IMG/VR virus record: IMGVR_UViG_3300036985_003382
Location: 1-64,000 of that record
DNA: 64,000 nt
Source of the DNA: a virus
Strand: one strand, 5' to 3'
Notes under the pieces: model-generated
What the model was told of the DNA's origin: nothing
The model's database searches: none
The model's input: the letters and a program-made list of their open reading frames with translations, nothing else
Shown here: in pieces, positions 1 through 64,000 of the stretch
Position numbering within the stretch: the first letter of the stretch is position 1
Layout of the letters: the number at the start of each line of letters is the position of its first letter
Position numbers and translations under genes: made by a program

Positions 1-678
1 TGTGCCCCAGCCAGCTTGCTTAGCCTCTGATTGATCGGCATACGTATCGCATGATGCTTGTATGATTCCCTTGAATGGCTGTGCAATAGGTTCACGCCAT
101 TGGTGTGTGTAACCTCTATGCCCATGGCTATATCTAAGCATGTCATTCCATATAGGGAATGGAGCGGCTACAGGGTCACCGTACGACCCTATACGCAACT
201 CTTTGCCAGATACCCAAGCAATAGTGGAACCTACAATACTAGACACTACTGGCACGTTGCCTCGTTGAAATGATTCCCATACAGCAGTAGTGCCCTTGCC
301 AATGTTGACGTAACAAGTACGCACACGTTTGTACTTGCCAGTACGTGGGTCTTTCTTCCATCCCTTCATGTGCTTGCAGTTACCACAGATGCATACATCT
401 TGACCTGAATCAATGGCATCCTGTGGATGGATGTTGCGCATGATGATGTAGGTCTGCAACATGTCACCGGTCTTTATGTTGTAGTCCTCATTGTTAGTCT
501 GGCAGTTAGACATACAGACAATGATGGGCTGTGTCTTGGCCCATAGTAACTGACTAGGGCCGTCATAGATGCAGTATGTGTTGTGCTTTGGCTTCATGTC
601 TTTGCCATTGCGTACGTTAGTGAAAAGGGCTGGATTTGCATCCAGCCCGAACTTAGCCAAGTATTGTTGTGCTGTCAT
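1..678 (-). CDS. Partial conserved phage protein, DUF7227-like
   Basis: Open from the ATG at 678 to the window edge (226 codons seen, C-terminus missing). The start overlaps the stop of the upstream gene as TAATG. The translation has a GPSQL segment, a KTGDMLQTYI segment, a CICGNCKHMKG cysteine cluster, a CYVNIGKG segment, then GSYGDPVAAP and YTHQW. This series of motifs is that of a widespread phage family that I know as DUF7227, whose function is unknown. CxxC plus a further Cys suggests metal binding. The family assignment is from memory of the motif order. Confidence 0.85.
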   Translation of the reverse strand, partial: MTAQQYLAKFGLDANPALFTNVRNGKDMKPKHNTYCIYDGPSQLLWAKTQPIIVCMSNCQTNNEDYNIKTGDMLQTYIIMRNIHPQDAIDSGQDVCICGNCKHMKGWKKDPRTGKYKRVRTCYVNIGKGTTAVWESFQRGNVPVVSSIVGSTIAWVSGKELRIGSYGDPVAAPFPIWNDMLRYSHGHRGYTHQWREPIAQPFKGIIQASCDTYADQSEAKQAGWGT

Positions 679-1190
679 TAGTTTCTCTCTCTATCTTTGT
701 TTTCTGCTACATGATCTAGGTAGTTTGTTATTGCGCCTTCTTCTGTCCAATTGTCAACGATAGGCTCGTCATCTTCTCGTAGTGTGTTAAGCACTTCATT
801 CCAATTTATTGTACGCATCTCATTACCGATGACATCAGTAAGATAGATATTTGCAATGCCATCAATTAGCTCGCCGTACATCTCCTCAAAATAAGACTCC
901 ATGTCTGTGTAATCAAGATTTTTACGCATTTCTTCGTCGTGGTCTTGATACCAGTTCTCTACTTCCTGCTGATGATGCAGGTAAAACAACCATGTTGCGT
1001 CATTAGTCCAGCCGTTGTATTTTTCCATTGTTGTAGTCTTTTTTCTGTTACGTTGTTCGTTGTTCTTGATTCTGTAGATGTGTGATGACGATAAGTTGTA
1101 TTTAGCACAAAGTGCAACAACACTTACGCCATTGTTTGCTTGATGATGTATCGACGTTATTTGCTTAGGCGTCAATTTTTTAGATGGCAT
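678..1190 (-). CDS. HTH domain fused to a DUF7249-like domain
   Basis: 170 residues. Residues 1-45 read as a helix-turn-helix of the resolvase/transposase type (LTPKQITSIHHQANNG... VVALCAKYNLSSSHIYRI). Residues 57-165 start with YNGWTNDATWLFYL and continue with an INWNEVLN segment, the pattern of the phage DUF7249 family (function unknown). An in-frame Met at residue 55 (position 1028) lies exactly at the domain junction, so the second domain could also be made alone, although no strong ribosome site precedes it. The start overlaps the upstream stop as TAATG. A DNA-binding regulator is inferred only for the first domain. Confidence 0.8.
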   Translation of the reverse strand: MPSKKLTPKQITSIHHQANNGVSVVALCAKYNLSSSHIYRIKNNEQRNRKKTTTMEKYNGWTNDATWLFYLHHQQEVENWYQDHDEEMRKNLDYTDMESYFEEMYGELIDGIANIYLTDVIGNEMRTINWNEVLNTLREDDEPIVDNWTEEGAITNYLDHVAENKDRERN

Positions 1191-1585
1191 TATTCATTAG
1201 CATCTCTTCCGTCATTCCAAAACCAATATTTACTGTATTTGGTATCGTCTTTATCAATGATCTCACATATATAATGTGCCTCCTCTTCACTGATTCCAGC
1301 CCAGCCAATGTCTACATTGACTGTACTGAGATCATCGCATTCGCCCTCACATTTCCTGCCTACACAGTCAAGTGCAAAGCCACACTCGATGCGGAACTTC
1401 CACGTGTCGTATGGATCTACCTCATCGAGTACGTCGATACTGTATGTACGATGTGCATTAACTGGGCAGTCTTTCCACTCGCTGTTGTGCCACTGCAGTT
1501 CCCATATGTTTGCTGCAGTCTGCATAATTATTTCTGCAGCTGCATGGTAGTACTCATCTTTGTATCTTTTATCACTCATCGTCAT
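1190..1585 (-). CDS. Hypothetical protein of the leftward early operon
   Basis: 131 residues, acidic and aromatic-rich, no recognised domain. A second start (Met3, position 1579) is equally possible. Three cysteines lie close together (FALDCVGRKCEGECDD), which may be structural or metal-binding. It overlaps the end of the upstream DnaJ-like zinc-finger gene by a few bases and its stop overlaps the next ATG, so it is certainly translated within the operon, but no function can be given. Confidence 0.7.
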   Translation of the reverse strand: MTMSDKRYKDEYYHAAAEIIMQTAANIWELQWHNSEWKDCPVNAHRTYSIDVLDEVDPYDTWKFRIECGFALDCVGRKCEGECDDLSTVNVDIGWAGISEEEAHYICEIIDKDDTKYSKYWFWNDGRDANE

Positions 1586-1955
1586 TATCCTCTTTAGGTT
1601 CTATGTGTATTGGCTTGCCAAACTTTACTGGCATGACTCTGTTGCCATGACATTTGTAGCAAGACACGTTATACACACCACTGAAGTAATCTTCTGCATA
1701 ACCATCGTCGTATAAGTCCTCATACGTTAGACCATTGCAATCGACAGAAGGATTAACATGATGGCCTTTACCATCACACGTGTCGCATGTCTCATACTTA
1801 AACTTGTACCAAACTTGTAGATCATCTTCAGTGTCATACTTGTGTCTCACGATCATCTTGCGTTCATTGATGTCTATCCACCAACGATCCTGACCACCGC
1901 GTACACGGTGGTCATTCTGATAGTTACGGTCCTCTAGGCTAAACCATTCACTCAT
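1572..1955 (-). CDS. DnaJ-like cysteine-rich zinc-finger protein
   Basis: 127 residues. The centre has CDTCDGKGHH and, about 45 residues later, CYKCHGNRV: two CxxCxGx knuckles as in one half of the DnaJ zinc-binding region. There is no J domain, so it is not a co-chaperone by itself. Small phage proteins with isolated DnaJ-type knuckles are common and their targets are mostly unknown; protein binding with a bound zinc ion is the likely role. It overlaps both neighbours slightly, as expected for coupled translation. Confidence 0.75.
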   Translation of the reverse strand: MSEWFSLEDRNYQNDHRVRGGQDRWWIDINERKMIVRHKYDTEDDLQVWYKFKYETCDTCDGKGHHVNPSVDCNGLTYEDLYDDGYAEDYFSGVYNVSCYKCHGNRVMPVKFGKPIHIEPKEDNDDE

Positions 1956-2256
1956 TACTGTATAACTCTTTCAGTTCCTTGTATGTCTTGCCTGTGTTTT
2001 CAAGATAGAGGCTGCAAAATGCAACCTCACAATGACGCTCGCTGTACATGCGATGTTGAGTGCCATCATTGTAATACTCAACACCACGACGTATTCCCAT
2101 ACAACCTATCTCTTCAACCAAAGCTCGTCGCAATCTAGTATCACTAGGCATATTGCGAAACACCTCAAAGCGCTCGCCTTGTTTATTGTTTGGTGTTGAG
2201 TCCCACATTGTGCCCCACAACTCAAACTTGTATACAACTGGATCTTCTGCTTTCAT
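1948..2256 (-). CDS. Hypothetical protein
   Basis: 102 residues, no recognised domain. Its ATG overlaps the TGA of the upstream gene (ATGA), which fixes the start at 2256 and shows translational coupling. Mixed alpha/beta composition, two Cys in EEIGCMGIRRG and HCEVAFC segments, no membrane segment. Function unknown. Confidence 0.7.
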   Translation of the reverse strand: MKAEDPVVYKFELWGTMWDSTPNNKQGERFEVFRNMPSDTRLRRALVEEIGCMGIRRGVEYYNDGTQHRMYSERHCEVAFCSLYLENTGKTYKELKELYSNE

Positions 2257-2543
2257 ATTTTTACCTCTACCGTAACAACAAAAGGTTTAAAGTCAGGCTC
2301 TATTGTGATTGTTACCTTTTCTGCTTCGTCATCCCATTCAAGATAACAATCAGGGCATTCAAGACAGTACTTAGCAGTTTTCTTGTCTGTCACCCATGCT
2401 TCCATGACACCTAAGAAATACCTTCTGTCTTTCTTAGGGCAGTTAGTCATACGATAAAAGTGACGTGCCCAACGTAACATGCCAGGTGCATTAAACATTG
2501 GAACGGATGTAAGTGTAATTTTTCTCATTGTGTTATCTTTCAT
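2253..2543 (-). CDS. Hypothetical protein with a CxxC pair
   Basis: 96 residues. Two starts are possible: Met1 at 2543, which directly follows the pseudoknot element by 10 bases without a ribosome site, and Met6 at 2528, preceded by GAAAGA at good spacing; the second is more likely for independent initiation. The sequence has YCLECPDCYLEWDD (two Cys pairs, a possible half zinc site) and a beta-rich C-terminus. No family recognised. See the finding on in-frame readthrough from the upstream gene. Confidence 0.65.
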   Translation of the reverse strand: MKDNTMRKITLTSVPMFNAPGMLRWARHFYRMTNCPKKDRRYFLGVMEAWVTDKKTAKYCLECPDCYLEWDDEAEKVTITIEPDFKPFVVTVEVKI

Positions 2544-2553
2544 TATGTAGTTG

Positions 2554-2581
2554 TGCGTTGTCAGTGAGACGCACCCCTCAC
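2554..2581 (-). promoter_or_regulatory. Candidate H-type pseudoknot element, copy A
   Basis: Leftward RNA reads GTGAG-GGG-TGCGT-CTCAC-TGACA-ACGCA. GTGAG pairs with CTCAC and TGCGT pairs with ACGCA; the two stems interlock with loops of 3, 0 and 5 bases, a geometry allowed for a coaxial H-type pseudoknot. It starts 7 bases after the stop of the upstream gene and ends 10 bases before the first ATG of the next. A second copy is at 3102-3129 with both stems and the GGG loop unchanged. Confidence 0.6.
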
Positions 2582-2588
2582 TTACCGA

Positions 2589-3083
2589 TTACTTGATAAG
2601 AGTTATCAAGTCTGAGTTATCACGAGCAGCAGCTGCCTTGATATTGTCAAGCTTCTTCATTGCTTTGGTGACCTGCGTCCAGAAATCGAAATCAATCTCA
2701 GGCATAGGTACCTTGTCAATGACTAATCTGAATCCCTCAATCGCTTGATTGATTTGATCATCAAGTGTTGTTGCCGTGATGGCAAGACCAAACTCGGATT
2801 CCTTCATTGCATTTGGGTGATACCACTGATCATTGCCTTGGTCGTAGGCAGAGTAAGTGACTGTAACCATAGCAGTAGGTAAAGGCAAGGCTACTAATGC
2901 AGAAGTAGCAATGTCCATTCGTAGGACATACTTCATTCTCAACCTATGACCGTTGATAGTCATATCAGTTTCGTATTGGGTAGTTTGAAACTCTTCATAA
3001 GAAGTAAGTGTTCCAGCGCTGAGGCGCTCACCAGACTTCAGAGTGTTCTCAACGAAATGGGTTGTGTAAAGTGTTACGGACAT
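2589..3083 (-). CDS. Hypothetical protein
   Basis: 164 residues with a beta-rich N-terminal two thirds (repeated T-V-T/Y-S type strands) and a helical C-terminal third ending in DNSDLITLIK. No family recognised, no signal or membrane segment. It lies between the two pseudoknot copies: copy B is in its 5' leader, copy A starts 7 bases after its stop. The position suggests that its expression or that of its downstream neighbour is under RNA control. The ribosome site upstream is weak (AGAAAAG). Confidence 0.7.
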   Translation of the reverse strand: MSVTLYTTHFVENTLKSGERLSAGTLTSYEEFQTTQYETDMTINGHRLRMKYVLRMDIATSALVALPLPTAMVTVTYSAYDQGNDQWYHPNAMKESEFGLAITATTLDDQINQAIEGFRLVIDKVPMPEIDFDFWTQVTKAMKKLDNIKAAAARDNSDLITLIK

Positions 3084-3101
3084 GATTTTGTTTCTTTTCT
3101 A

Positions 3102-3129
3102 TGCGTTGTTGGTGAGACGCACCCCTCAC
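3102..3129 (-). promoter_or_regulatory. Candidate H-type pseudoknot element, copy B
   Basis: Leftward RNA reads GTGAG-GGG-TGCGT-CTCAC-CAACA-ACGCA, identical to copy A except for two bases in the 5-base third loop. It begins 8 bases after the stop of the upstream gene and ends 18 bases before the ATG at 3083. Differences confined to a loop while both stems are kept exact agree with selection on RNA structure, though two copies cannot show true covariation. Confidence 0.6.
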
Positions 3130-3137
3130 ATCAAACA

Positions 3138-3392
3138 TTAGATAGCGACGTAGCAGTATGTTAGTAGTTTTACTTGACCTTTAGTCTTTATTAAATTAAT
3201 GACATCGTCGTGTTGTGATTCATCAATAAACTCAAGGATCTCCGAAATCACAATGAGTGTAAAGTTATTCTCATTACGTGAATCTTCATAGTGTTTACTG
3301 ATTCGGTTAAGTTGATCTTGCGTTATAAGGTTTTCGTTAAATAGTGAATCGAGTAATAACTCACCACTAATAACTTCATATGGAAACTTCAT
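3138..3392 (-). CDS. Hypothetical protein
   Basis: 84 residues, no recognised domain; acidic, helical (LLDSLFNENLITQDQLNRISKHYEDS). It starts directly before the previous gene's stop is passed (adjacent codons) and ends 8 bases before pseudoknot copy B. Function unknown. Confidence 0.65.
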   Translation of the reverse strand: MKFPYEVISGELLLDSLFNENLITQDQLNRISKHYEDSRNENNFTLIVISEILEFIDESQHDDVINLIKTKGQVKLLTYCYVAI

Positions 3393-3641
3393 TTAAAACA
3401 CGTTCTTTCTGCTGGTTACAGCTTTGTCGGTCACGATGTTCATATAAACCATCATGTATGGATTGAACTCATACATGTGCTCCATGCACCGTGTGATTCT
3501 TATCTGCATGACCTCTGGATGTATATACACAAGAGAGCGAGCCACTGCTGTAGCAACGGCAGCATTCTTAAAGACACCAACAGGGCCGATTGCTCGGCCC
3601 TGAAAGTCATACATTTGATTGTGATAGGTATATCTAGGCAC
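3393..3641 (-). CDS. Hypothetical protein
   Basis: 82 residues with an N-terminal YTYHNQMYDFQG segment and an AAVATAVARSLVYIHPEVM helix. No family recognised. Overlaps the upstream gene end by 8 bases, so it is embedded in the operon. Confidence 0.65.
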   Translation of the reverse strand: MPRYTYHNQMYDFQGRAIGPVGVFKNAAVATAVARSLVYIHPEVMQIRITRCMEHMYEFNPYMMVYMNIVTDKAVTSRKNVF

Positions 3642-3969
3642 TTGTATCTACCTCTTCCCATCCTGCTGGCGTAGGCCTTGGTATTGGTGTTAATGCATCA
3701 GCCACATCGAGATATGTAGCTATCTCAACTGGATTAGGCTCCATGCCATTGTTGCACCACTTGTTGAATTCATCTGCATTACGTGTTTTATGCGGAACAT
3801 ACGCACCTGCAAACTTAAGTAACTCACATAGATTGTCGCAAGCAATGCTATCCAAGTTCCATTCAAAACCGGGCTTGAGTAAGATCAATCCCTCGATGCC
3901 ACTACCCGGATAGATGTGAAGGTATGCAAATCGCAAGATAAGCATTTTGTAATGTTTAAGATCAGTCAT
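3634..3969 (-). CDS. Hypothetical protein
   Basis: 111 residues from the ATG at 3969 (MTDLKHYKM). The open frame extends further upstream to 4122, but that extension lies inside the neighbouring gene in another frame and the ATG at 3969 sits next to the neighbour's TGA, so the shorter form is chosen. Two Cys (SIACDNLCEL) and a C-terminal proline-rich tail. Function unknown. Confidence 0.65.
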   Translation of the reverse strand: MTDLKHYKMLILRFAYLHIYPGSGIEGLILLKPGFEWNLDSIACDNLCELLKFAGAYVPHKTRNADEFNKWCNNGMEPNPVEIATYLDVADALTPIPRPTPAGWEEVDTSA

Positions 3970-4336
3970 TGTCTTTGTCTTTCTGAAACTCTTTACGTAA
4001 GAAACACCGAAATTGAACCAACCAAAGTTCCAAGCTATCGGGATCACTTGGAAATGCATACTGTGACCAGATACCAGCTCCGTGCACAGTAATTTGCCCC
4101 TCAAAGTCACACATATCAGCACTTACAGTCATGACGTAGTCGTGATATGGCTCATATCTTTCAAACTCAATTCGACACGATTGCTTAAGTGACATGGACT
4201 TGCCATTCTTATCAAATGAATGACATGATGTCTGCATTTTCAATCGCTCATACTTATGTTTTAGTGGAGTTCTTACAAACTCATAGACTGCTTCCGCAGC
4301 AAACTGCGGAGTTACATACTCATAGTTGACTGTCAT
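3962..4336 (-). CDS. Hypothetical protein
   Basis: 124 residues from the ATG at 4336. An AGAGGA ribosome site lies six bases upstream; the longer start at 4360 has no such site. The beginning overlaps the end of the 38-residue membrane-protein gene. Beta-rich middle with CDFEGQITVHGAGIW. No family recognised. Confidence 0.65.
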   Translation of the reverse strand: MTVNYEYVTPQFAAEAVYEFVRTPLKHKYERLKMQTSCHSFDKNGKSMSLKQSCRIEFERYEPYHDYVMTVSADMCDFEGQITVHGAGIWSQYAFPSDPDSLELWLVQFRCFLRKEFQKDKDND

Positions 4337-4436
4337 CATCAATCCTCTTTTGTACTTCATTTACTGTGTGAACAAACCAAGCAACTGTTGCCAAAATGGA
4401 AACAATTGCAATAGCAATGCATATTACGAACATCAT
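4320..4436 (-). CDS. Small single-span membrane protein, 38 residues
   Basis: Translation starts MMFVICIAIAIVSILATVAW and ends in a charged tail (EVQKRIDDDSQL). The first 24 residues form one hydrophobic helix with only a short N-terminus, so N-out/C-in or the reverse cannot be decided. The ATG overlaps the stop of the upstream gene as ATGA, a strong sign of coupled translation, and the tail overlaps the ribosome site of the next gene. Phage early operons often carry such small membrane peptides; target unknown. Confidence 0.7.
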   Translation of the reverse strand: MMFVICIAIAIVSILATVAWFVHTVNEVQKRIDDDSQL

Positions 4437-4747
4437 GCTCGTTTTCGCCTTTTAATTCTGTCTATATGTATGCGGTTAGTATTACTAGGCTCATCGCCTG
4501 ATCTTTTGTACTTACTAAACGCCTCATGAACAACTACTCCTGTAGGTAATAGATCTATAGGTAATTCGTCCAACACGCCTCCCTTCCACGTGCCATTGGA
4601 TAACTTGGTCACTCGTTGGTATTTGACCATCACACGCAAGTCCTGTGGCCTTGCAGACCACTTATTGTTTGGTGCGTCTAAAGAAACAACAACCCCGATG
4701 TTATCGGGGCGTCGCACGTTACGAACTCTCATGCCTACTTTAAGCAT
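4433..4747 (-). CDS. Hypothetical basic protein, possible SH3-like fold
   Basis: 104 residues. The N-terminus VGMRVRNVRRPDNIGVVVSL resembles the first strands of an SH3/KOW-type barrel, and the C-terminus is strongly basic (HIDRIKRRKRA), which would suit nucleic-acid binding. This is inference from composition only. It overlaps both neighbours by a few bases. Confidence 0.6.
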   Translation of the reverse strand: MLKVGMRVRNVRRPDNIGVVVSLDAPNNKWSARPQDLRVMVKYQRVTKLSNGTWKGGVLDELPIDLLPTGVVVHEAFSKYKRSGDEPSNTNRIHIDRIKRRKRA

Positions 4748-4973
4748 TCTGCATTTCCCTCAACTGTGCGACCAGCATGCCTACTGGGTTTTCCATGTAC
4801 TTAGCACAATCAGTGCCAAGTTTGATGATGAGTTCCTCATCAAGTCTATCGATACCGTTCATTGAAATCAAAAGGTATTGTTCTCGCGAGTACTGTGGCC
4901 ACAACTCAATGGTTGTGTCGTATTTCCATCCGCAATAAACACGGAGCGCTTCCAAAGCTTTTTCTCTTGTCAT
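4740..4973 (-). CDS. Hypothetical protein
   Basis: 77 residues, helical, starting MTREKALEALRVYCGWKYD. No recognised domain. It is the first gene after the hairpin/direct-repeat spacer at 5023-5085, so it is the one most likely to be affected by that element. Confidence 0.65.
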   Translation of the reverse strand: MTREKALEALRVYCGWKYDTTIELWPQYSREQYLLISMNGIDRLDEELIIKLGTDCAKYMENPVGMLVAQLREMQNA

Positions 4974-5022
4974 TGTGTTCTTCCTAAATCTTATTGTTAA
5001 AGTAATTGTTGTTCAATGTAAT

Positions 5023-5085
5023 GAGGGTAGTAATATTTAGACCCTCCCGGTTACTATTTTTGGGAGGGTACTAAAATTTAGACCC
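5023..5085 (-). promoter_or_regulatory. Direct repeats forming alternative hairpins
   Basis: Two 22-base repeats, 5023-5044 and 5064-5085 (GAGGGTA, 10 variable-but-similar bases, GACCC), match at 20 of 22 positions with a 41-base period. ACCCTCCC at 5041-5048 can pair with GGGAGGGT at 5062-5069 (8 bp) or with GAGGGT at 5023-5028 (6 bp), so the two hairpins exclude each other. No U-tract follows on the leftward strand, so a plain intrinsic terminator is unlikely; an attenuator-like switch is possible. Confidence 0.5.
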
Positions 5086-5281
5086 CTAGTCTACGACGCC
5101 TTTGTGCCTCTTTATCGGCTTGGTGTGCCTCAACAATGAGGCTATCAAGCTTCTGGCAAAGGCTTTTGAGGTGATCCTCATTAGCTTTGAGTGTGTCCCC
5201 GGTACGAGACCAAGTCTTGTACATGGCACGAGATAACTCGTTAATTTGTGTCTGCGTTTCTAGAATTTTGTTTGTGTTCAT
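5078..5281 (-). CDS. Hypothetical small coiled-coil protein
   Basis: 67 residues, almost entirely helical with heptad-like leucines (ILETQTQINELSRAM ... HLKSLCQKLDSLIVEAHQA) and a basic end QRRRRLGV. Probably a short coiled coil that may oligomerise or bind nucleic acid through its tail. Its stop codon lies within the second direct repeat of the 5023-5085 element. Function unknown. Confidence 0.65.
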   Translation of the reverse strand: MNTNKILETQTQINELSRAMYKTWSRTGDTLKANEDHLKSLCQKLDSLIVEAHQADKEAQRRRRLGV

Positions 5282-5333
5282 GGTTATTCCATTAGACCTG
5301 ACTCATCAGCGCAAGGTGGTCAATTCTTGACAG

Positions 5334-5354
5334 ACTTCTCCGCAAGGGAGAAGT
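5334..5354. promoter_or_regulatory. TTCTCC/GGAGAA dyad or hairpin
   Basis: ACTTCTCC at 5334-5341 and GGAGAAGT at 5347-5354 form an 8-bp perfect inverted repeat with a 5-base centre. The core TTCTCCGCAAGGGAGAA is very close to the dyad at 7817-7832 and has the same arms as one at 59584-59600. It lies between two leftward genes without a following U-tract, so it may be an operator or RNA processing hairpin. Confidence 0.5.
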
Positions 5355-5359
5355 TTCGT

Positions 5360-5791
5360 CTATAAGAGGCCCGTTGCCTTCATCGACTTCATCTGCTCGA
5401 TCAATATTCTTGATTTGTATGTGCCGTACCACATCTCAAATCCACAGTTGTGAATCGACAGAACGCACTCACGTTTAAATGGTAAGAGTTTCTCTGGTTG
5501 GGTCACCTTGCATTTCTGCTTGGTGTATGCCTCAAACAGATTTCCATACTGCTCTGCTTCCTCTTCAGTGATGAACAGCATGAGGTTCTTCTTACCTACG
5601 TTGTCAAGAGTACACACATACTCTTCATCATCTGTGATGAGCAAGAATGGCCACTTAGGCCAGTCGAGCATCTCATCCTTGTCATACTCGCACTCCTCAG
5701 CAGCGGTCTCAATGGCGTCGATAACGTCATCGAGTTCAAGCTTTACTTGCTTTGCTATACGTCGTGCTGTCCACTCTTTAAATATGTTCAT
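5360..5791 (-). CDS. Hypothetical acidic protein
   Basis: 143 residues; start coupled to the upstream stop as ATGA. N-terminal helix with FKEWTARRIAKQVKLELDDVIDAI, then an acidic WPKWPFLLITDDEEYVCTL strand region. No family recognised. Small acidic proteins in early phage operons are sometimes inhibitors of host enzymes or DNA mimics, but nothing in the sequence proves it. Confidence 0.7.
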   Translation of the reverse strand: MNIFKEWTARRIAKQVKLELDDVIDAIETAAEECEYDKDEMLDWPKWPFLLITDDEEYVCTLDNVGKKNLMLFITEEEAEQYGNLFEAYTKQKCKVTQPEKLLPFKRECVLSIHNCGFEMWYGTYKSRILIEQMKSMKATGLL

Positions 5792-6147
5792 ACTGTTTCC
5801 TCCCAGTACTTGCTACCAAGTACTCTCTGTGACCAATCCCATCCAAACTTTTGGATAGTCATCATGTGACGCCGCCCCTTGTGATGGGCAACAAAGCGAA
5901 TTGCTCCGTAATCATCGCTCCAGCTAGGACAATCCCAGCCGTAGTTGATGGTCCACTTAATGCTTCGCATGTAGTCCGCAGACCAAACCCAATTCAATGG
6001 CTCATCTGTGTGGTCATATGTGTCAAGGTAGACCACATACGGCTCATCTTTTGCCATCTTAAGGATGGTGTGAGCTTGATCCAAATTCATCACACGTATC
6101 GTTTTTGTTGCCTTTGTTGCGGGCAGACGCATCCAGTTCATATCCAA
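5788..6147 (-). CDS. Hypothetical aromatic-rich protein
   Basis: 119 residues if it starts at TTG 6147, where GAGGAG is placed six bases upstream; the ATG at 6141 (two residues shorter) has 12-base spacing. Very rich in Trp (8) and Tyr, with W-x-W and WDW segments. No family recognised. It couples to the next gene by ATGA. Confidence 0.65.
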   Translation of the reverse strand: MDMNWMRLPATKATKTIRVMNLDQAHTILKMAKDEPYVVYLDTYDHTDEPLNWVWSADYMRSIKWTINYGWDCPSWSDDYGAIRFVAHHKGRRHMMTIQKFGWDWSQRVLGSKYWEETV

Positions 6148-6256
6148 GATATTCTCCTCATTGAAACATAAGACTCTGTATAGAACGCAGGACAGGTGGT
6201 ACCTCCACCACGGGTTGCCTCATTGAGTTTTTGAAGCCCTGCATTCTAAACAAAGT

Positions 6257-6274
6257 GGGGGACTTGCGCCCCCC
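6257..6274 (-). other. GC-rich intercistronic hairpin
   Basis: GGGGG and CCCCC arms separated by a 7-base loop, 8 bases after the stop of the membrane-protein gene at 6282. On the leftward strand the stem is followed by ACTTTGTTT, a weak U-rich stretch, so partial termination is possible. The remaining spacer 6148-6256 also holds a GGTGG/CCACC short hairpin near 6193. Confidence 0.4.
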
Positions 6275-6281
6275 GTGTGCA

Positions 6282-6617
6282 TTAGTCGATGTTCTTTTCG
6301 ATGTGGCGTCCAAGGTCACATCCCATTGCAGCAGCATTCACATGCGCTTCATCCAACTCTTCACTGATACGCTGTCGCTCTACTTCTGTGCGCATCATAC
6401 TTGTATGTTCCATACCTGCAATAAACAGCGACGCAACGGCGATGATGACCAAGCTTGCAATAACTGACTGCAAGCCGATGATTCTCTGCCTTGCATTGCT
6501 CATCGTCTTAGCACCACGATTCAACGATGCAATAGCGTCATCAAGGTGTGCGTCAAGCACGTCAATGTGTGAGCTGACTTCCGCTGGGAGGGAGTCGATT
6601 TGTTTCTGTGTAAGCAT
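6282..6617 (-). CDS. Membrane-anchored coiled-coil protein
   Basis: 111 residues. Residues 1-45 form an amphipathic helix region (SSHIDVLDAHLDDAIASLNRG), residues about 48-68 one hydrophobic segment (VIASLVIIAVASLFIAGM), and the remainder another charged helix with RTEVERQRISEELDEA. One membrane span with coiled coils on both sides. It is not next to the lysin, so a spanin role is not supported; it could act at the envelope early in infection. Confidence 0.7.
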   Translation of the reverse strand: MLTQKQIDSLPAEVSSHIDVLDAHLDDAIASLNRGAKTMSNARQRIIGLQSVIASLVIIAVASLFIAGMEHTSMMRTEVERQRISEELDEAHVNAAAMGCDLGRHIEKNID

Positions 6618-6727
6618 TTCTGCGTTTTCCTTTGTTGTTGACTGTCTACATATAGACCAAACCTGCGTTTCGGCATGACTGCCTCATCAGTTCACTATCG
6701 TCACATAGTGAAGACGCATTATAGGTT

Positions 6728-6743
6728 GGGGGCCTAAGCCCCC
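6728..6743 (-). other. Hairpin overlapping a stop codon
   Basis: GGGGGC-CTAA-GCCCCC, 6 GC pairs with a 4-base loop. The loop contains the TAG stop of the leftward gene 6734-7144. No U-tract follows, so this is not a classical terminator; it may protect the 3' end or be a processing site. Confidence 0.45.
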
Positions 6744-7144
6744 TTCAACTTCATAACCCCCTTCCGAATCGCTGCACGGATGCAGTCCGATTCAAGGATG
6801 ACATTGACACAGTCATCACTGTAACTGACGTCTTCGTAGCCTTCTGCGATGAGTTCAGCCATGCGGTCACCCATACCTTCGTAAGAACAGAAGTCATGTG
6901 CCTTGTACTGCACGTGCAGTTGTGTGCCTTCAACCTGACGCATCATGCGTACAGACTGTGTATTCACCAACCAAGCAAAACGTTCGTCAGTTATTGGTTG
7001 CGTAAACTTGATGGTTTCCGATTTACCATCTTTCTTAGCCCATATGAACAGATGGGCGTAGATGCCATGGATGCAGTACGCATCTACATCAGGCAATTCA
7101 GCAGGGAACGGTGTCTGTACTGTGTTCAAGTCAAGTTGGCTCAT
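6734..7144 (-). CDS. Hypothetical protein
   Basis: 136 residues, mixed alpha/beta, no recognised domain. The segment DAYCIHGIYAHLFIWAKKDG and the late Cys pair give no family. A good AAAGG ribosome site and an A-rich leader precede the ATG; the leader follows a 9-bp hairpin. Probably expressed strongly as the second gene of the leftward operon. Confidence 0.7.
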   Translation of the reverse strand: MSQLDLNTVQTPFPAELPDVDAYCIHGIYAHLFIWAKKDGKSETIKFTQPITDERFAWLVNTQSVRMMRQVEGTQLHVQYKAHDFCSYEGMGDRMAELIAEGYEDVSYSDDCVNVILESDCIRAAIRKGVMKLKGA

Positions 7145-7180
7145 TGTGGTACCTTTTTTTGTTTTTTTGTTTTGAAAGTA

Positions 7181-7205
7181 GCACCCGGTATCTTACACCG
7201 GGTGC
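7181..7205 (-). other. Nine-bp intercistronic hairpin
   Basis: GCACCCGGT at 7181-7189 pairs perfectly with ACCGGGTGC at 7197-7205, 7-base loop. It follows the stop of the first leftward gene by 11 bases. On the leftward RNA an A-rich, not U-rich, stretch comes after it, so it should not terminate; on the other strand the T-run precedes the stem. Confidence 0.5.
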
Positions 7206-7216
7206 CAGCGGGGAGG

Positions 7217-7564
7217 TTATGCCAGCTCTGTGCCAGCATCCTCCGATGTGCCAACCTGCGTGGTTACTGCATCCATTGCAGTCTTAGCAGATTGTGCATA
7301 TTGAGCGGCGATAGCATCCGCCTTCGCTTCGGTAACGGCGATAGAACACTCCAACACCTTAGCGGTCAATGCTTCCAGCAGGGAATCAAGGTTCGCTTGG
7401 CTTGCAAGCGGTGAACGGCGTGCATTATTCGCATAGACCTTTGCAATGTTGCGGTAAGATTTCTGCACTGACTCTGCGCGTACACTATCGCTGTTCGTTT
7501 TACAAACAGTCAATAGCTCCAATAGCGCATTGACTTCAACGGCGGCGGCGGATAAAAACTTCAT
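7217..7564 (-). CDS. Hypothetical helical protein, first gene of the leftward operon
   Basis: 115 residues from the ATG at 7564, which has an AAAGGAAA ribosome site eight bases upstream; the longer frame to 7612 has none. The sequence is alanine-rich and helical throughout (VEVNALLELLTVCK ... ALTAKVLECSIAVTEAKADAIAAQYAQ), probably a helical bundle. No family recognised. As the first gene behind the divergent control region it should be among the earliest expressed. Confidence 0.7.
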   Translation of the reverse strand: MKFLSAAAVEVNALLELLTVCKTNSDSVRAESVQKSYRNIAKVYANNARRSPLASQANLDSLLEALTAKVLECSIAVTEAKADAIAAQYAQSAKTAMDAVTTQVGTSEDAGTELA

Positions 7565-7664
7565 GATACTTTTCCTTTGGTAAAACAGTTTCGACAATAA
7601 GTTTGTCTTCATTCAGCACTGCAGTAACCAACTGCAGTAGACTGTTTCACCGTGCCACCCAGTA

Positions 7665-7760
7665 GGGGGCACACCATGTAAGTGGGTGGGGAATTTCAAA
7701 CCAGTCACGTGCATGGGGGTGGGGGAGGGTAGACACCGGCATGGCAAGGGGGTGGGTGGG
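7665..7760 (+). other. G-run cluster with G-quadruplex potential
   Basis: Runs of three or more G at 7665-7669, 7684-7686, 7688-7691, 7715-7719, 7721-7725, 7727-7729, 7748-7752, 7754-7756 and 7758-7760, with several one-base linkers. G5-T-G5-A-G3 and G5-T-G3-T-G3 are short-loop patterns that favour parallel quadruplexes. The surroundings are AT-rich, so the cluster stands out. Confidence 0.55.
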
Positions 7761-7816
7761 TACGATCGGCCTAGTAGGGACTCCAAACCATATATTTCTT
7801 CTACTTCTTCTATATC

Positions 7817-7850
7817 TTCTCCGCACGGAGAAACTGTATCTCCCCGGAGA
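7817..7850. promoter_or_regulatory. Two operator-like dyads
   Basis: TTCTCCGCACGGAGAA (7817-7832) is a perfect 7-bp inverted repeat; TCTCCCCGGAGA (7839-7850) is a perfect 5-bp-arm relative. Their centres are 20 bases apart, about two helical turns, so two dimers could bind one DNA face. They lie 41-74 bases upstream of the rightward -10 box, between the two divergent operons. Confidence 0.55.
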
Positions 7851-7890
7851 AATTAGGTTCCATACGGTTTTGCTACACTTTGTACCATGC

Positions 7891-7896
7891 TATACT
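7891..7896 (+). promoter_or_regulatory. Rightward -10 box, leaderless type
   Basis: TATACT followed by 7 bases and then the ATG at 7904. Transcription would start at or within a base of the ATG. No good -35 at 16-18 bases (TTTTGC or TTGCTA are weak). No ribosome site is present before the ATG, which fits a leaderless mRNA. Confidence 0.5.
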
Positions 7897-7903
7897 CCCG
7901 ATT

Positions 7904-8443
7904 ATGGCTAACCAATTTAAATCCGCAGATGAAGCAGCTGGCTACTTATTTGATGTAGCTATTCGCAAAGGTAAGGTAACGGCGAAACAAGAATATGAAC
8001 GACTATACACAAGCCTTCCTCAAGATCAACAAATGGCTTTCTATGCGTCTGTAAATAAAATATTAAACCAAAAAAACCTCCGGGATAACGAGGGTTTAGG
8101 TGATGCTAAAGTACAGCGTTATCGTGAAAAAGCAGCCAAGAACATGTCGGTTGATTATGACACAGAGTTCGCCCCTAAGTCGGAGCCTAAAGCCCCCTCT
8201 AAGCCCACGCAAGCCCCGTCAGCAGCACCTAAACCTGTAGCCAAGGAAGTTACTAAGCCAGCACCTGAGCCAGTCGCTAAGACTAAAACAGAACCAATGG
8301 AAGACGAGAAGGGATTTCGTCCATATAGCAAGCAGTCTATGAGTGGCTTATTAAATATCAAAGCTGATAACCCTGCTCCTAATAGCCGTGCAGCTATTGG
8401 TGGATCAACACTTAAAATGCCAGCATTTGTACCCAAAAAGTAA
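7904..8443 (+). CDS. Accessory protein with disordered middle and C-terminal LLNIK motif
   Basis: 179 residues from the ATG at 7904; an upstream TTG at 7880 would add eight residues but lies within the promoter. Residues 1-75 are helical (SADEAAGYLFDVAIRKGKV...), 85-135 are a Pro/Ala/Lys/Thr-rich linker, and residues 147-153 carry SGLLNIK, shared with other small proteins nearby. Function unknown; the motif and linker suggest a protein that is tethered to a partner. Confidence 0.75.
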   Translation: MANQFKSADEAAGYLFDVAIRKGKVTAKQEYERLYTSLPQDQQMAFYASVNKILNQKNLRDNEGLGDAKVQRYREKAAKNMSVDYDTEFAPKSEPKAPSKPTQAPSAAPKPVAKEVTKPAPEPVAKTKTEPMEDEKGFRPYSKQSMSGLLNIKADNPAPNSRAAIGGSTLKMPAFVPKK

Positions 8444-8445
8444 GA

Positions 8446-8451
8446 TATACT
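8446..8451 (+). promoter_or_regulatory. -10 box upstream of tRNA-Asn
   Basis: TATACT 10 bases before the tRNA 5' end, directly after the stop codon at 8443. A dedicated promoter for the tRNA is likely; no clear -35. Confidence 0.4.
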
Positions 8452-8461
8452 TACGGTACTT

Positions 8462-8533
8462 TCCTACTTAGCTCAGCGGTAGAGCCTCCGGCTGTTAACC
8501 GGATGGTCGCTGGTTCGATCCCAGCAGTAGGAG
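8462..8533 (+). tRNA. tRNA-Asn (anticodon GTT)
   Basis: Acceptor TCCTACT pairs perfectly with AGTAGGA; D arm GCTC-AGCGGTA-GAGC; anticodon stem TCCGG/CCGGA with loop CTGTTAA; T arm GCTGG-TTCGATC-CCAGC. No CCA is encoded. It reads AAC/AAU codons, which are frequent in the Asn-rich tail genes. Confidence 0.95.
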
Positions 8534-8539
8534 TATAAT
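8534..8539 (+). promoter_or_regulatory. -10 box TATAAT
   Basis: Directly after the tRNA-Asn discriminator base, 28 bases before the ATG at 8567, with a TTAGGAGA ribosome site between. Gives the following gene its own promoter. Confidence 0.45.
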
Positions 8540-8566
8540 CGCGTCATTAAGGTTAGGAGACATGTT

Positions 8567-8866
8567 ATGGCTAAAACAGCGACGTATGATGTTCAGGCGG
8601 GTCAGGCACTTGCCACTGAGTCGGCTAATAAGCGCGATGCAAGCAGGACAAAGCCCAGTAATATTCAGCGTGAAATGGGCGAAGGATTACGTCGTGCAAC
8701 GCAAAGGAACAATACGGCTAAGATAGAGAGTAAAGCATCTGCGTATGTAACTCAACGTGGCATGATGGATGCTCAAGAAGCTTCTTATGATCGCATGAAG
8801 AATAGCCCAAAACCTAAAGCAGTAGCAGCTGGTAAGTCGTACTCTAAGTTGTTAAATATTAAGTAG
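8567..8866 (+). CDS. Small basic protein ending in SKLLNIK
   Basis: 99 residues, Lys/Arg/Ala/Thr/Gln-rich, helical or disordered, no known domain. The very C-terminus is YSKLLNIK, matching SGLLNIK of the protein encoded at 7904 and SKLMGIKK of the one at 9504. TTAGGAGA is well placed before the ATG. The basic body and shared tail would suit a packaged or capsid-associated protein, which is inference. Confidence 0.75.
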   Translation: MAKTATYDVQAGQALATESANKRDASRTKPSNIQREMGEGLRRATQRNNTAKIESKASAYVTQRGMMDAQEASYDRMKNSPKPKAVAAGKSYSKLLNIK

Positions 8867-8987
8867 ATTTCCCCATGCATGCAAACGCACCGGGAAAGCG
8901 GTAGTATTAATTCGCCACCGAGAGGTGAGCTTTGAAAGAACAGAAAACTCCCTTCTGTCCCGACAAATTCGTACTCTGCAAACAGAA
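8867..8987 (+). ncRNA. Candidate structured RNA or 3' UTR
   Basis: No gene on either strand. Two compact hairpins are visible: CACC-GAGA-GGTG with a GNRA-type loop (about 8920-8931), and ACAGAA/TTCTGT with a 7-base loop (about 8940-8958). They precede a strong intrinsic terminator (8988-9016). Could be an independent small RNA or the 3' end of the upstream mRNA. No match to hammerhead, tmRNA or tRNA patterns was seen. Confidence 0.35.
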
Positions 8988-9016
8988 AAGACCAGTCAGC
9001 CACACTGGTCTTTTTT
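8988..9016 (+). terminator. Intrinsic terminator
   Basis: AAGACCAGT (8988-8996) and ACTGGTCTT (9004-9012) form a 9-bp perfect stem with a 7-base loop, followed by TTTT and read into by TTTTTT. Classical rho-independent form, rightward. Confidence 0.85.
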
Positions 9017-9019
9017 GGC

Positions 9020-9025
9020 TATAAT
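9020..9025 (+). promoter_or_regulatory. -10 box TATAAT
   Basis: Lies four bases after the terminator, 17 bases before the ATG at 9043, with TAGGAGA as ribosome site between. Transcription restarts here after termination. Confidence 0.45.
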
Positions 9026-9042
9026 GGCATAGGAGATCTACC

Positions 9043-9465
9043 ATGCCACAACAGGATTACAACAAAAATTTCACTAGACTTCCGGATAGCAATCTTAAAA
9101 ATATCCGCAAAGACGCAAAAGAAAAGAACGCCTTTTTAGAATCTGTTCGCCCAGAAGTGCCTGATGAAGTAGACTCAAAAATTAAATCAATACCATTTGT
9201 TGGGAGTTTTATATCTAGTGCTGTACGCGGTGTAGCTAAGAAAATACAAGCACCAATTGATGATGCTCGTAAAGCTAACAGGCGAGTTGAAAATCAAGCT
9301 TGGAATGAAACATTTAAACGACAAGAAATCAAAAACGCTAAACAAGATAGTGGATTAATTAAACAGGTTTTGGGTATTGAAAACGACCCAAATGAGTATG
9401 GCAAAACAGCCCTTGGTAATCCATATAAACCACCAGCCAGAGTTCGTGACATAGGGGTAAAGTAA
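9043..9465 (+). CDS. Hypothetical basic protein
   Basis: 140 residues, basic, with a weakly hydrophobic stretch (FVGSFISSAVRGVAKKI, residues about 51-67) and DSGLIKQVLGIENDP near residue 106, a looser version of the S-x-L-x-GI motif shared by neighbours. Ribosome site TAGGAGA. No family recognised. The amphipathic stretch could contact membrane or protein. Confidence 0.7.
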   Translation: MPQQDYNKNFTRLPDSNLKNIRKDAKEKNAFLESVRPEVPDEVDSKIKSIPFVGSFISSAVRGVAKKIQAPIDDARKANRRVENQAWNETFKRQEIKNAKQDSGLIKQVLGIENDPNEYGKTALGNPYKPPARVRDIGVK

Positions 9466-9507
9466 ATGCCAAGCGCTATTGCAAGGAAGGCGGCAAGACA
9501 CCGATGA
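9466..9507 (+). CDS. Possible 13-residue leader peptide
   Basis: ATG directly after the previous stop (TAAATG) opens a 13-codon frame, MPSAIARKAARHR, whose TGA overlaps the next ATG as ATGA. It contains the AAGGAAGG ribosome site of the next gene, so it may only be a by-product; a coupling leader is possible. Confidence 0.3.
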   Translation: MPSAIARKAARHR

Positions 9508-9863
9508 ATGATCCACTGCGTCCTGATGAACGCCGACTTATAAACTACCATCGTGCAAACCTAGCAAAAGGTGGCATGAAAGATGGTAACAACATTACGA
9601 CCTTTAGGGGTGTGCGATTTGGTATTGGTGACACGGAAGATGGAGAAACGTTGTATGCACCAAGGTATTTTAATAACCGTATAAATAATGACGAAGAAAC
9701 TATTGCTCATGCAAAAAAAACTGGGTTATACGCTCGCTATCCTACTGTTAAAGCAGCGAAAGATGCTGAGTATAAACTGCATGAAATTATGAATAGGGAT
9801 ACCAATAAGTACATAGATGCTAAACGTGCTCCACTATCTAAGTTAATGGGTATAAAAAAGTAA
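9504..9863 (+). CDS. Hypothetical protein with GIGDTEDGE motif and SKLMGIKK tail
   Basis: 119 residues. The middle has FRGVRFGIGDTEDGETLYAPRYFNN and TGLYARYPTVKAAKDAEYKLHEIMNRD, a pattern I have seen in small virion-gene-cluster proteins of aquatic phages, without a known role. It ends in LSKLMGIKK, matching the C-terminal motif of other proteins here including the scaffold candidate. Start chosen at the ATG preceded by AAGGAAGG. Confidence 0.75.
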   Translation: MNDPLRPDERRLINYHRANLAKGGMKDGNNITTFRGVRFGIGDTEDGETLYAPRYFNNRINNDEETIAHAKKTGLYARYPTVKAAKDAEYKLHEIMNRDTNKYIDAKRAPLSKLMGIKK

Positions 9864-9869
9864 TGTACC

Positions 9870-9880
9870 TACAGTATAAT
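9870..9880 (+). promoter_or_regulatory. Promoter with extended -10, TACAGTATAAT
   Basis: TACAGTATAAT resembles TACGGTATAAT at 11547 and at the right edge. It ends 7 bases before the 5' end of tRNA-Leu, so the tRNA would start at or next to +1. No -35 recognised. Confidence 0.5.
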
Positions 9881-9887
9881 AATTTAG

Positions 9888-9970
9888 CCCCCAGTTGGTG
9901 AAAAGGTAGACACGACGGACTTAAAATCCGTTTCCGCAAGGAGTACAGGTTCGACTCCCGTACTGGGGAC
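9888..9970 (+). tRNA. tRNA-Leu (anticodon TAA)
   Basis: Acceptor CCCCCAG with CTGGGGA (one C-A mismatch at the end pair), D arm with GGTAGAC, anticodon stem ACGGA/TCCGT with loop CTTAAAA, a long variable arm (TTCCGCAAGGA) typical for Leu, T arm ACAGG-TTCGACT. Reads UUA, a codon that is very common in this AT-rich genome. No CCA encoded. Confidence 0.93.
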
Positions 9971-9973
9971 TTT

Positions 9974-10046
9974 GTCTGCGTAGCTCAGCGGATAGAGCAA
10001 CTGCCTTCTAAGCAGTTGGCCACAGGTTCGAGTCCTGTCGTAGACG
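9974..10046 (+). tRNA. tRNA-Arg (anticodon TCT)
   Basis: Acceptor GTCTGCG/CGTAGAC (one G-T pair), D arm GCTC-AGCGGATA-GAGC, anticodon stem ACTGC/GCAGT with loop CTTCTAA, T arm ACAGG-TTCGAGT-CCTGT. Reads AGA/AGG. Three bases after tRNA-Leu, so co-transcribed with it. Confidence 0.95.
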
Positions 10047-10059
10047 TTGGAGGAGTAAC

Positions 10060-10347
10060 ATGAATTCAATGGGTCCAGTCAGAACTGTAATGCTTGCAAT
10101 CTGTAACGATTCTGATGTTGGTGTTATACAAAATGAAAACAAAACATTAACAATAGAATGGATGCGTAAAAATAGTGGTCATATTAACACACAATTAGTG
10201 ACTGACATTGCAGAAGCTGCGATATTATTAGATGCTGTTGAGGCAAGTGGATTTAAAGTTCCATATAGGTTTATTAAAGACCTTGCAATCAAAGCAATAA
10301 GTGAATTAATTGAGGGACGAGACGATGGTAATCTTAAAGAAGAGTAA
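10060..10347 (+). CDS. Small protein, tandem paralogue 1
   Basis: 95 residues. The pattern SDVGVIQNENKTLTIEW followed by GFKVPYRFIKDLAIKAISELIEG is repeated in weaker form in the next gene (SDVEVVQVSPTEYVI ... LRIPAKWVNDLAMVTINSLMEK). So the two arose by duplication. GGAGGAG ribosome site. No known domain; a small alpha/beta protein. Confidence 0.75.
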   Translation: MNSMGPVRTVMLAICNDSDVGVIQNENKTLTIEWMRKNSGHINTQLVTDIAEAAILLDAVEASGFKVPYRFIKDLAIKAISELIEGRDDGNLKEE

Positions 10348-10558
10348 TCAATCTGATGTTGAAGTTGTGCAAGTATCGCCTACTGAATACGTAATTAAGC
10401 ATGGCACTACTGAAACTGCTCCAATGGCTATTGAGAATATGACAGTAGAAATCATCAAGCTGAAGCAAGTATTGCGTATTCCCGCTAAGTGGGTTAACGA
10501 TCTTGCGATGGTCACTATCAATAGTTTGATGGAAAAGTTAAACAACAAGGCGGAATAA
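10325..10558 (+). CDS. Small protein, tandem paralogue 2
   Basis: 77 residues from the ATG at 10325, preceded by GAGGGACGAG; the TTG start at 10310 would overlap the upstream gene more and is not needed. Same layout as the preceding gene, with which it overlaps by 23 bases. Directly upstream of dUTPase. Function unknown. Confidence 0.7.
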   Translation: MVILKKSNQSDVEVVQVSPTEYVIKHGTTETAPMAIENMTVEIIKLKQVLRIPAKWVNDLAMVTINSLMEKLNNKAE

Positions 10559-10560
10559 CT

Positions 10561-11025
10561 TTGGAATTACTTGAATTTCAATGGACTGGCAAGGATGAAG
10601 ATCTTAATGACTTCATCCCTGTTAGGAAGACTTCGCTTTCAAGTGGAGTTGATTTAAAAGCGTACATTAAAAAACCAATCGTGCTAAAGCGTGGTCAATC
10701 TCAAGTCATACCTACAGGATGGAAAGTAAAAATTCCAGAAGGTTATGAACTTCAAATCCGTTCTAGGAGTGGGCTTGCTGCAAAGCATGGCGTGTTTGTA
10801 TTAAATTCACCCGGCACAATTGACGCAGACTACCAAGGTGAGCTAGGTGTTATCCTGCACAATGCTAATGAAGAACAGTTCATTGTTGTGGGCAAGATGG
10901 CAATTGCACAGTTAGTTATGTGTCCAGTTGTACTGCCAGAGATCAAAGTGATACAGACCGGTGATTTGTTTGCAGAAACTACAGTGCGTGGTACTGGTGG
11001 ATTTGGATCAACAGGATCATTCTAA
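10561..11025 (+). CDS. dut: dUTP diphosphatase
   Basis: 154 residues, normal length for the trimeric family. It hydrolyses dUTP to dUMP and pyrophosphate, lowering uracil misincorporation and feeding dTMP synthesis. Visible motifs: 1 SSGVDLKAY (about 27-35), 2 RSRSGLAAKHGV (about 69-80), 3 GTIDADYQGELGVIL (about 86-100), 5 RGTGGFGSTG at the C-terminus. The start is a TTG with AAGGCGG seven bases upstream; no ATG fits the family's N-terminus. Stop overlaps the next ATG as TAATG. Confidence 0.95.
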   Translation: MELLEFQWTGKDEDLNDFIPVRKTSLSSGVDLKAYIKKPIVLKRGQSQVIPTGWKVKIPEGYELQIRSRSGLAAKHGVFVLNSPGTIDADYQGELGVILHNANEEQFIVVGKMAIAQLVMCPVVLPEIKVIQTGDLFAETTVRGTGGFGSTGSF

Positions 11026-11345
11026 TGAACAACAATCATTACAGGAAGCACAAGATTCAAGCTGTGCATTGCGCGTGGGAATGGGACCTGTCATGGGAAG
11101 CGTTTAGTGCTGTTAAGTACATTGAACGCGCTGGAACTAAAATGGGTTCCACTTATAACGATGACATGCTTAAGGCAGTGTGGTATTTAGTTGCAGCTAT
11201 TACTCAGAGTGATATTACGGCTGAGCGTATTGCGCGTGATGTAGAAGAAACACTAGGCAAAGAAAAACCGTCTGCTTTTAACAAGATGAAGAAGCAAGAG
11301 TGCCAATGCCCTGAGTGCGCTAAAGATTTAAACAAACAACTTTAA
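11025..11345 (+). CDS. DUF3310-like protein
   Basis: 106 residues. HYRKHKIQAVHCAWEWDLSWEAFSAVKYIERAG followed by DMLKAVWYLVAAI is the pattern of the phage DUF3310 family, often called nucleotide-kinase-like without biochemical proof. The C-terminus carries CQCPECAKDL, a possible metal-binding addition. Coupled to dut by TAATG, which agrees with a nucleotide-metabolism pairing. Confidence 0.85.
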   Translation: MNNNHYRKHKIQAVHCAWEWDLSWEAFSAVKYIERAGTKMGSTYNDDMLKAVWYLVAAITQSDITAERIARDVEETLGKEKPSAFNKMKKQECQCPECAKDLNKQL

Positions 11346-11503
11346 TCGTAGTCGCACCCACATTTAGATTTTTTATTTCCACACTTAGGGCATGTTTCAG
11401 TATTTTCTACTTTCTTGCCCTTCTTCATACCTTTTTTCATGCCATTCATCATGCCGGTTTTATAGATGCCGTCTGATTTCATCTGTTTGATTTCACGTGC
11501 CAT
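11342..11503 (-). CDS. Small zinc-ribbon-like protein
   Basis: 53 residues on the opposite strand in what would otherwise be a 227-base gap. Starts MAREIKQMKSDGIYKTG, continues with a Gly-Met-Lys-rich run, and ends TCPKCGNKKSKCGCDYD, four cysteines in CxxC-x5-CxC spacing. AAGG lies close upstream of the ATG. The end overlaps the convergent DUF3310-like gene by four bases. Coding character and Cys pattern support a real gene; function unknown, probably zinc binding. Confidence 0.7.
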   Translation of the reverse strand: MAREIKQMKSDGIYKTGMMNGMKKGMKKGKKVENTETCPKCGNKKSKCGCDYD

Positions 11504-11546
11504 ACCTTAGTTTACTTCAACAACTAAAGATATGCATTTACTGTAT

Positions 11547-11557
11547 TACGGTATAAT
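11547..11557 (+). promoter_or_regulatory. Promoter TACGGTATAAT for ssb
   Basis: Extended -10 identical in 11 bases to the leftward promoter at 63957-63967. TATAAT ends 15 bases before the ATG at 11573, with CGGAGGA as ribosome site between. Confidence 0.55.
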
Positions 11558-11572
11558 AAAACGGAGGACATT

Positions 11573-11956
11573 ATGTTTAATAACGTTTCACTTGTTGGGA
11601 GATTAACAGACAATCCTGTTACAAAAGAGTCACAACTTGGAAAGCCTTACACAACTTTCTGTATTGCGGTAGATCGAAAGACAAAAGATAAAGAGTCGGA
11701 CTTTTTTAACTGCACTATGTTTGGTAATTCCGGAGTAGCGCTTGCTGAGTACTCACAAAAAGGACGGTTACTTGCAGTTAGCGGAAAAGTACAGATTGAC
11801 AAGTACACAAATAAAGATGGAGTTAAAATGCAAGCAGTTAAAGTCATTGTGGACAACTGGTCACTTCTGGACTCACGTAAAGAACAAGATGCTATACCTA
11901 ACCCAAGGCCAGCAGGTCAAATTCAGACGGATGACATTGATGATCCGTTTGCTTAA
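11573..11956 (+). CDS. ssb: Single-stranded DNA-binding protein
   Basis: 127 residues with one OB fold: NNVSLVGRLTDNPVTK at the start, TTFCIAVDRKTKDKESDFFNCTMFGNSG in the middle, and a flexible tail ending DDIDDPFA, close to the DDxxPF tip by which bacterial SSB recruits partners. It coats ssDNA during replication and recombination, together with the helicase and annealing-like protein at 57-62 kb. Own promoter and good CGGAGGA site. Confidence 0.95.
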   Translation: MFNNVSLVGRLTDNPVTKESQLGKPYTTFCIAVDRKTKDKESDFFNCTMFGNSGVALAEYSQKGRLLAVSGKVQIDKYTNKDGVKMQAVKVIVDNWSLLDSRKEQDAIPNPRPAGQIQTDDIDDPFA

Positions 11957-12159
11957 TCTAGTAAGCCTTGCTTAAAAGCTTCTTCGTAAGCTCTGTATCT
12001 TGCGCCTATTCCAGAAACTCCAAGTTTCCAGTATGCATTCTCAAGATAAAAGTGAATTGTCCTTGGACTAATACCTAGTTCTAGGGCAATTTGTTTTGAT
12101 GTCATTCTTTTACCAATTAATAAAAGAACTTCTTTTTCTCGCTTTGACAGCACTATCAT
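11953..12159 (-). CDS. LuxR/GerE-type HTH regulator
   Basis: 68 residues from the ATG at 12159. The whole protein is a GerE domain: LSKREKEVLLLIGKRMTSKQIALELGISPRTIHFYLENAYWKLGV. There is no receiver or ligand domain, so it acts as a minimal DNA-binding protein. The longer frame to 12204 adds residues that do not belong to the domain. TAAAAT eight bases upstream of this ATG and no ribosome site suggest a leaderless mRNA. It runs against the ssb gene (convergent overlap of four bases). Confidence 0.85.
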   Translation of the reverse strand: MIVLSKREKEVLLLIGKRMTSKQIALELGISPRTIHFYLENAYWKLGVSGIGARYRAYEEAFKQGLLD

Positions 12160-12227
12160 GATATTAGATTTTACCGCAAGTAATGCCCATGCATTAATTA
12201 ACAAGTATCATGCTGTGAGGTGTATCA

Positions 12228-12479
12228 ATGGGAGTAGTAAAGAAGTACCAAAATCCGTCTGGCGGTTTAAACGCTGCTGGTCGTGCATATTACAATAGAA
12301 CTACCGGTTCTAACTTAAAGCCACCTGCACCAAACCCTAAGACAAAATCTGACGCTGGTCGCAAAGCTTCATTCTGTGCGCGTATGTCTGGAATGAAAGC
12401 TAAAAATACATCTAGTAAAACTGCCAGTGATCCTAATAGCCGAATTAATAAATCGCTTCGCGCATGGAATTGTAACTGA
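12228..12479 (+). CDS. DUF6321-like protein
   Basis: 83 residues: NPSGGLNAAGRAYYNRTTGSNLKPP, then FCARMSGMKAKN, ending in INKSLRAWNCN. This Gly-Arg-rich opening with FCARMSGM and a final R-x-WNC is the pattern of DUF6321, common in environmental phages, function unknown. GAGGTG ribosome site. Couples to the next gene by TGATG. Confidence 0.85.
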   Translation: MGVVKKYQNPSGGLNAAGRAYYNRTTGSNLKPPAPNPKTKSDAGRKASFCARMSGMKAKNTSSKTASDPNSRINKSLRAWNCN

Positions 12480-13243
12480 TGGCAGAAAATCAAAACCCCC
12501 GACGATGGAAAGTTAAAAGCTCTGCATACTTTGGTACTCCGGGTGTTAAAGATGCGACCAATGAGGCCGAGCGTAAAAAATATGCTCTTGAAGGCGGAGA
12601 TGTAACTGCCCTTGGCGATCGTGTGGGCAAAGGTGACATTGCTGTACCTAAGAACATTCCACTAGGCACAGTATTTTACATTCCAAATTATGGATGGGGT
12701 GTTGCGCGTGATCACGGTGGAGCCATTGTAGGCAATAGGATTGACGTAGCAACAGGCGGTGTTGTTGGTGGGAAGATTAACCCACAGGCTGAGAAAGATG
12801 CTAAGCAGTGGGGAAAGAAAGATCAAACTGTCTATGTCTTTCCAAAGGGATATCAAATCCCAACCGATCGGGCACCACCACAAGCGTATTTAAATGACAC
12901 AAAGAATGCTCCAGTAGCAGCACCTGTAAATAAACCAGCACAACCAAGACGTGCTCCGGGTTCTCCAATTGTTGTACAAGCCCCTAAGTCACCACTAGCA
13001 CCAATGCCAGCACCACGTCAAGTGTCTGCTGTAGAGCCACCAGTACAACAACCTATGGGTCAAGTATTTGGCAACCCGCAATCTACAATCTCCCAGCAAG
13101 TTAATGCTGATGCAGCAGCTGAACAACCGCTTGTTGCGACGTCAATGAATACATTAAGTCCATACTTGCAAATGATGCAAGAAACTGATTTAGCAAAAAA
13201 ACTATCTGCAAATATTCCATACTATAATCAAAGAGTAGGTTAA
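12479..13243 (+). CDS. 3D-domain protein, possible peptidoglycan-active virion protein
   Basis: 254 residues. Residues about 10-115 match the 3D (MltA C-terminal-like, double-psi barrel) domain: IPLGTVFYIPNYGWGVARDHGGAIVGNRIDV, with Asp78 and Asp89 in place. The first of the three family aspartates is missing (AVPKNIPLG instead of AVDP-type). Residues 130-205 are a Pro/Ala-rich linker and the end is helical. The domain occurs in lytic transglycosylases and cell-wall proteins, so local wall opening at entry is plausible. No signal peptide. Confidence 0.8.
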   Translation: MAENQNPRRWKVKSSAYFGTPGVKDATNEAERKKYALEGGDVTALGDRVGKGDIAVPKNIPLGTVFYIPNYGWGVARDHGGAIVGNRIDVATGGVVGGKINPQAEKDAKQWGKKDQTVYVFPKGYQIPTDRAPPQAYLNDTKNAPVAAPVNKPAQPRRAPGSPIVVQAPKSPLAPMPAPRQVSAVEPPVQQPMGQVFGNPQSTISQQVNADAAAEQPLVATSMNTLSPYLQMMQETDLAKKLSANIPYYNQRVG

Positions 13244-13280
13244 CGAAATCTACATTTGTATAGACAGATAGGAGTGTTTT

Positions 13281-13481
13281 ATGGCAATGAGAGGTAAGGC
13301 TCCAGCAAGAGGCAAGGGAGCATCGTTAGCAGCATTATTAGGTATGGCATCTGGTGGAGGAAAGCCTAAGCCAGCAAGCCGTCCAGCAGGTAAGAAGAAG
13401 TCTGCTAAAACAGCACCACCAACCGGAAGACCAATGCCACCAATGGGGCCAATGCCACCAATGGGACCAATGGGAATGTAA
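13281..13481 (+). CDS. Low-complexity Pro/Met/Gly-rich small protein
   Basis: 66 residues: a basic, Ala/Gly-rich N-terminus (ARGKGASLAALLGMASGGG) then PPTGRPMPPMGPMPP repeats. TAGGAG ribosome site well placed. The short SLAALLGM segment recalls the S-x-L-L-x-I motif of other small proteins but is weaker. Probably disordered; function unknown. Confidence 0.65.
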   Translation: MAMRGKAPARGKGASLAALLGMASGGGKPKPASRPAGKKKSAKTAPPTGRPMPPMGPMPPMGPMGM

Positions 13482-13494
13482 CAGGGATTGAAAT

Positions 13495-16400
13495 ATGGCA
13501 TCATTATTATCTAGCTTAGTTCGTGGAACTTCACCAGTCAGAAGACCAGAAGATGAAACAGTGACGCCCGGAGGAGTTGCTCCTGCGCAACCTCCGGTGT
13601 CTATTCCACCTACTGCTCAACCAGTTCCTCAAGCAGCTCCACCATCAAGGGATTTAGCATCTGAGCCATTAATACCATCTATGGATGTTGGACCAGCCAT
13701 GTTTGATCCATCAAAGTTAGATTTTGGTGCCTTATTTCAAAATGCTTTACTTAAGTCTCAGCCATCTGCACCTACTACTACTGTTGATACAGCACAAGGA
13801 CCACGCGTATTAGCTGGCAGTACGCCAGCACAAGATATTACACAGATTAAAAGATCTGATTTTAAAATCGAAGATATATCAGCAGATGCAAAAGGACTAG
13901 GAAAGTTTTTAACTGACTCTGGTGGGGGAACTTATAAATCTGGTTTAGGTTTGATTGATGATATGCAAACGTGGTTTAACAAGACTACGCGCACAGGCAT
14001 GGGTGAAACACCTATGTCTCCACTTACAGCAGGTACAACCAGAGATGAATTATCTGGCGATAGCCCATTACGTAAGTTGGTTGGATATGCAGCTTCATTA
14101 AAGAACTCTGATGCGCCATACGCCAAGGAACAAGCTAAGGCATACTCTGATGCAATCCTTTGGCTGACTAAATCCATTGAGAACAACGATCAAAGAGCAT
14201 ATACAGCAGCAAAAGCAAACATTGACTCTCTTACTAAGCTAAACACAGAAGACTTTGCTAGATCTGGAACTAGATCCCAATTTGCTAGAAATGGTCAGTT
14301 AGTCAGTGCGTATGTAACAGGCAAAACCATACAACAAGCTGAGATAGATAAAGAAGCTGCATCTACACCAGCAATACAACGTAAGGTTGTAACAAGTGCA
14401 GTTTTTGACTATGTGCAAGACAGATTTAAAGACTTAAGAACACAAGCTGAATCCGGAGGTGAAGACGCACGGAGAGCACAGCGTACGTTAGATGTTTTTG
14501 GTCAATCATTTAAAGATATCTATGCACCAGTAACTGAGGGCACTCGTGATGCTAGATTAGCAGCATTTGAATCATCACCACAAGGTCGAGCACTGATTAC
14601 AGACGCGTTTGATAACTTGTCAGGTCTAGGATATTTTAATAGACCTAAGTTCAAAAGCATTGTAGATAGATCAAAGGCGGGAGACATTAATCTTACGCCT
14701 GCTGATATCAAATCTATTATTGGTGAAACACAATATAAAAAACGACTCGGTTCTACTATTGATGTTGCTGATGATTTACCTGATGACGCAATCCAAGCCC
14801 TAAAACTTACACCAGATGACCCACAACGAATAAGCGGTGTCTATAGAGGTTTAACACCACAAGGCATTGGGGCACTACAGGGCTTTGGGGATACTGATCA
14901 ACCATTAGGTGAGCCACTAAGAGCAGGTCAGCCAGACGCTAGAGAATTTGATATTTCGCAGAACGTTCGTTCAACTGATACCTCTACTGGTATGACTATC
15001 ACTCCAGTTACTGATAGCAAAATTAAAACTCGTGGTGAGTTAGCAGGAGCTATGGTTTCAGGCCTTGGGTTAAATACAGAACAAGCCGGAGAAATTGCTA
15101 AGCGTGTATTTACGGACACAACAGATCAACAAAGCTTTATAAACGCAGCTACCGTATCGTATGACATACAAGATGATGTCTTAACTAAAATTGCATCTGA
15201 CGCTGGAACTATACGTGTTGCCAATACTGGTGGACAAACAACAGGAGGCCGCGCTAAAAGTACATATGCTTTAGTTAGCGATGTATTTGCCGCCGCTAAT
15301 GATGTATTGCCACAACAAACATTTACAGAATCTTCATTAACACGACGTCAATGGGATTTGCGTAAACGTGTATTAAATGACGCTGCTTCACAAGCTCAAC
15401 AAATTGAAGGATCTGGTGCAGATGACGCAGTAAATGTAAAACGTTTCTATACAAGCGCAGATGGCAAACCAGATTTTACAAAACCAATTGTTCCAGATGC
15501 AAAAGATCAAGTAGGCAGGATTGCACTTCTTAAAGCAATGATTGATAAGGCCGCTGCTCCAGATGGCGCTGCATATAGACGTCAATTAGAGTTGCTGGCC
15601 AGAAGTGCTGTTGATGGACAACCATACACTGGCAGCATCAATATGAATCCAAGAGCGTTCCAAGGTCTTGTCAGTCTCTATGCATCACGTGTTGAAAGTG
15701 CTGCAGATGCTGATAAATCTGGGAAAACAGACAGTTGGTTCCAAAGCAAATTTGACATTAAGCCAAGTGAACTATCTAAGGTTGATAACCGAGATGCGTT
15801 CATGATGAAACTGGTAACAGCAAGCCCATCAGCGTTAAGGACATTTGCTAGTTCACTAGGAGCAGCGGATGCAACTGTTACACGTGGATTAATTCCAACT
15901 ACTACTGCTGGTCAAGTAATAGATACCGCTGCTGGTATTCCGGGTGACATACAGGGTGGTGGGCGCAAGAATAGTAAAACCGAAAATCAAGCTCTAGGAA
16001 ATATAGATCGAGCTACAAAAATTGTTGGCGGTGGATTTGAATCTGCTTTAGATGCAGTTTTAAAGTATAACGATGATCCTTCAACTGTAGATGTTCCACA
16101 CACAAAAAAACAGTATGGCGAGGCGTTACTTGCCGTATTTGACAAAACATTAAATGAGTCAATGAAAGGCGTTTCATTTAAAGCTGGAGACAAAGCAAAG
16201 TTTAATAGTTTACGTGAAGCTATTCGCACTGAAATTATTAAACAAGCTGACACAGAATGGACTGCTGGAACTGTAACTAAAGACGATCTTAATGCAATCC
16301 TTAAACCGTTAGCTTCACAAATTCTAGGAGTTGACGCGCAAAAGACAAAAGCATTACCTGCGGTAGATAAACCTGAACCAAGTGTTGTCAAAGACCTTGA

Positions 16401-19400
16401 AGCTGGTAAGTCTGCTTATGACAAAGCCAAGGCTGAACTTGGCGGAGACCTTGGAACAAAAACAGACATTGCAGCTGAACTTACATCTGACGAATCTTCT
16501 AAATATCCTGCGTATCAAGCATTTCTTGGAAAGTTAAAAGAAAGGCGTTTAGTCAATTATGGTCGTATTACCAAAGAAGTAGAAACACGTCAGTTAGGTA
16601 TTACGACGGCTGGTGCAAAGTTAAATAGATTAAAGCAAGAAGGTAAGATCAATACACCTGAATTTAATACAGCATTAGATGCATATAACAAAGCACACGA
16701 TGACTACAATGCTAAACGTTCAGAATTAGATACAGCGTTTGATTTAGTTAGTCAACCAATATCACTTGATGATATGGACAAATTAATAAATACAAAAGAA
16801 TTAGCAGTAATTGGAAGCGCTTCTAGGTCTGAAGCATTTACTAAACTAAGAGAAAAGATTTCAAATGGTGGATGGGCATCATTAACACCAACAGAACGCG
16901 CAAGTTATTATCGTGAATCACTCACTAGATATTTTACTAGCGAACGCGGTAACGCAATCAGTCCTGTAACTCGTAGACGTTTGGCCTTTAGATCATTTAT
17001 TGATTCTCCTCAAGGAGCAAACTGGGCACCTGTTAAATTAACAAGTGAACCGGGTGCTAATATAGAAAAATTAAAAGAGGACGCGTACACACCATCATAT
17101 TTAACGGAAGTTACAAATGAAAAAGGTGATGTTATTGCACATAAGCTCAATCCTAATATTTCATTCAAATATGTACCAAAGTTAAATAAAGAAACAAACC
17201 GGATTGATTCATTAGATATTGTTGCTGAAGAAAGAATTACTGGCGGCGACAACAGACGAACAGTTACAAAAAGACAGTTTGTTGTAACTGGCCGTGAAGT
17301 AGAAATTATGATGGCCCTTAATGACATGAAAGACATTAAGGATGAATTTGCTGCTATTGAAGCAAATGTATTAAAACTTGATAGTGTTAAACAAAAAGTA
17401 ACTGACACTAAACAAGCTGCAAAGTTTGGCTTAGTGCAAGATAAAGATAGTGGATATAAGTATCGAGACGGTGGATCATTTAGTCAGCTATTGCAAAGTT
17501 TAGTTGAATTTGAAAATGCTCCTAGTTTAACTAAAAACCAAGAGACGGTAAGAGCCGCATTATTGGCTGAAGGAGAAAAGTATTTAACGCAAATAGGTTC
17601 AAAAGATTCAATTAATAAGGTAGTAAACAAATACGCTAAACGTGCTGGCGCTGCAACTCGGATGATTAAATTCCAAGACGTTTTGCGCGAACGTCTTGCT
17701 GATCGAATTGATGCCTTTAGTAAAAACGGGAGAACACCAAATTTAGCTGATTTACAACAAGACATAAATGATTATTTTGATGGCGGTAAGATTGACGAAG
17801 TCGATAATGACGCCAGACGTACTGAAATGGCAGCTTTGCAAAAGACAGATGTTGCTGGAATTTTACGTGCAGATAAATACGTAGAGAAAACATTTGGAAC
17901 AAACGGACCATTACAAATATCAGCAGCTCAAAACACTAAGGGTAATCGAGCAATAACCATGCCCGTTGCAAAAGCTTATGATGAGTTATTGCAACTGAGA
18001 AACAAAATTGATGGTGGTGATCAATCTCCAGAAACAGAGTTTAAGTTTTTACAACTAAGAGATAAATTTGTAGAGCACACTGGAAAATCAATTAGTGATC
18101 TCGATAGAGCATTTACTATCAGTAACGTTGAATCTGCAAATAATTTAGTTACTACTGGCGGTAATAAACAACGAGCATCTGGTGAAAACTTTGGTATTAG
18201 ATTTGGCGAATACGCTCAAAGATATATACCAATTAAAACACCACGTCCGGGATTTGAAACTGAAGCAGATTTTAAAAAGTTTAACAAAAAGATGACGGTG
18301 AATGAAAAGAAGCGCGTTGATGCAGAAAAGGAACTAGGTAAGACTCTTGGGTTTGACACCACTAACTACAGTACACGTAGTAGTGTATGGACTGACTTGA
18401 ACACAAAATGGAAGAACTCAACACCTAATCAATGGGATTCATGGATTTCTGGTGTACCTGAAGAAGTTAGAAATAGAGTTCTTGAACATTATACACGTTG
18501 GTCAACAATGGGTGGAGAGGGTAAAAATGATGCACTTGGAAATCAAGGGCAAGCAGGATGGAGGGCTATTGATTGGGCAGTTGACGGGAATGGCAATGTA
18601 ACGCCTGATGCAAAAAAAGTACTATCTTCAATTACTCAATGGGCTTCAGTAAGTAGAGTCAAGTTTGATAGCAATGATCTTAAGGATTTATCAACAGACA
18701 TTTTACGGATGTATACACTTGAAAACAGTAACACCAAAGTAACTAGAGAGGATTTAGCAAAGTTTAAAAGCCCATTGGTAAGAGGTGTATTGCGACAGCG
18801 AATTAATCCCGGACCCGGCATAACAATTGGTGATCCGTTTACTCAATTTATTAATGCTATTGATCCAACTCCACTGCAAGGTGCTGCGCAAATTGTTGCA
18901 CAAAAACAGAAAACGGCACTGGCATTACCACAAGCGCGACGCGTAGTAAATCAAAAACTTAAAACAGATGCTGATTTTAGGTCTGCTGTTAATTCTGTTT
19001 TACGAGCAGAAGGTGAACGTTATGTAATTACCGATCAAGGAAAAATTGCAAAACGTTCTTATTCCGCTAAAGATCCAGTAGAACCAAAGGGGTTATCTGG
19101 TGATGATTTATTCAAATGGAGAGTTGAAAATAAACAACTAACGTATTTAGATTATTTACGTTACTCTGCTGATGTGCATGACACGGCTACTCAACCAAGA
19201 GACTTTTTGATTGATGGTAAAACTGTAACGGTTCCAGTTAGAGATGTAAAAAATGGACCTGAAGGCATGTTGAAATTCTTACAGAAACGTATGTCACGTG
19301 CTGAACCTAAGTCTGTCACAAACTTTGAGGCCCCTAAGTCTGTTGTCGCATTACCACCAAATGTTGATCCATTGCGACCGGGTAGACAGATAGGATTCCG

Positions 19401-19758
19401 GTATCAGGGTGCAGATTACTTTATTGGTGCAAAAGAATACGCATCGCTTGTGCAAGATATAAATGACGGAAAGATCAGCACAAAAGATGTAAGGGGTCTT
19501 GTTACATCATTAGTTTCTAAACTTAGATATAGAACATATGGTGCAGACTTAAAGAAACCATTATTACTTGGAGTAAAAGCAGTCGGTGAAGGTGAAGCTG
19601 ACGTAAAGAAAATTCCAAAAGAAGTTCAAGAAAAAATGATTGAAGAAGCAAAGAAAGAAGGCTTCAATATCAAAAAGAGTATTAAGGGTGGAATACCGGG
19701 ATTCTTTAGTGCGATGATTGCAGCTATTATTGCAGAGTGGAATAGCAAGGAAGAGTAA
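13495..19758 (+). CDS. Large protein (2,087 residues), probable internal virion protein
   Basis: No enzyme motif recognised. The first 90 residues are Pro/Ser/Thr-rich and start MASLLSSLVRGTS, similar to the portal's SKLSSMVRGNK. The rest is mostly alpha-helical, charged and Lys/Asp/Ala-rich, with long helical stretches around 1030-1130. The C-terminus (GGIPGFFSAMIAAIIAEW) has a short hydrophobic helix that could insert in a membrane. Size, helical nature and place in the virion block suit an internal or ejected protein. Its position upstream of terminase, away from the other ejection-type genes, is unusual. Confidence 0.7.
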   Translation: MASLLSSLVRGTSPVRRPEDETVTPGGVAPAQPPVSIPPTAQPVPQAAPPSRDLASEPLIPSMDVGPAMFDPSKLDFGALFQNALLKSQPSAPTTTVDTAQGPRVLAGSTPAQDITQIKRSDFKIEDISADAKGLGKFLTDSGGGTYKSGLGLIDDMQTWFNKTTRTGMGETPMSPLTAGTTRDELSGDSPLRKLVGYAASLKNSDAPYAKEQAKAYSDAILWLTKSIENNDQRAYTAAKANIDSLTKLNTEDFARSGTRSQFARNGQLVSAYVTGKTIQQAEIDKEAASTPAIQRKVVTSAVFDYVQDRFKDLRTQAESGGEDARRAQRTLDVFGQSFKDIYAPVTEGTRDARLAAFESSPQGRALITDAFDNLSGLGYFNRPKFKSIVDRSKAGDINLTPADIKSIIGETQYKKRLGSTIDVADDLPDDAIQALKLTPDDPQRISGVYRGLTPQGIGALQGFGDTDQPLGEPLRAGQPDAREFDISQNVRSTDTSTGMTITPVTDSKIKTRGELAGAMVSGLGLNTEQAGEIAKRVFTDTTDQQSFINAATVSYDIQDDVLTKIASDAGTIRVANTGGQTTGGRAKSTYALVSDVFAAANDVLPQQTFTESSLTRRQWDLRKRVLNDAASQAQQIEGSGADDAVNVKRFYTSADGKPDFTKPIVPDAKDQVGRIALLKAMIDKAAAPDGAAYRRQLELLARSAVDGQPYTGSINMNPRAFQGLVSLYASRVESAADADKSGKTDSWFQSKFDIKPSELSKVDNRDAFMMKLVTASPSALRTFASSLGAADATVTRGLIPTTTAGQVIDTAAGIPGDIQGGGRKNSKTENQALGNIDRATKIVGGGFESALDAVLKYNDDPSTVDVPHTKKQYGEALLAVFDKTLNESMKGVSFKAGDKAKFNSLREAIRTEIIKQADTEWTAGTVTKDDLNAILKPLASQILGVDAQKTKALPAVDKPEPSVVKDLEAGKSAYDKAKAELGGDLGTKTDIAAELTSDESSKYPAYQAFLGKLKERRLVNYGRITKEVETRQLGITTAGAKLNRLKQEGKINTPEFNTALDAYNKAHDDYNAKRSELDTAFDLVSQPISLDDMDKLINTKELAVIGSASRSEAFTKLREKISNGGWASLTPTERASYYRESLTRYFTSERGNAISPVTRRRLAFRSFIDSPQGANWAPVKLTSEPGANIEKLKEDAYTPSYLTEVTNEKGDVIAHKLNPNISFKYVPKLNKETNRIDSLDIVAEERITGGDNRRTVTKRQFVVTGREVEIMMALNDMKDIKDEFAAIEANVLKLDSVKQKVTDTKQAAKFGLVQDKDSGYKYRDGGSFSQLLQSLVEFENAPSLTKNQETVRAALLAEGEKYLTQIGSKDSINKVVNKYAKRAGAATRMIKFQDVLRERLADRIDAFSKNGRTPNLADLQQDINDYFDGGKIDEVDNDARRTEMAALQKTDVAGILRADKYVEKTFGTNGPLQISAAQNTKGNRAITMPVAKAYDELLQLRNKIDGGDQSPETEFKFLQLRDKFVEHTGKSISDLDRAFTISNVESANNLVTTGGNKQRASGENFGIRFGEYAQRYIPIKTPRPGFETEADFKKFNKKMTVNEKKRVDAEKELGKTLGFDTTNYSTRSSVWTDLNTKWKNSTPNQWDSWISGVPEEVRNRVLEHYTRWSTMGGEGKNDALGNQGQAGWRAIDWAVDGNGNVTPDAKKVLSSITQWASVSRVKFDSNDLKDLSTDILRMYTLENSNTKVTREDLAKFKSPLVRGVLRQRINPGPGITIGDPFTQFINAIDPTPLQGAAQIVAQKQKTALALPQARRVVNQKLKTDADFRSAVNSVLRAEGERYVITDQGKIAKRSYSAKDPVEPKGLSGDDLFKWRVENKQLTYLDYLRYSADVHDTATQPRDFLIDGKTVTVPVRDVKNGPEGMLKFLQKRMSRAEPKSVTNFEAPKSVVALPPNVDPLRPGRQIGFRYQGADYFIGAKEYASLVQDINDGKISTKDVRGLVTSLVSKLRYRTYGADLKKPLLLGVKAVGEGEADVKKIPKEVQEKMIEEAKKEGFNIKKSIKGGIPGFFSAMIAAIIAEWNSKEE

Positions 19759-20325
19759 ATGGAAGAAAAAGGTTTTTCAAATTTCATTGCCCAAACTTTC
19801 AAACGGGCTGTACCTAAATTTAATCCGGGAATGGCTATGGGTGAACTTGGTAGTTATTTATTTAATCGGTTACCAGATCAAGCTGATAGATTTACCAGAC
19901 CCGGACTACGTAATAAAATTAACAGCGCTGTAGGAACAGGTATGGTTGAAATTGCTAACGCAGGAACGGATGCAATGTTGCAATCTGCATTAGCTGGCCT
20001 TTCATTAACAGCTGCTCCAGAAACAGCTGGTGGAAGTATACTTGCACATCCAGCTACAGCTTATGTTGCAAACATTGTTAAAGATGCATTGATGTCACAG
20101 TATGTTGAGCCAAATTTATATGATCTAGCTGATAATGGAATTAATCTTGGTGGACGCATTCCGTCTCCACCGGGATATCAAGGATCTTCTTTGCAAGCAG
20201 GAGTAAATGCTGCAGACAAAAAGGTAACTGATGTCGCGCAGTTTATTCAACAGCATCATCCTAAAAATCAAGCTTTAGAACAAGTTAAAAAAGGCACACG
20301 TGTAATCAAGAAACTTGTCAAGTAG
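19759..20325 (+). CDS. Hypothetical virion-block protein with hydrophobic stretch
   Basis: 188 residues, starting with the base after the giant gene's stop. The centre (TDAMLQSALAGLSLTAAPETAGGSILAHPATAYVANIVKDALM) is mildly hydrophobic and Ala/Gly-rich; the C-terminus is basic (KKGTRVIKKLVK). Likely expressed with the large protein and possibly its partner. No family recognised. Confidence 0.65.
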   Translation: MEEKGFSNFIAQTFKRAVPKFNPGMAMGELGSYLFNRLPDQADRFTRPGLRNKINSAVGTGMVEIANAGTDAMLQSALAGLSLTAAPETAGGSILAHPATAYVANIVKDALMSQYVEPNLYDLADNGINLGGRIPSPPGYQGSSLQAGVNAADKKVTDVAQFIQQHHPKNQALEQVKKGTRVIKKLVK

Positions 20326-20342
20326 TACCGCACGTAAATAGG

Positions 20343-20350
20343 TATACAAT
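20343..20350 (+). promoter_or_regulatory. -10 box before the terminase operon, leaderless type
   Basis: TATACAAT (TACAAT as -10) stands 6 bases before the ATG at 20357, and no ribosome site is present. This matches the layout at 7891-7904 and 12173-12159. Confidence 0.45.
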
Positions 20351-20356
20351 GTAGTT

Positions 20357-21079
20357 ATGGCAAATGAAGAAGACCGCTATGCAATTGTGCGGAATAACGC
20401 AAAAGCTAAACTATGTAATGCTAAGTTAGCCGATGGCAGACAGTGCAATGCTATGGCTATTAAAGATAAAGATTTCTGTAAGTTTCATGGTGGTAAAAAT
20501 CCAAGTGGTATTGAATCGCCTGAATTTCGTACAGGATTATGGTCAAACAATCGCAAACGGTTTTCTACTGTTGCCCCTGAGCTTTTAGAGAAAATAGATC
20601 AGTTTAGAAATGATCCAGATTTATATTCTCTCCGGGATGACACTGCATATATAACAGCGATACTTGATTTAAGAGCAGAGGCTGCATCGCACGGTATTAG
20701 CTTAGATCTATACGAACAGTTAAAAGATCAATACTCTGTTTGTAAAATGTCTCCACCTGAAGCATTTGATAAGGAGTTTAAAAATTTAGGCCGCTTAATA
20801 ACATCTGGCATTGATGCTATAAAAGCAAGTGATGACGTTATAGATTTAATTAAAAAGCGAGCTGATGTGATTGAAACAGAGCAACGCATGATGCATGCAA
20901 AATCTTATACGCTTGAAGTTGACCAAGCATATAGTTTGATAATGCAAGTCTTTGGCGTTGTAAAGCAAACTGTTCGAGACCCAGATCAGATTAAAGCTAT
21001 CGCTGAGGGAATAGCCAAGTTACTAAAAATACATCAAGGACAAGAGGAGGACATACTAGATGCAGAAGTTGTCGATTAA
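20357..21079 (+). CDS. terS: Candidate small terminase subunit with N-terminal zinc finger
   Basis: 240 residues. Residues 20-46 give C20-x9-C30-x10-C41-x2-H44-GGK, a CCCH-type knuckle seen at the N-terminus of several phage DNA-packaging proteins. The remainder is helical, with a probable coiled coil (DVIDLIKKRADVIETEQRMM). It directly precedes and overlaps terL, the normal place for the subunit that recognises viral DNA and feeds the motor. The assignment rests on position plus the zinc knuckle, not on a recognised TerS domain. Confidence 0.7.
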   Translation: MANEEDRYAIVRNNAKAKLCNAKLADGRQCNAMAIKDKDFCKFHGGKNPSGIESPEFRTGLWSNNRKRFSTVAPELLEKIDQFRNDPDLYSLRDDTAYITAILDLRAEAASHGISLDLYEQLKDQYSVCKMSPPEAFDKEFKNLGRLITSGIDAIKASDDVIDLIKKRADVIETEQRMMHAKSYTLEVDQAYSLIMQVFGVVKQTVRDPDQIKAIAEGIAKLLKIHQGQEEDILDAEVVD

Positions 21080-22808
21080 TACACGCGCAACACCCAAAGC
21101 GTTTAAGAAGTTTGTCCGTCCCGGAAAAGATTTAAGTGCGGCATTACTTGAAGCATTAAGCACCGAGTTACATGAAGCCGCGTCTACAGGGTCATTTGAT
21201 GGTGGAACTGCGTATCCTATTAGCGGACATGACTTACCTTATGCAGACTGGTTACGTGTATATGCCCCTAATGCAGCAAGTTCAAAAATGGGTGAGCACC
21301 ACATACGTGCATGGAACTGGGCTGAAAGTATAGAGACTGGTAACCCACCACCTGCACTTATTGAGTGTTGGTTTAGAGGTGGAGGAAAGTCTACTACTAT
21401 GGAATTAATTTCCAGTAGGTTAGCAGTTAAGGCCTCTAGGAGATTCCTGTTATACGTGTGTGCTACGCAAGACGCCGCTAACCGACACGTCAGTGATATA
21501 GCAGGAGTAATGGAGCGCTGTGGCATTGAACGAGCAGTAAACCAGTATGGCTTCTCTCGTGGTTGGAATGCGCAAAAATTGCGAACAGCAAATGGTTTTA
21601 ATATCTTAGCTTTTGGATTAGATACAGGAGCACGTGGCGTAAAGCTAGATCACCTTCGTCCAGACATGATTATTTTAGATGACATTGATGAATTAGATGA
21701 TTCCGTCAATGCTGTTGAAAAAAAAATTAGAACTATTACTGCAACTATTCTTCCTGCTAAAAGTACAGACTGCGCCATTGTGTTTGTGCAGAATAGAATT
21801 CACGCTAACAGTGTTATGTCTAGAGTTCTTTCCGGTGAACTGGATATGTTGCAAGACAGAATTCAATCACCAATCATTCCAGCAATTGAAGATCTTATTT
21901 ACGAACCAGTAGAAAAAGAAGATGGCCGCATGGGATGGAAAATTATTTCGGGCAGAGCTACATGGGATCACAAAAATCTAGAAGTCTGTCAAAAAGAAAT
22001 TGATGACTTTGGTTTGATTTCGTTTCTACGTGAGTGCCAGCATGAAGTTGGAGTTGGTGGAATATTCTTTCCGCAATTTAAACAGATTGATTCGACAGGT
22101 AAACCGTGGCACGTTGTTGATCACATTGAGGTTCAGCCGTGGTGGAGATTCTGGGGAAGCCATGACTTTGGTACTGGTGCACCAGCCTGTTTTATCTTGT
22201 TTGCATCTGATGAACGTGAGAATGTTTACGTTATAAGTGAATGGTATTACGCTGGAAAAACTAGCAGCATGCAAGTTGAAGGTGTTTTAGAGTTACTTGC
22301 AAAACATAAAATTGCTGAACCTCGTGTCAAGTCAAATTTGCATGGAGCTTATAATACTAAGTTAGAGGCAATTGCGTTTGACTGGGCAAGCACTTTCCCT
22401 CCTGAAAAAGTTGATCAACGAATTGGCGAATATCCTGTTGAGATTTGGTGGGAGCGGGGGCTTCCTGCCGTACGTGCAGTTAAAGACCGCAAGGCTGGCT
22501 GGAGTAGAATTAAAGAATGGTTGATTGCAACAGAGTCAGTTAATGGTGAGGTTAGGCCAAAAATTGTTATTAATCGCAACACATGTCCTAACTTAATTAA
22601 ACAGTTAGCGGACACAATGACACACACTAAAGATGGTGATGAGATTGACTCAGGCACACGCAATGATCATGCTATCGATAGTTTTAGATATGGACTAATG
22701 TGGCGTGAGCATCCAGTGCGTTGCCCGGAAGTTGAAGAGAAAGAACGCAAAAACAAAAATGCAAAGCCAAACTGGTTGAAGGAAAGGAACCTTGACGAAT
22801 GGTTGTAA
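21060..22808 (+). CDS. terL: Large terminase subunit
   Basis: 582 residues. ATPase: Walker A FRGGGKST at 105-112 and Walker B MIILDDID at 203-210. Nuclease: GSHDFG around Asp370, and a C-terminal NDHAIDSFRYGL acid motif. The protein translocates DNA into the prohead with ATP and cuts the concatemer. The start lies inside terS with a perfect AGAGGAGG site ten bases upstream. N-terminal 90 residues have no recognised role. Confidence 0.95.
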   Translation: MQKLSINTRATPKAFKKFVRPGKDLSAALLEALSTELHEAASTGSFDGGTAYPISGHDLPYADWLRVYAPNAASSKMGEHHIRAWNWAESIETGNPPPALIECWFRGGGKSTTMELISSRLAVKASRRFLLYVCATQDAANRHVSDIAGVMERCGIERAVNQYGFSRGWNAQKLRTANGFNILAFGLDTGARGVKLDHLRPDMIILDDIDELDDSVNAVEKKIRTITATILPAKSTDCAIVFVQNRIHANSVMSRVLSGELDMLQDRIQSPIIPAIEDLIYEPVEKEDGRMGWKIISGRATWDHKNLEVCQKEIDDFGLISFLRECQHEVGVGGIFFPQFKQIDSTGKPWHVVDHIEVQPWWRFWGSHDFGTGAPACFILFASDERENVYVISEWYYAGKTSSMQVEGVLELLAKHKIAEPRVKSNLHGAYNTKLEAIAFDWASTFPPEKVDQRIGEYPVEIWWERGLPAVRAVKDRKAGWSRIKEWLIATESVNGEVRPKIVINRNTCPNLIKQLADTMTHTKDGDEIDSGTRNDHAIDSFRYGLMWREHPVRCPEVEEKERKNKNAKPNWLKERNLDEWL

Positions 22809-22939
22809 TAGAAATTATTCAAACAGTTGGTATCTATGGATTAGTTTTTTTAACTTATATATCATTAAAGTTACTAAAAGAGATTCGTGACGTAAAGATA
22901 TACTCTAAAGAGAAGTATGATCGCGAGGGCTGGTTATAA
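22799..22939 (+). CDS. Small single-span membrane protein, 46 residues
   Basis: Frame ATG 22799 to TAA 22939 between terL and portal. It reads MVVIEIIQTVGIYGLVFLTY followed by ISLKLLKEIRDVKIYSKEKYDREGWL: one hydrophobic helix and a charged tail. It overlaps terL by ten bases and the portal ATG as TAATG, filling the gap exactly. This arrangement strongly suggests a real gene. Role unknown; a membrane peptide between terminase and portal is odd. Confidence 0.7.
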   Translation: MVVIEIIQTVGIYGLVFLTYISLKLLKEIRDVKIYSKEKYDREGWL

Positions 22940-25170
22940 TGTACGACATCAGTAAATTGTCAAGTATGGTTCGCGGCAACAAGCCAAGGATGTCTGCGTT
23001 TGAAAAGCCAGACAGTGCCGGTACTATTGGCGCTGAGCTGTTGAAGGATCCTAGATTAGAGGATAAATCTAATTTAGATCTTGATATACAACCAAAAGGT
23101 TGGAAGGTTACTGAAGATTCTGATCCTGAAGAAGCTCGTAAAATTACAAAGTTTGTTCAGACACAATTTGACAGTGCTCAAAAAGCCCGTAACGAAATGG
23201 AACTAGAGTGGGCGTTAGCAACAGCTTTTTTTGAAGGAAGACAATGGCTAAGAGTTGCAAGTCAAGGACGTAACTTAATTAGGTTACAAAATCCAAACGA
23301 GCCAAATCGTTATATGACGGTTAATAAAATTCGTCCGTTAATTGATGGAGTTGTTGGCAAGCTAACTCAATGTGCTCCTGACGCAACCGCAGTTCCGTTA
23401 TCAGATAGTCCTTCAGATAGAGCTGCAAGTGATGAGGCAAACTATATTGCTAAACACTACAATAGAAAATTTCAAAGAGAGACGCAGACAAAAGAGCGTG
23501 TGCGTTGGGCATGTGTCTGCGGGACGTCTTATCTAAAAGTGTTTTGGGATAGCCGTCGTTCACAAGTAGTTCCACAGCTAGACGTTGACGGAGAAACTGT
23601 AGTTGGTCATACGGAAATGCGGGTAGGAGATGTAGTTGAGCAAATACTTCCGGCATTTGATGTATATGTTGATCCATCGGCAAAACGAGATGATGATGTT
23701 CGTTGGATTATTCATGCAATGATCAAACCACTATCGTGGTTTATAGATTCATATGGTGAAATTGGAAAAAAAGTAGAGCCTGACGCAATGACAGGACAAT
23801 ACTCTGGTTATGTAGATGCGTATCTTGACGGTGCTAACTCTGGAGGTAGAGGCTGGGTTCCTGCTGCATCTGCTAATACTACAACATCTGAGCGTAGGAA
23901 AAACGCCGCTGTTGTTTATGAGTATTGGGAAAAGCCAACACAATTATATCCAGAAGGTAGATACATTGTTTCAACTCAGTCAACACTTCTTTATGCTGGT
24001 GTATGGCCATATAAAAAGAAAGATGCATTTCCATTTATTCCATTACGATGGCAACCACGCGCAGGTACGCCGTATGGATATAGTCTTGGATTTGATTTAG
24101 TATCTTTACAAAGTACTTACAATCGCATTTACAGTAGACTACTTGAGCAGTTTGAAGCTCAAAAAGATTATTTACTAATTGAAAAACTTTCTTCTGTTGG
24201 AGCAGATGCTTACGACAAAGAGAGTGACACGGTTGAGGACAAGCACCGCATTTACCGTAAAGTGTATTACGATCGTGGAAGTAGACCGCCAGCGGTTCAA
24301 CGCGCTCCGGGTATTGGCTCAGATCTTTTTCCGCTATTGCAAATGCTTGAAAAAGACATGATGGATGTCGCAGGACTTCATGATGTTAGTCAAGGAATGG
24401 CACAAGCAGGTACACCTGCTGAGTCAGTACGTTTATTGCAGAAGGCTGACAATACTCAGCATTCATATGTTCGAGCTGACATTGAAATTAGTAACGCTCT
24501 TATTAAAGAGTGGGAGGTTAGTTTAATTGAACAGTTTGCGATCGTCCCATTTATTGGAAACATCGAGGGAGGAATGCTCCCCAGAGACCAGATACAGCAG
24601 GGCGTTATGCGGTTTGATGCTTTGCGCAATGGCGGTCGGTATCGGATTGTTTATGTACCGGGGTCCAGTATGGATGAAGGGCCAGACCAAAGATTAAACA
24701 AGTATGCCACGCTACGGCAAATGGGTATCTTTGGTGACCCAATGGATCCGGCAACCAATAGGTTGTTTATTCAGTTGGTCAACATGCCTGAGACAACTAA
24801 GATTCTTGACCACTTAGATGAACAAGAGGCCAAGATGGCCGAAGCGCAGCAACAACAAATGATGATGCAGCAACAAGCGCAGATGGCACAGCAAGGTGAA
24901 CAACAACAGATCATGCAGTTCAATATGGAGATTGAACAAGCTAAGGCTAGTATTGAAATACAACTTGAACAAGCTAAGGCTGGCATTGAGATTGAAAAGA
25001 TTAAGGCACAAATTGCCGCACAACTTGAGGCAGACATTGCACTTGAAACTGCAAAGGCTGGACTTGAGGCGCAATCCAATGAGGATTACGCAATGGTTGA
25101 TATTGGAAAACAGTTTGCTATGAATGATTTCGGCAGTGCATCTGGCACTGATCAAATTGAAGGAGTATAG
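22939..25170 (+). CDS. Portal protein
   Basis: 743 residues, in the range of P22-type portals. The N-terminal half has WALATAFFEGRQWL, NEPNRYMTVNKIRPLIDGVVGKL and YEYWEKP segments typical of podovirus-type portals that form the dodecameric DNA entry ring. Residues about 620-700 are a Gln-rich coiled coil (EAQQQQMMMQQQAQM ... EIEQAKASIEIQLEQAKAGIEIEKIKAQ). The N-terminus SKLSSMVRG resembles that of the 2,087-residue protein. Start set by TAATG overlap. Confidence 0.93.
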   Translation: MYDISKLSSMVRGNKPRMSAFEKPDSAGTIGAELLKDPRLEDKSNLDLDIQPKGWKVTEDSDPEEARKITKFVQTQFDSAQKARNEMELEWALATAFFEGRQWLRVASQGRNLIRLQNPNEPNRYMTVNKIRPLIDGVVGKLTQCAPDATAVPLSDSPSDRAASDEANYIAKHYNRKFQRETQTKERVRWACVCGTSYLKVFWDSRRSQVVPQLDVDGETVVGHTEMRVGDVVEQILPAFDVYVDPSAKRDDDVRWIIHAMIKPLSWFIDSYGEIGKKVEPDAMTGQYSGYVDAYLDGANSGGRGWVPAASANTTTSERRKNAAVVYEYWEKPTQLYPEGRYIVSTQSTLLYAGVWPYKKKDAFPFIPLRWQPRAGTPYGYSLGFDLVSLQSTYNRIYSRLLEQFEAQKDYLLIEKLSSVGADAYDKESDTVEDKHRIYRKVYYDRGSRPPAVQRAPGIGSDLFPLLQMLEKDMMDVAGLHDVSQGMAQAGTPAESVRLLQKADNTQHSYVRADIEISNALIKEWEVSLIEQFAIVPFIGNIEGGMLPRDQIQQGVMRFDALRNGGRYRIVYVPGSSMDEGPDQRLNKYATLRQMGIFGDPMDPATNRLFIQLVNMPETTKILDHLDEQEAKMAEAQQQQMMMQQQAQMAQQGEQQQIMQFNMEIEQAKASIEIQLEQAKAGIEIEKIKAQIAAQLEADIALETAKAGLEAQSNEDYAMVDIGKQFAMNDFGSASGTDQIEGV

Positions 25171-25174
25171 TTAA

Positions 25175-26056
25175 ATGTCTGAAGAGATGGTGATGCGCAC
25201 CTCGGACTCACCAGCCGAGGCACCAGACACGCGGGGTTTTTCTCAGTTGCTTGTAGATAGTACTTCATACGCCAATGAAGATAATGGTGCACCGGCGTTA
25301 AATAGCACAGAAGAAACAGGTGATGTACAAGACTTTTCTTGGCTAGATGATCTAGTAGATACTACCCCCGATCCACAAGATGCAGTTAGGCAGCGTTTAG
25401 CAGAAACATTATCGGCTCAGCATACTCCGGAAAACGTCCCTTACGACCGATTTCGTGAAGTCAATGAGCAAGCAAAAGCTGCTAAAGAACAAGCTTCTAA
25501 CTATGAAAAATGGGCAGAGATTATTACTGCTCTTGAAGCCGATGGATATAAATCCGGCCAAGATTTAAAAGATGCTTGGGCAAGGCAACAAGAAGCAGCT
25601 AATGAAACTCAAATCCGTCAAAAGTATGTTGAGATGGCACAGGCCAACATCATGTCTAATGACGCAGCCCAAGTATCAGCCGATCTTGAAATTCAACGCA
25701 TGAAGTACGATCAGCTGGTTTCCCAAGTGGAAGCCGCTAATCGTGTCCAGAAAATGGATCAAGCTTATAAAGATTTTCCTTATGCACGACGTGGTGAACG
25801 AATTGTAAATAATTTAGTTCAACGTGGTATGGATCCTTTAGAAGCTGCCTCATATGTACATGAAGAAATTTCAAACATGGCAGAATCGCTTGTTCCAGAA
25901 TTAGCTTCATTATTTGAAGCACAGCAACGAGCACCAATTCCAATTGATACGTCGCAGTCAGCTCAACCATTAGTGCAAGACACTACTCCAACTCGTGGAG
26001 CTAGTGGAATTTTCTCAAGGCTAATGGGTATTAGTAAAAATTCATTTGGTGTATAG
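25175..26056 (+). CDS. Candidate scaffolding protein
   Basis: 293 residues between portal and capsid, the usual scaffold position. Acidic N-terminus, a long helical centre (NEQAKAAKEQASNYEKWAEIITALEADG ... QVEAANRVQKMDQAYKDF), and a C-terminus ending FSRLMGISKNSFGV. Scaffold proteins guide prohead assembly and bind capsid through a C-terminal helix. The end carries the same S-x-L-M-G-I-x-K motif as several small proteins at 8-10 kb. Family not recognised by itself; position decides. Confidence 0.8.
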   Translation: MSEEMVMRTSDSPAEAPDTRGFSQLLVDSTSYANEDNGAPALNSTEETGDVQDFSWLDDLVDTTPDPQDAVRQRLAETLSAQHTPENVPYDRFREVNEQAKAAKEQASNYEKWAEIITALEADGYKSGQDLKDAWARQQEAANETQIRQKYVEMAQANIMSNDAAQVSADLEIQRMKYDQLVSQVEAANRVQKMDQAYKDFPYARRGERIVNNLVQRGMDPLEAASYVHEEISNMAESLVPELASLFEAQQRAPIPIDTSQSAQPLVQDTTPTRGASGIFSRLMGISKNSFGV

Positions 26057-26066
26057 GAGATAAGAA

Positions 26067-27134
26067 ATGGCTATTGATTTTAATGGCGCTCTTACATTAG
26101 CAGATCAGGCGATTTTATCTAATGATCCGCTTGTGAAAGAGATCACAAAGAGTTTGCATCAAACGTGGAATGCTGTAAAGGATATTCCTTTTTACACATC
26201 TCCATCGCTTCGACAGATTGGTATGCGCTATACCAATAGTGGTATCCCTCTTCCAAACTGGACTGGAATCAACTCTGAGCCAACCGCAGTTAAGGGTAAG
26301 CCAAAGCAGTATGAAGAGCAGATGTTCCTCCTGCGTAACAAGATTACTATTGATAAGGTTTTACTTGAACAGCCTAACAATATTATTGATCCTGTAGACG
26401 CTCAGGTGCAGATGTTCTTAGAAGGATTTAGTTACGATTTTAATGACAAGTTCATTAATAACGACCCAACTAGTTCTGCACCGGGTAACTCACCTGACTG
26501 TTTCCCCGGACTTAAGTATCGTTTAAACAACGCAGCACAGTTTGACATGGCTACCGACATGACAATCAATGCTGCATCAAACATGTCTCTTGCTAACTTA
26601 CTTGCAACAACTTCAGCTACGGCTGGATCTGGTGCAGCCAATAGATTTATGTTTGACGTCCAGAATTTATTTGACAACATGAATGCACCAGATGGTGATG
26701 GCATCGTCTTGTATGTTTCGGAGCAGGGCAAGAGAATCATTGAAGCAGCCATTCGTGTAATGGGTATTGGTAGTGGTTTTGATATTACGCAGGACAACTA
26801 CGACCGCCCAGTAGAAATGTACAAGAATGCCAAGATTCGTGTTGTTGGACGTAAATCTGATGGTCTGACATCTGTCATTCCAAACGATGTTGCAATTGCC
26901 TCAACCCTTTTGTCTGATGGCACCACTGCTGCATTAACCGGTACAACTACTATGTATGCAGTTCGTTACGGAACTGGATACGTGCAAGGATGGCAGCCTA
27001 AGCCATTTAAGCCTGAGAACCTTGGTCGATCGCAAGAAAACGGAATTATGCATAACATCCTGTTTGAATGGGGATGTGGTCTTTGGATTCCTCACACTCG
27101 TGCAATCGGCAGACTTAATTTCAAGGTCAATTAA
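26067..27134 (+). CDS. Major capsid protein
   Basis: 355 residues. The order NDPLVKEITKSLHQTWNAVKDIPFYT, IPLPNWTGINSEPT, EEQMFLLRNKITIDKVLLEQ and the late GTGYVQGWQPKPF, RSQENGIMHN is that of a phage coat protein, presumably HK97-fold (P22/N4-like size class). TAGGAGA ribosome site nine bases upstream predicts high expression. It follows portal and scaffold, and precedes the head-decoration-like and adaptor genes. Confidence 0.9.
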   Translation: MAIDFNGALTLADQAILSNDPLVKEITKSLHQTWNAVKDIPFYTSPSLRQIGMRYTNSGIPLPNWTGINSEPTAVKGKPKQYEEQMFLLRNKITIDKVLLEQPNNIIDPVDAQVQMFLEGFSYDFNDKFINNDPTSSAPGNSPDCFPGLKYRLNNAAQFDMATDMTINAASNMSLANLLATTSATAGSGAANRFMFDVQNLFDNMNAPDGDGIVLYVSEQGKRIIEAAIRVMGIGSGFDITQDNYDRPVEMYKNAKIRVVGRKSDGLTSVIPNDVAIASTLLSDGTTAALTGTTTMYAVRYGTGYVQGWQPKPFKPENLGRSQENGIMHNILFEWGCGLWIPHTRAIGRLNFKVN

Positions 27135-27148
27135 TAAGGAGATAGATT

Positions 27149-28042
27149 ATGGCTAGAGATTTTAAGACATCATTCCGATTTGGTACAGGCGTGTTAGGCG
27201 CTTCCGCTGGAAACGTACAAGCTCCGGGTACTAACATCACGGCATTTGGAACATCATTTGCAGGTCTTACTGGGACAGCAGCATCTACAACTAATGCTGT
27301 TTCCGGTCAGTTAATTTCCTGTCCGATGGCTTGGGGTGGTTTCACTCAAACAGCTAATCCAAATGGACCTGCTTATGCTGAGGACGTTGCAAACGGAGGT
27401 TCAGTTCTTCCGGGCCATACAAGTCGTAATGATTTGTACGTCATGGTTGACGTAGTAGTAGCAACAACACTTGTTACTGCTCAGACGTTTGTTGTACAAG
27501 CATCTGACGATTCTGTAAGCTGGGTAACAATTGGAACTGGTGATATTACCGTACCGGTAACTAACCCGTCTAATGGTACCGTTGCATTAACTATTGCTGC
27601 TGGTACGTTTAACGTACTAACGGCAAGTGCTGCACACGGATTACAACCGGGAGATTTGCTTGTAGTTACTTCAGTTACTACTTGTAACTTAAGTAATGGA
27701 CATGAAAACGTATTAGCTGTAGCTGGTAATGTGGTTGAAGTTAATACAGTGCCTTCTACAACTACATTTACAATTAAGTATCCGGGTTCGGCGGGGACAA
27801 CACTTAAGAGTAACTCGTATGTTCTTAGTACTTTGCAAGTTATTGCAAGTGGCACACCAGCGCTCACATTTACAAAGACCTCAACAAGTGGAGCAAGTGT
27901 AGGGGCACAGGTGCAAATTGCATTAGCTCCATCTGCAAAGCCTTATATCCGTTTGGCGGCTTTTGGTGGCGCTAGTGCTGCTGGTATTGCAGTAATCCGT
28001 GACGCATACCTCGCGATTGCTCGTACAGGCGTAGCTAGGTAA
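27149..28042 (+). CDS. Head-associated beta protein, possible decoration protein
   Basis: 297 residues, all-beta, Ala/Thr/Gly-rich. N-terminal FKTSFRFGTGVLGASAG; a central Ig-like stretch (FVVQASDDSVSWVTIGT); and an inserted module about 150-220 with AAHGLQPGDLLVV ... TTFTI, also present in the nozzle-like protein. AAGGAG ribosome site. Its place after the coat gene and beta nature suit a decoration or head-fibre protein; not proved. Confidence 0.65.
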   Translation: MARDFKTSFRFGTGVLGASAGNVQAPGTNITAFGTSFAGLTGTAASTTNAVSGQLISCPMAWGGFTQTANPNGPAYAEDVANGGSVLPGHTSRNDLYVMVDVVVATTLVTAQTFVVQASDDSVSWVTIGTGDITVPVTNPSNGTVALTIAAGTFNVLTASAAHGLQPGDLLVVTSVTTCNLSNGHENVLAVAGNVVEVNTVPSTTTFTIKYPGSAGTTLKSNSYVLSTLQVIASGTPALTFTKTSTSGASVGAQVQIALAPSAKPYIRLAAFGGASAAGIAVIRDAYLAIARTGVAR

Positions 28043-28047
28043 CTAAC

Positions 28048-28695
28048 ATGAATCTAGGTCAAATTAAACAGAAAGTCAGAATGATGGGCCGACATTATTT
28101 CGGTTCTGAATCCGATCGTGATCCATTTGGCCTAGAGCATGTTATTTTTGAGTCGGCCAATCAAATAGCCAGAAAGACTGACTGTTTGGTTGGTCGGCGA
28201 TACCTTGACGTTGTTGCTGGAACATCTGATTACTGTGCTCCAGACATTTACAAAATTCGTGTATTAAAAGCAAAAGATGACAGTGGTGATTACTTTCAGC
28301 CAAATCTGCTTTCATATAGTAATCAAATGGTTGATGAGTATAGATATAGAACACCTCAATCAGTTCCAGACGCCATTGTTATTCGCGGTATGAATGCAAT
28401 TATTCTTTACCCAACTCCATCTGTAGCAGTGACGCAAGGACTTTTAGTAGAAGGTTATTCACAACCCGGTACGTATTGGGCATACGACTCAAACGGTGCA
28501 GCTGTACCAAATACAGACGCAACAGAATGCCCATTACCAGACGTTGCACATGATTGCCTTGTGTACTGCACCTTATACATGAGAGCATTGCAGATGCGAG
28601 ATGCTGACGGATTACAGTTATTTAAAACAGAATACCTAGATAGATTAGGCGCTGTTGAATCATTTGCTGCTACATACGCAAGGAGAGCTGTCTAA
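28048..28695 (+). CDS. Head-tail adaptor candidate 1
   Basis: 215 residues. FIESANQIARKTDCLVGRRYLDV-type start (here FESANQIARKTDCLVGRRYL) and a PDAIVIRGMNAIILYPTPS strand region resemble phage gp-adaptor proteins that bind under the portal. C-terminal helix (FKTEYLDRLGAVESFAATYARR). Ends in a TAATG overlap with a similar-sized gene. Adaptor role inferred from pattern and position. Confidence 0.7.
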   Translation: MNLGQIKQKVRMMGRHYFGSESDRDPFGLEHVIFESANQIARKTDCLVGRRYLDVVAGTSDYCAPDIYKIRVLKAKDDSGDYFQPNLLSYSNQMVDEYRYRTPQSVPDAIVIRGMNAIILYPTPSVAVTQGLLVEGYSQPGTYWAYDSNGAAVPNTDATECPLPDVAHDCLVYCTLYMRALQMRDADGLQLFKTEYLDRLGAVESFAATYARRAV

Positions 28696-29405
28696 TGGCT
28701 GTTAGTTTTTCAGACTTGCGATATGAAACGCTCCGTCTTTTAAATGAAACAAATCTTTCAGTAGTGGGCGAAATTGCCACAGGCAATGGAGCCACTGGTG
28801 TAGGTAGTGCCACATATACAATTTCTTCTGATGAAGGTTTACTCGATTTTTTAATTGAAGGCGCAAATGAAATGTGCCGTTCGTGCTGCTATCAAACAGC
28901 AACCGTTGCGTTAACCACGTCAATAGCACGTGTTAGAACTTACGCTGACACCGTTATTTGGTTTCCGCAAATTGCATCTATTGGTGGCACAGCACTAATA
29001 CATACTGGTGAACCAGAGCTATACGCTTACGACACATCCTATACTTTGACAACTGGGACACCAACGCATTGGTTTAGATCTGGTCCATATGACATTGGGC
29101 TATACAAGACACCGACGTCTACTGTTATCGTAACACTAACTGGAGCTAGTACACCTACTGCAATTCTAACAGGCAGTGGAACGTACAGTTTTGCACCAGA
29201 TGACATCTTATTAAAAGCACTACCATGCTATGCAGCATCCAAGCTTGCGTTAAAGAACTTTGATGACCCATCGTTAGTTGGTAGGTCGTTTTGGAAAGAT
29301 TGGTACGATATGTCAAGGCTTACGCTTTGGCAGCAATTGGATAATTCATTAAAGATGTCTGGTGGCCCATTTGCAGTTCCTCCCGTTCAGTTAGGTGGTA
29401 AGTGA
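28695..29405 (+). CDS. Head-tail adaptor candidate 2
   Basis: 236 residues with the same architecture as the preceding protein: N-terminal helix region (LRYETLRLLNE; LLDFLIEGANEMCRSCCYQ), a central beta part with YETGTP-like turns, and C-terminal helices (YAASKLALKNFDDPSLVGRSFW). Likely a paralogue or second ring of the connector. Stop overlaps the next ATG as TGATG. Confidence 0.7.
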   Translation: MAVSFSDLRYETLRLLNETNLSVVGEIATGNGATGVGSATYTISSDEGLLDFLIEGANEMCRSCCYQTATVALTTSIARVRTYADTVIWFPQIASIGGTALIHTGEPELYAYDTSYTLTTGTPTHWFRSGPYDIGLYKTPTSTVIVTLTGASTPTAILTGSGTYSFAPDDILLKALPCYAASKLALKNFDDPSLVGRSFWKDWYDMSRLTLWQQLDNSLKMSGGPFAVPPVQLGGK

Positions 29406-29689
29406 TGGATAAGTTTCAAATTGATTTAAACACGCTGCTTGCTGGATTTGTTGGTTCCCTGATAGGCACTGACTGGAAGAGAGTCAAGAATGTAATCCAA
29501 GGGGCTATCACAGTCTTGTCTGGTACAGCATCTGCAATTTACTTGACCCCTATGGTTGCTAAACAAATTGGATGGGAGCAACCCCATCAAATGATTGGCT
29601 TATCCTTTCTGCTTGGCACACTTGGTCTTAGAACTGTTCAAGCTTTTAACATCCTTATTGAGAAGGCTCTTAAGAAGGTTAGTGAGTAG
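29405..29689 (+). CDS. Holin-like membrane protein
   Basis: 94 residues from the ATG at 29405. Hydrophobic stretches at about 10-21, 32-50 (AITVLSGTASAIYLTPMVA) and 62-80 (MIGLSFLLGTLGLRTVQAF). The LAGFVGSLIG ... GTASAIYLTPMVAK ... FLLGTLGLR pattern resembles small phage holins that permit lysin release. It is far from the lysin gene at 56.6 kb but on the same transcript. An alternative role in entry cannot be excluded. Confidence 0.65.
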   Translation: MDKFQIDLNTLLAGFVGSLIGTDWKRVKNVIQGAITVLSGTASAIYLTPMVAKQIGWEQPHQMIGLSFLLGTLGLRTVQAFNILIEKALKKVSE

Positions 29690-30844
29690 ATGGCTCTAAC
29701 AGAAATTGACTTTCTGTATCCTCGCGTCATCATGCCTCAAGGTGGTGCTATTACTGCTGCTACAAACATTGCAATAAACGGTACTGGAGACATACAAGTA
29801 TGGATCTGTCAAGCAGACGAAGACATGACCATAACTGCTGTAGGGTGTCATGTTACTACTAGGACTGGCAGCCCCGGCAACACAGCTACTGGCTTGCGAT
29901 TGGGTATTACGTATATTAATCCAACGACAGGTTTTCCAACAACATCACCTACACCCACATGGGCAAACGCTACATTTAGTGGTGCAGCTGGAACCGCTTA
30001 TCAGGAGTTTAATGCCACGACCGGCATTACGCAGAACCAAAATTTAATTGCTACATTAACAACACCAGTAACAATTACAAGAGGAACTGTATTCGGTATT
30101 TGTGCTGACGCTAATGCTGGTACGTGGGCTGCTGGAAATGACTTTATAAATATACGTACAGGATTTGTATCTACGTATCCATCATATAACTTTCCATACA
30201 GTACTGGGATTCTTACTAGTGGTACTAATGTTGACAACACCGTAGACTGCCCAACCTTTTTATACAGGTCATCGACTAAGACCTACGGGCAGCCATATGA
30301 AACAGTAGCTTCATTAAACAATAACAGTGGGTCTACGCCAGATGAGTACGGAATGTACTTTAGGTTTCCAACTGGCACTGCTAGTTCTTACCAGATTTCT
30401 GGAATTAGATTAGGTTGTTTAGTAGCAGCTAACTTTGATGTCATTCTTTACGGCACAGATGGAACGACAGTTTTAGCATCTGTTACAGCAGACGTTGATA
30501 TTCAAAATCAAACAACTCATGGTGTATATAATTATCTCTTTACTGGAACAACGCTACCAACATTAACAGCTGGATCGTATTACAGGTTAGTTGTGCGTCC
30601 TTCCACTGGTACAGCTATGGGGCCTGTGCAGTATTTTACGTTTAGGACAGATGCTGATAAGACTGCTATTCTTGGCTCTGCTGACGATGTTCAATACACA
30701 TCACGTACCAATGCTGGTGCATGGACACAAGACACTAACCGTTTGTTTGCTATGCAAGCAATAGTTGTTACTCTTGATCAAGGTACTGGATCGGCTGGTG
30801 GTATGTTAGTTCATCCCGGTATGACTGGCGGAATGAGAGGCTAA
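29690..30844 (+). CDS. Tail or fibre protein, all-beta
   Basis: 384 residues, Thr/Gly/Ala-rich and beta throughout: GTGDIQVWICQADEDMTITAVGCHV, ITRGTVFGICADANAGTW, YYRLVVRPSTGTAMG. Looks like a jelly-roll or fibre-associated adhesin seen in aquatic phages. ATG follows the previous stop directly. Receptor binding is inferred only from context. Confidence 0.65.
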   Translation: MALTEIDFLYPRVIMPQGGAITAATNIAINGTGDIQVWICQADEDMTITAVGCHVTTRTGSPGNTATGLRLGITYINPTTGFPTTSPTPTWANATFSGAAGTAYQEFNATTGITQNQNLIATLTTPVTITRGTVFGICADANAGTWAAGNDFINIRTGFVSTYPSYNFPYSTGILTSGTNVDNTVDCPTFLYRSSTKTYGQPYETVASLNNNSGSTPDEYGMYFRFPTGTASSYQISGIRLGCLVAANFDVILYGTDGTTVLASVTADVDIQNQTTHGVYNYLFTGTTLPTLTAGSYYRLVVRPSTGTAMGPVQYFTFRTDADKTAILGSADDVQYTSRTNAGAWTQDTNRLFAMQAIVVTLDQGTGSAGGMLVHPGMTGGMRG

Positions 30845-30845
30845 C

Positions 30846-32066
30846 ATGAGTAAACGATGGATTAAATCTGGCTCAACTTCTCAGACCATAGATATCTTTG
30901 TGTTGAACTCATCAAGTACAGTTGGAGCTGGTTTAACTGGATTAGTATTTAACTCAGCTGGTCTAAGTTGTTACTACCGTAAAGGCGCGTTAGGAGCTGC
31001 AACACCAGTCACGCTGGCTACTCTTGCGTTAATTACAACACCATGGGCAACTGGTGGATTTAAAGAAGTAGATGCTTCAACTATGCCCGGCCTCTATAGA
31101 TTTGATATACCTAATGCTGCATTAGATACCGCTGGTATAACTGTTATCTATTTTAAAGGAGCAACCAACATGGCTCCTGTTGTGCTTGAGATTGAAGTTG
31201 TAGCAGTTGATGTGTTTGACGGCGTACGAATGGGGTTGACCTCACTTCCAAACGCTGTTGCTGGCGCACTTAATGGTGTTCCGCTATCAGTTGCTGCGGG
31301 TGGTGCTGTAAACACGTTGCAGATCAACGGTACTGCACAGACAGCTCGTGACATTGGTGCATCTGTATTGCTTTCTCCGGGTACTGGAACAGGTCAGTTA
31401 TCCTTGTCCGCAGGTGCCGTAACCGTAGGCACAAACAACGATAAGGGTTCTTACTCATTAACTACATCGCAGACGTTTAATACGACTGGAAGCGTTGGTT
31501 CAGTGACTAGTGCATTAGGTGCAGCTGCTATTCAGTCTATATGGGATCGGCCAACAACTAACCTTACAGTATTAACCTCTGTTGGAAAATTACTAGTAGA
31601 CAACTTAAACGCTACGGTTTCTTCACGATCAACGCTTGTAGCCACTGATGTCTGGTCAGCAACAACCAGAACGATAACTGGCAACGGTGATAAGACTGGC
31701 TATTCATTAGCAACCGCTCCTCCTACTGCTGCTGCAATTGCAGATGCAGTGTGGGACGAAGTTTTATCAGGTCATTTAACTGCTGGTACAACAGGTCTAG
31801 CGTTGAATTCTACTTCGACAGGAACTGCTCCAACTGCAATACAAATAGCGGACGCTATACTTAATAGAAAGTTAGACAGTACTGGTAGTGGAACGGACAC
31901 ATTAGACGAACGAACTGTGCGATCTGCTATGCGAGCAATGCGTAATAAAGTCTCTGTAGCCACTGGTACTATGACTGTATACAAAGAGGATGACTCAACT
32001 GTTGCATGGAATGGAACAGTAAGTAACACGTCAGATGTAACGGTTGATCCTACAGGAGGTGCATAA
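30846..32066 (+). CDS. Tail protein with BppU-like N-terminus and shared C-terminal module
   Basis: 406 residues. The N-terminal 130 residues (TVIYFKGATNMAPVVLEIEVV at the end) are a BppU-like beta sandwich used in tail adhesion devices. The C-terminus IADAILNRKLDSTGSG ... ERTVRSAMRAMRNKV ... MTVYKEDDSTVAWN is paralogous to the end of the protein encoded at 33402. Stop overlaps the next ATG as TAATG. Confidence 0.75.
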   Translation: MSKRWIKSGSTSQTIDIFVLNSSSTVGAGLTGLVFNSAGLSCYYRKGALGAATPVTLATLALITTPWATGGFKEVDASTMPGLYRFDIPNAALDTAGITVIYFKGATNMAPVVLEIEVVAVDVFDGVRMGLTSLPNAVAGALNGVPLSVAAGGAVNTLQINGTAQTARDIGASVLLSPGTGTGQLSLSAGAVTVGTNNDKGSYSLTTSQTFNTTGSVGSVTSALGAAAIQSIWDRPTTNLTVLTSVGKLLVDNLNATVSSRSTLVATDVWSATTRTITGNGDKTGYSLATAPPTAAAIADAVWDEVLSGHLTAGTTGLALNSTSTGTAPTAIQIADAILNRKLDSTGSGTDTLDERTVRSAMRAMRNKVSVATGTMTVYKEDDSTVAWNGTVSNTSDVTVDPTGGA

Positions 32067-32287
32067 TGACAACTGTTTTAAAAAATGTTGAGTACATTCG
32101 TGTAACATCTCCTGTTCCAAACTGGATCATTAAGGCAGATGTGTATGACACGGAAGGCAACAAGGTTGCTGACTTTGGGCCAGATGGAACAGATATCAAT
32201 GGCTGGTGGAACAGTCAGCCGGAAAACTTTCAACTTGACATTCTCGGTATGTTTATTACATACATCAAAGATGACGTGACTCCGTAA
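32066..32287 (+). CDS. Small tail-cluster protein
   Basis: 73 residues: WIIKADVYDTEGNKVADFGPDGTDINGWWNSQ. No family named; beta-rich and acidic. Overlaps both neighbours by one base, so it is made in step with the tail proteins and is probably a structural or chaperone component. Confidence 0.65.
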   Translation: MTTVLKNVEYIRVTSPVPNWIIKADVYDTEGNKVADFGPDGTDINGWWNSQPENFQLDILGMFITYIKDDVTP

Positions 32288-33405
32288 TGGCTACGTACTA
32301 CGTAAGGACTCCGGCAAACGGAGGTAGCGATGCAGCGGCTGGTACTAGTACTACCACTGCTTGGGCTACGTTTACTAAAGCCTTTTCGGCATCTGGATTT
32401 ACAAGCGGTGACACTGTGTACGTAGAACCCGGTGTGTATCGCGAAACAGTGACAGCGCTAAACACATCCCCTACTACACGCGCTTTTGTAATTGGTGATT
32501 ACGATGGTGCTATTTTTGGGACAAAGGGTGAAGTTAGGTGGTCAGGTTATCTAACCTCTGATGATGCAGCATCGGCTGGCGTAACCCTATTAGCCATGAA
32601 CAACAGAGATAACATCACTATTCGTGGAATCAGGATGGAAAATGCGTCTCGGTGTATTGATATACCGTCCGGATCAATCAACATTGACGTTGAAGATTGT
32701 GTGCTAATCAATGGCAGCCAAGGAACTATCGCGATTTCATCTGGTGCCAGTGTTGCGACAGGATGCAATATTAGGCGGTGTATTATTCACACCATTCAAG
32801 ACTGCTTACTCATTGCTCCCAACTTTGGTGGTGGTAGTGATTGGTCTTTAAATCTAGCCATAGAAAACTGTGTTTTGCATTCTATGCAACAACGTGCAAT
32901 TTTTGTTGGCACTGGTTCAGGCACACTTCGTGTAGCATCTGGCGTAACAATTACAAACTGCACTATGACTGCACCTACCGGTATTGCCGTTGCTGCTGGC
33001 CGCTACGCTACAAACGGCGTAACTGTTACAAACTCTCTGTTCTATCTTTGTGCCACTGGTATATCTGCTGGAACAACTGGTCAAGTTACAGAAGATTACA
33101 ACAGGTTTGCAATGTGTTCGACACCAACAACTAACATAGCAACTAACGGTGCTAACACAAACCTAGTGGGTAACTTAAATATTGATATGGGTATGTCATT
33201 CCTGTTTGACTACACTCCTCGAATGCCTTGGTATATGCCATACGTTGCCAATGTTATTAACGGCGATGGTACTGCTACAGGTGCGCCGACTAATGACGTT
33301 CATAGTACTACTCGTCCAAACCCACCATCGATTGGTGCATCAGAGCAGACTACGCTGTACACATCAGGAGTTGCAGCCAACCCTCTTGGAGGTTACGTAG
33401 GATGA
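32287..33405 (+). CDS. Right-handed beta-helix protein, tailspike-like
   Basis: 372 residues. Starts YYVRTPANGGSDAAAGTSTTTAW, the common opening of parallel beta-helix proteins with DxAxG, then VYVEPGVYRETV, NITIRGIRMENAS, INIDVEDCVLING, LAIENCVLHSM, VTITNCTMTAP, VTVTNSLFYL: regular N/C-ladder coils of about 22-25 residues. Such folds occur in tailspikes that bind or cleave surface glycans. Catalytic residues cannot be identified by eye. Confidence 0.8.
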   Translation: MATYYVRTPANGGSDAAAGTSTTTAWATFTKAFSASGFTSGDTVYVEPGVYRETVTALNTSPTTRAFVIGDYDGAIFGTKGEVRWSGYLTSDDAASAGVTLLAMNNRDNITIRGIRMENASRCIDIPSGSINIDVEDCVLINGSQGTIAISSGASVATGCNIRRCIIHTIQDCLLIAPNFGGGSDWSLNLAIENCVLHSMQQRAIFVGTGSGTLRVASGVTITNCTMTAPTGIAVAAGRYATNGVTVTNSLFYLCATGISAGTTGQVTEDYNRFAMCSTPTTNIATNGANTNLVGNLNIDMGMSFLFDYTPRMPWYMPYVANVINGDGTATGAPTNDVHSTTRPNPPSIGASEQTTLYTSGVAANPLGGYVG

Positions 33406-34238
33406 GTAAATACCTTGGTGATTACGCAGCTGGTGGAATCATCGACTTTAAGTTTACTACGTTTCGCCCATCATCTGGTGCAACGTTTACGTTTGCTGGG
33501 TCACCTGTTATCTCGGTGTATAAAGATAACAGTGCCACACAAAGTACAGCGGGTGTAACTCTTACTGCTGATTTTGATTCAGTAGCCGGATTAAATCATG
33601 TTAGGATTGACACCTCTGCTGATGCGTTCTACGCAAACGGTAGCTCTTTTGAATGCGTTATAACAACAGGAACTGTAGATACAGTTAGCGTTGTTGGTTC
33701 CTGTGTCGGTCGTTTTACACTCCGCAATCAGGCTTACTTATACTCAACATCACCCGGACGGACTCTTGATGTAAGCACTGGTGGTGAAGCTGGATTAGAC
33801 TGGGCTAACGTTGGATCTCCGACAACTACAGTTGGATTAACAGCAACAACTATAGCCACATCACAACAGATAACGTCTGTATCTGGTTCCGTCGGATCTG
33901 TTGGTACTGGCGGAATTACATCATCGTCATTTGCTTCTGGGGCTATTGACTCTACTGCTATAGCCACAGGTGCAATTACAAGTAGTGAGTTAGCATCATC
34001 AGCTTTAGGCGCTATTGCTGATGCTATACTTGCAAGGAAGCTCGATAGTTCTGGTAACGAAACGTCTACGACGGCTAGTGAACGAACTGTGAGAAACGCA
34101 TTGCGCGTATTGCGCAATAAGGTTGATGCTACTAGTGGTACGGCACTAAACGTATACGATGAAGCAGATACAACCATCATCTGGTCAATGGCTATTGTAA
34201 CTAGCTCAGCGGCCTATCCAATTACGAAAGTGGGATAA
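33402..34238 (+). CDS. MSKYLGD-type tail protein
   Basis: 278 residues. MSKYLGDYAAGGIIDFKFTTFRPSSGATFTFAG, VYKDNSATQSTAGVTLTADFD and VRIDTSADAFYANG match a protein very common in aquatic phages (BppU-like N-terminus, tail adhesion). The C-terminus IADAILARKLDSSGNE ... ERTVRNALRVLRNKV repeats the end of the protein at 30846. ATGA overlap with the beta-helix gene. Confidence 0.8.
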   Translation: MSKYLGDYAAGGIIDFKFTTFRPSSGATFTFAGSPVISVYKDNSATQSTAGVTLTADFDSVAGLNHVRIDTSADAFYANGSSFECVITTGTVDTVSVVGSCVGRFTLRNQAYLYSTSPGRTLDVSTGGEAGLDWANVGSPTTTVGLTATTIATSQQITSVSGSVGSVGTGGITSSSFASGAIDSTAIATGAITSSELASSALGAIADAILARKLDSSGNETSTTASERTVRNALRVLRNKVDATSGTALNVYDEADTTIIWSMAIVTSSAAYPITKVG

Positions 34239-34243
34239 GAGAA

Positions 34244-34711
34244 ATGCCAACAACAACAGCTATGACGAACAACCTAGAAGCAGAGTTGCTTAATACAACA
34301 CTGCGTGGAGTGGCTAGGACTGCAACTGGTGGAGCAACTTTATACATTGCTTTGATGACTAACGTAACATCTGACGGATCACTTGCAGAAAATGCATCTG
34401 GTGCTGGTTACACTACAAGAATCACAATGACACCAACAACATCACAATGCTTTGGCGTTGGTGGCGTTGCGGCTACGGCTGCTTCTGCTGGAAGCGCTGG
34501 CTTAAGTAACTGTAATGCTGTTACATTTACAGCCGGTGGAACGATTACTATTGCTGGTATTGCAGTATGTACATCAGCAACTATCAGTGGTGCTGCGTCA
34601 GGCGATGCAACAATTCTTTATTATGGAGATATCACTGGTGGTAGCGTAACACTTGGTAGTACCCAGACGATTACATTTGCTGCTAACAATATTACTATAA
34701 GCCTCGAATAA
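34244..34711 (+). CDS. Tail fibre-type protein
   Basis: 155 residues. NNLEAELLNTTLRGVARTATGG-LYIALMT ... GAGYTTRI ... ITIAGIAVC ... ILYYGDI matches a well-spread phage tail-fibre/adaptor family (short all-beta domain with LYVALxT and a late ILWWG-like strand). Likely a trimeric tip or fibre base. TAATG overlap with the repeat protein suggests they act together. Confidence 0.75.
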   Translation: MPTTTAMTNNLEAELLNTTLRGVARTATGGATLYIALMTNVTSDGSLAENASGAGYTTRITMTPTTSQCFGVGGVAATAASAGSAGLSNCNAVTFTAGGTITIAGIAVCTSATISGAASGDATILYYGDITGGSVTLGSTQTITFAANNITISLE

Positions 34712-37218
34712 TGCCGATCATATCGCTTGGCTATGTAGGCATAGCTTTTATAGCGGTAAGGCTGGGTGCACCGATTGGCGGATTGCCAGTTACAAATGCA
34801 TCCAGCCTTTCTGGGTTTGCCACAGTTGTTTCTGCTGCTGTATTAGGTGCTTCTACATCTAATAGCGCCAAAGCAACAATGTCGGTTACGCCGTCAATTT
34901 CTGTTGCATCTAATAGTTCAGCACGAGCTACAACATCAACTACATCAACACAGTTAGATGTATTTTCATCTATCCCATCTGCTTTAGGTTTTGCTACATT
35001 TACCGCAAATGCAGTTCGACCTATAGCAACTACTGCATCTGGGTTTGCAACTGTAACAGTATCGGCATTCTTTCCACGAACTACATTAACTAGTAGTAGC
35101 GCTACATTTTCATCGTCAGTAATCTATTCCGTAGCATCATTAGAATCTAGTAATGCTACGCTAACATCTTCTGCATCAATTAATACAGATGCTGAAACAG
35201 ACACATTTGCCAATGCATTGTTTACTAGTAATGCATCCCAGTTTATTGCTGCTGCTACTAGTGGTAACGCTACATTATCTGCATCCGTTAACTATTCTTT
35301 ACAGTCATCAACATCTGGATACGCCGAACTAGTTGCTTCATCAGAAACAAACATAGCTGCATCAAGCTCTATGTCTGCAAACGCCACTTTAGATAGCAGT
35401 GCAACGCAACTTATATCAGCTACAGTATCTAGTCAAGCAACTTTATCCAGCGATATAACTAGACTTGGAGTTGTAACAACTTCAGCTAAGGCAACAGCTA
35501 CTAGCAATGCTTTGCAGACTGCATCTGTTAACTCTAGTAGTAATGCGACAGTTTCCAATAGCATAAATAGACCTGCGCAAACGGTGGCATCTGGCTTTGC
35601 AACAGTTTCCAGCGCAGTTTTAATTTCAGGTTCTGTAACGAGCACTGCTAATGCTACTCTTTCAACTGGTGTTGTCCGGGATGTTGTCACTTCAACTAAT
35701 AGCAGAGCTGAATTCAGTAGTTCTGCATTACGATCTATAGCAACTGCAACATCTGCGTTTGCTACAACAAGCAGTAATGTAGTATTCCTAGCCTCTACGT
35801 CTACAACCAGTAATGCATCGCTTTCTAGTTCTGTCTCATATGCGGTTACGAATACTACATCTGCAAGAGCAACACTTTCATCTTCTGTTGATAGAAACGC
35901 TGCAGTTAATACATCTGCATTTGCATCTGTAACTGTTGGTGCACAACAAGGCAGAACTACAACCGCGTCCGGATTTGCAGAACTTGCAGCAAATGCGCAA
36001 AGGCAAAGTGCAACTTTAACATCAGCAAATGCTTCTTTTGCATCTACTGTAACGTTACCAAGATCAACATCTCCGTCCACAACTACAACACTATCAAGCT
36101 CTGCAACAATATCAATAGGTGTAAATACATCAGGTTTTGCTACTCAAACATCTGCAATACAGAGATCTGCTTCAACTACAACTAGTGGTTTTGCTACTGC
36201 AACTGTAACTCCGATAGGTTCGGCGGCAGTTAATTCATCTGGATTTGCAACTTTAACTGCAAACATCACACTGCTAAAGACTACTAATACTAGTGCGTTT
36301 GCTACAGTTCAATCGTCTATATCTCAAGATGTATCATCTGAACTTTTTGCTAATGCTACAGTTGCATCTAACGTAACACGTCCAGTTACTACGACTACTT
36401 CTGGATTTGCAACAACAGAAACCATTCGTTCGATAGGTACAAGTAGCTCACTCTCCGGTCAAGCAACTGTATCCGTTAATGTAGAGAGACCGTCTACAGT
36501 ATTAACTAGTGGTAATGCGTCATTATCTAGTAACTCACTAAGAACTGCACAGTCATTAATTTCTGCTAATGCCACAAGTGTTGTAGCGAATGCAATCATA
36601 TCTGCAAGGTCATCCCAGTCTGGCTTTGCTACACTAGAATCCTTAGCTACTTTTGCAATATTTCGTGCAGTTGACATGTCTAGTAATGCAACACTTGTTG
36701 CTGGAACATCGCCGATAGAGTTATTAAGCACTCTAAGTTCTAGCGCAACAATGAGTGTTATTGCTGGGCAATTATGTGCTTGTCCAGACTGGCAAACTAT
36801 ATATGATCTATCTTGCGGATGGATTAATTCTCAGCAAAGTTGCGTGACTGTACAGCAACTTCCGTTTCCGTTTACGATACCTGTATTTCGTTTATATGAT
36901 TTAGCTCGTACAAGTTCATCAAAAAAGTTTGCTGCTACACTTACTACAACGTATACGTATTCACTTATAAATACTGTGGCGTATCGTTATCCGTCAACAT
37001 CTGTATATTTATTTAAAACCGATGGTAGTTTAGTTCCGTCATGGGATTCGTCTGGATCAATGACATCAGCGTTTATCCACAAAAACATTTTGCACACTTG
37101 CAATTATCAGATTGGTGTGGCACCTAATGTACAATACGATGTAGAAAACGTAACTGTAAACGCATTTAGCAACGGCAATGTTGTAGCGTCTGGCTGGTCA
37201 CGAAAAGGGTGTTCGTAA
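34711..37218 (+). CDS. Repeat protein with about 36 copies of an 18-residue unit
   Basis: 835 residues. Residues 1-29 contain a hydrophobic stretch (YVGIAFIAVRLGAPIGG). Residues about 30-686 are imperfect 18-residue repeats of the form TSGFATVSSNVxRxxxxT; the regular G/N-F/A-A-T core and length suggest a beta-solenoid with one repeat per coil. Composition is mainly Ser, Thr, Ala, Asn. Residues 690-835 form a separate Cys-containing domain (CACPDWQTIYDLSCGW, SQQSC, then FTIPVFRLYDLA). No family recognised. Probably an elongated fibre with a terminal binding domain. Confidence 0.8.
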   Translation: MPIISLGYVGIAFIAVRLGAPIGGLPVTNASSLSGFATVVSAAVLGASTSNSAKATMSVTPSISVASNSSARATTSTTSTQLDVFSSIPSALGFATFTANAVRPIATTASGFATVTVSAFFPRTTLTSSSATFSSSVIYSVASLESSNATLTSSASINTDAETDTFANALFTSNASQFIAAATSGNATLSASVNYSLQSSTSGYAELVASSETNIAASSSMSANATLDSSATQLISATVSSQATLSSDITRLGVVTTSAKATATSNALQTASVNSSSNATVSNSINRPAQTVASGFATVSSAVLISGSVTSTANATLSTGVVRDVVTSTNSRAEFSSSALRSIATATSAFATTSSNVVFLASTSTTSNASLSSSVSYAVTNTTSARATLSSSVDRNAAVNTSAFASVTVGAQQGRTTTASGFAELAANAQRQSATLTSANASFASTVTLPRSTSPSTTTTLSSSATISIGVNTSGFATQTSAIQRSASTTTSGFATATVTPIGSAAVNSSGFATLTANITLLKTTNTSAFATVQSSISQDVSSELFANATVASNVTRPVTTTTSGFATTETIRSIGTSSSLSGQATVSVNVERPSTVLTSGNASLSSNSLRTAQSLISANATSVVANAIISARSSQSGFATLESLATFAIFRAVDMSSNATLVAGTSPIELLSTLSSSATMSVIAGQLCACPDWQTIYDLSCGWINSQQSCVTVQQLPFPFTIPVFRLYDLARTSSSKKFAATLTTTYTYSLINTVAYRYPSTSVYLFKTDGSLVPSWDSSGSMTSAFIHKNILHTCNYQIGVAPNVQYDVENVTVNAFSNGNVVASGWSRKGCS
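34798..36768 (+). repeat. Tandem 54-bp coding repeats (about 36 units)
   Basis: Protein-level 18-residue repeats correspond to 54-bp units. DNA identity between units is modest, with only the GGTTTTGC-TACA-like core recurring, so the expansion is old or under constraint for fold rather than sequence. Three or four units are one to three residues longer. Confidence 0.75.
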
Positions 37219-40200
37219 TGGCAGTGCGACAAGTTAGAAATAATCAACAACCATTTACGCTCGGTGATCGCAAGTTTCAAGGTATTGATACGTACAACGA
37301 TCCGTCGCGTATTGATGCTGGATTCTGTCAAAGCTTAAACAATTTATTTATTACTGCTGGTACGGTCCGTCCACGTAATGGCTGGGCTTCTGTTTGGTAC
37401 AACACTACAGGTTCTCCTGCATATGACTTTGCATTGGCAAATCCAATTAGAGAACTGACTGTTCTACGTGATGCTGGACAAACTAGTAGGTTGTTATTTG
37501 CTAGTGGCACTGGACTATATACATATGACACATCTCAGTACAGTAGTTTAGGTACAAGATACACAACTGCAAATCAACCCGTAGTGTTGAATGACAGGAC
37601 AACTGGTAGTCCATTAAATATTACCAACGCTGACAACGTACGAATGGTTCAGTATGGACGATATGTCTATGGCTGCAGTGGTTCGACTAACCAGCTATTT
37701 AGAGTGCGCATGAATGGTAGCGCTGTAGAAGCTGAGACGTTACCTAATTTAAACTACGATCAAATTAAAAACGTAAAGCCTATAGCAACGGCATCGTCGT
37801 TACAGGTTATGGCTGGTGCTCAAATAGGAGCTAAAAATACTGCACCTATTTTAACTGCAGGTTTTAGTTCATTACCAAGTGCCGCGTGGGTCAATCAAAT
37901 CGGTGATCCTAGTTTTGATTTGAATGTTAATACTGGTTTTAACAGATGGAACTACAACGCTACTGATGTTGTAAATATTACGTCTGGAGCAACAAATAAA
38001 TTTGCAACAGCTGCTAAAAATCCACAGAACTATATATCTACACGAGATGGAGGCACTGGTAAACGATGTGTTAAAGTTGATCAAATTCAAGACTACTTAT
38101 TTCAAGACATGGATGTCCGTGCAATTAATTTAGTTACAGACAGTGAGCCATTTACATTTAGCGTTTTAACTGGTGCTTTGACTAATGTTGTAACAACAAC
38201 ATCACACGGATTATCTATTGGTCAAAAAATACAATTTCAAGCAACTACAGGCGGAGTATCTACCACAACAATTTACTATGTCAAAACTATTGTTAATACC
38301 ACTACATTTACAATTACTACAGATAGTACTTTAGTAGCAGCTGCATTTACATTTACTGTAGTTTCATCAAGTACATTTAAAGTTTTACGCAATGCGGGTT
38401 TATATGTGTTTACGTGCTACCTTTGGAATGAAGATGATTTAACTAACTTTGTTAGCAATAACACAATTGATATACGCATTAATGCATACAAAACAACTGA
38501 CGCAACCGCCTTTGCCAGTAATCAATTAATTTCTGGATCTGAGGTTTACTACAACGCTAGACCTTCTGCTGCTAGAAACTCAAGTGACTGGCAAAGATTT
38601 GAAGTATTTGTAGATTTTAGAGAATATGCCAACATTATGACTGGCATACAGATTAGACTAAGCACTGCTTTTGATAGAGGTGGAGCAAGTTATGTGTTGA
38701 TTGAAGACACGTCTTTGTATGCTATTAATAGTGCTCTAGCATTGTCTGACCCGCAAGATGATCCTACTGGATTAGCTAAATTAAAAGGCGTACAAGACAA
38801 TACTACTTTTGAAGCAACATCTCCTATTGAAACATATGCACGTTATCTAGAAGGGGAATACATAAAAATAGACTTAGGTGCAACATATTCATTTACAGAA
38901 ACTGAAAGCCTAAGCATTAGAGCATCTTTTTCAGAAGTAATAAATTCATCTATTCCGCCTTTCAGTCTTGGTTTTAGAATTGGAAATAAAACTGAATGGA
39001 CTGGTCAATGCTCTTACGATAAAGATAAAGGTTATTTGACATTTCAATTGTTTCCAGTTTCACAGGCATATAGAACATCTGTTCGTTATTTGTATTTCAA
39101 ACTTGACTACGATCTTTCTACATTGCGAAATAATGAATGGTGTATATCGTTTGGAGAAGTTACTAAACAAGGAGCATTAACGCCATCTAGCAAGTACTCG
39201 TATGCTTTATCTTTATGGCGCCCTTATACACTCCCTTCATCTCCAACTGCGGCAGCTGGTGTAGTAGCGTGGGCAACTACACCAGAGTTACCCACGGGTG
39301 ATGGATTTGAAACTACACCTACGCAGTTTAGTGCTGATGTAACAATTACTGCTGCCGTCAATCAAGTTACTCTTAAGTTGTACGCTGGAGATTTACGGAG
39401 GATTGGTGGTGGTAACTGTACTTATAAGTATGGACTTCTTTACAGAAAAAATGTTTTAACTGGAGATGATGTTGGCAGGTTAATAGCCATAATTGATTTA
39501 GACACAGGTGCCGCGTATGTTGATAGCACTAAATGGAATGGAGCAACATCATCCTTCTCTGACACTGCTACTAACGAGATTACTTTTACTGATCAAGTAC
39601 AAGACTCTGGATTACTGTTTGATAACGGGATTGGTACACGTGGATATAGATTACGGCGTGGCCGTGATTCATTCCCTACTGGTTGTACATCTATTGCTGT
39701 GTTCAACAGTCGATTGTTTGTTTCTGTCAATAACACTATTTATACTAGTTGGTTATTAGATCCAGCAAACGAATACGGCATCTATACAACTAATGTTCCT
39801 GACTTTAACGACTCAATGATGAAGACTAAGGGTACAAGTTTTAGTATTTCATCTAGGACTGATGAAGAACAGATAATGGATATGTTGCCAATTGGTGGTG
39901 ATGGCCTTATACGTGAGAACAGTACATCTGCAGCATTAGCAATTTTACGTGAACGATCTACTTATCTCCTTACGGGAGATAATCCATCAACATTTGCAAG
40001 CCAAGGATTTTTGCAGGGTGAAGGAACAGGATTACTAGCCAAACGTGGAGCATGTATTGTCAATGGGCGCATTGTTTACTTGACATCATCAGGCATTATG
40101 CAATTGACCGGCATGCAACTTGAAGCTATTGGACTACCATTGGAAGGTGTATTAAATATTCGCAGTCAAGATTATGGCCCATTATCATCTTCGTCGTATA

Positions 40201-40835
40201 TAAATGCTGCAGCTTATGCGCAATCTGAGTTATGTGTACACGACAGACGTATACATGTATTATCTCCAGTTGCTGGTGAAGCATCAGGCTCTACGTGTAC
40301 GCGAATGTATGTGTACGACACACGTATTGGTGGTTGGGTTAACTGGACAAATCCTACCGCTTATACATCTATGGTGTCTGTTGAGACTGCTGATGACACA
40401 CAAGAGTTATATGTGGGCAGTAGAAATGGAAAGCTTTTTAGGCTTGAAGGGTTTTCTGATTTAGCATATGGTTCATCAACTAGAGTTAGCACTGGAATCA
40501 CATGGAGTTTAGTATCTAGGGAGTTTGGCCAATCTGCAGCTGAAGGAAATATGTATTACTCAGCAAATAAACTACATAGCTTTAATATGCACATAAGTAA
40601 TGACTCCGCTACTATTATTCAAACAAACTGGTCTTTAACTGGCATGAATGGTTATTCAAGCACTGGTACATATTCATGGCCAGCAAGCAAAGAACAAATT
40701 ACATCACAAAGAAGTATACAGAGAACTGCAGATAGGCAAACATTTACAGTCACTATTAGTGGAACAACTAGCACAGCATGGAAGTTATTTAGTTTTCACG
40801 CAACAACCACAGAAGGTAATACACCAAGAGATTAA
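37218..40835 (+). CDS. Nozzle-like tail protein (tail tubular B type)
   Basis: 1,205 residues from the ATG at 37218, which overlaps the previous stop as TAATG. The opening FQGIDTYNDPSRIDAGFCQSLNNLFITAGTVRPRNGW resembles the start of T7 gp12-type nozzle proteins, with a beta-propeller body (repeated GRLIAIIDLDTGAAYV, LFVSVNNTIYTS, ELYVGSRNGKLFRLEG). Residues about 310-390 are an inserted module with TSHGLSIGQKIQF ... TTFTI. Forms the DNA exit channel in related phages. Confidence 0.75.
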   Translation: MAVRQVRNNQQPFTLGDRKFQGIDTYNDPSRIDAGFCQSLNNLFITAGTVRPRNGWASVWYNTTGSPAYDFALANPIRELTVLRDAGQTSRLLFASGTGLYTYDTSQYSSLGTRYTTANQPVVLNDRTTGSPLNITNADNVRMVQYGRYVYGCSGSTNQLFRVRMNGSAVEAETLPNLNYDQIKNVKPIATASSLQVMAGAQIGAKNTAPILTAGFSSLPSAAWVNQIGDPSFDLNVNTGFNRWNYNATDVVNITSGATNKFATAAKNPQNYISTRDGGTGKRCVKVDQIQDYLFQDMDVRAINLVTDSEPFTFSVLTGALTNVVTTTSHGLSIGQKIQFQATTGGVSTTTIYYVKTIVNTTTFTITTDSTLVAAAFTFTVVSSSTFKVLRNAGLYVFTCYLWNEDDLTNFVSNNTIDIRINAYKTTDATAFASNQLISGSEVYYNARPSAARNSSDWQRFEVFVDFREYANIMTGIQIRLSTAFDRGGASYVLIEDTSLYAINSALALSDPQDDPTGLAKLKGVQDNTTFEATSPIETYARYLEGEYIKIDLGATYSFTETESLSIRASFSEVINSSIPPFSLGFRIGNKTEWTGQCSYDKDKGYLTFQLFPVSQAYRTSVRYLYFKLDYDLSTLRNNEWCISFGEVTKQGALTPSSKYSYALSLWRPYTLPSSPTAAAGVVAWATTPELPTGDGFETTPTQFSADVTITAAVNQVTLKLYAGDLRRIGGGNCTYKYGLLYRKNVLTGDDVGRLIAIIDLDTGAAYVDSTKWNGATSSFSDTATNEITFTDQVQDSGLLFDNGIGTRGYRLRRGRDSFPTGCTSIAVFNSRLFVSVNNTIYTSWLLDPANEYGIYTTNVPDFNDSMMKTKGTSFSISSRTDEEQIMDMLPIGGDGLIRENSTSAALAILRERSTYLLTGDNPSTFASQGFLQGEGTGLLAKRGACIVNGRIVYLTSSGIMQLTGMQLEAIGLPLEGVLNIRSQDYGPLSSSSYINAAAYAQSELCVHDRRIHVLSPVAGEASGSTCTRMYVYDTRIGGWVNWTNPTAYTSMVSVETADDTQELYVGSRNGKLFRLEGFSDLAYGSSTRVSTGITWSLVSREFGQSAAEGNMYYSANKLHSFNMHISNDSATIIQTNWSLTGMNGYSSTGTYSWPASKEQITSQRSIQRTADRQTFTVTISGTTSTAWKLFSFHATTTEGNTPRD

Positions 40836-40837
40836 TT

Positions 40838-41293
40838 ATGCCTATTGTTTCCCCACTTACATACCCAACAGATGGAAGATACGGACAGCCAGAGCAGTTA
40901 TCCGGCAGAGGTAAATCTTCTGCTGCTATACGTGAATCTAACTTACGTGGTTTTGATCCAGTACCATATCAACCAGCATCTAATGCTTTATATTACACAT
41001 CTGCATCATTTGAAATACCTATTGCTCCATGCGTTATGATATGTGATGCAACATCAGCTAGTATTGTATTGACTCTACCGATGGCATCATCTTGTTATGG
41101 TAGATCCGTAGATGTAATTAAAACTGATGTTAGTGTAAACACAATTACATTTGCCGCGACGGGCGCAGACATAGTTACATACAATGCAGCTTGGGTTGGA
41201 TTAAACGAGCAATGGGAAACATGTCGCGTCTTGGCTATAGTAGATAGTGCTGGTCAAGGACGCTGGGTAATAATGATGGCGAGGTCAGTATAA
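40838..41293 (+). CDS. Small beta tail protein
   Basis: 151 residues. After a Gly/Arg-rich start the region SASFEIPIAPCVMICDATSASIVLTLPMASSCYGRSVDVIKTDVSVNTITFAATGADIV is a beta sandwich as found in fibre or spike appendages of aquatic phages. Directly follows the nozzle gene. No specific family named. Confidence 0.65.
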   Translation: MPIVSPLTYPTDGRYGQPEQLSGRGKSSAAIRESNLRGFDPVPYQPASNALYYTSASFEIPIAPCVMICDATSASIVLTLPMASSCYGRSVDVIKTDVSVNTITFAATGADIVTYNAAWVGLNEQWETCRVLAIVDSAGQGRWVIMMARSV

Positions 41294-41294
41294 A

Positions 41295-42011
41295 ATGATA
41301 GATCCACTCACAGGTTCGTTAATTATGCAGGGTGTTGGTCAACTTGCTGGCGGATTATTTAAGCCGCGTAGAAGCAAGACCCTTGGAATGCAAGAACAGT
41401 ATGCTCGATCAAAGATGGGCTACATTCCATACTTTGACAACATGATGAAACAGGGTCAAGCCCAGCAGAATCAGTTTATGCCGTTAGCTCAAAAGTCTGC
41501 TGCTATGGGTATTGAAGCTGCGTATAAACCATTAACGCAAACAGATGTGTTTAAAGGCACTGGAGCCGCTAATGCAATACTGCAAAATCAAGGCGATGCA
41601 CAGATGTCAGCGGCTCAGATGCGTGGCTCACAATCAGGTTTATATGGTCCTGCACAAGCCGGATTAATGCAGGGTACGCAGAATAGTATTAACGCCGCAC
41701 AGGCTGGAAACATTGCGCAGTTTGGTGCCAACTATGAAGCCAATGCTCCACAGCGATATGCTGCAGCAACCGGTATGGCTAATCAAATGGCTGGTGCTGG
41801 AACCAATATGATGCAAGGTGGTATACAAGGGTCAACAAACTTGTATTCACAGGGTATGCAAGATCAAGCAAATATTGGCGCACAGTATCAAACAGCCGAT
41901 GATGCAGCTAGAGCTGAACATGCACAGTTCACATCATTCTTAACTGGGCTTCCATTTCAAATGGAAAACGCTAATAACATGCGAGCCTTAGCAAAAAAAC
42001 AAAATCCGTAG
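41295..42011 (+). CDS. Internal virion (ejection-type) protein 1
   Basis: 238 residues, Gln/Ala/Gly/Met-rich, helical: GSLIMQGVGQLAGGLFKPRR at the start, then repeated AQAG, MQGG and NMMQ segments. Composition and place between tail nozzle and giant protein match T7 gp14/P22 gp7-type proteins that are ejected to build a channel across the envelope. Short N-terminal hydrophobic segment. Assignment by context. Confidence 0.7.
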   Translation: MIDPLTGSLIMQGVGQLAGGLFKPRRSKTLGMQEQYARSKMGYIPYFDNMMKQGQAQQNQFMPLAQKSAAMGIEAAYKPLTQTDVFKGTGAANAILQNQGDAQMSAAQMRGSQSGLYGPAQAGLMQGTQNSINAAQAGNIAQFGANYEANAPQRYAAATGMANQMAGAGTNMMQGGIQGSTNLYSQGMQDQANIGAQYQTADDAARAEHAQFTSFLTGLPFQMENANNMRALAKKQNP

Positions 42012-42020
42012 GAGACTGTT

Positions 42021-43757
42021 ATGGCATTTAATTCATCCGCACTTACAGCTGGCATTGGCTCGATGATTCAAGGTATTCAATCATCCGCGCAACAAAAATT
42101 ACAACTTGCTCAAATGGAGCGCCAGAAACGCATTGAAGATGCAAATTTAATTCATCAACGTCAAATGGAGGACCTTGCACGTCGAAGTGGAGCAGAGCAA
42201 TTAGATGATCAAACAAAAACTAACCCACTTAGGCGTGACGTATTAGGCGCTCAAAGAGATTTAAGTAGGGGAATACTACCAAGTCAAATCAGAAGCGCCG
42301 AGCTTGGTGTTATTGGGCAAGACATACAAAATAGAACTGGCTTATTTAATTTAGACGAATTACTTCCACAGCAAAAACAAGGAATGTTTAATGCCAATAA
42401 GATTTCAGGCGTACAGGGAAATATTGCTGAAGCAACACAAGGCGCGGATATAACTTTAAGGAAACAAGTACCTGAAGGCAATCAATTTACTGCAACGGCT
42501 AAATTGCGAGCTGGTTTTGATGAGCCAATAAAAACAATTCAAAGTGCCCTCGCTGTATTGAACGACAAAAAGATGTCATTAGCAGACAAAAACGCTGCAT
42601 ATCAACGTTATAACGAAGCTAGGCAAACCCTTATGGCTATGCCCGGACAAGTAACATCAGCAGAAGGGTTACCTAGTTTATTTCCAGATGTAAAAGGGAT
42701 GCGATCCGATTACATGAAAAGGATTGGTGGCAAAGAAGGTGAAACTGATATGGGTGCAGTGATAGGACGTTATGCACCAGAACGCAAAGCACCTACTATT
42801 GCTGACACGCTAGATATATACAATGTTGTTCCCGGCCTTATTCAAGGTTTAATGAGCGGTGCGGCGTCAAACCCTAATGATAGTTATATTGATCGTGGAG
42901 ATTACACAGTAGATATCAAAACGGGACCAAAAGGTACATATAAAACACCGTCGTTTAATTTAAGAAAAATGGCAAGCGGGTTAATAGATGGATTAGGAAA
43001 TCAAGTTCAAAGGGCTGCTCAACAAGCGCAAATATCAGAACAGGAATTATGGAAAATAGGGTTTGGGTTAATAGATAGTGATTTTAAAAACGGGGTGCCA
43101 AATTTTGGCAAACAAGGTGTAAAAGATAGAGTTCTTTCAAAAATGACTATGGGTTTTGTTCAAAATCCAGAAATGCAAAAAGCTCTTATAGCTACTAATG
43201 CTGGCTACGAAGAGGTAATGAAAACTAATTTGTCCTCTTACTTAGCTTCAATTAACAAGGGAACTGCTAAGGCACAAATTGATGCGACATTAAAGACATT
43301 GCAACTACCAATGGTTAACACATACGTCATGGCAATGACTCAAGCAACTACAAGCTACAATCAAATTTTAGCAGAAATGCGCAAAGCAGGTATGGTTGAC
43401 CCTCAAAATATGACTATGGAATCACTTCTTAGTTCTGTTAAATCTGATAATGATACTGTTAGACGAGATGCTGTAACTAGATTAATGGCGGATAGGGATA
43501 GGATTGCGGCAGTTATAAAAAAAGCAAACGAAACATTTATTGGAAAAAATGTTAACAATGACCCGAACTTTGAAGCTCCAGACCCGGCGTACAGAGCTTC
43601 AGAGGCTATTACTGCGCTATTACAAAGTGGATTCTCAGGGCAAACGCTACCTGCAACTACTTCCCCTCCGGGCGCTGCGCCTCCAGCTAGTTCTGGTGGT
43701 TTAGGAGTTGCTCCTGGAGTACAAATTGCACCGGGTCTTTTTCCACCAGGTCCATAG
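42021..43757 (+). CDS. Internal virion (ejection-type) protein 2
   Basis: 578 residues. N-terminal coiled coil (QQKLQLAQMERQKRIEDANLIHQRQMEDLARR), long helical body, and a Pro/Gly-rich end (GAAPPASSGGLGVAPG). No enzyme motif. Size and position between the short ejection protein and the giant protein resemble the second member of T7-like gp14-15-16 sets. TAGGAGA ribosome site. Confidence 0.7.
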   Translation: MAFNSSALTAGIGSMIQGIQSSAQQKLQLAQMERQKRIEDANLIHQRQMEDLARRSGAEQLDDQTKTNPLRRDVLGAQRDLSRGILPSQIRSAELGVIGQDIQNRTGLFNLDELLPQQKQGMFNANKISGVQGNIAEATQGADITLRKQVPEGNQFTATAKLRAGFDEPIKTIQSALAVLNDKKMSLADKNAAYQRYNEARQTLMAMPGQVTSAEGLPSLFPDVKGMRSDYMKRIGGKEGETDMGAVIGRYAPERKAPTIADTLDIYNVVPGLIQGLMSGAASNPNDSYIDRGDYTVDIKTGPKGTYKTPSFNLRKMASGLIDGLGNQVQRAAQQAQISEQELWKIGFGLIDSDFKNGVPNFGKQGVKDRVLSKMTMGFVQNPEMQKALIATNAGYEEVMKTNLSSYLASINKGTAKAQIDATLKTLQLPMVNTYVMAMTQATTSYNQILAEMRKAGMVDPQNMTMESLLSSVKSDNDTVRRDAVTRLMADRDRIAAVIKKANETFIGKNVNNDPNFEAPDPAYRASEAITALLQSGFSGQTLPATTSPPGAAPPASSGGLGVAPGVQIAPGLFPPGP

Positions 43758-43779
43758 TAAAATACTAAAGAGGTAACGT

Positions 43780-46700
43780 ATGCCAGATCAACGCGACAAA
43801 TCCAGATCCGATGCTTATTGGAAAAAAAGATATACCGAAGCAGGTGTTGTTCCAAGTCCTCAAGGTGTGACCGTAACACGGCCTACTAATAGGCTAGGAT
43901 TTGAAAATACTTATCCAAAAAGTCAAATTAATGAGTTTGTACGTACTCAATATAATCCGTTAGCTGATGCTATACGAGCAGGTAATCCAGCTGTAGTTTC
44001 ATCCGCCACTCTTGACTTTGCTAATAATGCATATCGCGAAGGCCTTATTGATGAGTCTCAACGCAATTACATAAAGTCAAGTATTGCGAATATGCGTCAG
44101 CAGATGTCGCGTACTCCTGTTGCTTCAGCAGATGGACAGCAAATTCCATTTGGGCGGCTTGGTAGAGTTCAAGGACCATCTGGAACATTTGGTGCAGTCA
44201 ACGATCAGTTAATGCATTCTGATCTAATTCAATACAATGCAGATGGTTCTTTTAGTTATAATCCAGCAGGTACTGCAGCAGATATTAACTCGACAACTGG
44301 TGCTAATGCTAGACGTCAACAAGACATTATGGCTGGCGCTACACCAAAAAGTGTTGGTGCTGAAACATGGTCTACATTAGGCGCACAAGCAGTTGGCACT
44401 GCAGCTGCTTTGCCATATGGTCTAGCGTTAAACTTTCCCGGTTTTAATCCACAAGCTAACGATGAAACATTTGGTGGCAGGGTCGTGTCTTCTGCTCAAG
44501 GTACGTTGGCTGGATTTGCAGCTAAACCACTAGACATGATGTCTGGTATTACTCAGGGTACGTCTTATCTTGGCGCAAGATTAGCAGGGCGTTCTCCAGA
44601 AGATGCAAATCAAATAGCATCAAGTATAAAAGAACAAACTCCTTATTACAATACAAGTGATCAAATGCTTGCACCGGGCATGGAAAACCAACAATTTCAA
44701 TTAGGCTCTGCTGTAGGTGGTGAGCTTTTTACTGCAGTACCAGCACTGTACAGTAGCCTTGGATTACTTAATGCATCAGGAGCACTTGGTGCTCGGATGC
44801 TTGCCAGTGCTGGCACTAAAGCTTCTAACGTTGGTAGATATATTGGCATTGGGTCAGCTGTTGTAGCCCCTACTGCTGTTGCTGGTTTTAGAGACCAGTT
44901 AACTGGTGGGAAACCCGGTGTTAGGGAAGACCTTGTAGCGGGCGCAGAATCCATCATGGATCCTATTAGGTCTACTATGCAACGAGGTATTACGGAATCT
45001 GGTGCAATTGGTCAAGCAAACTTTGACCCTCAAGGTAAAACTCAAGCAGCGTTACAACAAGCTGGCATTCTAGCAATGGCAAGTGGTGGTTCATTACAGA
45101 TGTGGAAAGACGTAAAAAATCAATCCTCTATTGGCATTCAAGCAATGCGAGAAAGCATTAAGACAAACCGCAATCCATTTACGGCACTTGGAACAGGCAT
45201 TTCAGCTTCTATTGAAGGAGAGATTGGTAAGGCTGCAGCCGCTGATCTTGGCTTTGCTTTGACTCAGCCATTAAGTGACATTGGGCGTATGGTATACGCC
45301 AACACACGTATTGATAAATCCGTGCCAATAGACACTCCAACTGCTGGTGATGTATTTAAGTCCATGATGCTTGGCCTTGTTGCGTCACGTCCGGGTAAAA
45401 GTGCCCAATTCATTTTCCGTGGTAATCCTCTACAGAGCCTTGAACCTAAGACTATGGCATTGGCTCATGCTACTGATATTGTTCGTAAAGGTGGACCAGA
45501 ATTACAAGCACTAGTAAAGCATTACAACGAAAAATATAACGACTTCATTGAACCAAATGACGTCGATATTAGACGTCTTGCAACAGTAATGGCTAATGAT
45601 AACGTAGCAAACTTACAAAGGTTAGCTAAATTTCAAGAGATTGAAGACGGTGCTCCAGTCACTAAAACAGCTGCGGAATATATTGATGCATACATAAATA
45701 ATCCTGACGCATTCCCAGAATCACTACGTACTAAATATGAGACATTACTTACGAGCATGCGTCCAAACAAGGCCAAGATAGACCTTGATGATGGCAACCC
45801 ATTAAATACAATTGAGCTGGCTGATGAGTATAAGACTGATCTAGTTACTAGGCGTAGGCGAATTAAGGAATATACCGATGCGCTATTGCCAGTTTATACA
45901 GAGCAGATGAAAAACTTAGGTCAAAAGCCAGCAGAAATTAGTGACAAGGTTCGTTATTACGGCATTGATACTAAAGATGGACGCATGCTTTTATTTGACA
46001 GGGATTTTAGGAATGCAACATTAGTTCCAAAACATGAAGCTGAAGACATTGCAATGCTTCAACCAAAGTATTCCCCAATTGAAAACGTTTATACACCAGA
46101 AGAAAAATCTGACCGCCAACCTTTATATGAAGCCCTTGATAATATTCGAGGCAAGGTGTTTCGCATAGGTTCGCAAGACGGAGTTGTTACACATTTTGAC
46201 GCACTGGGTGTGTTCGTTAAAGTCGAGGGTGGTGAAAGTAAATTTTTAAGCCGTAGGGAGATAGAGCAACTATTAGAAACATCTACTTCTGATGGTTTAA
46301 CGGAAGAACAAATTGATAATTTAACTCAACTACAAGAGTTAACAAACATTATTCATAGAACACAAAGTCTTGTTGAACCAACAAGACAATCTCTTTATGG
46401 TGAGCAATTTAAAGATAGTAGATTTAAAACACCTTTATTAAATACTGGGCGATCGTTACGTGTAAAGCCAGATGCAAATTTAGTAGATACATTTAGAGGT
46501 ACTGATATATTCCAGTCCAGCGATGGATCTTATGCAATTTTTACTAAAGGTGAAATCCCTTCTACGCTTTCACCAGAATTTAAAAATCCCGGCGAAAGAC
46601 AAATTGATCCAACTAATTCAGTGTGGACAGTAAGTAAAGATACTGCTAGTGGACCTATAGATGTTGACCTTGTGTTATCTGGGCGCCAACAAGAAGCTAT

Positions 46701-49700
46701 TGCTGCGTTACCACTAGGCAGTACTGCTGAAAAAGGTATTGAGAAAGCCTACGATTATGCAGACCCATTTACTCATGACCTTGGAGATATTGTTTCTGTT
46801 ACACAAAAAGATGGCACTGAAGTTAAATATGTTCTTGTTGAAAAGTTTGATGACTCCGCAATAGGTGTACGAATAGATGCACCTGAGTCAACTCCTGCAA
46901 TTATTTTTGAAAGTCCTGCATTAAAAGTAGAAAAGATTGACAGGGGATTTTTGCAGACTAAATTTGATTCGGCTAGTCGTGTAGTTGGCGCGGATTTGAC
47001 ATCTATTCGCCCAGAAAATAATGAGATTACGACAATCTTGCAGCATGCAATGTACTTGTCTAGTCGTGATGAATCTGCTGATGGTCCAGCTATTGTTTAC
47101 GATGAAATTACTAATGCCTTACCTGAAGAGTTATCCGGCGTTATTCATAGTGTTCTAACAAGAGATGCAGAGACATTAGGCGTTGAACGTAATGTAGCAG
47201 CTTCATTGCGTGAGTGGTTATTAAAAAATAGAGAACAAGCTGCTGATTTAGAATCGTATATTCAAGGAGCAATGGCAACTGAGATTACACTAAGTGCTCG
47301 TGACATTAGTGTGCAGAAATTAGCAAGACTACAACGCATTCTTGACAATGGAGAATTAAATAGTCTTATTGATCAATTGGTTGGAGTATATGATTCTGAC
47401 GCAGAAACATCTGCTGACGTCATGTACTCTTCTAGCCCTAGAAGAGTAGGAACAGCAAGAGGAGAGTTTCTGACTCTTTTAGGTGTAGCAAACAAAATAA
47501 ACAGACTACTAATGCGCGACAAGCATATTAGTGATGCAACTATTGAGCGTGTAGTAAACAAGGACCTTGGTAAAGATACACGCTTTGAAGGTAAGTTAGA
47601 TATTGCATTACAAACAATTAAGAAGTTAGCAAAGTTATCTAGCCAAATAAACCCTATTGCTTTAGGAGTAGTTCTAAATAAAGGTTCGTTATGGCAGATG
47701 GAACAATTAGCCTTGTTACCACAAGACATACAGGTTCTGTCTGCATTAGTTCCATATGAAGATATGCCGTCTGTTTATACGGATTCATTTGGAGAATGGT
47801 TTGCGTCAAAAGAAAAATACATTGCAGCTGTTACACGCGCAAAAGATTTATATTCTAATGCTGTAGCTAATGGCCCTGATGCCATTGCAAATTTAAAACG
47901 TGCGATGTATGACGCTCGCCTTGGATTCTTTTATGAGATGGCGGCACGAGCACCAGAAATTGCATCAAGAGTAGACATGGATGTAGATGGTGGACGATCA
48001 TTAGACACTATTAGTTCTAACCGTCAACGGTCTGCTGATGCAGTAAATGATGTTATTAAACGATTAGCCACTGAGAAGTTAGCTATTATTGCTAAGCAAC
48101 TTCGAGATAATGAAACAGCACCAGATATGGCTGTTCCTGTTCCAATGAATGAGTTAGTTGCTGTAACTAAAATTGCGGATAAAGATGGCTCTATTGATTT
48201 TTCAATCATGACAGACACTCAAGCTTTAGATGCAATTGTCGGATCAGAAGCAGGTGTTGATGCATTAATTTCAATTGGTCGTAGATTAGCCAATGAACTT
48301 GATAAAGAAGACACTATGACTGGTGTTTCTGTTTATAGTGAGGAAGGTTTTAATGTAGGTTTAGGCACACTGCAAGAAGCAAAAGCACAACAAGAAAACA
48401 AATCTTTACTAGCAGCTGTAATTAGAAATTGGAACAATTTAACTCCTGAAGCTAAATCTGCAATTGGCTATATCAACATGCCATTAATCCAGTTGAGTGA
48501 GTTAATTAAAGCTATTGATAACGCTAACGATGATGCATTACGTGAGTCATTAATCTTTGGAATTATGAATGCTGTTGGTACAGATGGTGCATCTAACACA
48601 GGATTTGAATTAAGTAAATTATTTAAAAGTCTGGACTCTGCAACAAAGTTTAGTAATTTTGCTGCAGATGTAATGGCCAAGAAAAATATAGCTGATTCTA
48701 GTGGCGGAGAAAGCGCAGAGACTAGACGCCGAACTTCTATACGTGGCGCAATGGATCTTTTACTAAAGTTACGATCTGAAATAGTTAACCCTGACGGAAC
48801 TAGCATATTGGAAACTGCTGCTCTTTATTACAAATCCGCAGGAATAAAACCATCGGATTTATACTCGTTTATGTCTATGGTTTCACAAGAAGTTACTACA
48901 TCTATGTTAGATGTTATTTCTAAAAACAAAGACACCAATCGAATGGAAGTCATTGGAGTTATTAGTAGTCAAGCAGCTGAAATGGGACAGGTTGTTAGAG
49001 TTGCTGGATCTGTAGAAGGTGATCAATCAACTAAACAAGCGGTATTAGAATTGCTTCATACAGTTACAACTGATGGGCTTCAATATTTAGGTGTTACGTT
49101 TGACCCAAGAACACGTGTTCTTATAAGTGATGCCGTTCATCGAGTTATTAGTCAAGGAAAATTAAATACTGCAGGATTGAACTCGGTTGAACAAGCACGT
49201 GCAATGATGGAAGAAGCTCGTACCTTGTCTGCACAGATAGCCGATTTCGTACTAGGTGATAAGTCATTAGCCGAGCAACCAAATGCTGCGTATACGCCAG
49301 CTGCTGAGTCCACAGCAGAAAAGGTAGTTAATGCAATTGATGGCAACACATTCCATCAACGGTCTGGATCTAACAAAGATGCTGCAGCATATTTGCTTCT
49401 TGCTGGTAACAGGGCTGGACTTGAAAAGATTATTTTAGCAACGTTATTTGATGCTGCAAGTAAGGATCAAATTCAGTTTGCTTCAATTGATGAAGCAATT
49501 GTTTCAGTAACTCTTGGTCCAGAGTTTGCTCGCAAATATTTTGCACGTGTTAAACAAGCACGATTTGTTAATGACAAAATTATTTTTGGCACAAGTGGAA
49601 TTTTAAGAGCCGCAGTATTGCCGGGTGGTGCCGAAACTTACACTTTGCCTGACGCAACAAAACATGATTTGATTGAAGGCCAAGCGCTTTTAAATCACTT

Positions 49701-52700
49701 TATGCAAAAAGCGTATCAGTTACTATCACCACGTGACAAAGGTAGATTTACTGAGGCCGTAACTTCATACATTGCTAAGAAACGAGCTGAGTCTAACTCA
49801 CAAGAATTTGAATTTGAAATCAAAGACTTGATGACTATAGCTGAAGGTTTTAATGGAACAAAAAACCAAATGTTTAAGGCATCAAATGATGCAAGTACAT
49901 TAACGTATGGTTTACCAATCAATAAAACATTTACTACTGCGTATAAGATTAAATCTTTAATTTCATCAATCCGTGGTTCTGCCTCAGAGACTCCGTTAAA
50001 TAAAGACACTGATTACAGTGTAATGACTCAGTTTAGTAACATTGGAACTCGGCGTAGTTTTGTTGAAGCGTTTGACAATGTATCGATTTACGAACGAATT
50101 GATACTGCTGATTTAACTGAATCTGACGCTGATCAATTAGCTGCGTTTTATGGAATTGCAGCTAAAGATGAATCTTATAGTCCAAAACAAGCAACAGAGT
50201 TTAATGAATTAGCTAAGTATTATCGAGCAGCTAAAAACTCAGCTGTAATTAAATCTGGAGATAAGAATGTAACACGTGTGTCGAATCGATTTTCTGATGC
50301 TAGAGCAGTAGCGGCTAACCTTGCAAAGGTATATGACACTTATGCAAATAGAATGAGTACTCGTAAGATTACATCTGACATTGACAATAACTTTGACTTA
50401 GATCAATACAAAGCGTTAGTTGCGTTTCTTGGGCTTGATCAAGAGGCATATAACGCAATTATTGCACCAGAAGCAGTATCAAGTGTTGGTCAACTTTTAA
50501 ATAAAGACGGAACAATTCTTTCTAAAGACCAGCAGAAAATGCTTATTTCGTTACGTGCTGCTCAATTAAAACAAGACTTTTATAATCAAAACCATAAGTT
50601 GTTTTTTGCTCACGAGGCAGAGATTGCAAAACTTGGTTATGATCGATCTGAAATAGCAGGACAAGATACTGAAGCAAGTATTACAAGAATTAAACAAGGT
50701 GAGGCATACTCGTCTATTTTGTTTATGGCATCAACTACTAAAAACTTTGACAAAACATCTCTTGCAATGGCGCACGAAGTATCACATCAGTTATTTTATT
50801 CGTTACCAGACAAGAGTCAACTTGACTGGATTAACGCAATCACACGACCGTTAAACACAAATGCCAGTGATGACAAAATTAATCCTGAGACTAAATTGTT
50901 TTATGATTATATGAAAGAACAAAACTCACGTTACAACAATCTTAGTGCATCTAATAAACGAACATTTCGTTTGCAATCAATACAAGAATTTGCTGCAACT
51001 AAAGGTGGGTTTACAGATCAACAAGTTAGAACAGCAAAACTTATTTGGGGAGAATCATCTGCTACTAGTTTAGTTAACTTTATTTTGACCAATGGTGTAA
51101 TTGCAGACGTTACAAATCCAAAGGTATATGTTGGCGAAGACATTACTAGTGCAATGATTAATTTGCAAGCAGTACTTAGGCCAATGGCTGAACGGCTTAC
51201 ATCAACACATGGGGCATATTTAACAGTTGACGGAAAACCTACTAACGTTTTCTATTACAAACCGGGTTCAGTCGTTTATCAGTCACAATCTAAACAAGGT
51301 ATTAATCGTGCATTTTACGCAATGAAACACGGATCTATTGTTTCATTTGTAAACAACAAGGCTAAAAAAACAAGTAGTGCTGTAAAAGTCATTGATGTTC
51401 ACGATGTCATTATGTCCAGTAAGTCTGGTAATAAGATTAACGTTAATGAAGCGTTGACATCGTTAAAAGAATTTATACCTTCCGACGTTGCAGTAGAACT
51501 TCTTGACAAAATTAAGGCATTGCAAGAAAAAGGAATTATCTATGGTGATGATTACTATTTAAGTGTCCACGGAGCCGATGGTTACACCAAGCAAGACGAT
51601 GGGACTACATCACCTGAAGGTTATAACGTAGTCGGTAAAGTTGTTGGCATGGCACGGGAAAAAGTAACTGTTACAGAAGCAATATATGGATTAGGTTCAT
51701 TTACTAATAAAGGTAAGTCATGGATGACAGTGACTAAAGGTCCGGGCGTTTCTGCTAATTCTCCGTGGTACACGCTTAAAACATATATGCATAATCAGCG
51801 TGGTGCTAAATTTGTACAAAACGGTACAAAAGGTGATTACGGATATGTAGTTGAAAGCTCTGGTACATTACGGCTTAATGCAGTTAGACGTAAGGATAAT
51901 GCAGTTGATTTAGCTGAAAACGGATTTAATCGCAAGACATCTTTAAAGTATGTTGTTGGTCATGATTTGATTGCTGAACAAGAAGGCCTGTACATGGTTG
52001 GCACTTCTGATTCTGCAAGCCCACAGTTTATGAGTGTTCTTTATCAGATGTTGAGCCAGATTGATAAAAGAATAATTGATATTGCTGGGCAGAGAACATA
52101 CGACTACGAAACACGTATGAATGCAGCTCTTGCAGATGGCATGCGTAGTGGAAGTTTTGATAAGTGGGATCAAGTTGTTTCTATTCCATTAGCGCTTGCA
52201 TCAGAGAAGAATATTAAAAATATAATCTCTGGCACACCACCCGCAGAATTAGCTGCCGTTAGAAACACTGGCACACATCCGTACGTCAGAAATCAAGCAC
52301 ACGCTAAAAACGTATTAAAATGGGCTAACACTTTACCTGCAGAACAACGGTCTGTAGTGATTCCATTAATAAAGCAAATCGTAGAGCAACACAGTTATTT
52401 AGTTGCTACTAAATTAGGTGGCAGTGAGGGAAGTGTTGGAGATAGGCTTTTAGGAGTTTTTAACAAAAGCACAGACTGGTATTCATTTTTACCATTTGCA
52501 ACTAAAGACATATCTGATCGAGGTATTACTCGTGCTATTGCATCTTTGTTTGAACAATCATTTACTTCATTTGAAGATGCTCAATTGTTTGTATCAGAGA
52601 TGACAAAGGCTAGGCTTTATTTATCTGAAGATCCTACTGGTACAAATTTGACGTCATATTTTGCACGTGGTACAGACGGTGCACCAACGCGTTCATTTGT

Positions 52701-55700
52701 TGTGGAAATTGATGGCGTTAAAGTAGATGTTTCTACATTTATCGATCAAGCATTTGGGTTAAATACACCTGATGAGTCAGTAAATCTTGGTGTACAAAAG
52801 TTTTTAGGCACTTGGGCGGGCGTAGCATTTGATGGATGGTTTAAAGAAAATCAATCTGTCCTTACTAATAACGCAGTAAATATTGAAACTAGGCTAAAGC
52901 AGCTCTATGAGTTGTATAAAGACCCGTCTCCACTTGGTGAGCGAAATGCTGCCCTGAATGAACTTGCAAGGCAAAATGATAAACCACAACCAAACGAATT
53001 AACCATTTATGATTTAGTTGGATTATCTAAAGATTATATTGCCGGTAATAAACGCAAAGTGGACCTTGATGGTTTATTGCGAATGGCTGCAGGTTTTGCT
53101 GCAACTCCAGATCAATTTTTACAAGTGCTTGGCGGAATGAAAAATGGAATAGACTTCAGGCAAACGTTTAGCCCAGAAAGTGCATTGTCTGTAGTTCCTC
53201 ATGCGGTGCTTGATCACATTCTAAATAAAACATTTACGGATGATGTAAGTCGTATTAAGTTTATGAATCTTGTTGCTGGTCGTATACCTGAAGGGTCAAC
53301 TAGGTATGACGTCATACGAGCACGAAACTTATTTAATGTAGTAGAGCATTTAGTTAAGACCGATGCCAAAATTAGGAATGCGGCATTACGTAACTGGAAA
53401 AGTTATGACATTGTTGAGACTATGCCAGAACAAGGTCAAGTCATTTTGCGGTCTCCAGATAGGGATATTGCTGCTGATACTAGAGGTGCAAGTAAGTCGG
53501 GTGCGTTGTATCGCGTTAATTTAAATGATGGACAAACAACTCTTGTTGCTAAGTCATTAAAATTTAATAGTGCAACCGGTAAGTATGTTGAACATTATCA
53601 AGACATTCAAGATGTAGATTCGTTCTTAAAATATAACTGGTCAGACAGAGTTGGCAACAAAGGAAAAGAAGATCCATTTGCATTCAAAGCTGCTGACAAC
53701 AGTCCTGTATTTACATCACAAGATGTATTTGGCACAAGTGACGTACAACGTGTGTATGAGCACTTGAGCGCTATTGCTGGTACAGATAATGTAGCAAGTG
53801 CTTACACTGCTGACGAACCATTGTATTTCATGTTGCCTTATGACTTTATTGGACAAGACACAGCAAATACTAATGTGATTGATCAGGTTGACGGTGAAAC
53901 TACTCGTGATAATGCTGGCATGCACATCATGAAAGCTAAGTACAACAAAACAAATAAGTCGTGGACGTTTCAACAGACACAGCCAAACTGGAGCACGTCT
54001 GATAACTATAGGTCTCAGTTGCCATCTGGCTTATTAAGGATGATTACAGATGGATTTAGCATGGATGGTTCAATACCGTTATCTCCAGAACAACGGTCAG
54101 CCCTTATATCAAACTCAATGTTGCATGAGGAATATCACATTGCTAAGTTATTACTTGCAAAAGATAGGGCGTCTGGAGATAGTCAATACACAAAAGTAAA
54201 TCAAATTGGGCACAAGGTCCTATTTCCGTCAGGTTCGTCTTACATGCAAGATGCTAGTACTGGAACATGGTATTCAAGTAGTCCTACGTTTGATTCTGGT
54301 AAATCAGACAATGTACCTACACAGGAAGAAGAAGTTATTCCTTATCTTAACGACACTGCGGATCCAGAAATAGATATTAAGTATGATGCCGTAAATGACT
54401 TTGCGCGTGTTCAACGAGATGCAAATCAACGGCCACAAACTGTGACATTCTACAGAGACCCTAAAACAAGTAATGGAATGATGGTGTCTGGTGATAGGCT
54501 CAACCCGGTTTTACATATCTCTTCAGATATATGGGCAAATTCGGTTGATGCCCCATTAAAGGGTACGCAGTTTGAGGCCAAGGTTCCAGACGGTAAAGCA
54601 CTTACATTTGACGGTGATGTTATTGACACAGTTTATTCAAGCAGCCCTAAATTTAATGATGCTGCATACAACATTCACAAATGGTTGCTTTTGCCATATA
54701 AAGCGTTATCTATTGCTGGAACCCTTGCTATGGACATTTCATCCGTTGGCATACAGTTAGCCACTCAAGTTCGTAATCCTTTAGTATTGGCTAAGGCAAT
54801 GTTGTATACAGTGCCTGAAGCTTTTATGTTTACAACTAAAGATATTGGGTTTGTTATAGGAGATACGATTCACGCAATCAGGCAAAAAAAAGCTCGTGAA
54901 GGTAGAGGCTTTTGGGCTGGTGGTGCATTTAATGCGGATGTTAAATATTACAATTGGATTATGAATTCAGTTGTTGACAGATTTAATAAATACAACAACA
55001 ACGGCCCTGCTATTTCTTTATCAGAATTAATTGATGATTACTACATGCCGTCTGCGTATAGTGACTGGTATAAGAAACATAAAGCTAATGCAATTGCTGA
55101 CCCGTCAAAATACAAAGACATCATTGATACACCATTTGAGACTAATCTTGAAAACAGTTTAATAGGTCAAATACCGGGCAAACTTATACCAGCATGGAAT
55201 AAATTTGACATGTCTCGTACCTTAGTAATGGATTTGTGTATGTTACAGAACTCATTACGGGCAGTTAGAGATGCACGTGCTAATGTGGATTTGAAACCTT
55301 ATGAAATTGAGCAAGGTATTAGTGCAGCAATTATGAATTATGGTAGAGAAATGGCTATGGGGTCGCATTCTCAAAGTAAAATTCAAATGCCAGCAACTAA
55401 ATTTTTAGATAATGTAGTTAATTACTTTATGACTGCACCGGGATACAACAGGCACTTTGCTCAATACTGGGGTTTTAATAATTGGACATTACCTGCACGA
55501 AAAGCCATTAACGAGATTGCATTAGTAAATACAGTTAACGCACCTAAATGGTTTAGAGGTGAAGTATTTGATATTAAAAGTGATTTAGATTATCAACAAT
55601 ATGCTGGCAGATCAGGTTGGGCTAGTACACGAAAAAAAGGTGAACAGACAACATCTATTAGTATATGGGCAGGTATGGGACTACTGAACGCTGCTATAGG

Positions 55701-56628
55701 TTGGGTGAATCATATGAATAACTCACCGCAAGAAGAAAAAGATTCAACTGACTGGCTTAATATTTCAAGTAAACGATTTGGATACCAAAGACTTAATGAT
55801 AACTGGATTTTTGCATTACCATTACTAAAAAAGTTTGGGAGTATGGCAAAACCATTTCAAGCATTTGAAAGTAAAGAGAACTATGGCCCTAAAGAAAAAA
55901 TACAGGCATTTGTTGATGCTTATGCAAAGATGATGTTTAAGAATAGAATTCATAATGGCGGCCAGTTAATTATGAGTGCGTTTACGGGCAAAACATTTAA
56001 TGGGTCTCCAGCATTTGATAGAAATGCTGGTATGAAAATGGCAGTACAGAATGATGTACGCGCACCATTTTATTTTCATCCAGCTGGATATTTAAATCCT
56101 AATCAAAGTAATCTTTTCATGGATACGTTTACTCTTGCTCACACAAATTCATATTATGATGATCTTTTAAAAATGGGATTATATTCTCAAGAAGCTAAAA
56201 AGATGATTACTCAACAAGAACTAAATGAAGGATTGACGATGCCTGAGCGAGTCACTGTAAGTAAAGCAGCAGCCAGAGAACTATATATAAAGGGTTTAAT
56301 ACCTAAATTATTTGGCCTTGATGTTATGTATGAACCAATAGAATACGAAAAATTTAACAAAGAGCCACAAAAGTTTGGAAGTTCAAGTCCATCTTTAGGA
56401 CGCCTTACATACATGTTGCGCGAATGGTACAAATATCCAAATTTGTTTCAGACGTTGCGTCAAGATCCATCTTCTGTACTATATGGATATGAAACTAGCC
56501 GTGACGATTTTGGTGCGCAATCAATTGGACTTCCAAGCTCTGAAGCAGAAAAGCGTTCTAAAATAGTCATCAATAGACTCCCATTACCTAACGTGGAAAG
56601 AGCAGTAGCTGACTGGTATGGTAGGTAA
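43780..56628 (+). CDS. Giant polyvalent/ejection protein with two HExxH sites
   Basis: 4,282 residues, one fifth of the window. Residues about 190-370 are Ala/Gly-rich and partly hydrophobic. HEVSH at 2332-2336 with a following SIQEFAAT (Glu2403) looks like a zincin metallopeptidase; HEEYH at 3449-3453 with EEEVIPYL later may be a second one. About 3630-4030 resembles the large polyvalent-protein domain LPD38 (MDISSVGIQLATQVRNPLVLAKAM ... NYGREMAMG ... FLDNVVNYFMTAPGYNRHF). YSSSP-type motifs at 1216, 3498 and 3619 (SSSP at 4201) may mark linkers or cleavage sites. Such proteins enter the cell with the DNA; functions of most regions are unknown. Confidence 0.8.
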   Translation: MPDQRDKSRSDAYWKKRYTEAGVVPSPQGVTVTRPTNRLGFENTYPKSQINEFVRTQYNPLADAIRAGNPAVVSSATLDFANNAYREGLIDESQRNYIKSSIANMRQQMSRTPVASADGQQIPFGRLGRVQGPSGTFGAVNDQLMHSDLIQYNADGSFSYNPAGTAADINSTTGANARRQQDIMAGATPKSVGAETWSTLGAQAVGTAAALPYGLALNFPGFNPQANDETFGGRVVSSAQGTLAGFAAKPLDMMSGITQGTSYLGARLAGRSPEDANQIASSIKEQTPYYNTSDQMLAPGMENQQFQLGSAVGGELFTAVPALYSSLGLLNASGALGARMLASAGTKASNVGRYIGIGSAVVAPTAVAGFRDQLTGGKPGVREDLVAGAESIMDPIRSTMQRGITESGAIGQANFDPQGKTQAALQQAGILAMASGGSLQMWKDVKNQSSIGIQAMRESIKTNRNPFTALGTGISASIEGEIGKAAAADLGFALTQPLSDIGRMVYANTRIDKSVPIDTPTAGDVFKSMMLGLVASRPGKSAQFIFRGNPLQSLEPKTMALAHATDIVRKGGPELQALVKHYNEKYNDFIEPNDVDIRRLATVMANDNVANLQRLAKFQEIEDGAPVTKTAAEYIDAYINNPDAFPESLRTKYETLLTSMRPNKAKIDLDDGNPLNTIELADEYKTDLVTRRRRIKEYTDALLPVYTEQMKNLGQKPAEISDKVRYYGIDTKDGRMLLFDRDFRNATLVPKHEAEDIAMLQPKYSPIENVYTPEEKSDRQPLYEALDNIRGKVFRIGSQDGVVTHFDALGVFVKVEGGESKFLSRREIEQLLETSTSDGLTEEQIDNLTQLQELTNIIHRTQSLVEPTRQSLYGEQFKDSRFKTPLLNTGRSLRVKPDANLVDTFRGTDIFQSSDGSYAIFTKGEIPSTLSPEFKNPGERQIDPTNSVWTVSKDTASGPIDVDLVLSGRQQEAIAALPLGSTAEKGIEKAYDYADPFTHDLGDIVSVTQKDGTEVKYVLVEKFDDSAIGVRIDAPESTPAIIFESPALKVEKIDRGFLQTKFDSASRVVGADLTSIRPENNEITTILQHAMYLSSRDESADGPAIVYDEITNALPEELSGVIHSVLTRDAETLGVERNVAASLREWLLKNREQAADLESYIQGAMATEITLSARDISVQKLARLQRILDNGELNSLIDQLVGVYDSDAETSADVMYSSSPRRVGTARGEFLTLLGVANKINRLLMRDKHISDATIERVVNKDLGKDTRFEGKLDIALQTIKKLAKLSSQINPIALGVVLNKGSLWQMEQLALLPQDIQVLSALVPYEDMPSVYTDSFGEWFASKEKYIAAVTRAKDLYSNAVANGPDAIANLKRAMYDARLGFFYEMAARAPEIASRVDMDVDGGRSLDTISSNRQRSADAVNDVIKRLATEKLAIIAKQLRDNETAPDMAVPVPMNELVAVTKIADKDGSIDFSIMTDTQALDAIVGSEAGVDALISIGRRLANELDKEDTMTGVSVYSEEGFNVGLGTLQEAKAQQENKSLLAAVIRNWNNLTPEAKSAIGYINMPLIQLSELIKAIDNANDDALRESLIFGIMNAVGTDGASNTGFELSKLFKSLDSATKFSNFAADVMAKKNIADSSGGESAETRRRTSIRGAMDLLLKLRSEIVNPDGTSILETAALYYKSAGIKPSDLYSFMSMVSQEVTTSMLDVISKNKDTNRMEVIGVISSQAAEMGQVVRVAGSVEGDQSTKQAVLELLHTVTTDGLQYLGVTFDPRTRVLISDAVHRVISQGKLNTAGLNSVEQARAMMEEARTLSAQIADFVLGDKSLAEQPNAAYTPAAESTAEKVVNAIDGNTFHQRSGSNKDAAAYLLLAGNRAGLEKIILATLFDAASKDQIQFASIDEAIVSVTLGPEFARKYFARVKQARFVNDKIIFGTSGILRAAVLPGGAETYTLPDATKHDLIEGQALLNHFMQKAYQLLSPRDKGRFTEAVTSYIAKKRAESNSQEFEFEIKDLMTIAEGFNGTKNQMFKASNDASTLTYGLPINKTFTTAYKIKSLISSIRGSASETPLNKDTDYSVMTQFSNIGTRRSFVEAFDNVSIYERIDTADLTESDADQLAAFYGIAAKDESYSPKQATEFNELAKYYRAAKNSAVIKSGDKNVTRVSNRFSDARAVAANLAKVYDTYANRMSTRKITSDIDNNFDLDQYKALVAFLGLDQEAYNAIIAPEAVSSVGQLLNKDGTILSKDQQKMLISLRAAQLKQDFYNQNHKLFFAHEAEIAKLGYDRSEIAGQDTEASITRIKQGEAYSSILFMASTTKNFDKTSLAMAHEVSHQLFYSLPDKSQLDWINAITRPLNTNASDDKINPETKLFYDYMKEQNSRYNNLSASNKRTFRLQSIQEFAATKGGFTDQQVRTAKLIWGESSATSLVNFILTNGVIADVTNPKVYVGEDITSAMINLQAVLRPMAERLTSTHGAYLTVDGKPTNVFYYKPGSVVYQSQSKQGINRAFYAMKHGSIVSFVNNKAKKTSSAVKVIDVHDVIMSSKSGNKINVNEALTSLKEFIPSDVAVELLDKIKALQEKGIIYGDDYYLSVHGADGYTKQDDGTTSPEGYNVVGKVVGMAREKVTVTEAIYGLGSFTNKGKSWMTVTKGPGVSANSPWYTLKTYMHNQRGAKFVQNGTKGDYGYVVESSGTLRLNAVRRKDNAVDLAENGFNRKTSLKYVVGHDLIAEQEGLYMVGTSDSASPQFMSVLYQMLSQIDKRIIDIAGQRTYDYETRMNAALADGMRSGSFDKWDQVVSIPLALASEKNIKNIISGTPPAELAAVRNTGTHPYVRNQAHAKNVLKWANTLPAEQRSVVIPLIKQIVEQHSYLVATKLGGSEGSVGDRLLGVFNKSTDWYSFLPFATKDISDRGITRAIASLFEQSFTSFEDAQLFVSEMTKARLYLSEDPTGTNLTSYFARGTDGAPTRSFVVEIDGVKVDVSTFIDQAFGLNTPDESVNLGVQKFLGTWAGVAFDGWFKENQSVLTNNAVNIETRLKQLYELYKDPSPLGERNAALNELARQNDKPQPNELTIYDLVGLSKDYIAGNKRKVDLDGLLRMAAGFAATPDQFLQVLGGMKNGIDFRQTFSPESALSVVPHAVLDHILNKTFTDDVSRIKFMNLVAGRIPEGSTRYDVIRARNLFNVVEHLVKTDAKIRNAALRNWKSYDIVETMPEQGQVILRSPDRDIAADTRGASKSGALYRVNLNDGQTTLVAKSLKFNSATGKYVEHYQDIQDVDSFLKYNWSDRVGNKGKEDPFAFKAADNSPVFTSQDVFGTSDVQRVYEHLSAIAGTDNVASAYTADEPLYFMLPYDFIGQDTANTNVIDQVDGETTRDNAGMHIMKAKYNKTNKSWTFQQTQPNWSTSDNYRSQLPSGLLRMITDGFSMDGSIPLSPEQRSALISNSMLHEEYHIAKLLLAKDRASGDSQYTKVNQIGHKVLFPSGSSYMQDASTGTWYSSSPTFDSGKSDNVPTQEEEVIPYLNDTADPEIDIKYDAVNDFARVQRDANQRPQTVTFYRDPKTSNGMMVSGDRLNPVLHISSDIWANSVDAPLKGTQFEAKVPDGKALTFDGDVIDTVYSSSPKFNDAAYNIHKWLLLPYKALSIAGTLAMDISSVGIQLATQVRNPLVLAKAMLYTVPEAFMFTTKDIGFVIGDTIHAIRQKKAREGRGFWAGGAFNADVKYYNWIMNSVVDRFNKYNNNGPAISLSELIDDYYMPSAYSDWYKKHKANAIADPSKYKDIIDTPFETNLENSLIGQIPGKLIPAWNKFDMSRTLVMDLCMLQNSLRAVRDARANVDLKPYEIEQGISAAIMNYGREMAMGSHSQSKIQMPATKFLDNVVNYFMTAPGYNRHFAQYWGFNNWTLPARKAINEIALVNTVNAPKWFRGEVFDIKSDLDYQQYAGRSGWASTRKKGEQTTSISIWAGMGLLNAAIGWVNHMNNSPQEEKDSTDWLNISSKRFGYQRLNDNWIFALPLLKKFGSMAKPFQAFESKENYGPKEKIQAFVDAYAKMMFKNRIHNGGQLIMSAFTGKTFNGSPAFDRNAGMKMAVQNDVRAPFYFHPAGYLNPNQSNLFMDTFTLAHTNSYYDDLLKMGLYSQEAKKMITQQELNEGLTMPERVTVSKAAARELYIKGLIPKLFGLDVMYEPIEYEKFNKEPQKFGSSSPSLGRLTYMLREWYKYPNLFQTLRQDPSSVLYGYETSRDDFGAQSIGLPSSEAEKRSKIVINRLPLPNVERAVADWYGR

Positions 56629-57419
56629 TGAATCTATTACAACTTGCAAACGACTTTGTTGATATTGCTAAAGAATACGTTGGAACTACAGAGCAACCAG
56701 TTGGTAGTAATCGTGGAACACTTATTGATAAATGGAATAAGCTATCTAATGTTGCAGTTGGTAGTTTTTGGTGTTGCTCATTTGTGTCTGCTATGGCACG
56801 AGAGCTGGCTGAAAAACATGACTTTGTGTGGCCATTCCCATACACTGCAGATTGTGATGTTGTTTATGCAATAGCCAAAAAGAAAAATGCTATTGTTCAC
56901 ATTCCTGAACCCGGTGATTTATTTGTATGTCACAAAGGCAACGATGCGTATCACATTGGGATAGTTGAGGATGTTGATAAGGTCTACGTTGCATCTAGCA
57001 TTGAAGGAAACAGTAATAACGACGGTAGTCGTAATGGCATTACTGTTGCACGTAGAAATGACCTAGTGGATGGACGATCAATTAATAATGTGTCTTACAT
57101 TAGGTGGACATCATTAGTTACATTAGATGATGATTGGAAACTTGTTGTTAGTGCAAAAGAAATTGAATGCATTAACCATAACAATCGCGTTTACGCTCCA
57201 TTGCGTATGTCGTTAGGATTGTTTTTTACAGCACATGATGTGTTGGTTAATTTAAAAGCAACATCAGAAGGAGCTGCTTGGGGAACTGAAATGATCCCTG
57301 CTCAGCTAATAACACGAGATGGAAGTCGTTATATTAGTGTCAGGGATCTTTCAACTTGGTTAGGTAAAACCATGATAGTCAATTCAATTAAGAAAACTGT
57401 CTCAATGCTAAAGTCCTAA
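56628..57419 (+). CDS. CHAP-type endolysin with copper-amine-oxidase-like tail domain
   Basis: 263 residues. CHAP/NlpC-like cysteine amidohydrolase: GSFWCCSFVSA with Cys49, NDAYHIGIVEDV with His109, IEGNSNN with Asn128. It would cut peptidoglycan peptide bonds or the amide link. Residues 175-263 (YAPLRMSLGLFFTAHDVLVN ... YISVRDLSTWLGKTMIVNSIKKTVSML) match the stalk/copper-amine-oxidase N-like wall-binding domain. TAATG overlap with the giant gene. No signal peptide, so release needs a holin, perhaps that at 29.4 kb. Confidence 0.85.
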   Translation: MNLLQLANDFVDIAKEYVGTTEQPVGSNRGTLIDKWNKLSNVAVGSFWCCSFVSAMARELAEKHDFVWPFPYTADCDVVYAIAKKKNAIVHIPEPGDLFVCHKGNDAYHIGIVEDVDKVYVASSIEGNSNNDGSRNGITVARRNDLVDGRSINNVSYIRWTSLVTLDDDWKLVVSAKEIECINHNNRVYAPLRMSLGLFFTAHDVLVNLKATSEGAAWGTEMIPAQLITRDGSRYISVRDLSTWLGKTMIVNSIKKTVSMLKS

Positions 57420-58778
57420 CACATCGTAATCAAGAAACTTGGCGTACTGTGACTTCCATTGAAGTAACGATACGCCAGTTTTTCCATTTCTATTCTTAGC
57501 TGTTATGACTTCTGCCTTATCATCGCTTTCAATATCATCTACAGTTTTCTGCTCATAGTAGCCAGCCCTGTAGATGAATTGGATGACGTCAGCATCAGAC
57601 TCAATATCGCCAGACTCACGTAGGTCAGACATCATTGGACGCTTGTCCTGTCGCTGCTCTACTGCCCTAGATAGACTCGATAATGCTAACACTGGGCATT
57701 GATACTCTCTGGCAATATCTTTGAGACCTCGACTGATCACGCCTATGTCTCGCGTCCTATTCTCAGACTTATAAGACGATGGCATAGCTATCATCTGTAA
57801 GTAATCAACAACCACCAAGCCAACATGAAAAGATTTTTGCGTGTCTCGCACTGCGTCTCGGATACTTCCAAGGGTGATAGATTTATCTGCGACAATTCTA
57901 ACATGAAGTGTTTTAGCCTCCTGAGCTACAACCTGTAATCTATCTTTTTGATAGTTACTTAAACGCTTGGTCTGTATGACCTGACTATCCACTTCACTGT
58001 AGATTGACAACATTCGTGCGGTGACCATGTCCTTAGACATCTCTGCACTGATAATTAATACTCCAGACCTGTCAATATCACTACGCAAAAAACGAGCAGC
58101 GTTCCATGCATATTGAAGGCCTAGACTTGACTTACCCATTGATGGTCTACCACCAAGGATAATCAACTCACCCTTTCTCCATCCGCCAGTAATAGAATCG
58201 ATCTCTTCATACCCTGACCCAACTGAATAATCAACCTTATCCTCTAGTCTGCCAATTGCATCAGCGGCTGTTGACAAAATAAGTTGAGAAAAATCTTCCG
58301 TACTGTTTCCGGAAGTGGTGAATGAAACAGATTTATTTAAATCACTTATGATCTTGTCGATGTCAGAGTCGCAATCAGATGCCTTTTTACTTGCTAACTC
58401 AGATGAAAAGATAATCTCTCTGCGCCTATGATAATCGATCACGAGCTTGACGTAACTTTCATAGTTAGAGGTTGACGGTAGTAACTCAGCGCACTGCATG
58501 ATGTATCCAAGCCCACCACAAGCCTCTAACGCATTACGCCTTGTCAACTCCTCGTTCACGGTCACGATATCAATGTCTTGACCAGATGCATCAATAGCTG
58601 TATACGCTTCCCATATGAGGCTATGTGAAACCCTGTAGAACATCCCTTTGTCAATGTGCGACAGGCTCTTGAATAAACTCTTTCCTCCAAGGAGAACAGA
58701 CGCTATAAGTGATTGCTCACTCATAACGTCCGATGGAATTTCTATGTTAAAGCCAAGGCTCTTATTTTGAGCGTTCAT
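57408..58778 (-). CDS. dnaB: Replicative DNA helicase, DnaB type
   Basis: 456 residues, full length. N-terminal DnaB_N domain (SEQSLIASVLLGG ... DIVTVNEELTRR) and RecA-type ATPase: Walker A GGRPSMGKSS at 209-218, Walker B VGLVVVDYLQMI at 319-330, later SRAVEQRQDKRPMMSDLRESGDIESDAD. It unwinds DNA 5' to 3' at the fork. Overlaps convergently with the lysin gene by 12 bases and with the loader gene upstream by 17. Confidence 0.95.
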   Translation of the reverse strand: MNAQNKSLGFNIEIPSDVMSEQSLIASVLLGGKSLFKSLSHIDKGMFYRVSHSLIWEAYTAIDASGQDIDIVTVNEELTRRNALEACGGLGYIMQCAELLPSTSNYESYVKLVIDYHRRREIIFSSELASKKASDCDSDIDKIISDLNKSVSFTTSGNSTEDFSQLILSTAADAIGRLEDKVDYSVGSGYEEIDSITGGWRKGELIILGGRPSMGKSSLGLQYAWNAARFLRSDIDRSGVLIISAEMSKDMVTARMLSIYSEVDSQVIQTKRLSNYQKDRLQVVAQEAKTLHVRIVADKSITLGSIRDAVRDTQKSFHVGLVVVDYLQMIAMPSSYKSENRTRDIGVISRGLKDIAREYQCPVLALSSLSRAVEQRQDKRPMMSDLRESGDIESDADVIQFIYRAGYYEQKTVDDIESDDKAEVITAKNRNGKTGVSLLQWKSQYAKFLDYDVLGL

Positions 58779-59196
58779 CTATATACTCCATTAATCGGAT
58801 TAACAAAACATCATTTAGTACCTCTTGCAACTGCTGTCCTTTGACTGGTGGTTCCATTCTCCACGCTTTTAACCCACCTGTCTTTGCTGTAACTAACTGA
58901 ATAGTTGGGTGTAACTTAAAAGATGGAGTACCAAGGCGTATTGCTTCTCCGATATCGTTAATTACAGACTGTGGTAAATATTCTCCATACTTTGTGATCG
59001 CTATAGATAGCAGTACCTCAGATGGTGTTGGACGAAATTTAGCACGTGTAAGTATTCGCTTAGCTCCGTCCCTAATGTCTTCATCAGTCAGCCCAGCAAT
59101 GGCCACACGATAAACAGTTTCACTTGTCTCATTCCATGTAATTGAACTTGGTAACTGTGATAGCACAGCCATTAATTTATCTGTCGTTGTCATCAA
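58762..59196 (-). CDS. Probable helicase loader
   Basis: 144 residues. ETVYRVAIAGLTDEDIRDGAKRILTRAKFRPTPSEVLLSI recalls the G39P-like family (loader and inhibitor of G40P helicase), whose members have a W/Y-x-x-L-x-D opening, a KAV-type helix and KFPPT. Together with its place between the replisome-organiser-like gene and dnaB this supports a loading role. Family match is by eye only. Confidence 0.65.
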   Translation of the reverse strand: MMTTTDKLMAVLSQLPSSITWNETSETVYRVAIAGLTDEDIRDGAKRILTRAKFRPTPSEVLLSIAITKYGEYLPQSVINDIGEAIRLGTPSFKLHPTIQLVTAKTGGLKAWRMEPPVKGQQLQEVLNDVLLIRLMEYIDERSK

Positions 59197-59890
59197 ACCA
59201 CGCCTCTACTTTCTTCTTTATGTTTTCGGAAAATTCCACTGGCTTAGCATGTGTTTCCCAGTGCTTCCACAGGGAACGAACCGTAACCATCTCCTTGTTT
59301 GGCCACTTCTTCAAGAGAACAGATGTTCTACACATAACATCTTCTTCTGTTACTCCTGCTTTATGCATTTGCCAAATGATAAGTCGTACATCTTTCCATT
59401 CTCTGTCAGTAATTGGACTCTCAAAAGCAATTCCCCATCTCACTTGCTTAAAAGCTGAATACAATCCATATGCTGGATCATCTTCCTTTGCTATCTCCTT
59501 TTTCTCTTGCTTGACTGATGTAACCTTGACTTCTGGGTCATGATCAATTGAATCAGGGAACAACTTGTATCCATTACTCGTTGTTCTCCCGTTAGGAGAA
59601 GTTCTTCCATTGACCTCAAGCAACCTCTTGCCATTGATCTTCATGCTTGTTAGGTAATGCAGTGCTGTGCGAACTGTTGCTTCTGATAATCCAGTGCATT
59701 CGGTAAGTCGCTTTATACTAGGCCAGCAATACCCTTCATTGTCTACGTGCATAACAATCGCCATGAATACAACAAACCCAGATGGTGTAAAGTTTGTTAT
59801 GTGATCAACAAGTAACCTATCTATCTGTACAAAGCCAGACGCTTTCTCGCCGGACAAGCCAAACGACTTCCCGTTGAATACTGTAATCAT
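59177..59890 (-). CDS. Replisome-organiser-like HTH protein
   Basis: 237 residues. Residues 25-100 form a winged HTH of the HTH_36 type: TPSGFVVFMAIVMHVDNEGYCWPSIKRLTECTGLSEATVRTALHYL. Residues 140-200 are a second helical domain (DREWKDVRLIIWQMHKAG). Phage initiators of this arrangement bind the origin and recruit loader and helicase. Overlaps the loader gene. A TTCTCC-N5-GGAGAA dyad is inside it at 59584-59600. Confidence 0.75.
   Translation of the reverse strand: MITVFNGKSFGLSGEKASGFVQIDRLLVDHITNFTPSGFVVFMAIVMHVDNEGYCWPSIKRLTECTGLSEATVRTALHYLTSMKINGKRLLEVNGRTSPNGRTTSNGYKLFPDSIDHDPEVKVTSVKQEKKEIAKEDDPAYGLYSAFKQVRWGIAFESPITDREWKDVRLIIWQMHKAGVTEEDVMCRTSVLLKKWPNKEMVTVRSLWKHWETHAKPVEFSENIKKKVEAWFDDNDR
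59584..59600. promoter_or_regulatory. TTCTCC-N5-GGAGAA dyad within a replication gene
   Basis: TTCTCCCGTTAGGAGAA has the same arms as the sites at 5336-5352 and 7817-7832. Its place inside the coding region of the replisome-organiser-like protein could be an origin-related or operator site, or chance. Confidence 0.4.
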
Positions 59891-59898
59891 TTCTTTTC

Positions 59899-60516
59899 CT
59901 AGTTGTTATACGGACATTCAGAGCAGTATCTCTGTATCTTGTTATCTTCTTCTGATAGCTTTGTTAAACCAGCTTCATATACATCTGCCAACGGCAGTGG
60001 TGTGGAGCTGATAATCTCTAGCGCCTTATTGACATCATCGACTGTCCACCCAGCAGGAATCTCTATTGACTTGATTGGTTTCTTTTCTTCTTCTTCTTTC
60101 TCACCTTTAAGTTCTCGTTCAAATTCAACAGCAGATAGTCTACGGGACTTAGCTGACTCTAGTAGTTGTCGTTGGTGTTGCGTTCCCACATGCGCGACCA
60201 GTCTGTGATGAGTCCAGCTAATACCTGCAACGCGGTTATTAATAGGAACATTGCTAGAAACCCAACTCCAGTTAGCAAGACTCTGATAAGCGCAGCCAGT
60301 AGCATCCATAGCTTGTGCATATTTTTCTCCATATCTTTGTTGACCATAATTTAATGCATCGCCAAGCGCAAACTGAAATGCATCTGTTAATTGCTGTAAT
60401 GTTGCCATTAGTTGCAACCATTGGTGCTCGTCGATGTCGTTGTTAAATATGATTCCTACATCAGTAACACTGATCGCGTCAGGAAGGCTTCCTATGTAGA
60501 CTAATTCATCACTCAT
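59899..60516 (-). CDS. Putative DNA-binding protein, KorB/ParB-like helical type
   Basis: 205 residues from the ATG at 60516; a longer start at 60549 would read through the leader hairpin and is less likely. FALGDALNYGQQRYGEKYAQAMDATGCAYQSLANWSWVSSNV and ISWTHHRLVAHVGTQHQRQLLESAKSRRLSAVEFEREL match a family widespread in plasmids and phages with a GD-x-L-x-x-G-E-x-x-Y-GE opening, probably helical DNA-binding. C-terminus YCSECPYNN has a CxxC pair. Role uncertain. Confidence 0.6.
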   Translation of the reverse strand: MSDELVYIGSLPDAISVTDVGIIFNNDIDEHQWLQLMATLQQLTDAFQFALGDALNYGQQRYGEKYAQAMDATGCAYQSLANWSWVSSNVPINNRVAGISWTHHRLVAHVGTQHQRQLLESAKSRRLSAVEFERELKGEKEEEEKKPIKSIEIPAGWTVDDVNKALEIISSTPLPLADVYEAGLTKLSEEDNKIQRYCSECPYNN

Positions 60517-60535
60517 GTTGTTTCTTTCGTTGATA

Positions 60536-60577
60536 CAAATGGGGGCCACGAATTTAAAAGTCCGTGGCCCCCATTTG
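60536..60577 (-). other. Fifteen-bp leader hairpin
   Basis: CAAATGGGGGCCACG (60536-60550) pairs perfectly with CGTGGCCCCCATTTG (60563-60577); 12-base AT-rich loop. It is 19 bases upstream of the ATG at 60516 and 47 bases after the stop at 60624. No U-tract on the leftward strand (GTATCAACG follows), so not a plain terminator. The strongest hairpin in the window. Confidence 0.6.
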
Positions 60578-60623
60578 GTTGTTGTTGACCTCGTATTAAT
60601 ATTGGTTACGAGGCACTGTAATC

Positions 60624-61181
60624 TTACTCCTCGGTATCACTTGCTGTCAATGTTTTGATCGTAACATTTTCCGTAGATCCAGAAATGCAGAATAGATCTG
60701 GGTACTGATCGACAAGCGTCAATTGAACCTCTTTAGATATTTTGCTTTTAAGAATCTTGTGCTCGGTTTTAACCGCGTCAAGTGGAACAACCATAACTGC
60801 TTGTCCTTCATCTAAGATAGTAAATGATGGCGCAACAGTGCGAAATGCAACTTGACCCCATGGGCACTTCCATGTCTTGGCTTTACCAACTAACTGACTC
60901 TCTGCAAAGTCAGCTATTTGATCGCCATATCTATTCTTAAGCCATTGAACTTTACGCTCTTTGTCTTTGACTATTGACTTGTATCTATCTACAACAGACT
61001 GCATTGCAAGTTGCTCTGCCTTTAGTTCTGTCTCGTATTTTAGTAAACGCTGTAAAGCTAAAAGAACGTCCTCTTCTGTTTTAAGTTCATCGCCTAGCCA
61101 ACCATCAACTGGACCGGCATATTCGCCGGTCTCAATCTCGTAGTAACTATCACCGATGATGTCAAATTTACTTAAGTCCAA
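60624..61181 (-). CDS. Gp157-like protein
   Basis: 185 residues. LLKYETELKAEQLAMQSVVDRYKSIVKDKERKVQWLKNRYGD is the long helical hairpin of the Siphovirus Gp157 family, followed by AKTWKCPWGQVAFRTVAPSFTI. Gp157 proteins give phage resistance in some hosts and usually lie next to ssDNA-annealing or nuclease genes. A Gam-like role in protecting ends is possible but inferred. Confidence 0.85.
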   Translation of the reverse strand: MDLSKFDIIGDSYYEIETGEYAGPVDGWLGDELKTEEDVLLALQRLLKYETELKAEQLAMQSVVDRYKSIVKDKERKVQWLKNRYGDQIADFAESQLVGKAKTWKCPWGQVAFRTVAPSFTILDEGQAVMVVPLDAVKTEHKILKSKISKEVQLTLVDQYPDLFCISGSTENVTIKTLTASDTEE

Positions 61182-61182
61182 T

Positions 61183-61782
61183 TTATTCCTCCTCTGTCAA
61201 GAACACCGACTCTGCTTCTTCCGGTGTATTGAATCCTTGCAACACTTCTATTACTAGGCGTAAGTTTTCGTCACTTGTCTCTATATTCCCAGCTAATCTA
61301 GTAAATACACGCTTCATGTCTGATGATGTAATGTCTGCACCCCATATACGCTTACATTCAAAAGCAAATTGTTTACCGGCAGGTAGTACTGTCGCAGTTG
61401 CAGTAATCTTTTTGCGCTGTGGTGTATCTACAATACGCATATCACCAGCTGGCGTAATAGGCTCTTCTAGTTCTTGAGCAAAGAGTGTGCCATACCCACA
61501 CAAGGCCAACGCTCGCCCAATAGCGCCCGTTTCTGCCTTCTCTCGGTAATCAGCAAAATGCTTCTCATGCTCTGTCTTGTGGGCCTTAGCAATCAGTCTG
61601 CCTGATGCATCATGGATCTCTGCTGCAAATGTACAGTAGTCAATGCCCGAAAGTTCGGGCACTGCATACGTCATGATTGTCCAGTCTGGATGTTCCTCAC
61701 GGAACCATGCAATACGTGGAGCTACTGGCAAGTATTGCTTGCCTTTAAGGTTAATGAAGTGATCTCGTGGATTAAATGCCAT
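61183..61782 (-). CDS. Possible ssDNA-annealing protein (Rad52/ERF-like)
   Basis: 199 residues. KQYLPVAPRIAWFREEHPDWTIMTYAVP, FAAEIHDASGRLIAKAHKTE and EKAETGAIGRALALCGYGT are recurrent in a family of phage and bacterial proteins near recombination genes. The last motif is seen in Rad52-like and ERF-type annealing proteins. With Gp157-like and VRR-NUC neighbours a single-strand annealing role is reasonable, but not shown. Confidence 0.55.
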   Translation of the reverse strand: MAFNPRDHFINLKGKQYLPVAPRIAWFREEHPDWTIMTYAVPELSGIDYCTFAAEIHDASGRLIAKAHKTEHEKHFADYREKAETGAIGRALALCGYGTLFAQELEEPITPAGDMRIVDTPQRKKITATATVLPAGKQFAFECKRIWGADITSSDMKRVFTRLAGNIETSDENLRLVIEVLQGFNTPEEAESVFLTEEE

Positions 61783-62461
61783 TGTCTGTATCCTTGTCTC
61801 CTGAAAGTTTACGTTTAATATCTGGTGTCATAACTTTAAGTGCCTCTTTTGATGTTGCTACCGCCATTCTTAGGTCATAGATGGAGCCGTTCATCCATCC
61901 ATGCGTATAGAGCTGAGAGAGAATGCCTAGTGGTAATGCTGCAAATAAATCATATCCATCATCATCCTTATAGAAGAAGATTAACTCATGTGGACTGCAA
62001 CCAATCAACACGCAGTCGGTGCCGTCAATGTCAATCGTTTTACAATTGATTGTTAATCCAGCTCCTGTGTTACTTGGCTTCATCAATACGTGTATTAGAG
62101 TTGACGGGTTAGGATATAGATGACTACCTTCAGCGCCATAGATATTATTTGGAACGTGACCGTCGCAACCAGACATGTAGTACAACTCGTCGTTATACCT
62201 AACTGACCTAAACGACTCTAATAAATCATGCCATGACACCTCAACTGGCTCTTTGTCTAGTGCTACAAAATAATCCTTATCATCATTAGCTTCCAAAAAA
62301 ACCTTGTCACCAATACATGAAACAAACCAGTCAAGTCCACCATCATTAATCTTATAAGATACATATGTTTTACTAAGATAATGTTTATTTACAAAGTAAT
62401 CCATGTTCTCTTCTTTAACAGGAAACAGATACCCGAACCGATTAATACCTTCTGTACTCAT
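61772..62461 (-). CDS. Hypothetical replication-block protein
   Basis: 229 residues, beta-rich, acidic: KTYVSYKINDGGLDWFVSCIGDKVFLEANDDKDYFVALD. Composition and successive amphipathic strands could suit a sliding-clamp-like fold, but no motif proves this. Overlaps both neighbours. Function unknown. Confidence 0.6.
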   Translation of the reverse strand: MSTEGINRFGYLFPVKEENMDYFVNKHYLSKTYVSYKINDGGLDWFVSCIGDKVFLEANDDKDYFVALDKEPVEVSWHDLLESFRSVRYNDELYYMSGCDGHVPNNIYGAEGSHLYPNPSTLIHVLMKPSNTGAGLTINCKTIDIDGTDCVLIGCSPHELIFFYKDDDGYDLFAALPLGILSQLYTHGWMNGSIYDLRMAVATSKEALKVMTPDIKRKLSGDKDTDNGI

Positions 62462-62873
62462 TACTTATAAAAGCCTCTAATTTCTTTAGTGTGTCATCAT
62501 TACCTATTACTAACTCTGCAGTATGAAGTACGTCTAACACATCATCAAGTGACCTACATATTGAAGTCACTTGCAACGACGCAAAAATTTGTTGTTTATC
62601 TTGCACTTTTCCTTTTTCTGTTTTCAATTCTATTCCAACACCAATAGGAGTCTTCCATTTGCTGTTGTGAATATAGATGTCTGGTAAGCCGATCGTGTTG
62701 CCTTGATACCCAGTTGCATAAAGCCTAGTTTTGCATGCTGGGCAGGACACTTTGGTCCTCGTCTTACCAGTTTCAAAGACTGTGTAACCTAGTAACTGCA
62801 AGGCTCTTACAATAGAACCTTGCAGTTGCTTTTCACTTACCTGTTTAAATACAGGGCGATTGCTATTAACCAT
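62442..62873 (-). CDS. VRR-NUC-type nuclease with inserted zinc knuckle
   Basis: 143 residues. KQLQGSIVRALQLLGYTVFETG, GLPDIYIHN and GVGIELKTEKGKVQDKQQIF give the E, PD and ExK residues of the VRR-NUC (PD-(D/E)XK) fold, a structure-specific nuclease. CPACKTRL between strand one and the PD motif adds a CxxC knuckle not present in the minimal family. Probably resolves branched replication or recombination intermediates. Confidence 0.85.
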   Translation of the reverse strand: MVNSNRPVFKQVSEKQLQGSIVRALQLLGYTVFETGKTRTKVSCPACKTRLYATGYQGNTIGLPDIYIHNSKWKTPIGVGIELKTEKGKVQDKQQIFASLQVTSICRSLDDVLDVLHTAELVIGNDDTLKKLEAFISNEYRRY

Positions 62874-62935
62874 AATGCAGCTAGTATAGGCACTACACAG
62901 GAGTCAGTCAGTGAGTATTTTTCGTTGTCTTTCAT
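62837..62935 (-). CDS. Possible small membrane peptide, 32 residues
   Basis: Frame MKDNEKYSLTDSCVVPILAA followed by LWLIAIALYLNR: short charged head and one hydrophobic helix. AAGG lies seven bases upstream. It overlaps the end of the preceding gene by 32 bases and the start of the nuclease gene by 37, bridging the only gap here. Real gene plausible, not certain. Confidence 0.4.
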   Translation of the reverse strand: MKDNEKYSLTDSCVVPILAALWLIAIALYLNR

Positions 62936-63470
62936 GTTGTAACCTTAGAAATTTCCAGCAAGTTACTACATGCGACAGTGGCACGATATGTTTAGTGTCT
63001 ATCTTGTTTAAGTATTTCATCGCTACTTTAGCACTAGCTGCAGTAGGCGATTGAACAATTAATTTAAATAGCTCAGGTGTAGATAGTATGTAATTAAGGG
63101 TTTGCTTTTCTCCAACGGATAACGCATTGTGCATAAATTCCGCATGCCGCTCATAGTGATCAGTTTTAAAGTTATTACGAGAATAATCAGTAACATCAAC
63201 AAGCTTGTTATTCTTGTAGACATACCTAGCAATAAGAGTTGCATGCCAGCAGCCATTCAGTAAAGAGATGATGTGAGTCCTAGACCATGTTGGCCACATA
63301 GTAGGAGGCAGTATCGCTTTCAACTCAATGACGTCATTACCTTTAGCATTAATGACTAGCAATTCAAATATTAATTTAGCAGTGTATTTGTTAGATACGT
63401 GCACACCAACATCATTGGCATGCACGTAATAGGCTACTGGGGCATTGTATTTCTTGCGTATACTAGCCAT
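62904..63470 (-). CDS. Hypothetical protein
   Basis: 188 residues from the ATG at 63470 (MASIRKKYN), whose A is the last base of the upstream TAA stop (TAATG coupling). The frame also runs up to 63539, but that lies within the upstream gene. Contains DVGVHVSNKYTAKLIFELLVINAKGN and a late helical part. No family recognised. Confidence 0.65.
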   Translation of the reverse strand: MASIRKKYNAPVAYYVHANDVGVHVSNKYTAKLIFELLVINAKGNDVIELKAILPPTMWPTWSRTHIISLLNGCWHATLIARYVYKNNKLVDVTDYSRNNFKTDHYERHAEFMHNALSVGEKQTLNYILSTPELFKLIVQSPTAASAKVAMKYLNKIDTKHIVPLSHVVTCWKFLRLQHERQRKILTD

Positions 63471-63880
63471 TACCAGCGTGGAGTGTATTTTCCTGACAAG
63501 CGTGAGGAGCAGTGCCCACACTTCCAAGGTGGAGTCCACGCTCCATCTAGAAATGCATCAACTACATCAGCAACCTTAGCTTTAGTCAGCGTATCCCACT
63601 TACGTTCATTTGGATTACGTGTTGTCTTCCATATAAACGTATCGCCATCTTCATATAAATTGTCAAGCACCTCAATATTTAAAGCCAAATCTCTTGGGTC
63701 TCTCATATTTGCTAACTCATGAGTTGAAATCCTAAATGACACGATCTTCAACTTCCACGCTGGCCAACCTAATGTAATGATTTGATTAGGTCCTATCGTA
63801 ATCTCCATCTTCTTCCATCCATCAGCAAACTCGCTCGTACGAGCCATCTCGTCAATAATTGTGTTGATATCCGATAACAT
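63470..63880 (-). CDS. Hypothetical protein, first gene of the right leftward operon
   Basis: 136 residues. C-terminal WKCGHCSSRLSGKYTPRW has a CxxC knuckle; the N-terminal half is beta-rich. TAAGGATG is well placed before the ATG. A promoter and a 9-bp hairpin lie upstream. No family recognised. Confidence 0.7.
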   Translation of the reverse strand: MLSDINTIIDEMARTSEFADGWKKMEITIGPNQIITLGWPAWKLKIVSFRISTHELANMRDPRDLALNIEVLDNLYEDGDTFIWKTTRNPNERKWDTLTKAKVADVVDAFLDGAWTPPWKCGHCSSRLSGKYTPRW

Positions 63881-63901
63881 AAAACATCCTTAGTAAAAAA
63901 G

Positions 63902-63937
63902 TTTGTGGAGCCTAAAACTAATTCCAGACTCCACAAA
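63902..63937 (-). other. Leader hairpin of the right leftward operon
   Basis: TTTGTGGAG (63902-63910) pairs with CTCCACAAA (63929-63937), 9 bp, 18-base loop, between the -10 box and the ribosome site of the first gene. TTTTTT-like bases follow on the leftward strand after CTCCACAAAC (CTTTTTTAC), so attenuation or termination is possible. Confidence 0.5.
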
Positions 63938-63956
63938 GTGTGGTAAATCCCTACTG

Positions 63957-63967
63957 ATTATACCGTA
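63957..63967 (-). promoter_or_regulatory. Leftward promoter TACGGTATAAT
   Basis: Leftward reading gives CTACGGTATAATCAG. TATAAT ends 20 bases before the hairpin arm and 76 before the ATG at 63880. Same 11 bases as upstream of ssb. No matching -35 at normal spacing. Confidence 0.55.
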
Positions 63968-64000
63968 GGTAATCTACTCACATGTGCAATTTGATTCCCA

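Follow-up and report, generated by a model that had tools for sequence, protein, structure and literature searches.

We describe a compact H-type pseudoknot found between the genes of many uncultured phages, which the comparison of related sequences indicates is almost certainly a conserved, cis-acting RNA family. Its best-supported function, which we put forward tentatively, would be that of a boundary or insulator, protecting the 3' end of the mRNA upstream of it.

The window (the whole stretch of DNA analysed, 64,000 nucleotides long) contains two copies. As 28-mers these lie at 2554-2581 (copy A) and 3102-3129 (copy B) and are identical at 26 of 28 positions, the mismatches being the first two bases of loop L3 (TG versus CA). 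On the minus strand, which encodes the local genes, both read GTGAG-GGG-TGCGT-CTCAC-(TGACA or CAACA)-ACGCA, and each follows the order stop codon, 8 or 7 nt, knot, short A-rich leader, ATG. The sequence and a repeat search thus bear out the original prediction of two 28-base elements differing in one loop, with stems GTGAG/CTCAC and TGCGT/ACGCA and loops of 3, 0 and 5 bases, beginning 7-8 bases past a stop codon (from the ORF list, 7 nt for copy A and 8 nt for copy B). Relatives refine the core to 29 nt: the third base of the supposed loop 1 pairs with the base following the 28-mer, so that stem S2 has 6 bp and L1 is GG (Table 1). A search allowing up to three mismatches found no third copy in the window (shuffles, 0 of 100), and the full record of 66,165 bases holds none beyond copies A and B. 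Pseudoknot-free folding of both 28-mers gave a z-score that was not significant, single-sequence folding being uninformative here, and the evidence for the fold is therefore comparative rather than energetic.

Table 1. Positions in the window of the two pseudoknots, their parts, and the neighbouring reading frames.
Feature	Position	Strand	Sequence or remark	Basis
Pseudoknot copy A	2553..2581	-		sequence, repeat search, covariation in relatives
Copy A stem S1	2577-2581/2564-2568	-	GUGAG/CUCAC	
Copy A L1	2575-2576	-	GG	
Copy A stem S2	2569-2574/2553-2558	-	GUGCGU/ACGCAC	
Copy A L3	2559-2563	-	UGACA	
Pseudoknot copy B	3101..3129	-		sequence, repeat search, covariation in relatives
Copy B stem S1	3125-3129/3112-3116	-		
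Copy B L1	3123-3124	-	GG	
Copy B stem S2	3117-3122/3101-3106	-	GUGCGU/ACGCAU, outer pair G-U	
Copy B L3	3107-3111	-	CAACA	
84-aa ORF	3138..3392	-	stop codon 8 nt before copy B	ORF list
A-rich leader, copy B to ATG of 164-aa ORF	3084..3100	-	weak SD-like purine run	sequence
164-aa ORF between the pseudoknots	2589..3083	-	starts after copy B, ends 7 nt before copy A	ORF list
96-aa ORF downstream of copy A	2253..2543	-		ORF list

In the IMG/VR relatives the element has an S1 of 5 bp, L1 GG, an S2 of 6 bp (R-UGCG-h / A-CGCA-Y), an L2 of zero and an A-rich L3, usually of 4-6 nt. Searches that left S1 free returned the new stems CAGAG/CTCTG, CTGAG/CTCAG, AGGAG/CTCCT, GGCAG/CTGCC, AAAGG/CCTTT, GCGTG/CACGT and CGCAG/CTGCG; 15 matches with a different S1 retain all five pairs, and 4 do not. 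With S1 fixed and S2 free, the core TGCG/CGCA was present in every match but one, that one being unpaired, while the pair outside this core varied between G-C, A-U and G-U. With S1 set to CGCAG and S2 free, the well-paired matches carry GTGCG with T, A or G at the junction, and a single TCGCG match may be due to chance. No non-coding match lacking GG retained S1 when L1 was free; S1 pairing with another L1 was seen in a single coding sequence (L097/L099) and was judged to be chance. When the length of L3 was free, S1 pairing occurred mostly at about 4-6 nt and, among the matches listed, was absent at the longest gaps. Each scan of the collection fixed part of the motif, and the conservation of S2 is partly by construction except in the S2-free scans.

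Covariation was measured on 40 distinct gapless cores with an S1 of 5 and an L3 of 5. Standard pairs make up 97.7% of the pair cells, and two-sided changes occur in S1 at four of the five pairs and in S2 at the outer one. For covariation the alignment scores 0.366, compared with 0.099 for shuffled alignments (0 of 500 reach 0.366) and a maximum of 0.142 when the alignment is slid. The compensatory changes in both stems that had been proposed as a test were thus found, in S2 at the outer pair only. The inner four pairs of S2 are invariant, which is conservation of sequence rather than covariation, and 10 of the 40 cores lack pairing at the junction. The invariant positions are G5, the GG of L1, UGCG, C14 and AACGCA, some of them imposed by the search patterns. 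Because the sequences are related, cell counts overstate the number of independent events, and we regard the different S1 sequences amid differing gene neighbourhoods as firmer evidence. Taken together, the interlocked stems and the compensatory changes place the element among the H-type pseudoknots.

It might be asked whether the repeat acts instead as DNA, either as a boundary promoting the exchange of gene cassettes or as a binding or recombination site, since near-identical copies bracket genes and differing cassettes are found behind the same element in related phages. However, the pairing of S1 is kept despite changes of sequence. In addition, the outer pair of S2 across 70 distinct cores is GC in 54, AU in 9, GU in 7 and AC in none, which favours the mRNA as the functional strand (unscreened cores behave alike, except for a single A-C in a match that is probably due to chance). 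We therefore consider a DNA-level role improbable.

The family is widespread among uncultured phages. With both stems fixed, 38 viral stretches match, with one to three copies each, and the catalogue holds at least 152 elements with at least 30 S1 sequences (lengths 4-7) at 100 or more loci, six loci judged to be chance having been removed and some loci being pieces of one contig. A few matches that probably arose by chance, one of them from Komarekiella (L074), were left out. A scan of 257 Gb of bacterial and archaeal genomes with the S1-free core gave 33 matches, two of them with full S1 pairing; the convincing one of these (L070) is a short metagenomic contig with two copies, which is perhaps itself phage. 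A BLAST search of 50,697 phage records with seven variants of the element found none, so the known members come from uncultured phages. Rfam 15 (4227 families) has no match in the window at the gathering threshold, nor at eight loci at E ≤ 10. A literature search on the core sequence and on phage pseudoknots upstream of tRNAs, with subscription papers and supplements outside its scope, found no described family, and both results agree with the earlier statement that none with such a sequence was known. STAXI RNA (RF01728) is also a pseudoknot near SSB and DNA-manipulation genes (PMC2864571). However, STAXI strings together 2-3 pseudoknots with UUCG loops in tandem and has a 153-position model, whereas the present copies are single with genes between them; the STAXI model scored above its cut-off in 0 of 11 records and had no match at the knot.

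Several other sequences came up in these searches. Two S2 variants, ACTAA/TTAGT (L043) and TCGCG/CGCGA (L239), are not claimed as members, an unconstrained S2 having given 8 non-TGCG stems against 6 in controls. The L239 element is absent from ten mycobacteriophage regions, including that of the near-identical phage Fushigi. A conserved non-coding stretch, approximately GACTTGCCAGGCAGGCGAGACCAGCCAGTAACCAAGAGCGGTCGCCCCTGGCCGG, stands before the minor tail gene of Fromanvirus-type mycobacteriophages, in some cases with a tRNA-Trp inserted; it was noticed in L239 and in Mycobacterium phages including Fushigi, TwoPeat and Kykar (L281-L290), and may be a structured RNA. Three phage contigs (L110, L111, L117) carry the degenerate form CAGTG-GG-GTGCGA-CACAA-CGACA-ACGCAC upstream of an ATG, with three S1 pairs only, perhaps a variant whose S1 is shorter. 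One phage contig with the knot (L056) also has a pair of type II hammerhead ribozymes, separated by about 320 bases, at 7193-7256 and 7512-7575 on the minus strand.

The knots are intercistronic and in mRNA orientation, and nearly all copies viewed in context lie shortly past a stop codon and ahead of an ATG. Of 84 GTGAG elements, 81 begin 5-8 nt past the stop; for most other groups this distance is about 4-14 nt, and an ATG mostly follows 14-40 nt downstream. The DUF932 phages are among several groups whose knot is 34-66 nt from the stop, often with a hairpin between; for them and a few others the next start is 13-40 nt away. Genes found upstream include those for SSB, DUF669, DUF932 and capsid E, the product often being one expected to be abundant (SSB, capsid), while downstream neighbours include ERF, primase, tRNAs and genes of no assigned function. 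The neighbouring genes being unrelated, the role of the knot is not gene-specific.

The neighbours of the two copies in the window have no confident family match. The 84-aa ORF has no PHROG match and only sub-threshold Pfam matches, and an ORF of similar length takes its place upstream of the knot in many relatives. Homologues of the 164-aa protein are flanked by the knot in about 30 relatives; the gene behind one copy often encodes such a homologue, and the gene behind the next copy varies among phages. The AF2 model of this protein (pLDDT 89.5) has a four-strand sheet plus helices. It has no match in the PDB at E ≤ 0.001, and one uncharacterised viral homologue was found; a weak resemblance to the PP7/MS2 coat proteins (E ~0.06, TM ~0.22) was not used. 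The first ATG of the 96-aa ORF is 9 nt past the core of copy A, with a second in-frame ATG 15 nt further. The terminase of this phage is a distant relative of those of Rhizobium and Roseobacter phages. Elsewhere in the window a single ORF of 4282 aa (43780-56628, plus strand) takes up one fifth of the 66-kb genome, and a second giant ORF of 2087 aa lies at 13495-19758; both are probably internal virion or ejection proteins.

A start 5-8 nt past a stop codon is similar to the spacing of retroviral readthrough pseudoknots, and recoding of the stop codon was one of the options in the original prediction. This now looks unlikely, since at the two commonest spacings of the GTGAG family the frame beyond the stop is closed within the knot itself, by TGA in S1 or by TAA or TGA in L3. 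Knots upstream of tRNAs, moreover, have no product that could be extended. A stimulator of readthrough or frameshifting is therefore very hard to credit.

Some knots directly precede tRNAs. Using ARAGORN, the gaps from the knot to tRNA-Asn, -Thr, -Pro and -Lys (L154, L168, L173, L194) are 4, 4, 5 and 3 nt, and in L187 the knot by eye apparently precedes a tRNA-Trp that ARAGORN does not call, making five phages with the knot before a true tRNA. A scan for knots ahead of tRNAs of the AGCTCA type gave no new case, and the primase-relative region of Arthrobacter phage Molivia has tRNAs and, by eye, no knot. In about a dozen actinophage-like contigs with WhiB genes the order is SSB/DUF669, knot, primase, with a tRNA-like structure about 4-5 nt past the knot. 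Control of a start codon makes little sense directly upstream of tRNAs or tRNA-like RNAs, and the tight spacing with variable neighbours argues against a gene-specific operator, at least for the tRNA subset.

The tRNA-like structure, found between the knot and the primase gene (L042, L051, L108, L115, L119, L137, L160, L166, L175, L181, L193, L207), deserves a description of its own. It has an acceptor and a T-arm with GGUUCGAUUCC, no D-arm, and an enlarged pyrimidine 'anticodon' loop, and its acceptor, T-arm and 'anticodon' stems all covary. The loop carries 5-10 nt of anti-Shine-Dalgarno sequence that matches the following gene's ribosome site, with own pairs exceeding cross pairs (permutation p = 0.00035, uncorrected for phylogeny). 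The structure is possibly a translational switch derived from a tRNA.

The main rival explanation is a translational operator of the kind found at gene 32 of T4 and RB69, where a pseudoknot of about 28 nt in the phage mRNA lies upstream of the gene, with the ribosome site in an unstructured leader behind it (PMC535899). A phage RNA-binding protein would nucleate on the knot, spread over the A-rich leader and ribosome site, and repress the downstream gene. The present knots resemble this operator in size and layout, ending about 14-30 nt before the ATG with an A-rich leader, and several adjoin SSB, DUF669 or ERF genes. The spacing in the DUF932 group, far from the stop and near the next start, likewise points to the downstream gene, be it through such an operator or some other downstream role. 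However, where SSB and DUF669 genes were identified the knot comes after them and not before, and knots also stand upstream of tRNAs with no start codon nearby. The downstream genes are many and unrelated, and are swapped among related phages; the sequence of S1 is irrelevant; and the core is a different one, shared throughout, with no UUAAA or UAAA repeats in the leaders inspected. An operator of this type is thus possible but doubtful.

A small-molecule riboswitch or other ligand-sensing aptamer also has to be considered, given that the preQ1, SAM-II and SAM-V aptamers are compact pseudoknots which resemble the invariant core and variable stem seen here. Against this, the downstream genes have no function in common, the Shine-Dalgarno sequence is outside the knot in the families inspected, the knot occurs before tRNAs, and it is nearly absent from bacterial chromosomes and has no Rfam match, making a riboswitch a poor candidate. 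Still less probable is a decoy that mimics the RNA antitoxins of type III toxin-antitoxin systems, by which a phage would escape as it does from ToxIN. H-type pseudoknots, with A-rich loop 2 contacts, are also the form of the ToxI and CptI antitoxins (PMC5086642), and a phage that mimics ToxI has been reported (PMC3475682). However, these antitoxins are toxin-specific tandem repeats upstream of a cognate endoribonuclease toxin gene, whereas the knots are single, at gene boundaries, with window neighbours that have no confident family match, and they share one core across phages with very different gene neighbourhoods.

We thus return to the boundary as the reading that best fits these data. 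Most knots are 4-14 nt past the stop, just clear of a terminating ribosome, and the core is common to phages with very different neighbouring genes. That the knot lies just past where a ribosome terminates, and 3-5 nt ahead of a predicted site for RNase P, suggests that it shields the upstream message against 3' exonucleases, and base-specific L1 and S2 with a free S1 are what an intrinsic tertiary fold would be expected to show. In the proposed mechanism, the A-rich L3 would pack on S1 in a manner tolerant of its sequence and the GG of L1 would make base-specific contacts to S2, giving a stiff and mechanically stable knot that needs no gene-specific partner. Such a knot could keep 3'-to-5' exonucleases that start on degraded or processed RNA downstream from reaching the upstream cistron. 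If a tRNA or tRNA-like structure comes 3-5 nt behind the knot, cleavage by RNase P at this point would leave the upstream mRNA ending in the knot, with a tail too short for an exonuclease to load, comparable to MALAT1 and mascRNA. The strict conservation of S2 could equally well reflect recognition by a conserved factor.

Two known systems are close to this proposal. The REP/BIME elements of enterobacteria are intercistronic stabilisers, and share with the knot both this position and a proposed protection of upstream mRNA; they differ in that REP elements are hairpins on bacterial chromosomes, whereas the present element belongs to phages and is a pseudoknot whose core is invariant. In MALAT1 a triple helix stands as a stable structure directly upstream of mascRNA, a tRNA-like RNA cleaved by RNase P. 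MALAT1 is, however, a eukaryotic nuclear lncRNA, whereas the knot is an H-type pseudoknot in phage mRNA, where processing of this kind is putative. In a subset of members, the two window copies not among them, the knot does stand as a stable structure directly ahead of a tRNA or tRNA-like RNA; for protein-coding downstream neighbours a processing site was not identified. The fuller proposal, that a partner-free knot caps the 3' ends of phage messages after processing by RNase P or another nuclease, as a phage counterpart of MALAT1/mascRNA coupled in the actinophage-like members to a tRNA-like anti-Shine-Dalgarno matching the next gene, is accordingly offered as a speculation that may well prove wrong.

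It is worth adding that the knot could serve as a more general roadblock, protecting the 5' end of the downstream RNA, blocking Rho or post-termination ribosomes, or docking the 30S subunit. It does lie close behind stops, and in most cases no more than about 40 nt separate it from the start, tRNA or tRNA-like structure that comes next. However, no promoter or processing site was identified that would place the knot at a 5' end, and a block to Rho or to ribosomes does not explain the spacing of 3-5 nt to tRNAs; this explanation is rather unlikely.

The element is thus a compact RNA family new to Rfam, present at 100 or more loci in many uncultured phages and with strong covariation. Its core is short enough for synthesis, probing and crystallisation, and could become a portable part for marking mRNA boundaries. 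If the link to RNase P is true, phages would make and guard the 3' ends of their mRNAs in a way so far tied to eukaryotic lncRNAs.

Follow-up and report, generated by a model that had tools for sequence, protein, structure and literature searches.

Why do the probable scaffold of a phage and several small proteins with otherwise dissimilar bodies carry nearly the same few residues at or near their C-termini? The question is raised by a window of 64,000 bases, the whole stretch of DNA analysed here, out of the 66,165 bases of virus record IMGVR_UViG_3300036985_003382. A preliminary description of this DNA had picked out five peptides of the general form S-x-L-L/M-N/G-I-K, one of them a looser version, and all five were found in the window at the positions quoted. 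Our data show that the tail is shared by proteins with dissimilar bodies, that it is enriched at C-termini and that it is retained while the bodies diverge. We consider it fairly probable that the tail serves for docking in the manner of a scaffold, with the inner face of the capsid protein as the probable site, and that basic accessory proteins have adopted it and are thereby brought into the procapsid.

Results

Gene order and tail-bearing proteins

Most genes before about 7.6 kb of the window are on the minus strand, and most of those between 7.9 and 57.4 kb are on the plus strand. The four accessory genes (7904-8443, 8567-8866, 9043-9465 and 9504-9863) are the first on the plus strand, and their block precedes the gene for a giant protein of 2087 aa, with three tRNA genes among or just past them. 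Further along, the order of portal, 293-aa protein (25175-26056) and major head protein is the usual order of portal, scaffold and capsid genes. The features referred to below are the following.

7904..8443, plus strand: accessory protein of family D, 179 aa, pI 9.6, with relatives in contigs G019, G020 and G002 in which the position of the motif varies
8342..8362, plus strand: motif SGLLNIK in the family D protein, 33 residues from its end
8567..8866, plus strand: accessory protein of family E, 99 aa, pI 10.2, ending SYSKLLNIK
8840..8863, plus strand: tail YSKLLNIK of family E, a regex match
9043..9465, plus strand: accessory protein of family F, 140 aa, pI 9.7, with the looser LIKQVLGIE at 9355-9381
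9504..9863, plus strand: accessory protein of family A, 119 aa, pI 9.7, with eight relatives in the scans, all with the tail
9834..9860, plus strand: tail LSKLMGIKK of family A, a regex match
22939-25170: P22-like portal, ahead of the 293-aa protein
25175..26056, plus strand: probable scaffold, 293 aa, acidic (pI 4.4), between the portal and capsid genes, with an AlphaFold model
26012..26038, plus strand: putative scaffold docking tail FSRLMGISK, kept in 44 of 44 ORFs upstream of capsid genes
26067..27134, plus strand: major capsid protein (phrog_212, E 8.6e-29; PF20911, 30.2 bits), presumed partner of the tail

The motif had been described as C-terminal. This holds for 8567-8866, of which SKLLNIK forms the final 7 residues, for 9504-9863, of which SKLMGIKK forms the final 8, and for the scaffold, where SRLMGISK (26015-26038) begins 13 residues before the end. 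It does not hold strictly for the family D protein, as SGLLNIK lies 33 residues from the end; the conserved start of that protein, within an ORF spanning 7880-8443, is probably the ATG at 7904 (MANQF). In 9043-9465 the looser LIKQVLGIE is internal, and the G002 relative reads LRDLLGVKND.

All 22 accessory proteins compared are basic (pI 9.2-10.3, against 4.4 for the scaffold), and a pI of at least 9.2 is also found in 37% of the called window genes of 54-280 aa, so that basic small proteins are common here. Searches of the window accessory proteins against Pfam, PHROGs and NCBIfam gave no described family above cut-off or at a convincing E-value, and no match to a ferritin-like protein, a peroxidase or another known cargo enzyme. 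Used as a single query sequence in a scan, 8567-8866 retrieved no relative, and tblastn with 9504-9863 against 50,697 phage records found no match. The latter protein is reminiscent of a domain of ejected phage proteins; the scans failed to show this domain, and the identity was therefore not used.

The probable scaffold and the capsid protein

The 293-aa protein is probably the scaffold. In its AlphaFold model a long helical body is followed by a low-confidence linker and by a short low-confidence helix on the motif. The motif is kept in 24 of 24 scaffolds, comprising the window and 23 relatives detected by scanning viral contigs. When the capsid protein served as query, 46 loci were obtained, of which 44 passed to a script reading the ORF directly upstream (L163 and L164, both without a gene start, were left out of the count), and all 44 upstream ORFs have [FIL][STG]x[LM][LM]GI near the end. 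The forms include FSRLMGI, FSRMLGIR at the very end, ISQLLGIS and LTQLLGIS. In an alignment of 19 scaffolds G285 and I286 never vary, and columns 283-284 contain L or M throughout; pairwise identity is 73% in SRLMGI, 48% in the helical body, 50% in the linker and 45% in the residues past the motif. Two other blocks of these scaffolds are more conserved than SRLMGI, namely the N-terminus (85%) and VPYDRFREVNEQAK (93%).

With the capsid protein as tblastn query the 50,697 phage records gave no match, and no isolate with this capsid protein was found. A terminase search gave five distant records, whose matches cover about a third of the query at 27-30% identity; in two of the five, whose regions were read, the protein preceding the coat gene ends DLSGGAR or DVSGAAR, which indicates that these distant records have no bearing on the tail. 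Profile searches of the PDB with the capsid protein and with the scaffold yielded nothing useful. The model of the capsid protein (pLDDT 51.9) is too poor for a pocket search, and none of its best structural matches, largely phage capsids, was significant.

Counts against shuffles and control phages

The expression S.[LM][LM][NG]I has exactly four matches among the six-frame window ORFs of at least 40 aa, in the scaffold and in three accessory proteins, at 13, 7, 8 and 33 residues from the end, and two of the accessory proteins end with the motif. Shuffling the called window proteins 300 times gave a mean of 0.1 matches (maximum 2), or 0.013 when only the last 40 residues were considered. This expression is post hoc, drawn from its own matches, and tests independent of it were therefore sought.

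Non-scaffold proteins were counted over the last 15 residues of distinct tails in 24 family contigs, identical tails being counted once, after removal of 22 scaffold ORFs, one of which (in G017) has the tail in another frame. For control tails, the widespread 12228-12479 protein was used to retrieve loci of unrelated phages. Genes were called as greedy longest ORFs of at least 45 aa, so some counted tails do not belong to real genes and a few real genes are hidden, among them a 93-aa protein of G019 and a 152-aa protein of G012 ending MSAAMKIK.

The scaffold core [STGA].[LM][LM]GI occurs in 6 of 1167 family tails and in none of 1125 control tails (shuffle mean 0.108). A generalised scaffold-derived pattern that includes a following basic residue occurs in 11 of 1167 and 0 of 1125, respectively, with a shuffle mean of 0.128 and a maximum of 2. 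When the basic residue is omitted (pattern P2) there are 12 family matches and 1 control match, at a shuffle mean of 0.94. A scoring matrix for which only scaffold tails were used agrees with this, more weakly at low cut-offs: scores of at least 9 are reached by 14 of 1199 family and 4 of 1155 control tails (shuffle mean 1.9), and scores of at least 13 by 5 family tails and no control tail (shuffle mean 0.23).

The 11 matches to the generalised pattern fall into five body families, A (that of 9504), B, C, D (only the G002 member) and E (that of 8567), within each of which matches are not independent. With the last 16 residues cut, bodies of different families show no similarity at E <= 0.05 except for a 30-residue match between C and D (0.018). 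When cut in the same way, the scaffold and the window's four accessory proteins show no mutual blastp similarity at this threshold, in agreement with the preliminary description, which had called them otherwise unrelated. Family E is itself held together by one weak match only (0.002). A repeat protein with MSQLLKIEKKEH, which has internal repeats of the same kind, was rejected as a member, and G006 23320, G004 36629 and G013 45223 were rejected as doubtful ORFs.

Retention of the tail among relatives

Scans with family alignments yielded 8 loci for A, 6 for B and 7 for C, and a recognisable tail is present in all 21. Twelve of these loci (five A, three B and four C) lie outside the query alignments, a contig very close to G007 counting three times among them. 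The search patterns for B and C excluded the tail, and one of the two patterns for A included it; the family A locus L211 lacks the tail-free pattern. One family A member reads SNIMGMKK and another IKNLMGIKKTPL, showing that the tail positions drift. In family B, TNYGRLLGxKK is present in all three aligned members, at an overall identity to the first of 42-58%.

Where the window has 8567, both G019 and G020 encode a 93-aa protein ending SYSKLLKFK instead of SYSKLLNIK, and the body of the G020 protein shows no similarity to 8567. Relatives of the family D protein read KLIDVKAD and NFLGITAD at the motif. Loss of the motif from a protein that is itself kept, named beforehand as evidence against a shared docking role, was thus found only in the 7904-8443 family, whereas A, B and C keep the tail throughout.

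Among the nine contigs longer than 60 kb (G000, G001, G002, G004, G006, G008, G014, G019 and G020), the pattern with the basic residue identifies an accessory tail in four, and the number rises to seven when MRQMLGIKRK (G008) and SYSKLLKFK (G019, G020) are included; no credible accessory tail was found in G004 and G014. None was found in the partial contigs of a distant clade, and since several contigs are fragmentary, absence from short ones means little. Some small neighbours of accessory proteins do not have the tail (G008 62767), and up to three strict tails occur in one genome (G007). Present in every scaffold read and missing or varied in some accessory sets, the tail is a constant of the scaffold and an option in other proteins.

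Discussion

The shared docking tail put forward in the preliminary description is well supported: all scaffolds read and several unrelated accessory proteins have it, their bodies diverge and control tails are without it. In the mechanism that we propose, a tail of approximately the form [FYLMI]-[SGT]-x-[LM]-[LM]-[GN]-[ILMV]-[KR] would serve as the peptide by which the scaffold docks to the growing head, and the docking site would most likely be a hydrophobic cleft in the inner face of the major capsid protein. Unrelated basic accessory proteins with the same tail at or near the C-terminus may occupy the same site, and would be recruited into the procapsid alongside the scaffold as internal or ejected proteins. 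From the role of the scaffold and from precedents in other systems we infer the capsid protein to be the partner and the accessory proteins to enter the prohead or be held there, as had been suggested; they would then have a role in the head.

An alternative that we regard as unlikely is that the tail binds the portal, a giant internal protein or some other component of the procapsid, in which case the accessory proteins would gather at the portal vertex, in an ejection core. The family C genes immediately precede the giant gene, the whole set of accessory genes is in its upstream block and the giant proteins have a conserved N-terminus, all of which would suit such a partner; against it, the C-terminus of the 80alpha scaffold, the single precedent examined, contacts the capsid protein (PMC5644958). 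The tail-bearing proteins might also not be cargo at all, and instead compete with or help the scaffold, tuning head size, head shape or the timing of scaffold release. We give this little credence, even though CpmB competes with the 80alpha scaffold via a common C-terminal motif (PMC5644958), for several dissimilar proteins per genome, in a set that changes, are more readily understood as cargo than as a conserved assembly factor.

Short hydrophobic and basic C-termini can act as degradation or chaperone signals, and the tail could thus be directed at some factor of the host or the phage that has no part in the head, a protease adaptor or a chaperone for example, and be common to the scaffold and the accessory proteins because all are made late. 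Such a role appears improbable, as it leaves unexplained both the invariance in the scaffold and the absence of the tail from nearly all other late proteins. Finally, the likeness of ends rich in K, L and M could be an accident of composition. Looser patterns do arise by chance, as the P2 counts illustrate, and look-alikes such as MSQLLKIEKKEH sit in a protein with similar internal repeats; however, the counts against shuffles, the comparison with internal positions and the control phages all contradict this explanation, as does the retention of the tail in family B and C relatives that were found without using it, and we consider it very improbable indeed.

How proteins are chosen for co-packaging in phages without a recognised prohead protease is little understood, and a portable tail shared with the scaffold, as we propose here, could be tested with a few peptides. 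It would also help to pick out internal proteins in genomes that offer no other recognisable feature and, if true, would offer a phage counterpart to encapsulin targeting peptides. In the literature searched (titles and the starts of abstracts, with few subscription journals covered) we found no phage in which the scaffold tail is described as recurring on internal or cargo proteins or as being reused by the phage's own accessory proteins.

Comparison with known systems

The tail would work like the motif of 80alpha and CpmB, the capsid targeting sequences of T4 and the targeting peptides of encapsulins, and it appears to be a member of none of these, since RIIK is absent, the T4 peptide stands at the N-terminus, and neither the shell nor the cargo is that of an encapsulin. 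The 80alpha scaffold gp46 and the SaPI1 protein CpmB have a common C-terminal RIIK motif; with its last 16 residues the scaffold inserts a helix and hook into a capsid protein cleft, where CpmB binds with that motif as well (PMC5644958). A scaffold and an unrelated protein with a common C-terminal motif are present here too, but the tails read [LM][LM][GN][ILMV][KR] instead of RIIK; the RIIK motif has been seen seated in its cleft, and for the tails here a cleft of the capsid protein is the presumed site. Furthermore, CpmB is a satellite protein that redirects head size, while here several dissimilar proteins belong to the phage itself. If the tail makes a capsid contact of the 80alpha type, the basic proteins bearing it would be drawn into the procapsid.

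In T4, variable basic internal proteins have a common short targeting peptide (PMC9026906, PMC5694885), and a short peptide on basic bodies is also what is found here, where the internal location is presumed. The T4 peptide is N-terminal, addresses the core and is cut off by a prohead protease, whereas ours is C-terminal and common with the scaffold; no prohead protease family was found among the 20 window proteins scanned in PHROGs, many late proteins being without any match. The C-terminal segment of the P22 scaffold has been used as an engineered tag for loading cargo (PMC9962691), so that there too a scaffold segment brings other proteins into a shell, as it may do here. The P22 cases are engineered fusions with a longer segment ending in a helix-turn-helix, unlike the natural tail of about seven residues in this family.

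In family 1 encapsulins a short hydrophobic peptide, usually at the C-terminus and reading GGDLGIRK in T. maritima, loads cargo into an HK97-fold shell (PMC10960027, PMC8346489), and the tails here are likewise short, usually C-terminal and hydrophobic with a basic end. GGDLGIRK resembles MLGIR and LMGIKK, a likeness of a few residues that may be chance. Encapsulins are cellular compartments with enzyme cargo, whereas here the system is a phage, the binding site of the tail is a presumed one, and the shell gene is that of a phage head protein (phrog_212) beside a portal gene. The encapsulin-origin paper traces encapsulins back to HK97-type phages, and a look through its main text did not find the term scaffold (PMC8346489). 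A more far-reaching possibility, which we put forward tentatively and hold to be doubtful, is a natural modular code for cargo loading, in which late proteins that gain the seven-residue tail are loaded into the head and freely swapped within the lineage. Were such a code true, the likeness of RMLGIR, MLGIKKK and KLMGIKK to GGDLGIRK would suggest that the loading of encapsulin cargo arose from scaffold docking on an HK97-fold shell.

Short motifs shared by the small proteins

Several small late proteins, most of which show no similarity to one another, have a second motif in common, the short G-x-T-A-L-[GS]-[GN], which had 0 matches in the control genes taken from unrelated phage loci. A third repeated stretch, [ILVM]Q-x-[EGQ]-MA, is present in several of the accessory proteins (the small basic proteins and their relatives, several of them with a scaffold-like tail) and had 1 match in the control phage genes.

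Occurrences of the two motifs (G numbers, phage-family contigs)
G-x-T-A-L-[GS]-[GN]: window 9043-9465, from residue 120; G002 24366; G007 2149; G008 62767; G014 44594
[ILVM]Q-x-[EGQ]-MA: G008 62767; G013 700 (two copies); G012 8871-9329
IQREMGEG, a looser variant of the latter: window 8567-8866

The small protein encoded at 13281-13481, whose end is rich in Pro, Met and Gly, keeps AALLGM or SAMLGM across six contigs, a stretch that resembles the scaffold motif in a position that is not C-terminal.

Three tRNA genes lie among the accessory genes or directly past them:
8461-8534, tRNA-Asn
9889-9970, tRNA-Leu
9973-10047, tRNA-Arg

An 83-aa protein (12228-12479) is extremely widespread among viral contigs, with a relative encoded in 599 of 600 stretches among the matches listed.

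Scaffold and giant proteins

Two parts of the scaffold are conserved above its tail, FSRLMGISK: the N-terminus, MSEEMVMRT (25175-25222; 85% pairwise), and the block VPYDRFREVNEQAK (25436-25477; 93% pairwise). The scaffold ORF of the viral locus L054 loses its frame upstream of the tail (about 12440-12610), and the tail itself, LGSLLGITRGRGTL, is found in a different frame from the rest of the ORF.

The window holds two giant ORFs:
13495-19758, 2087 aa, without a match in PHROGs or Pfam
43780-56628, 4282 aa, with no NCBIfam match for the first 1407 aa

Giant proteins start with MASLLSSL, MASFRSLLLGN or similar (window 13495-13560 and ten other contigs), followed in most cases by a Pro-rich stretch, and this N-terminal start is possibly a docking peptide.
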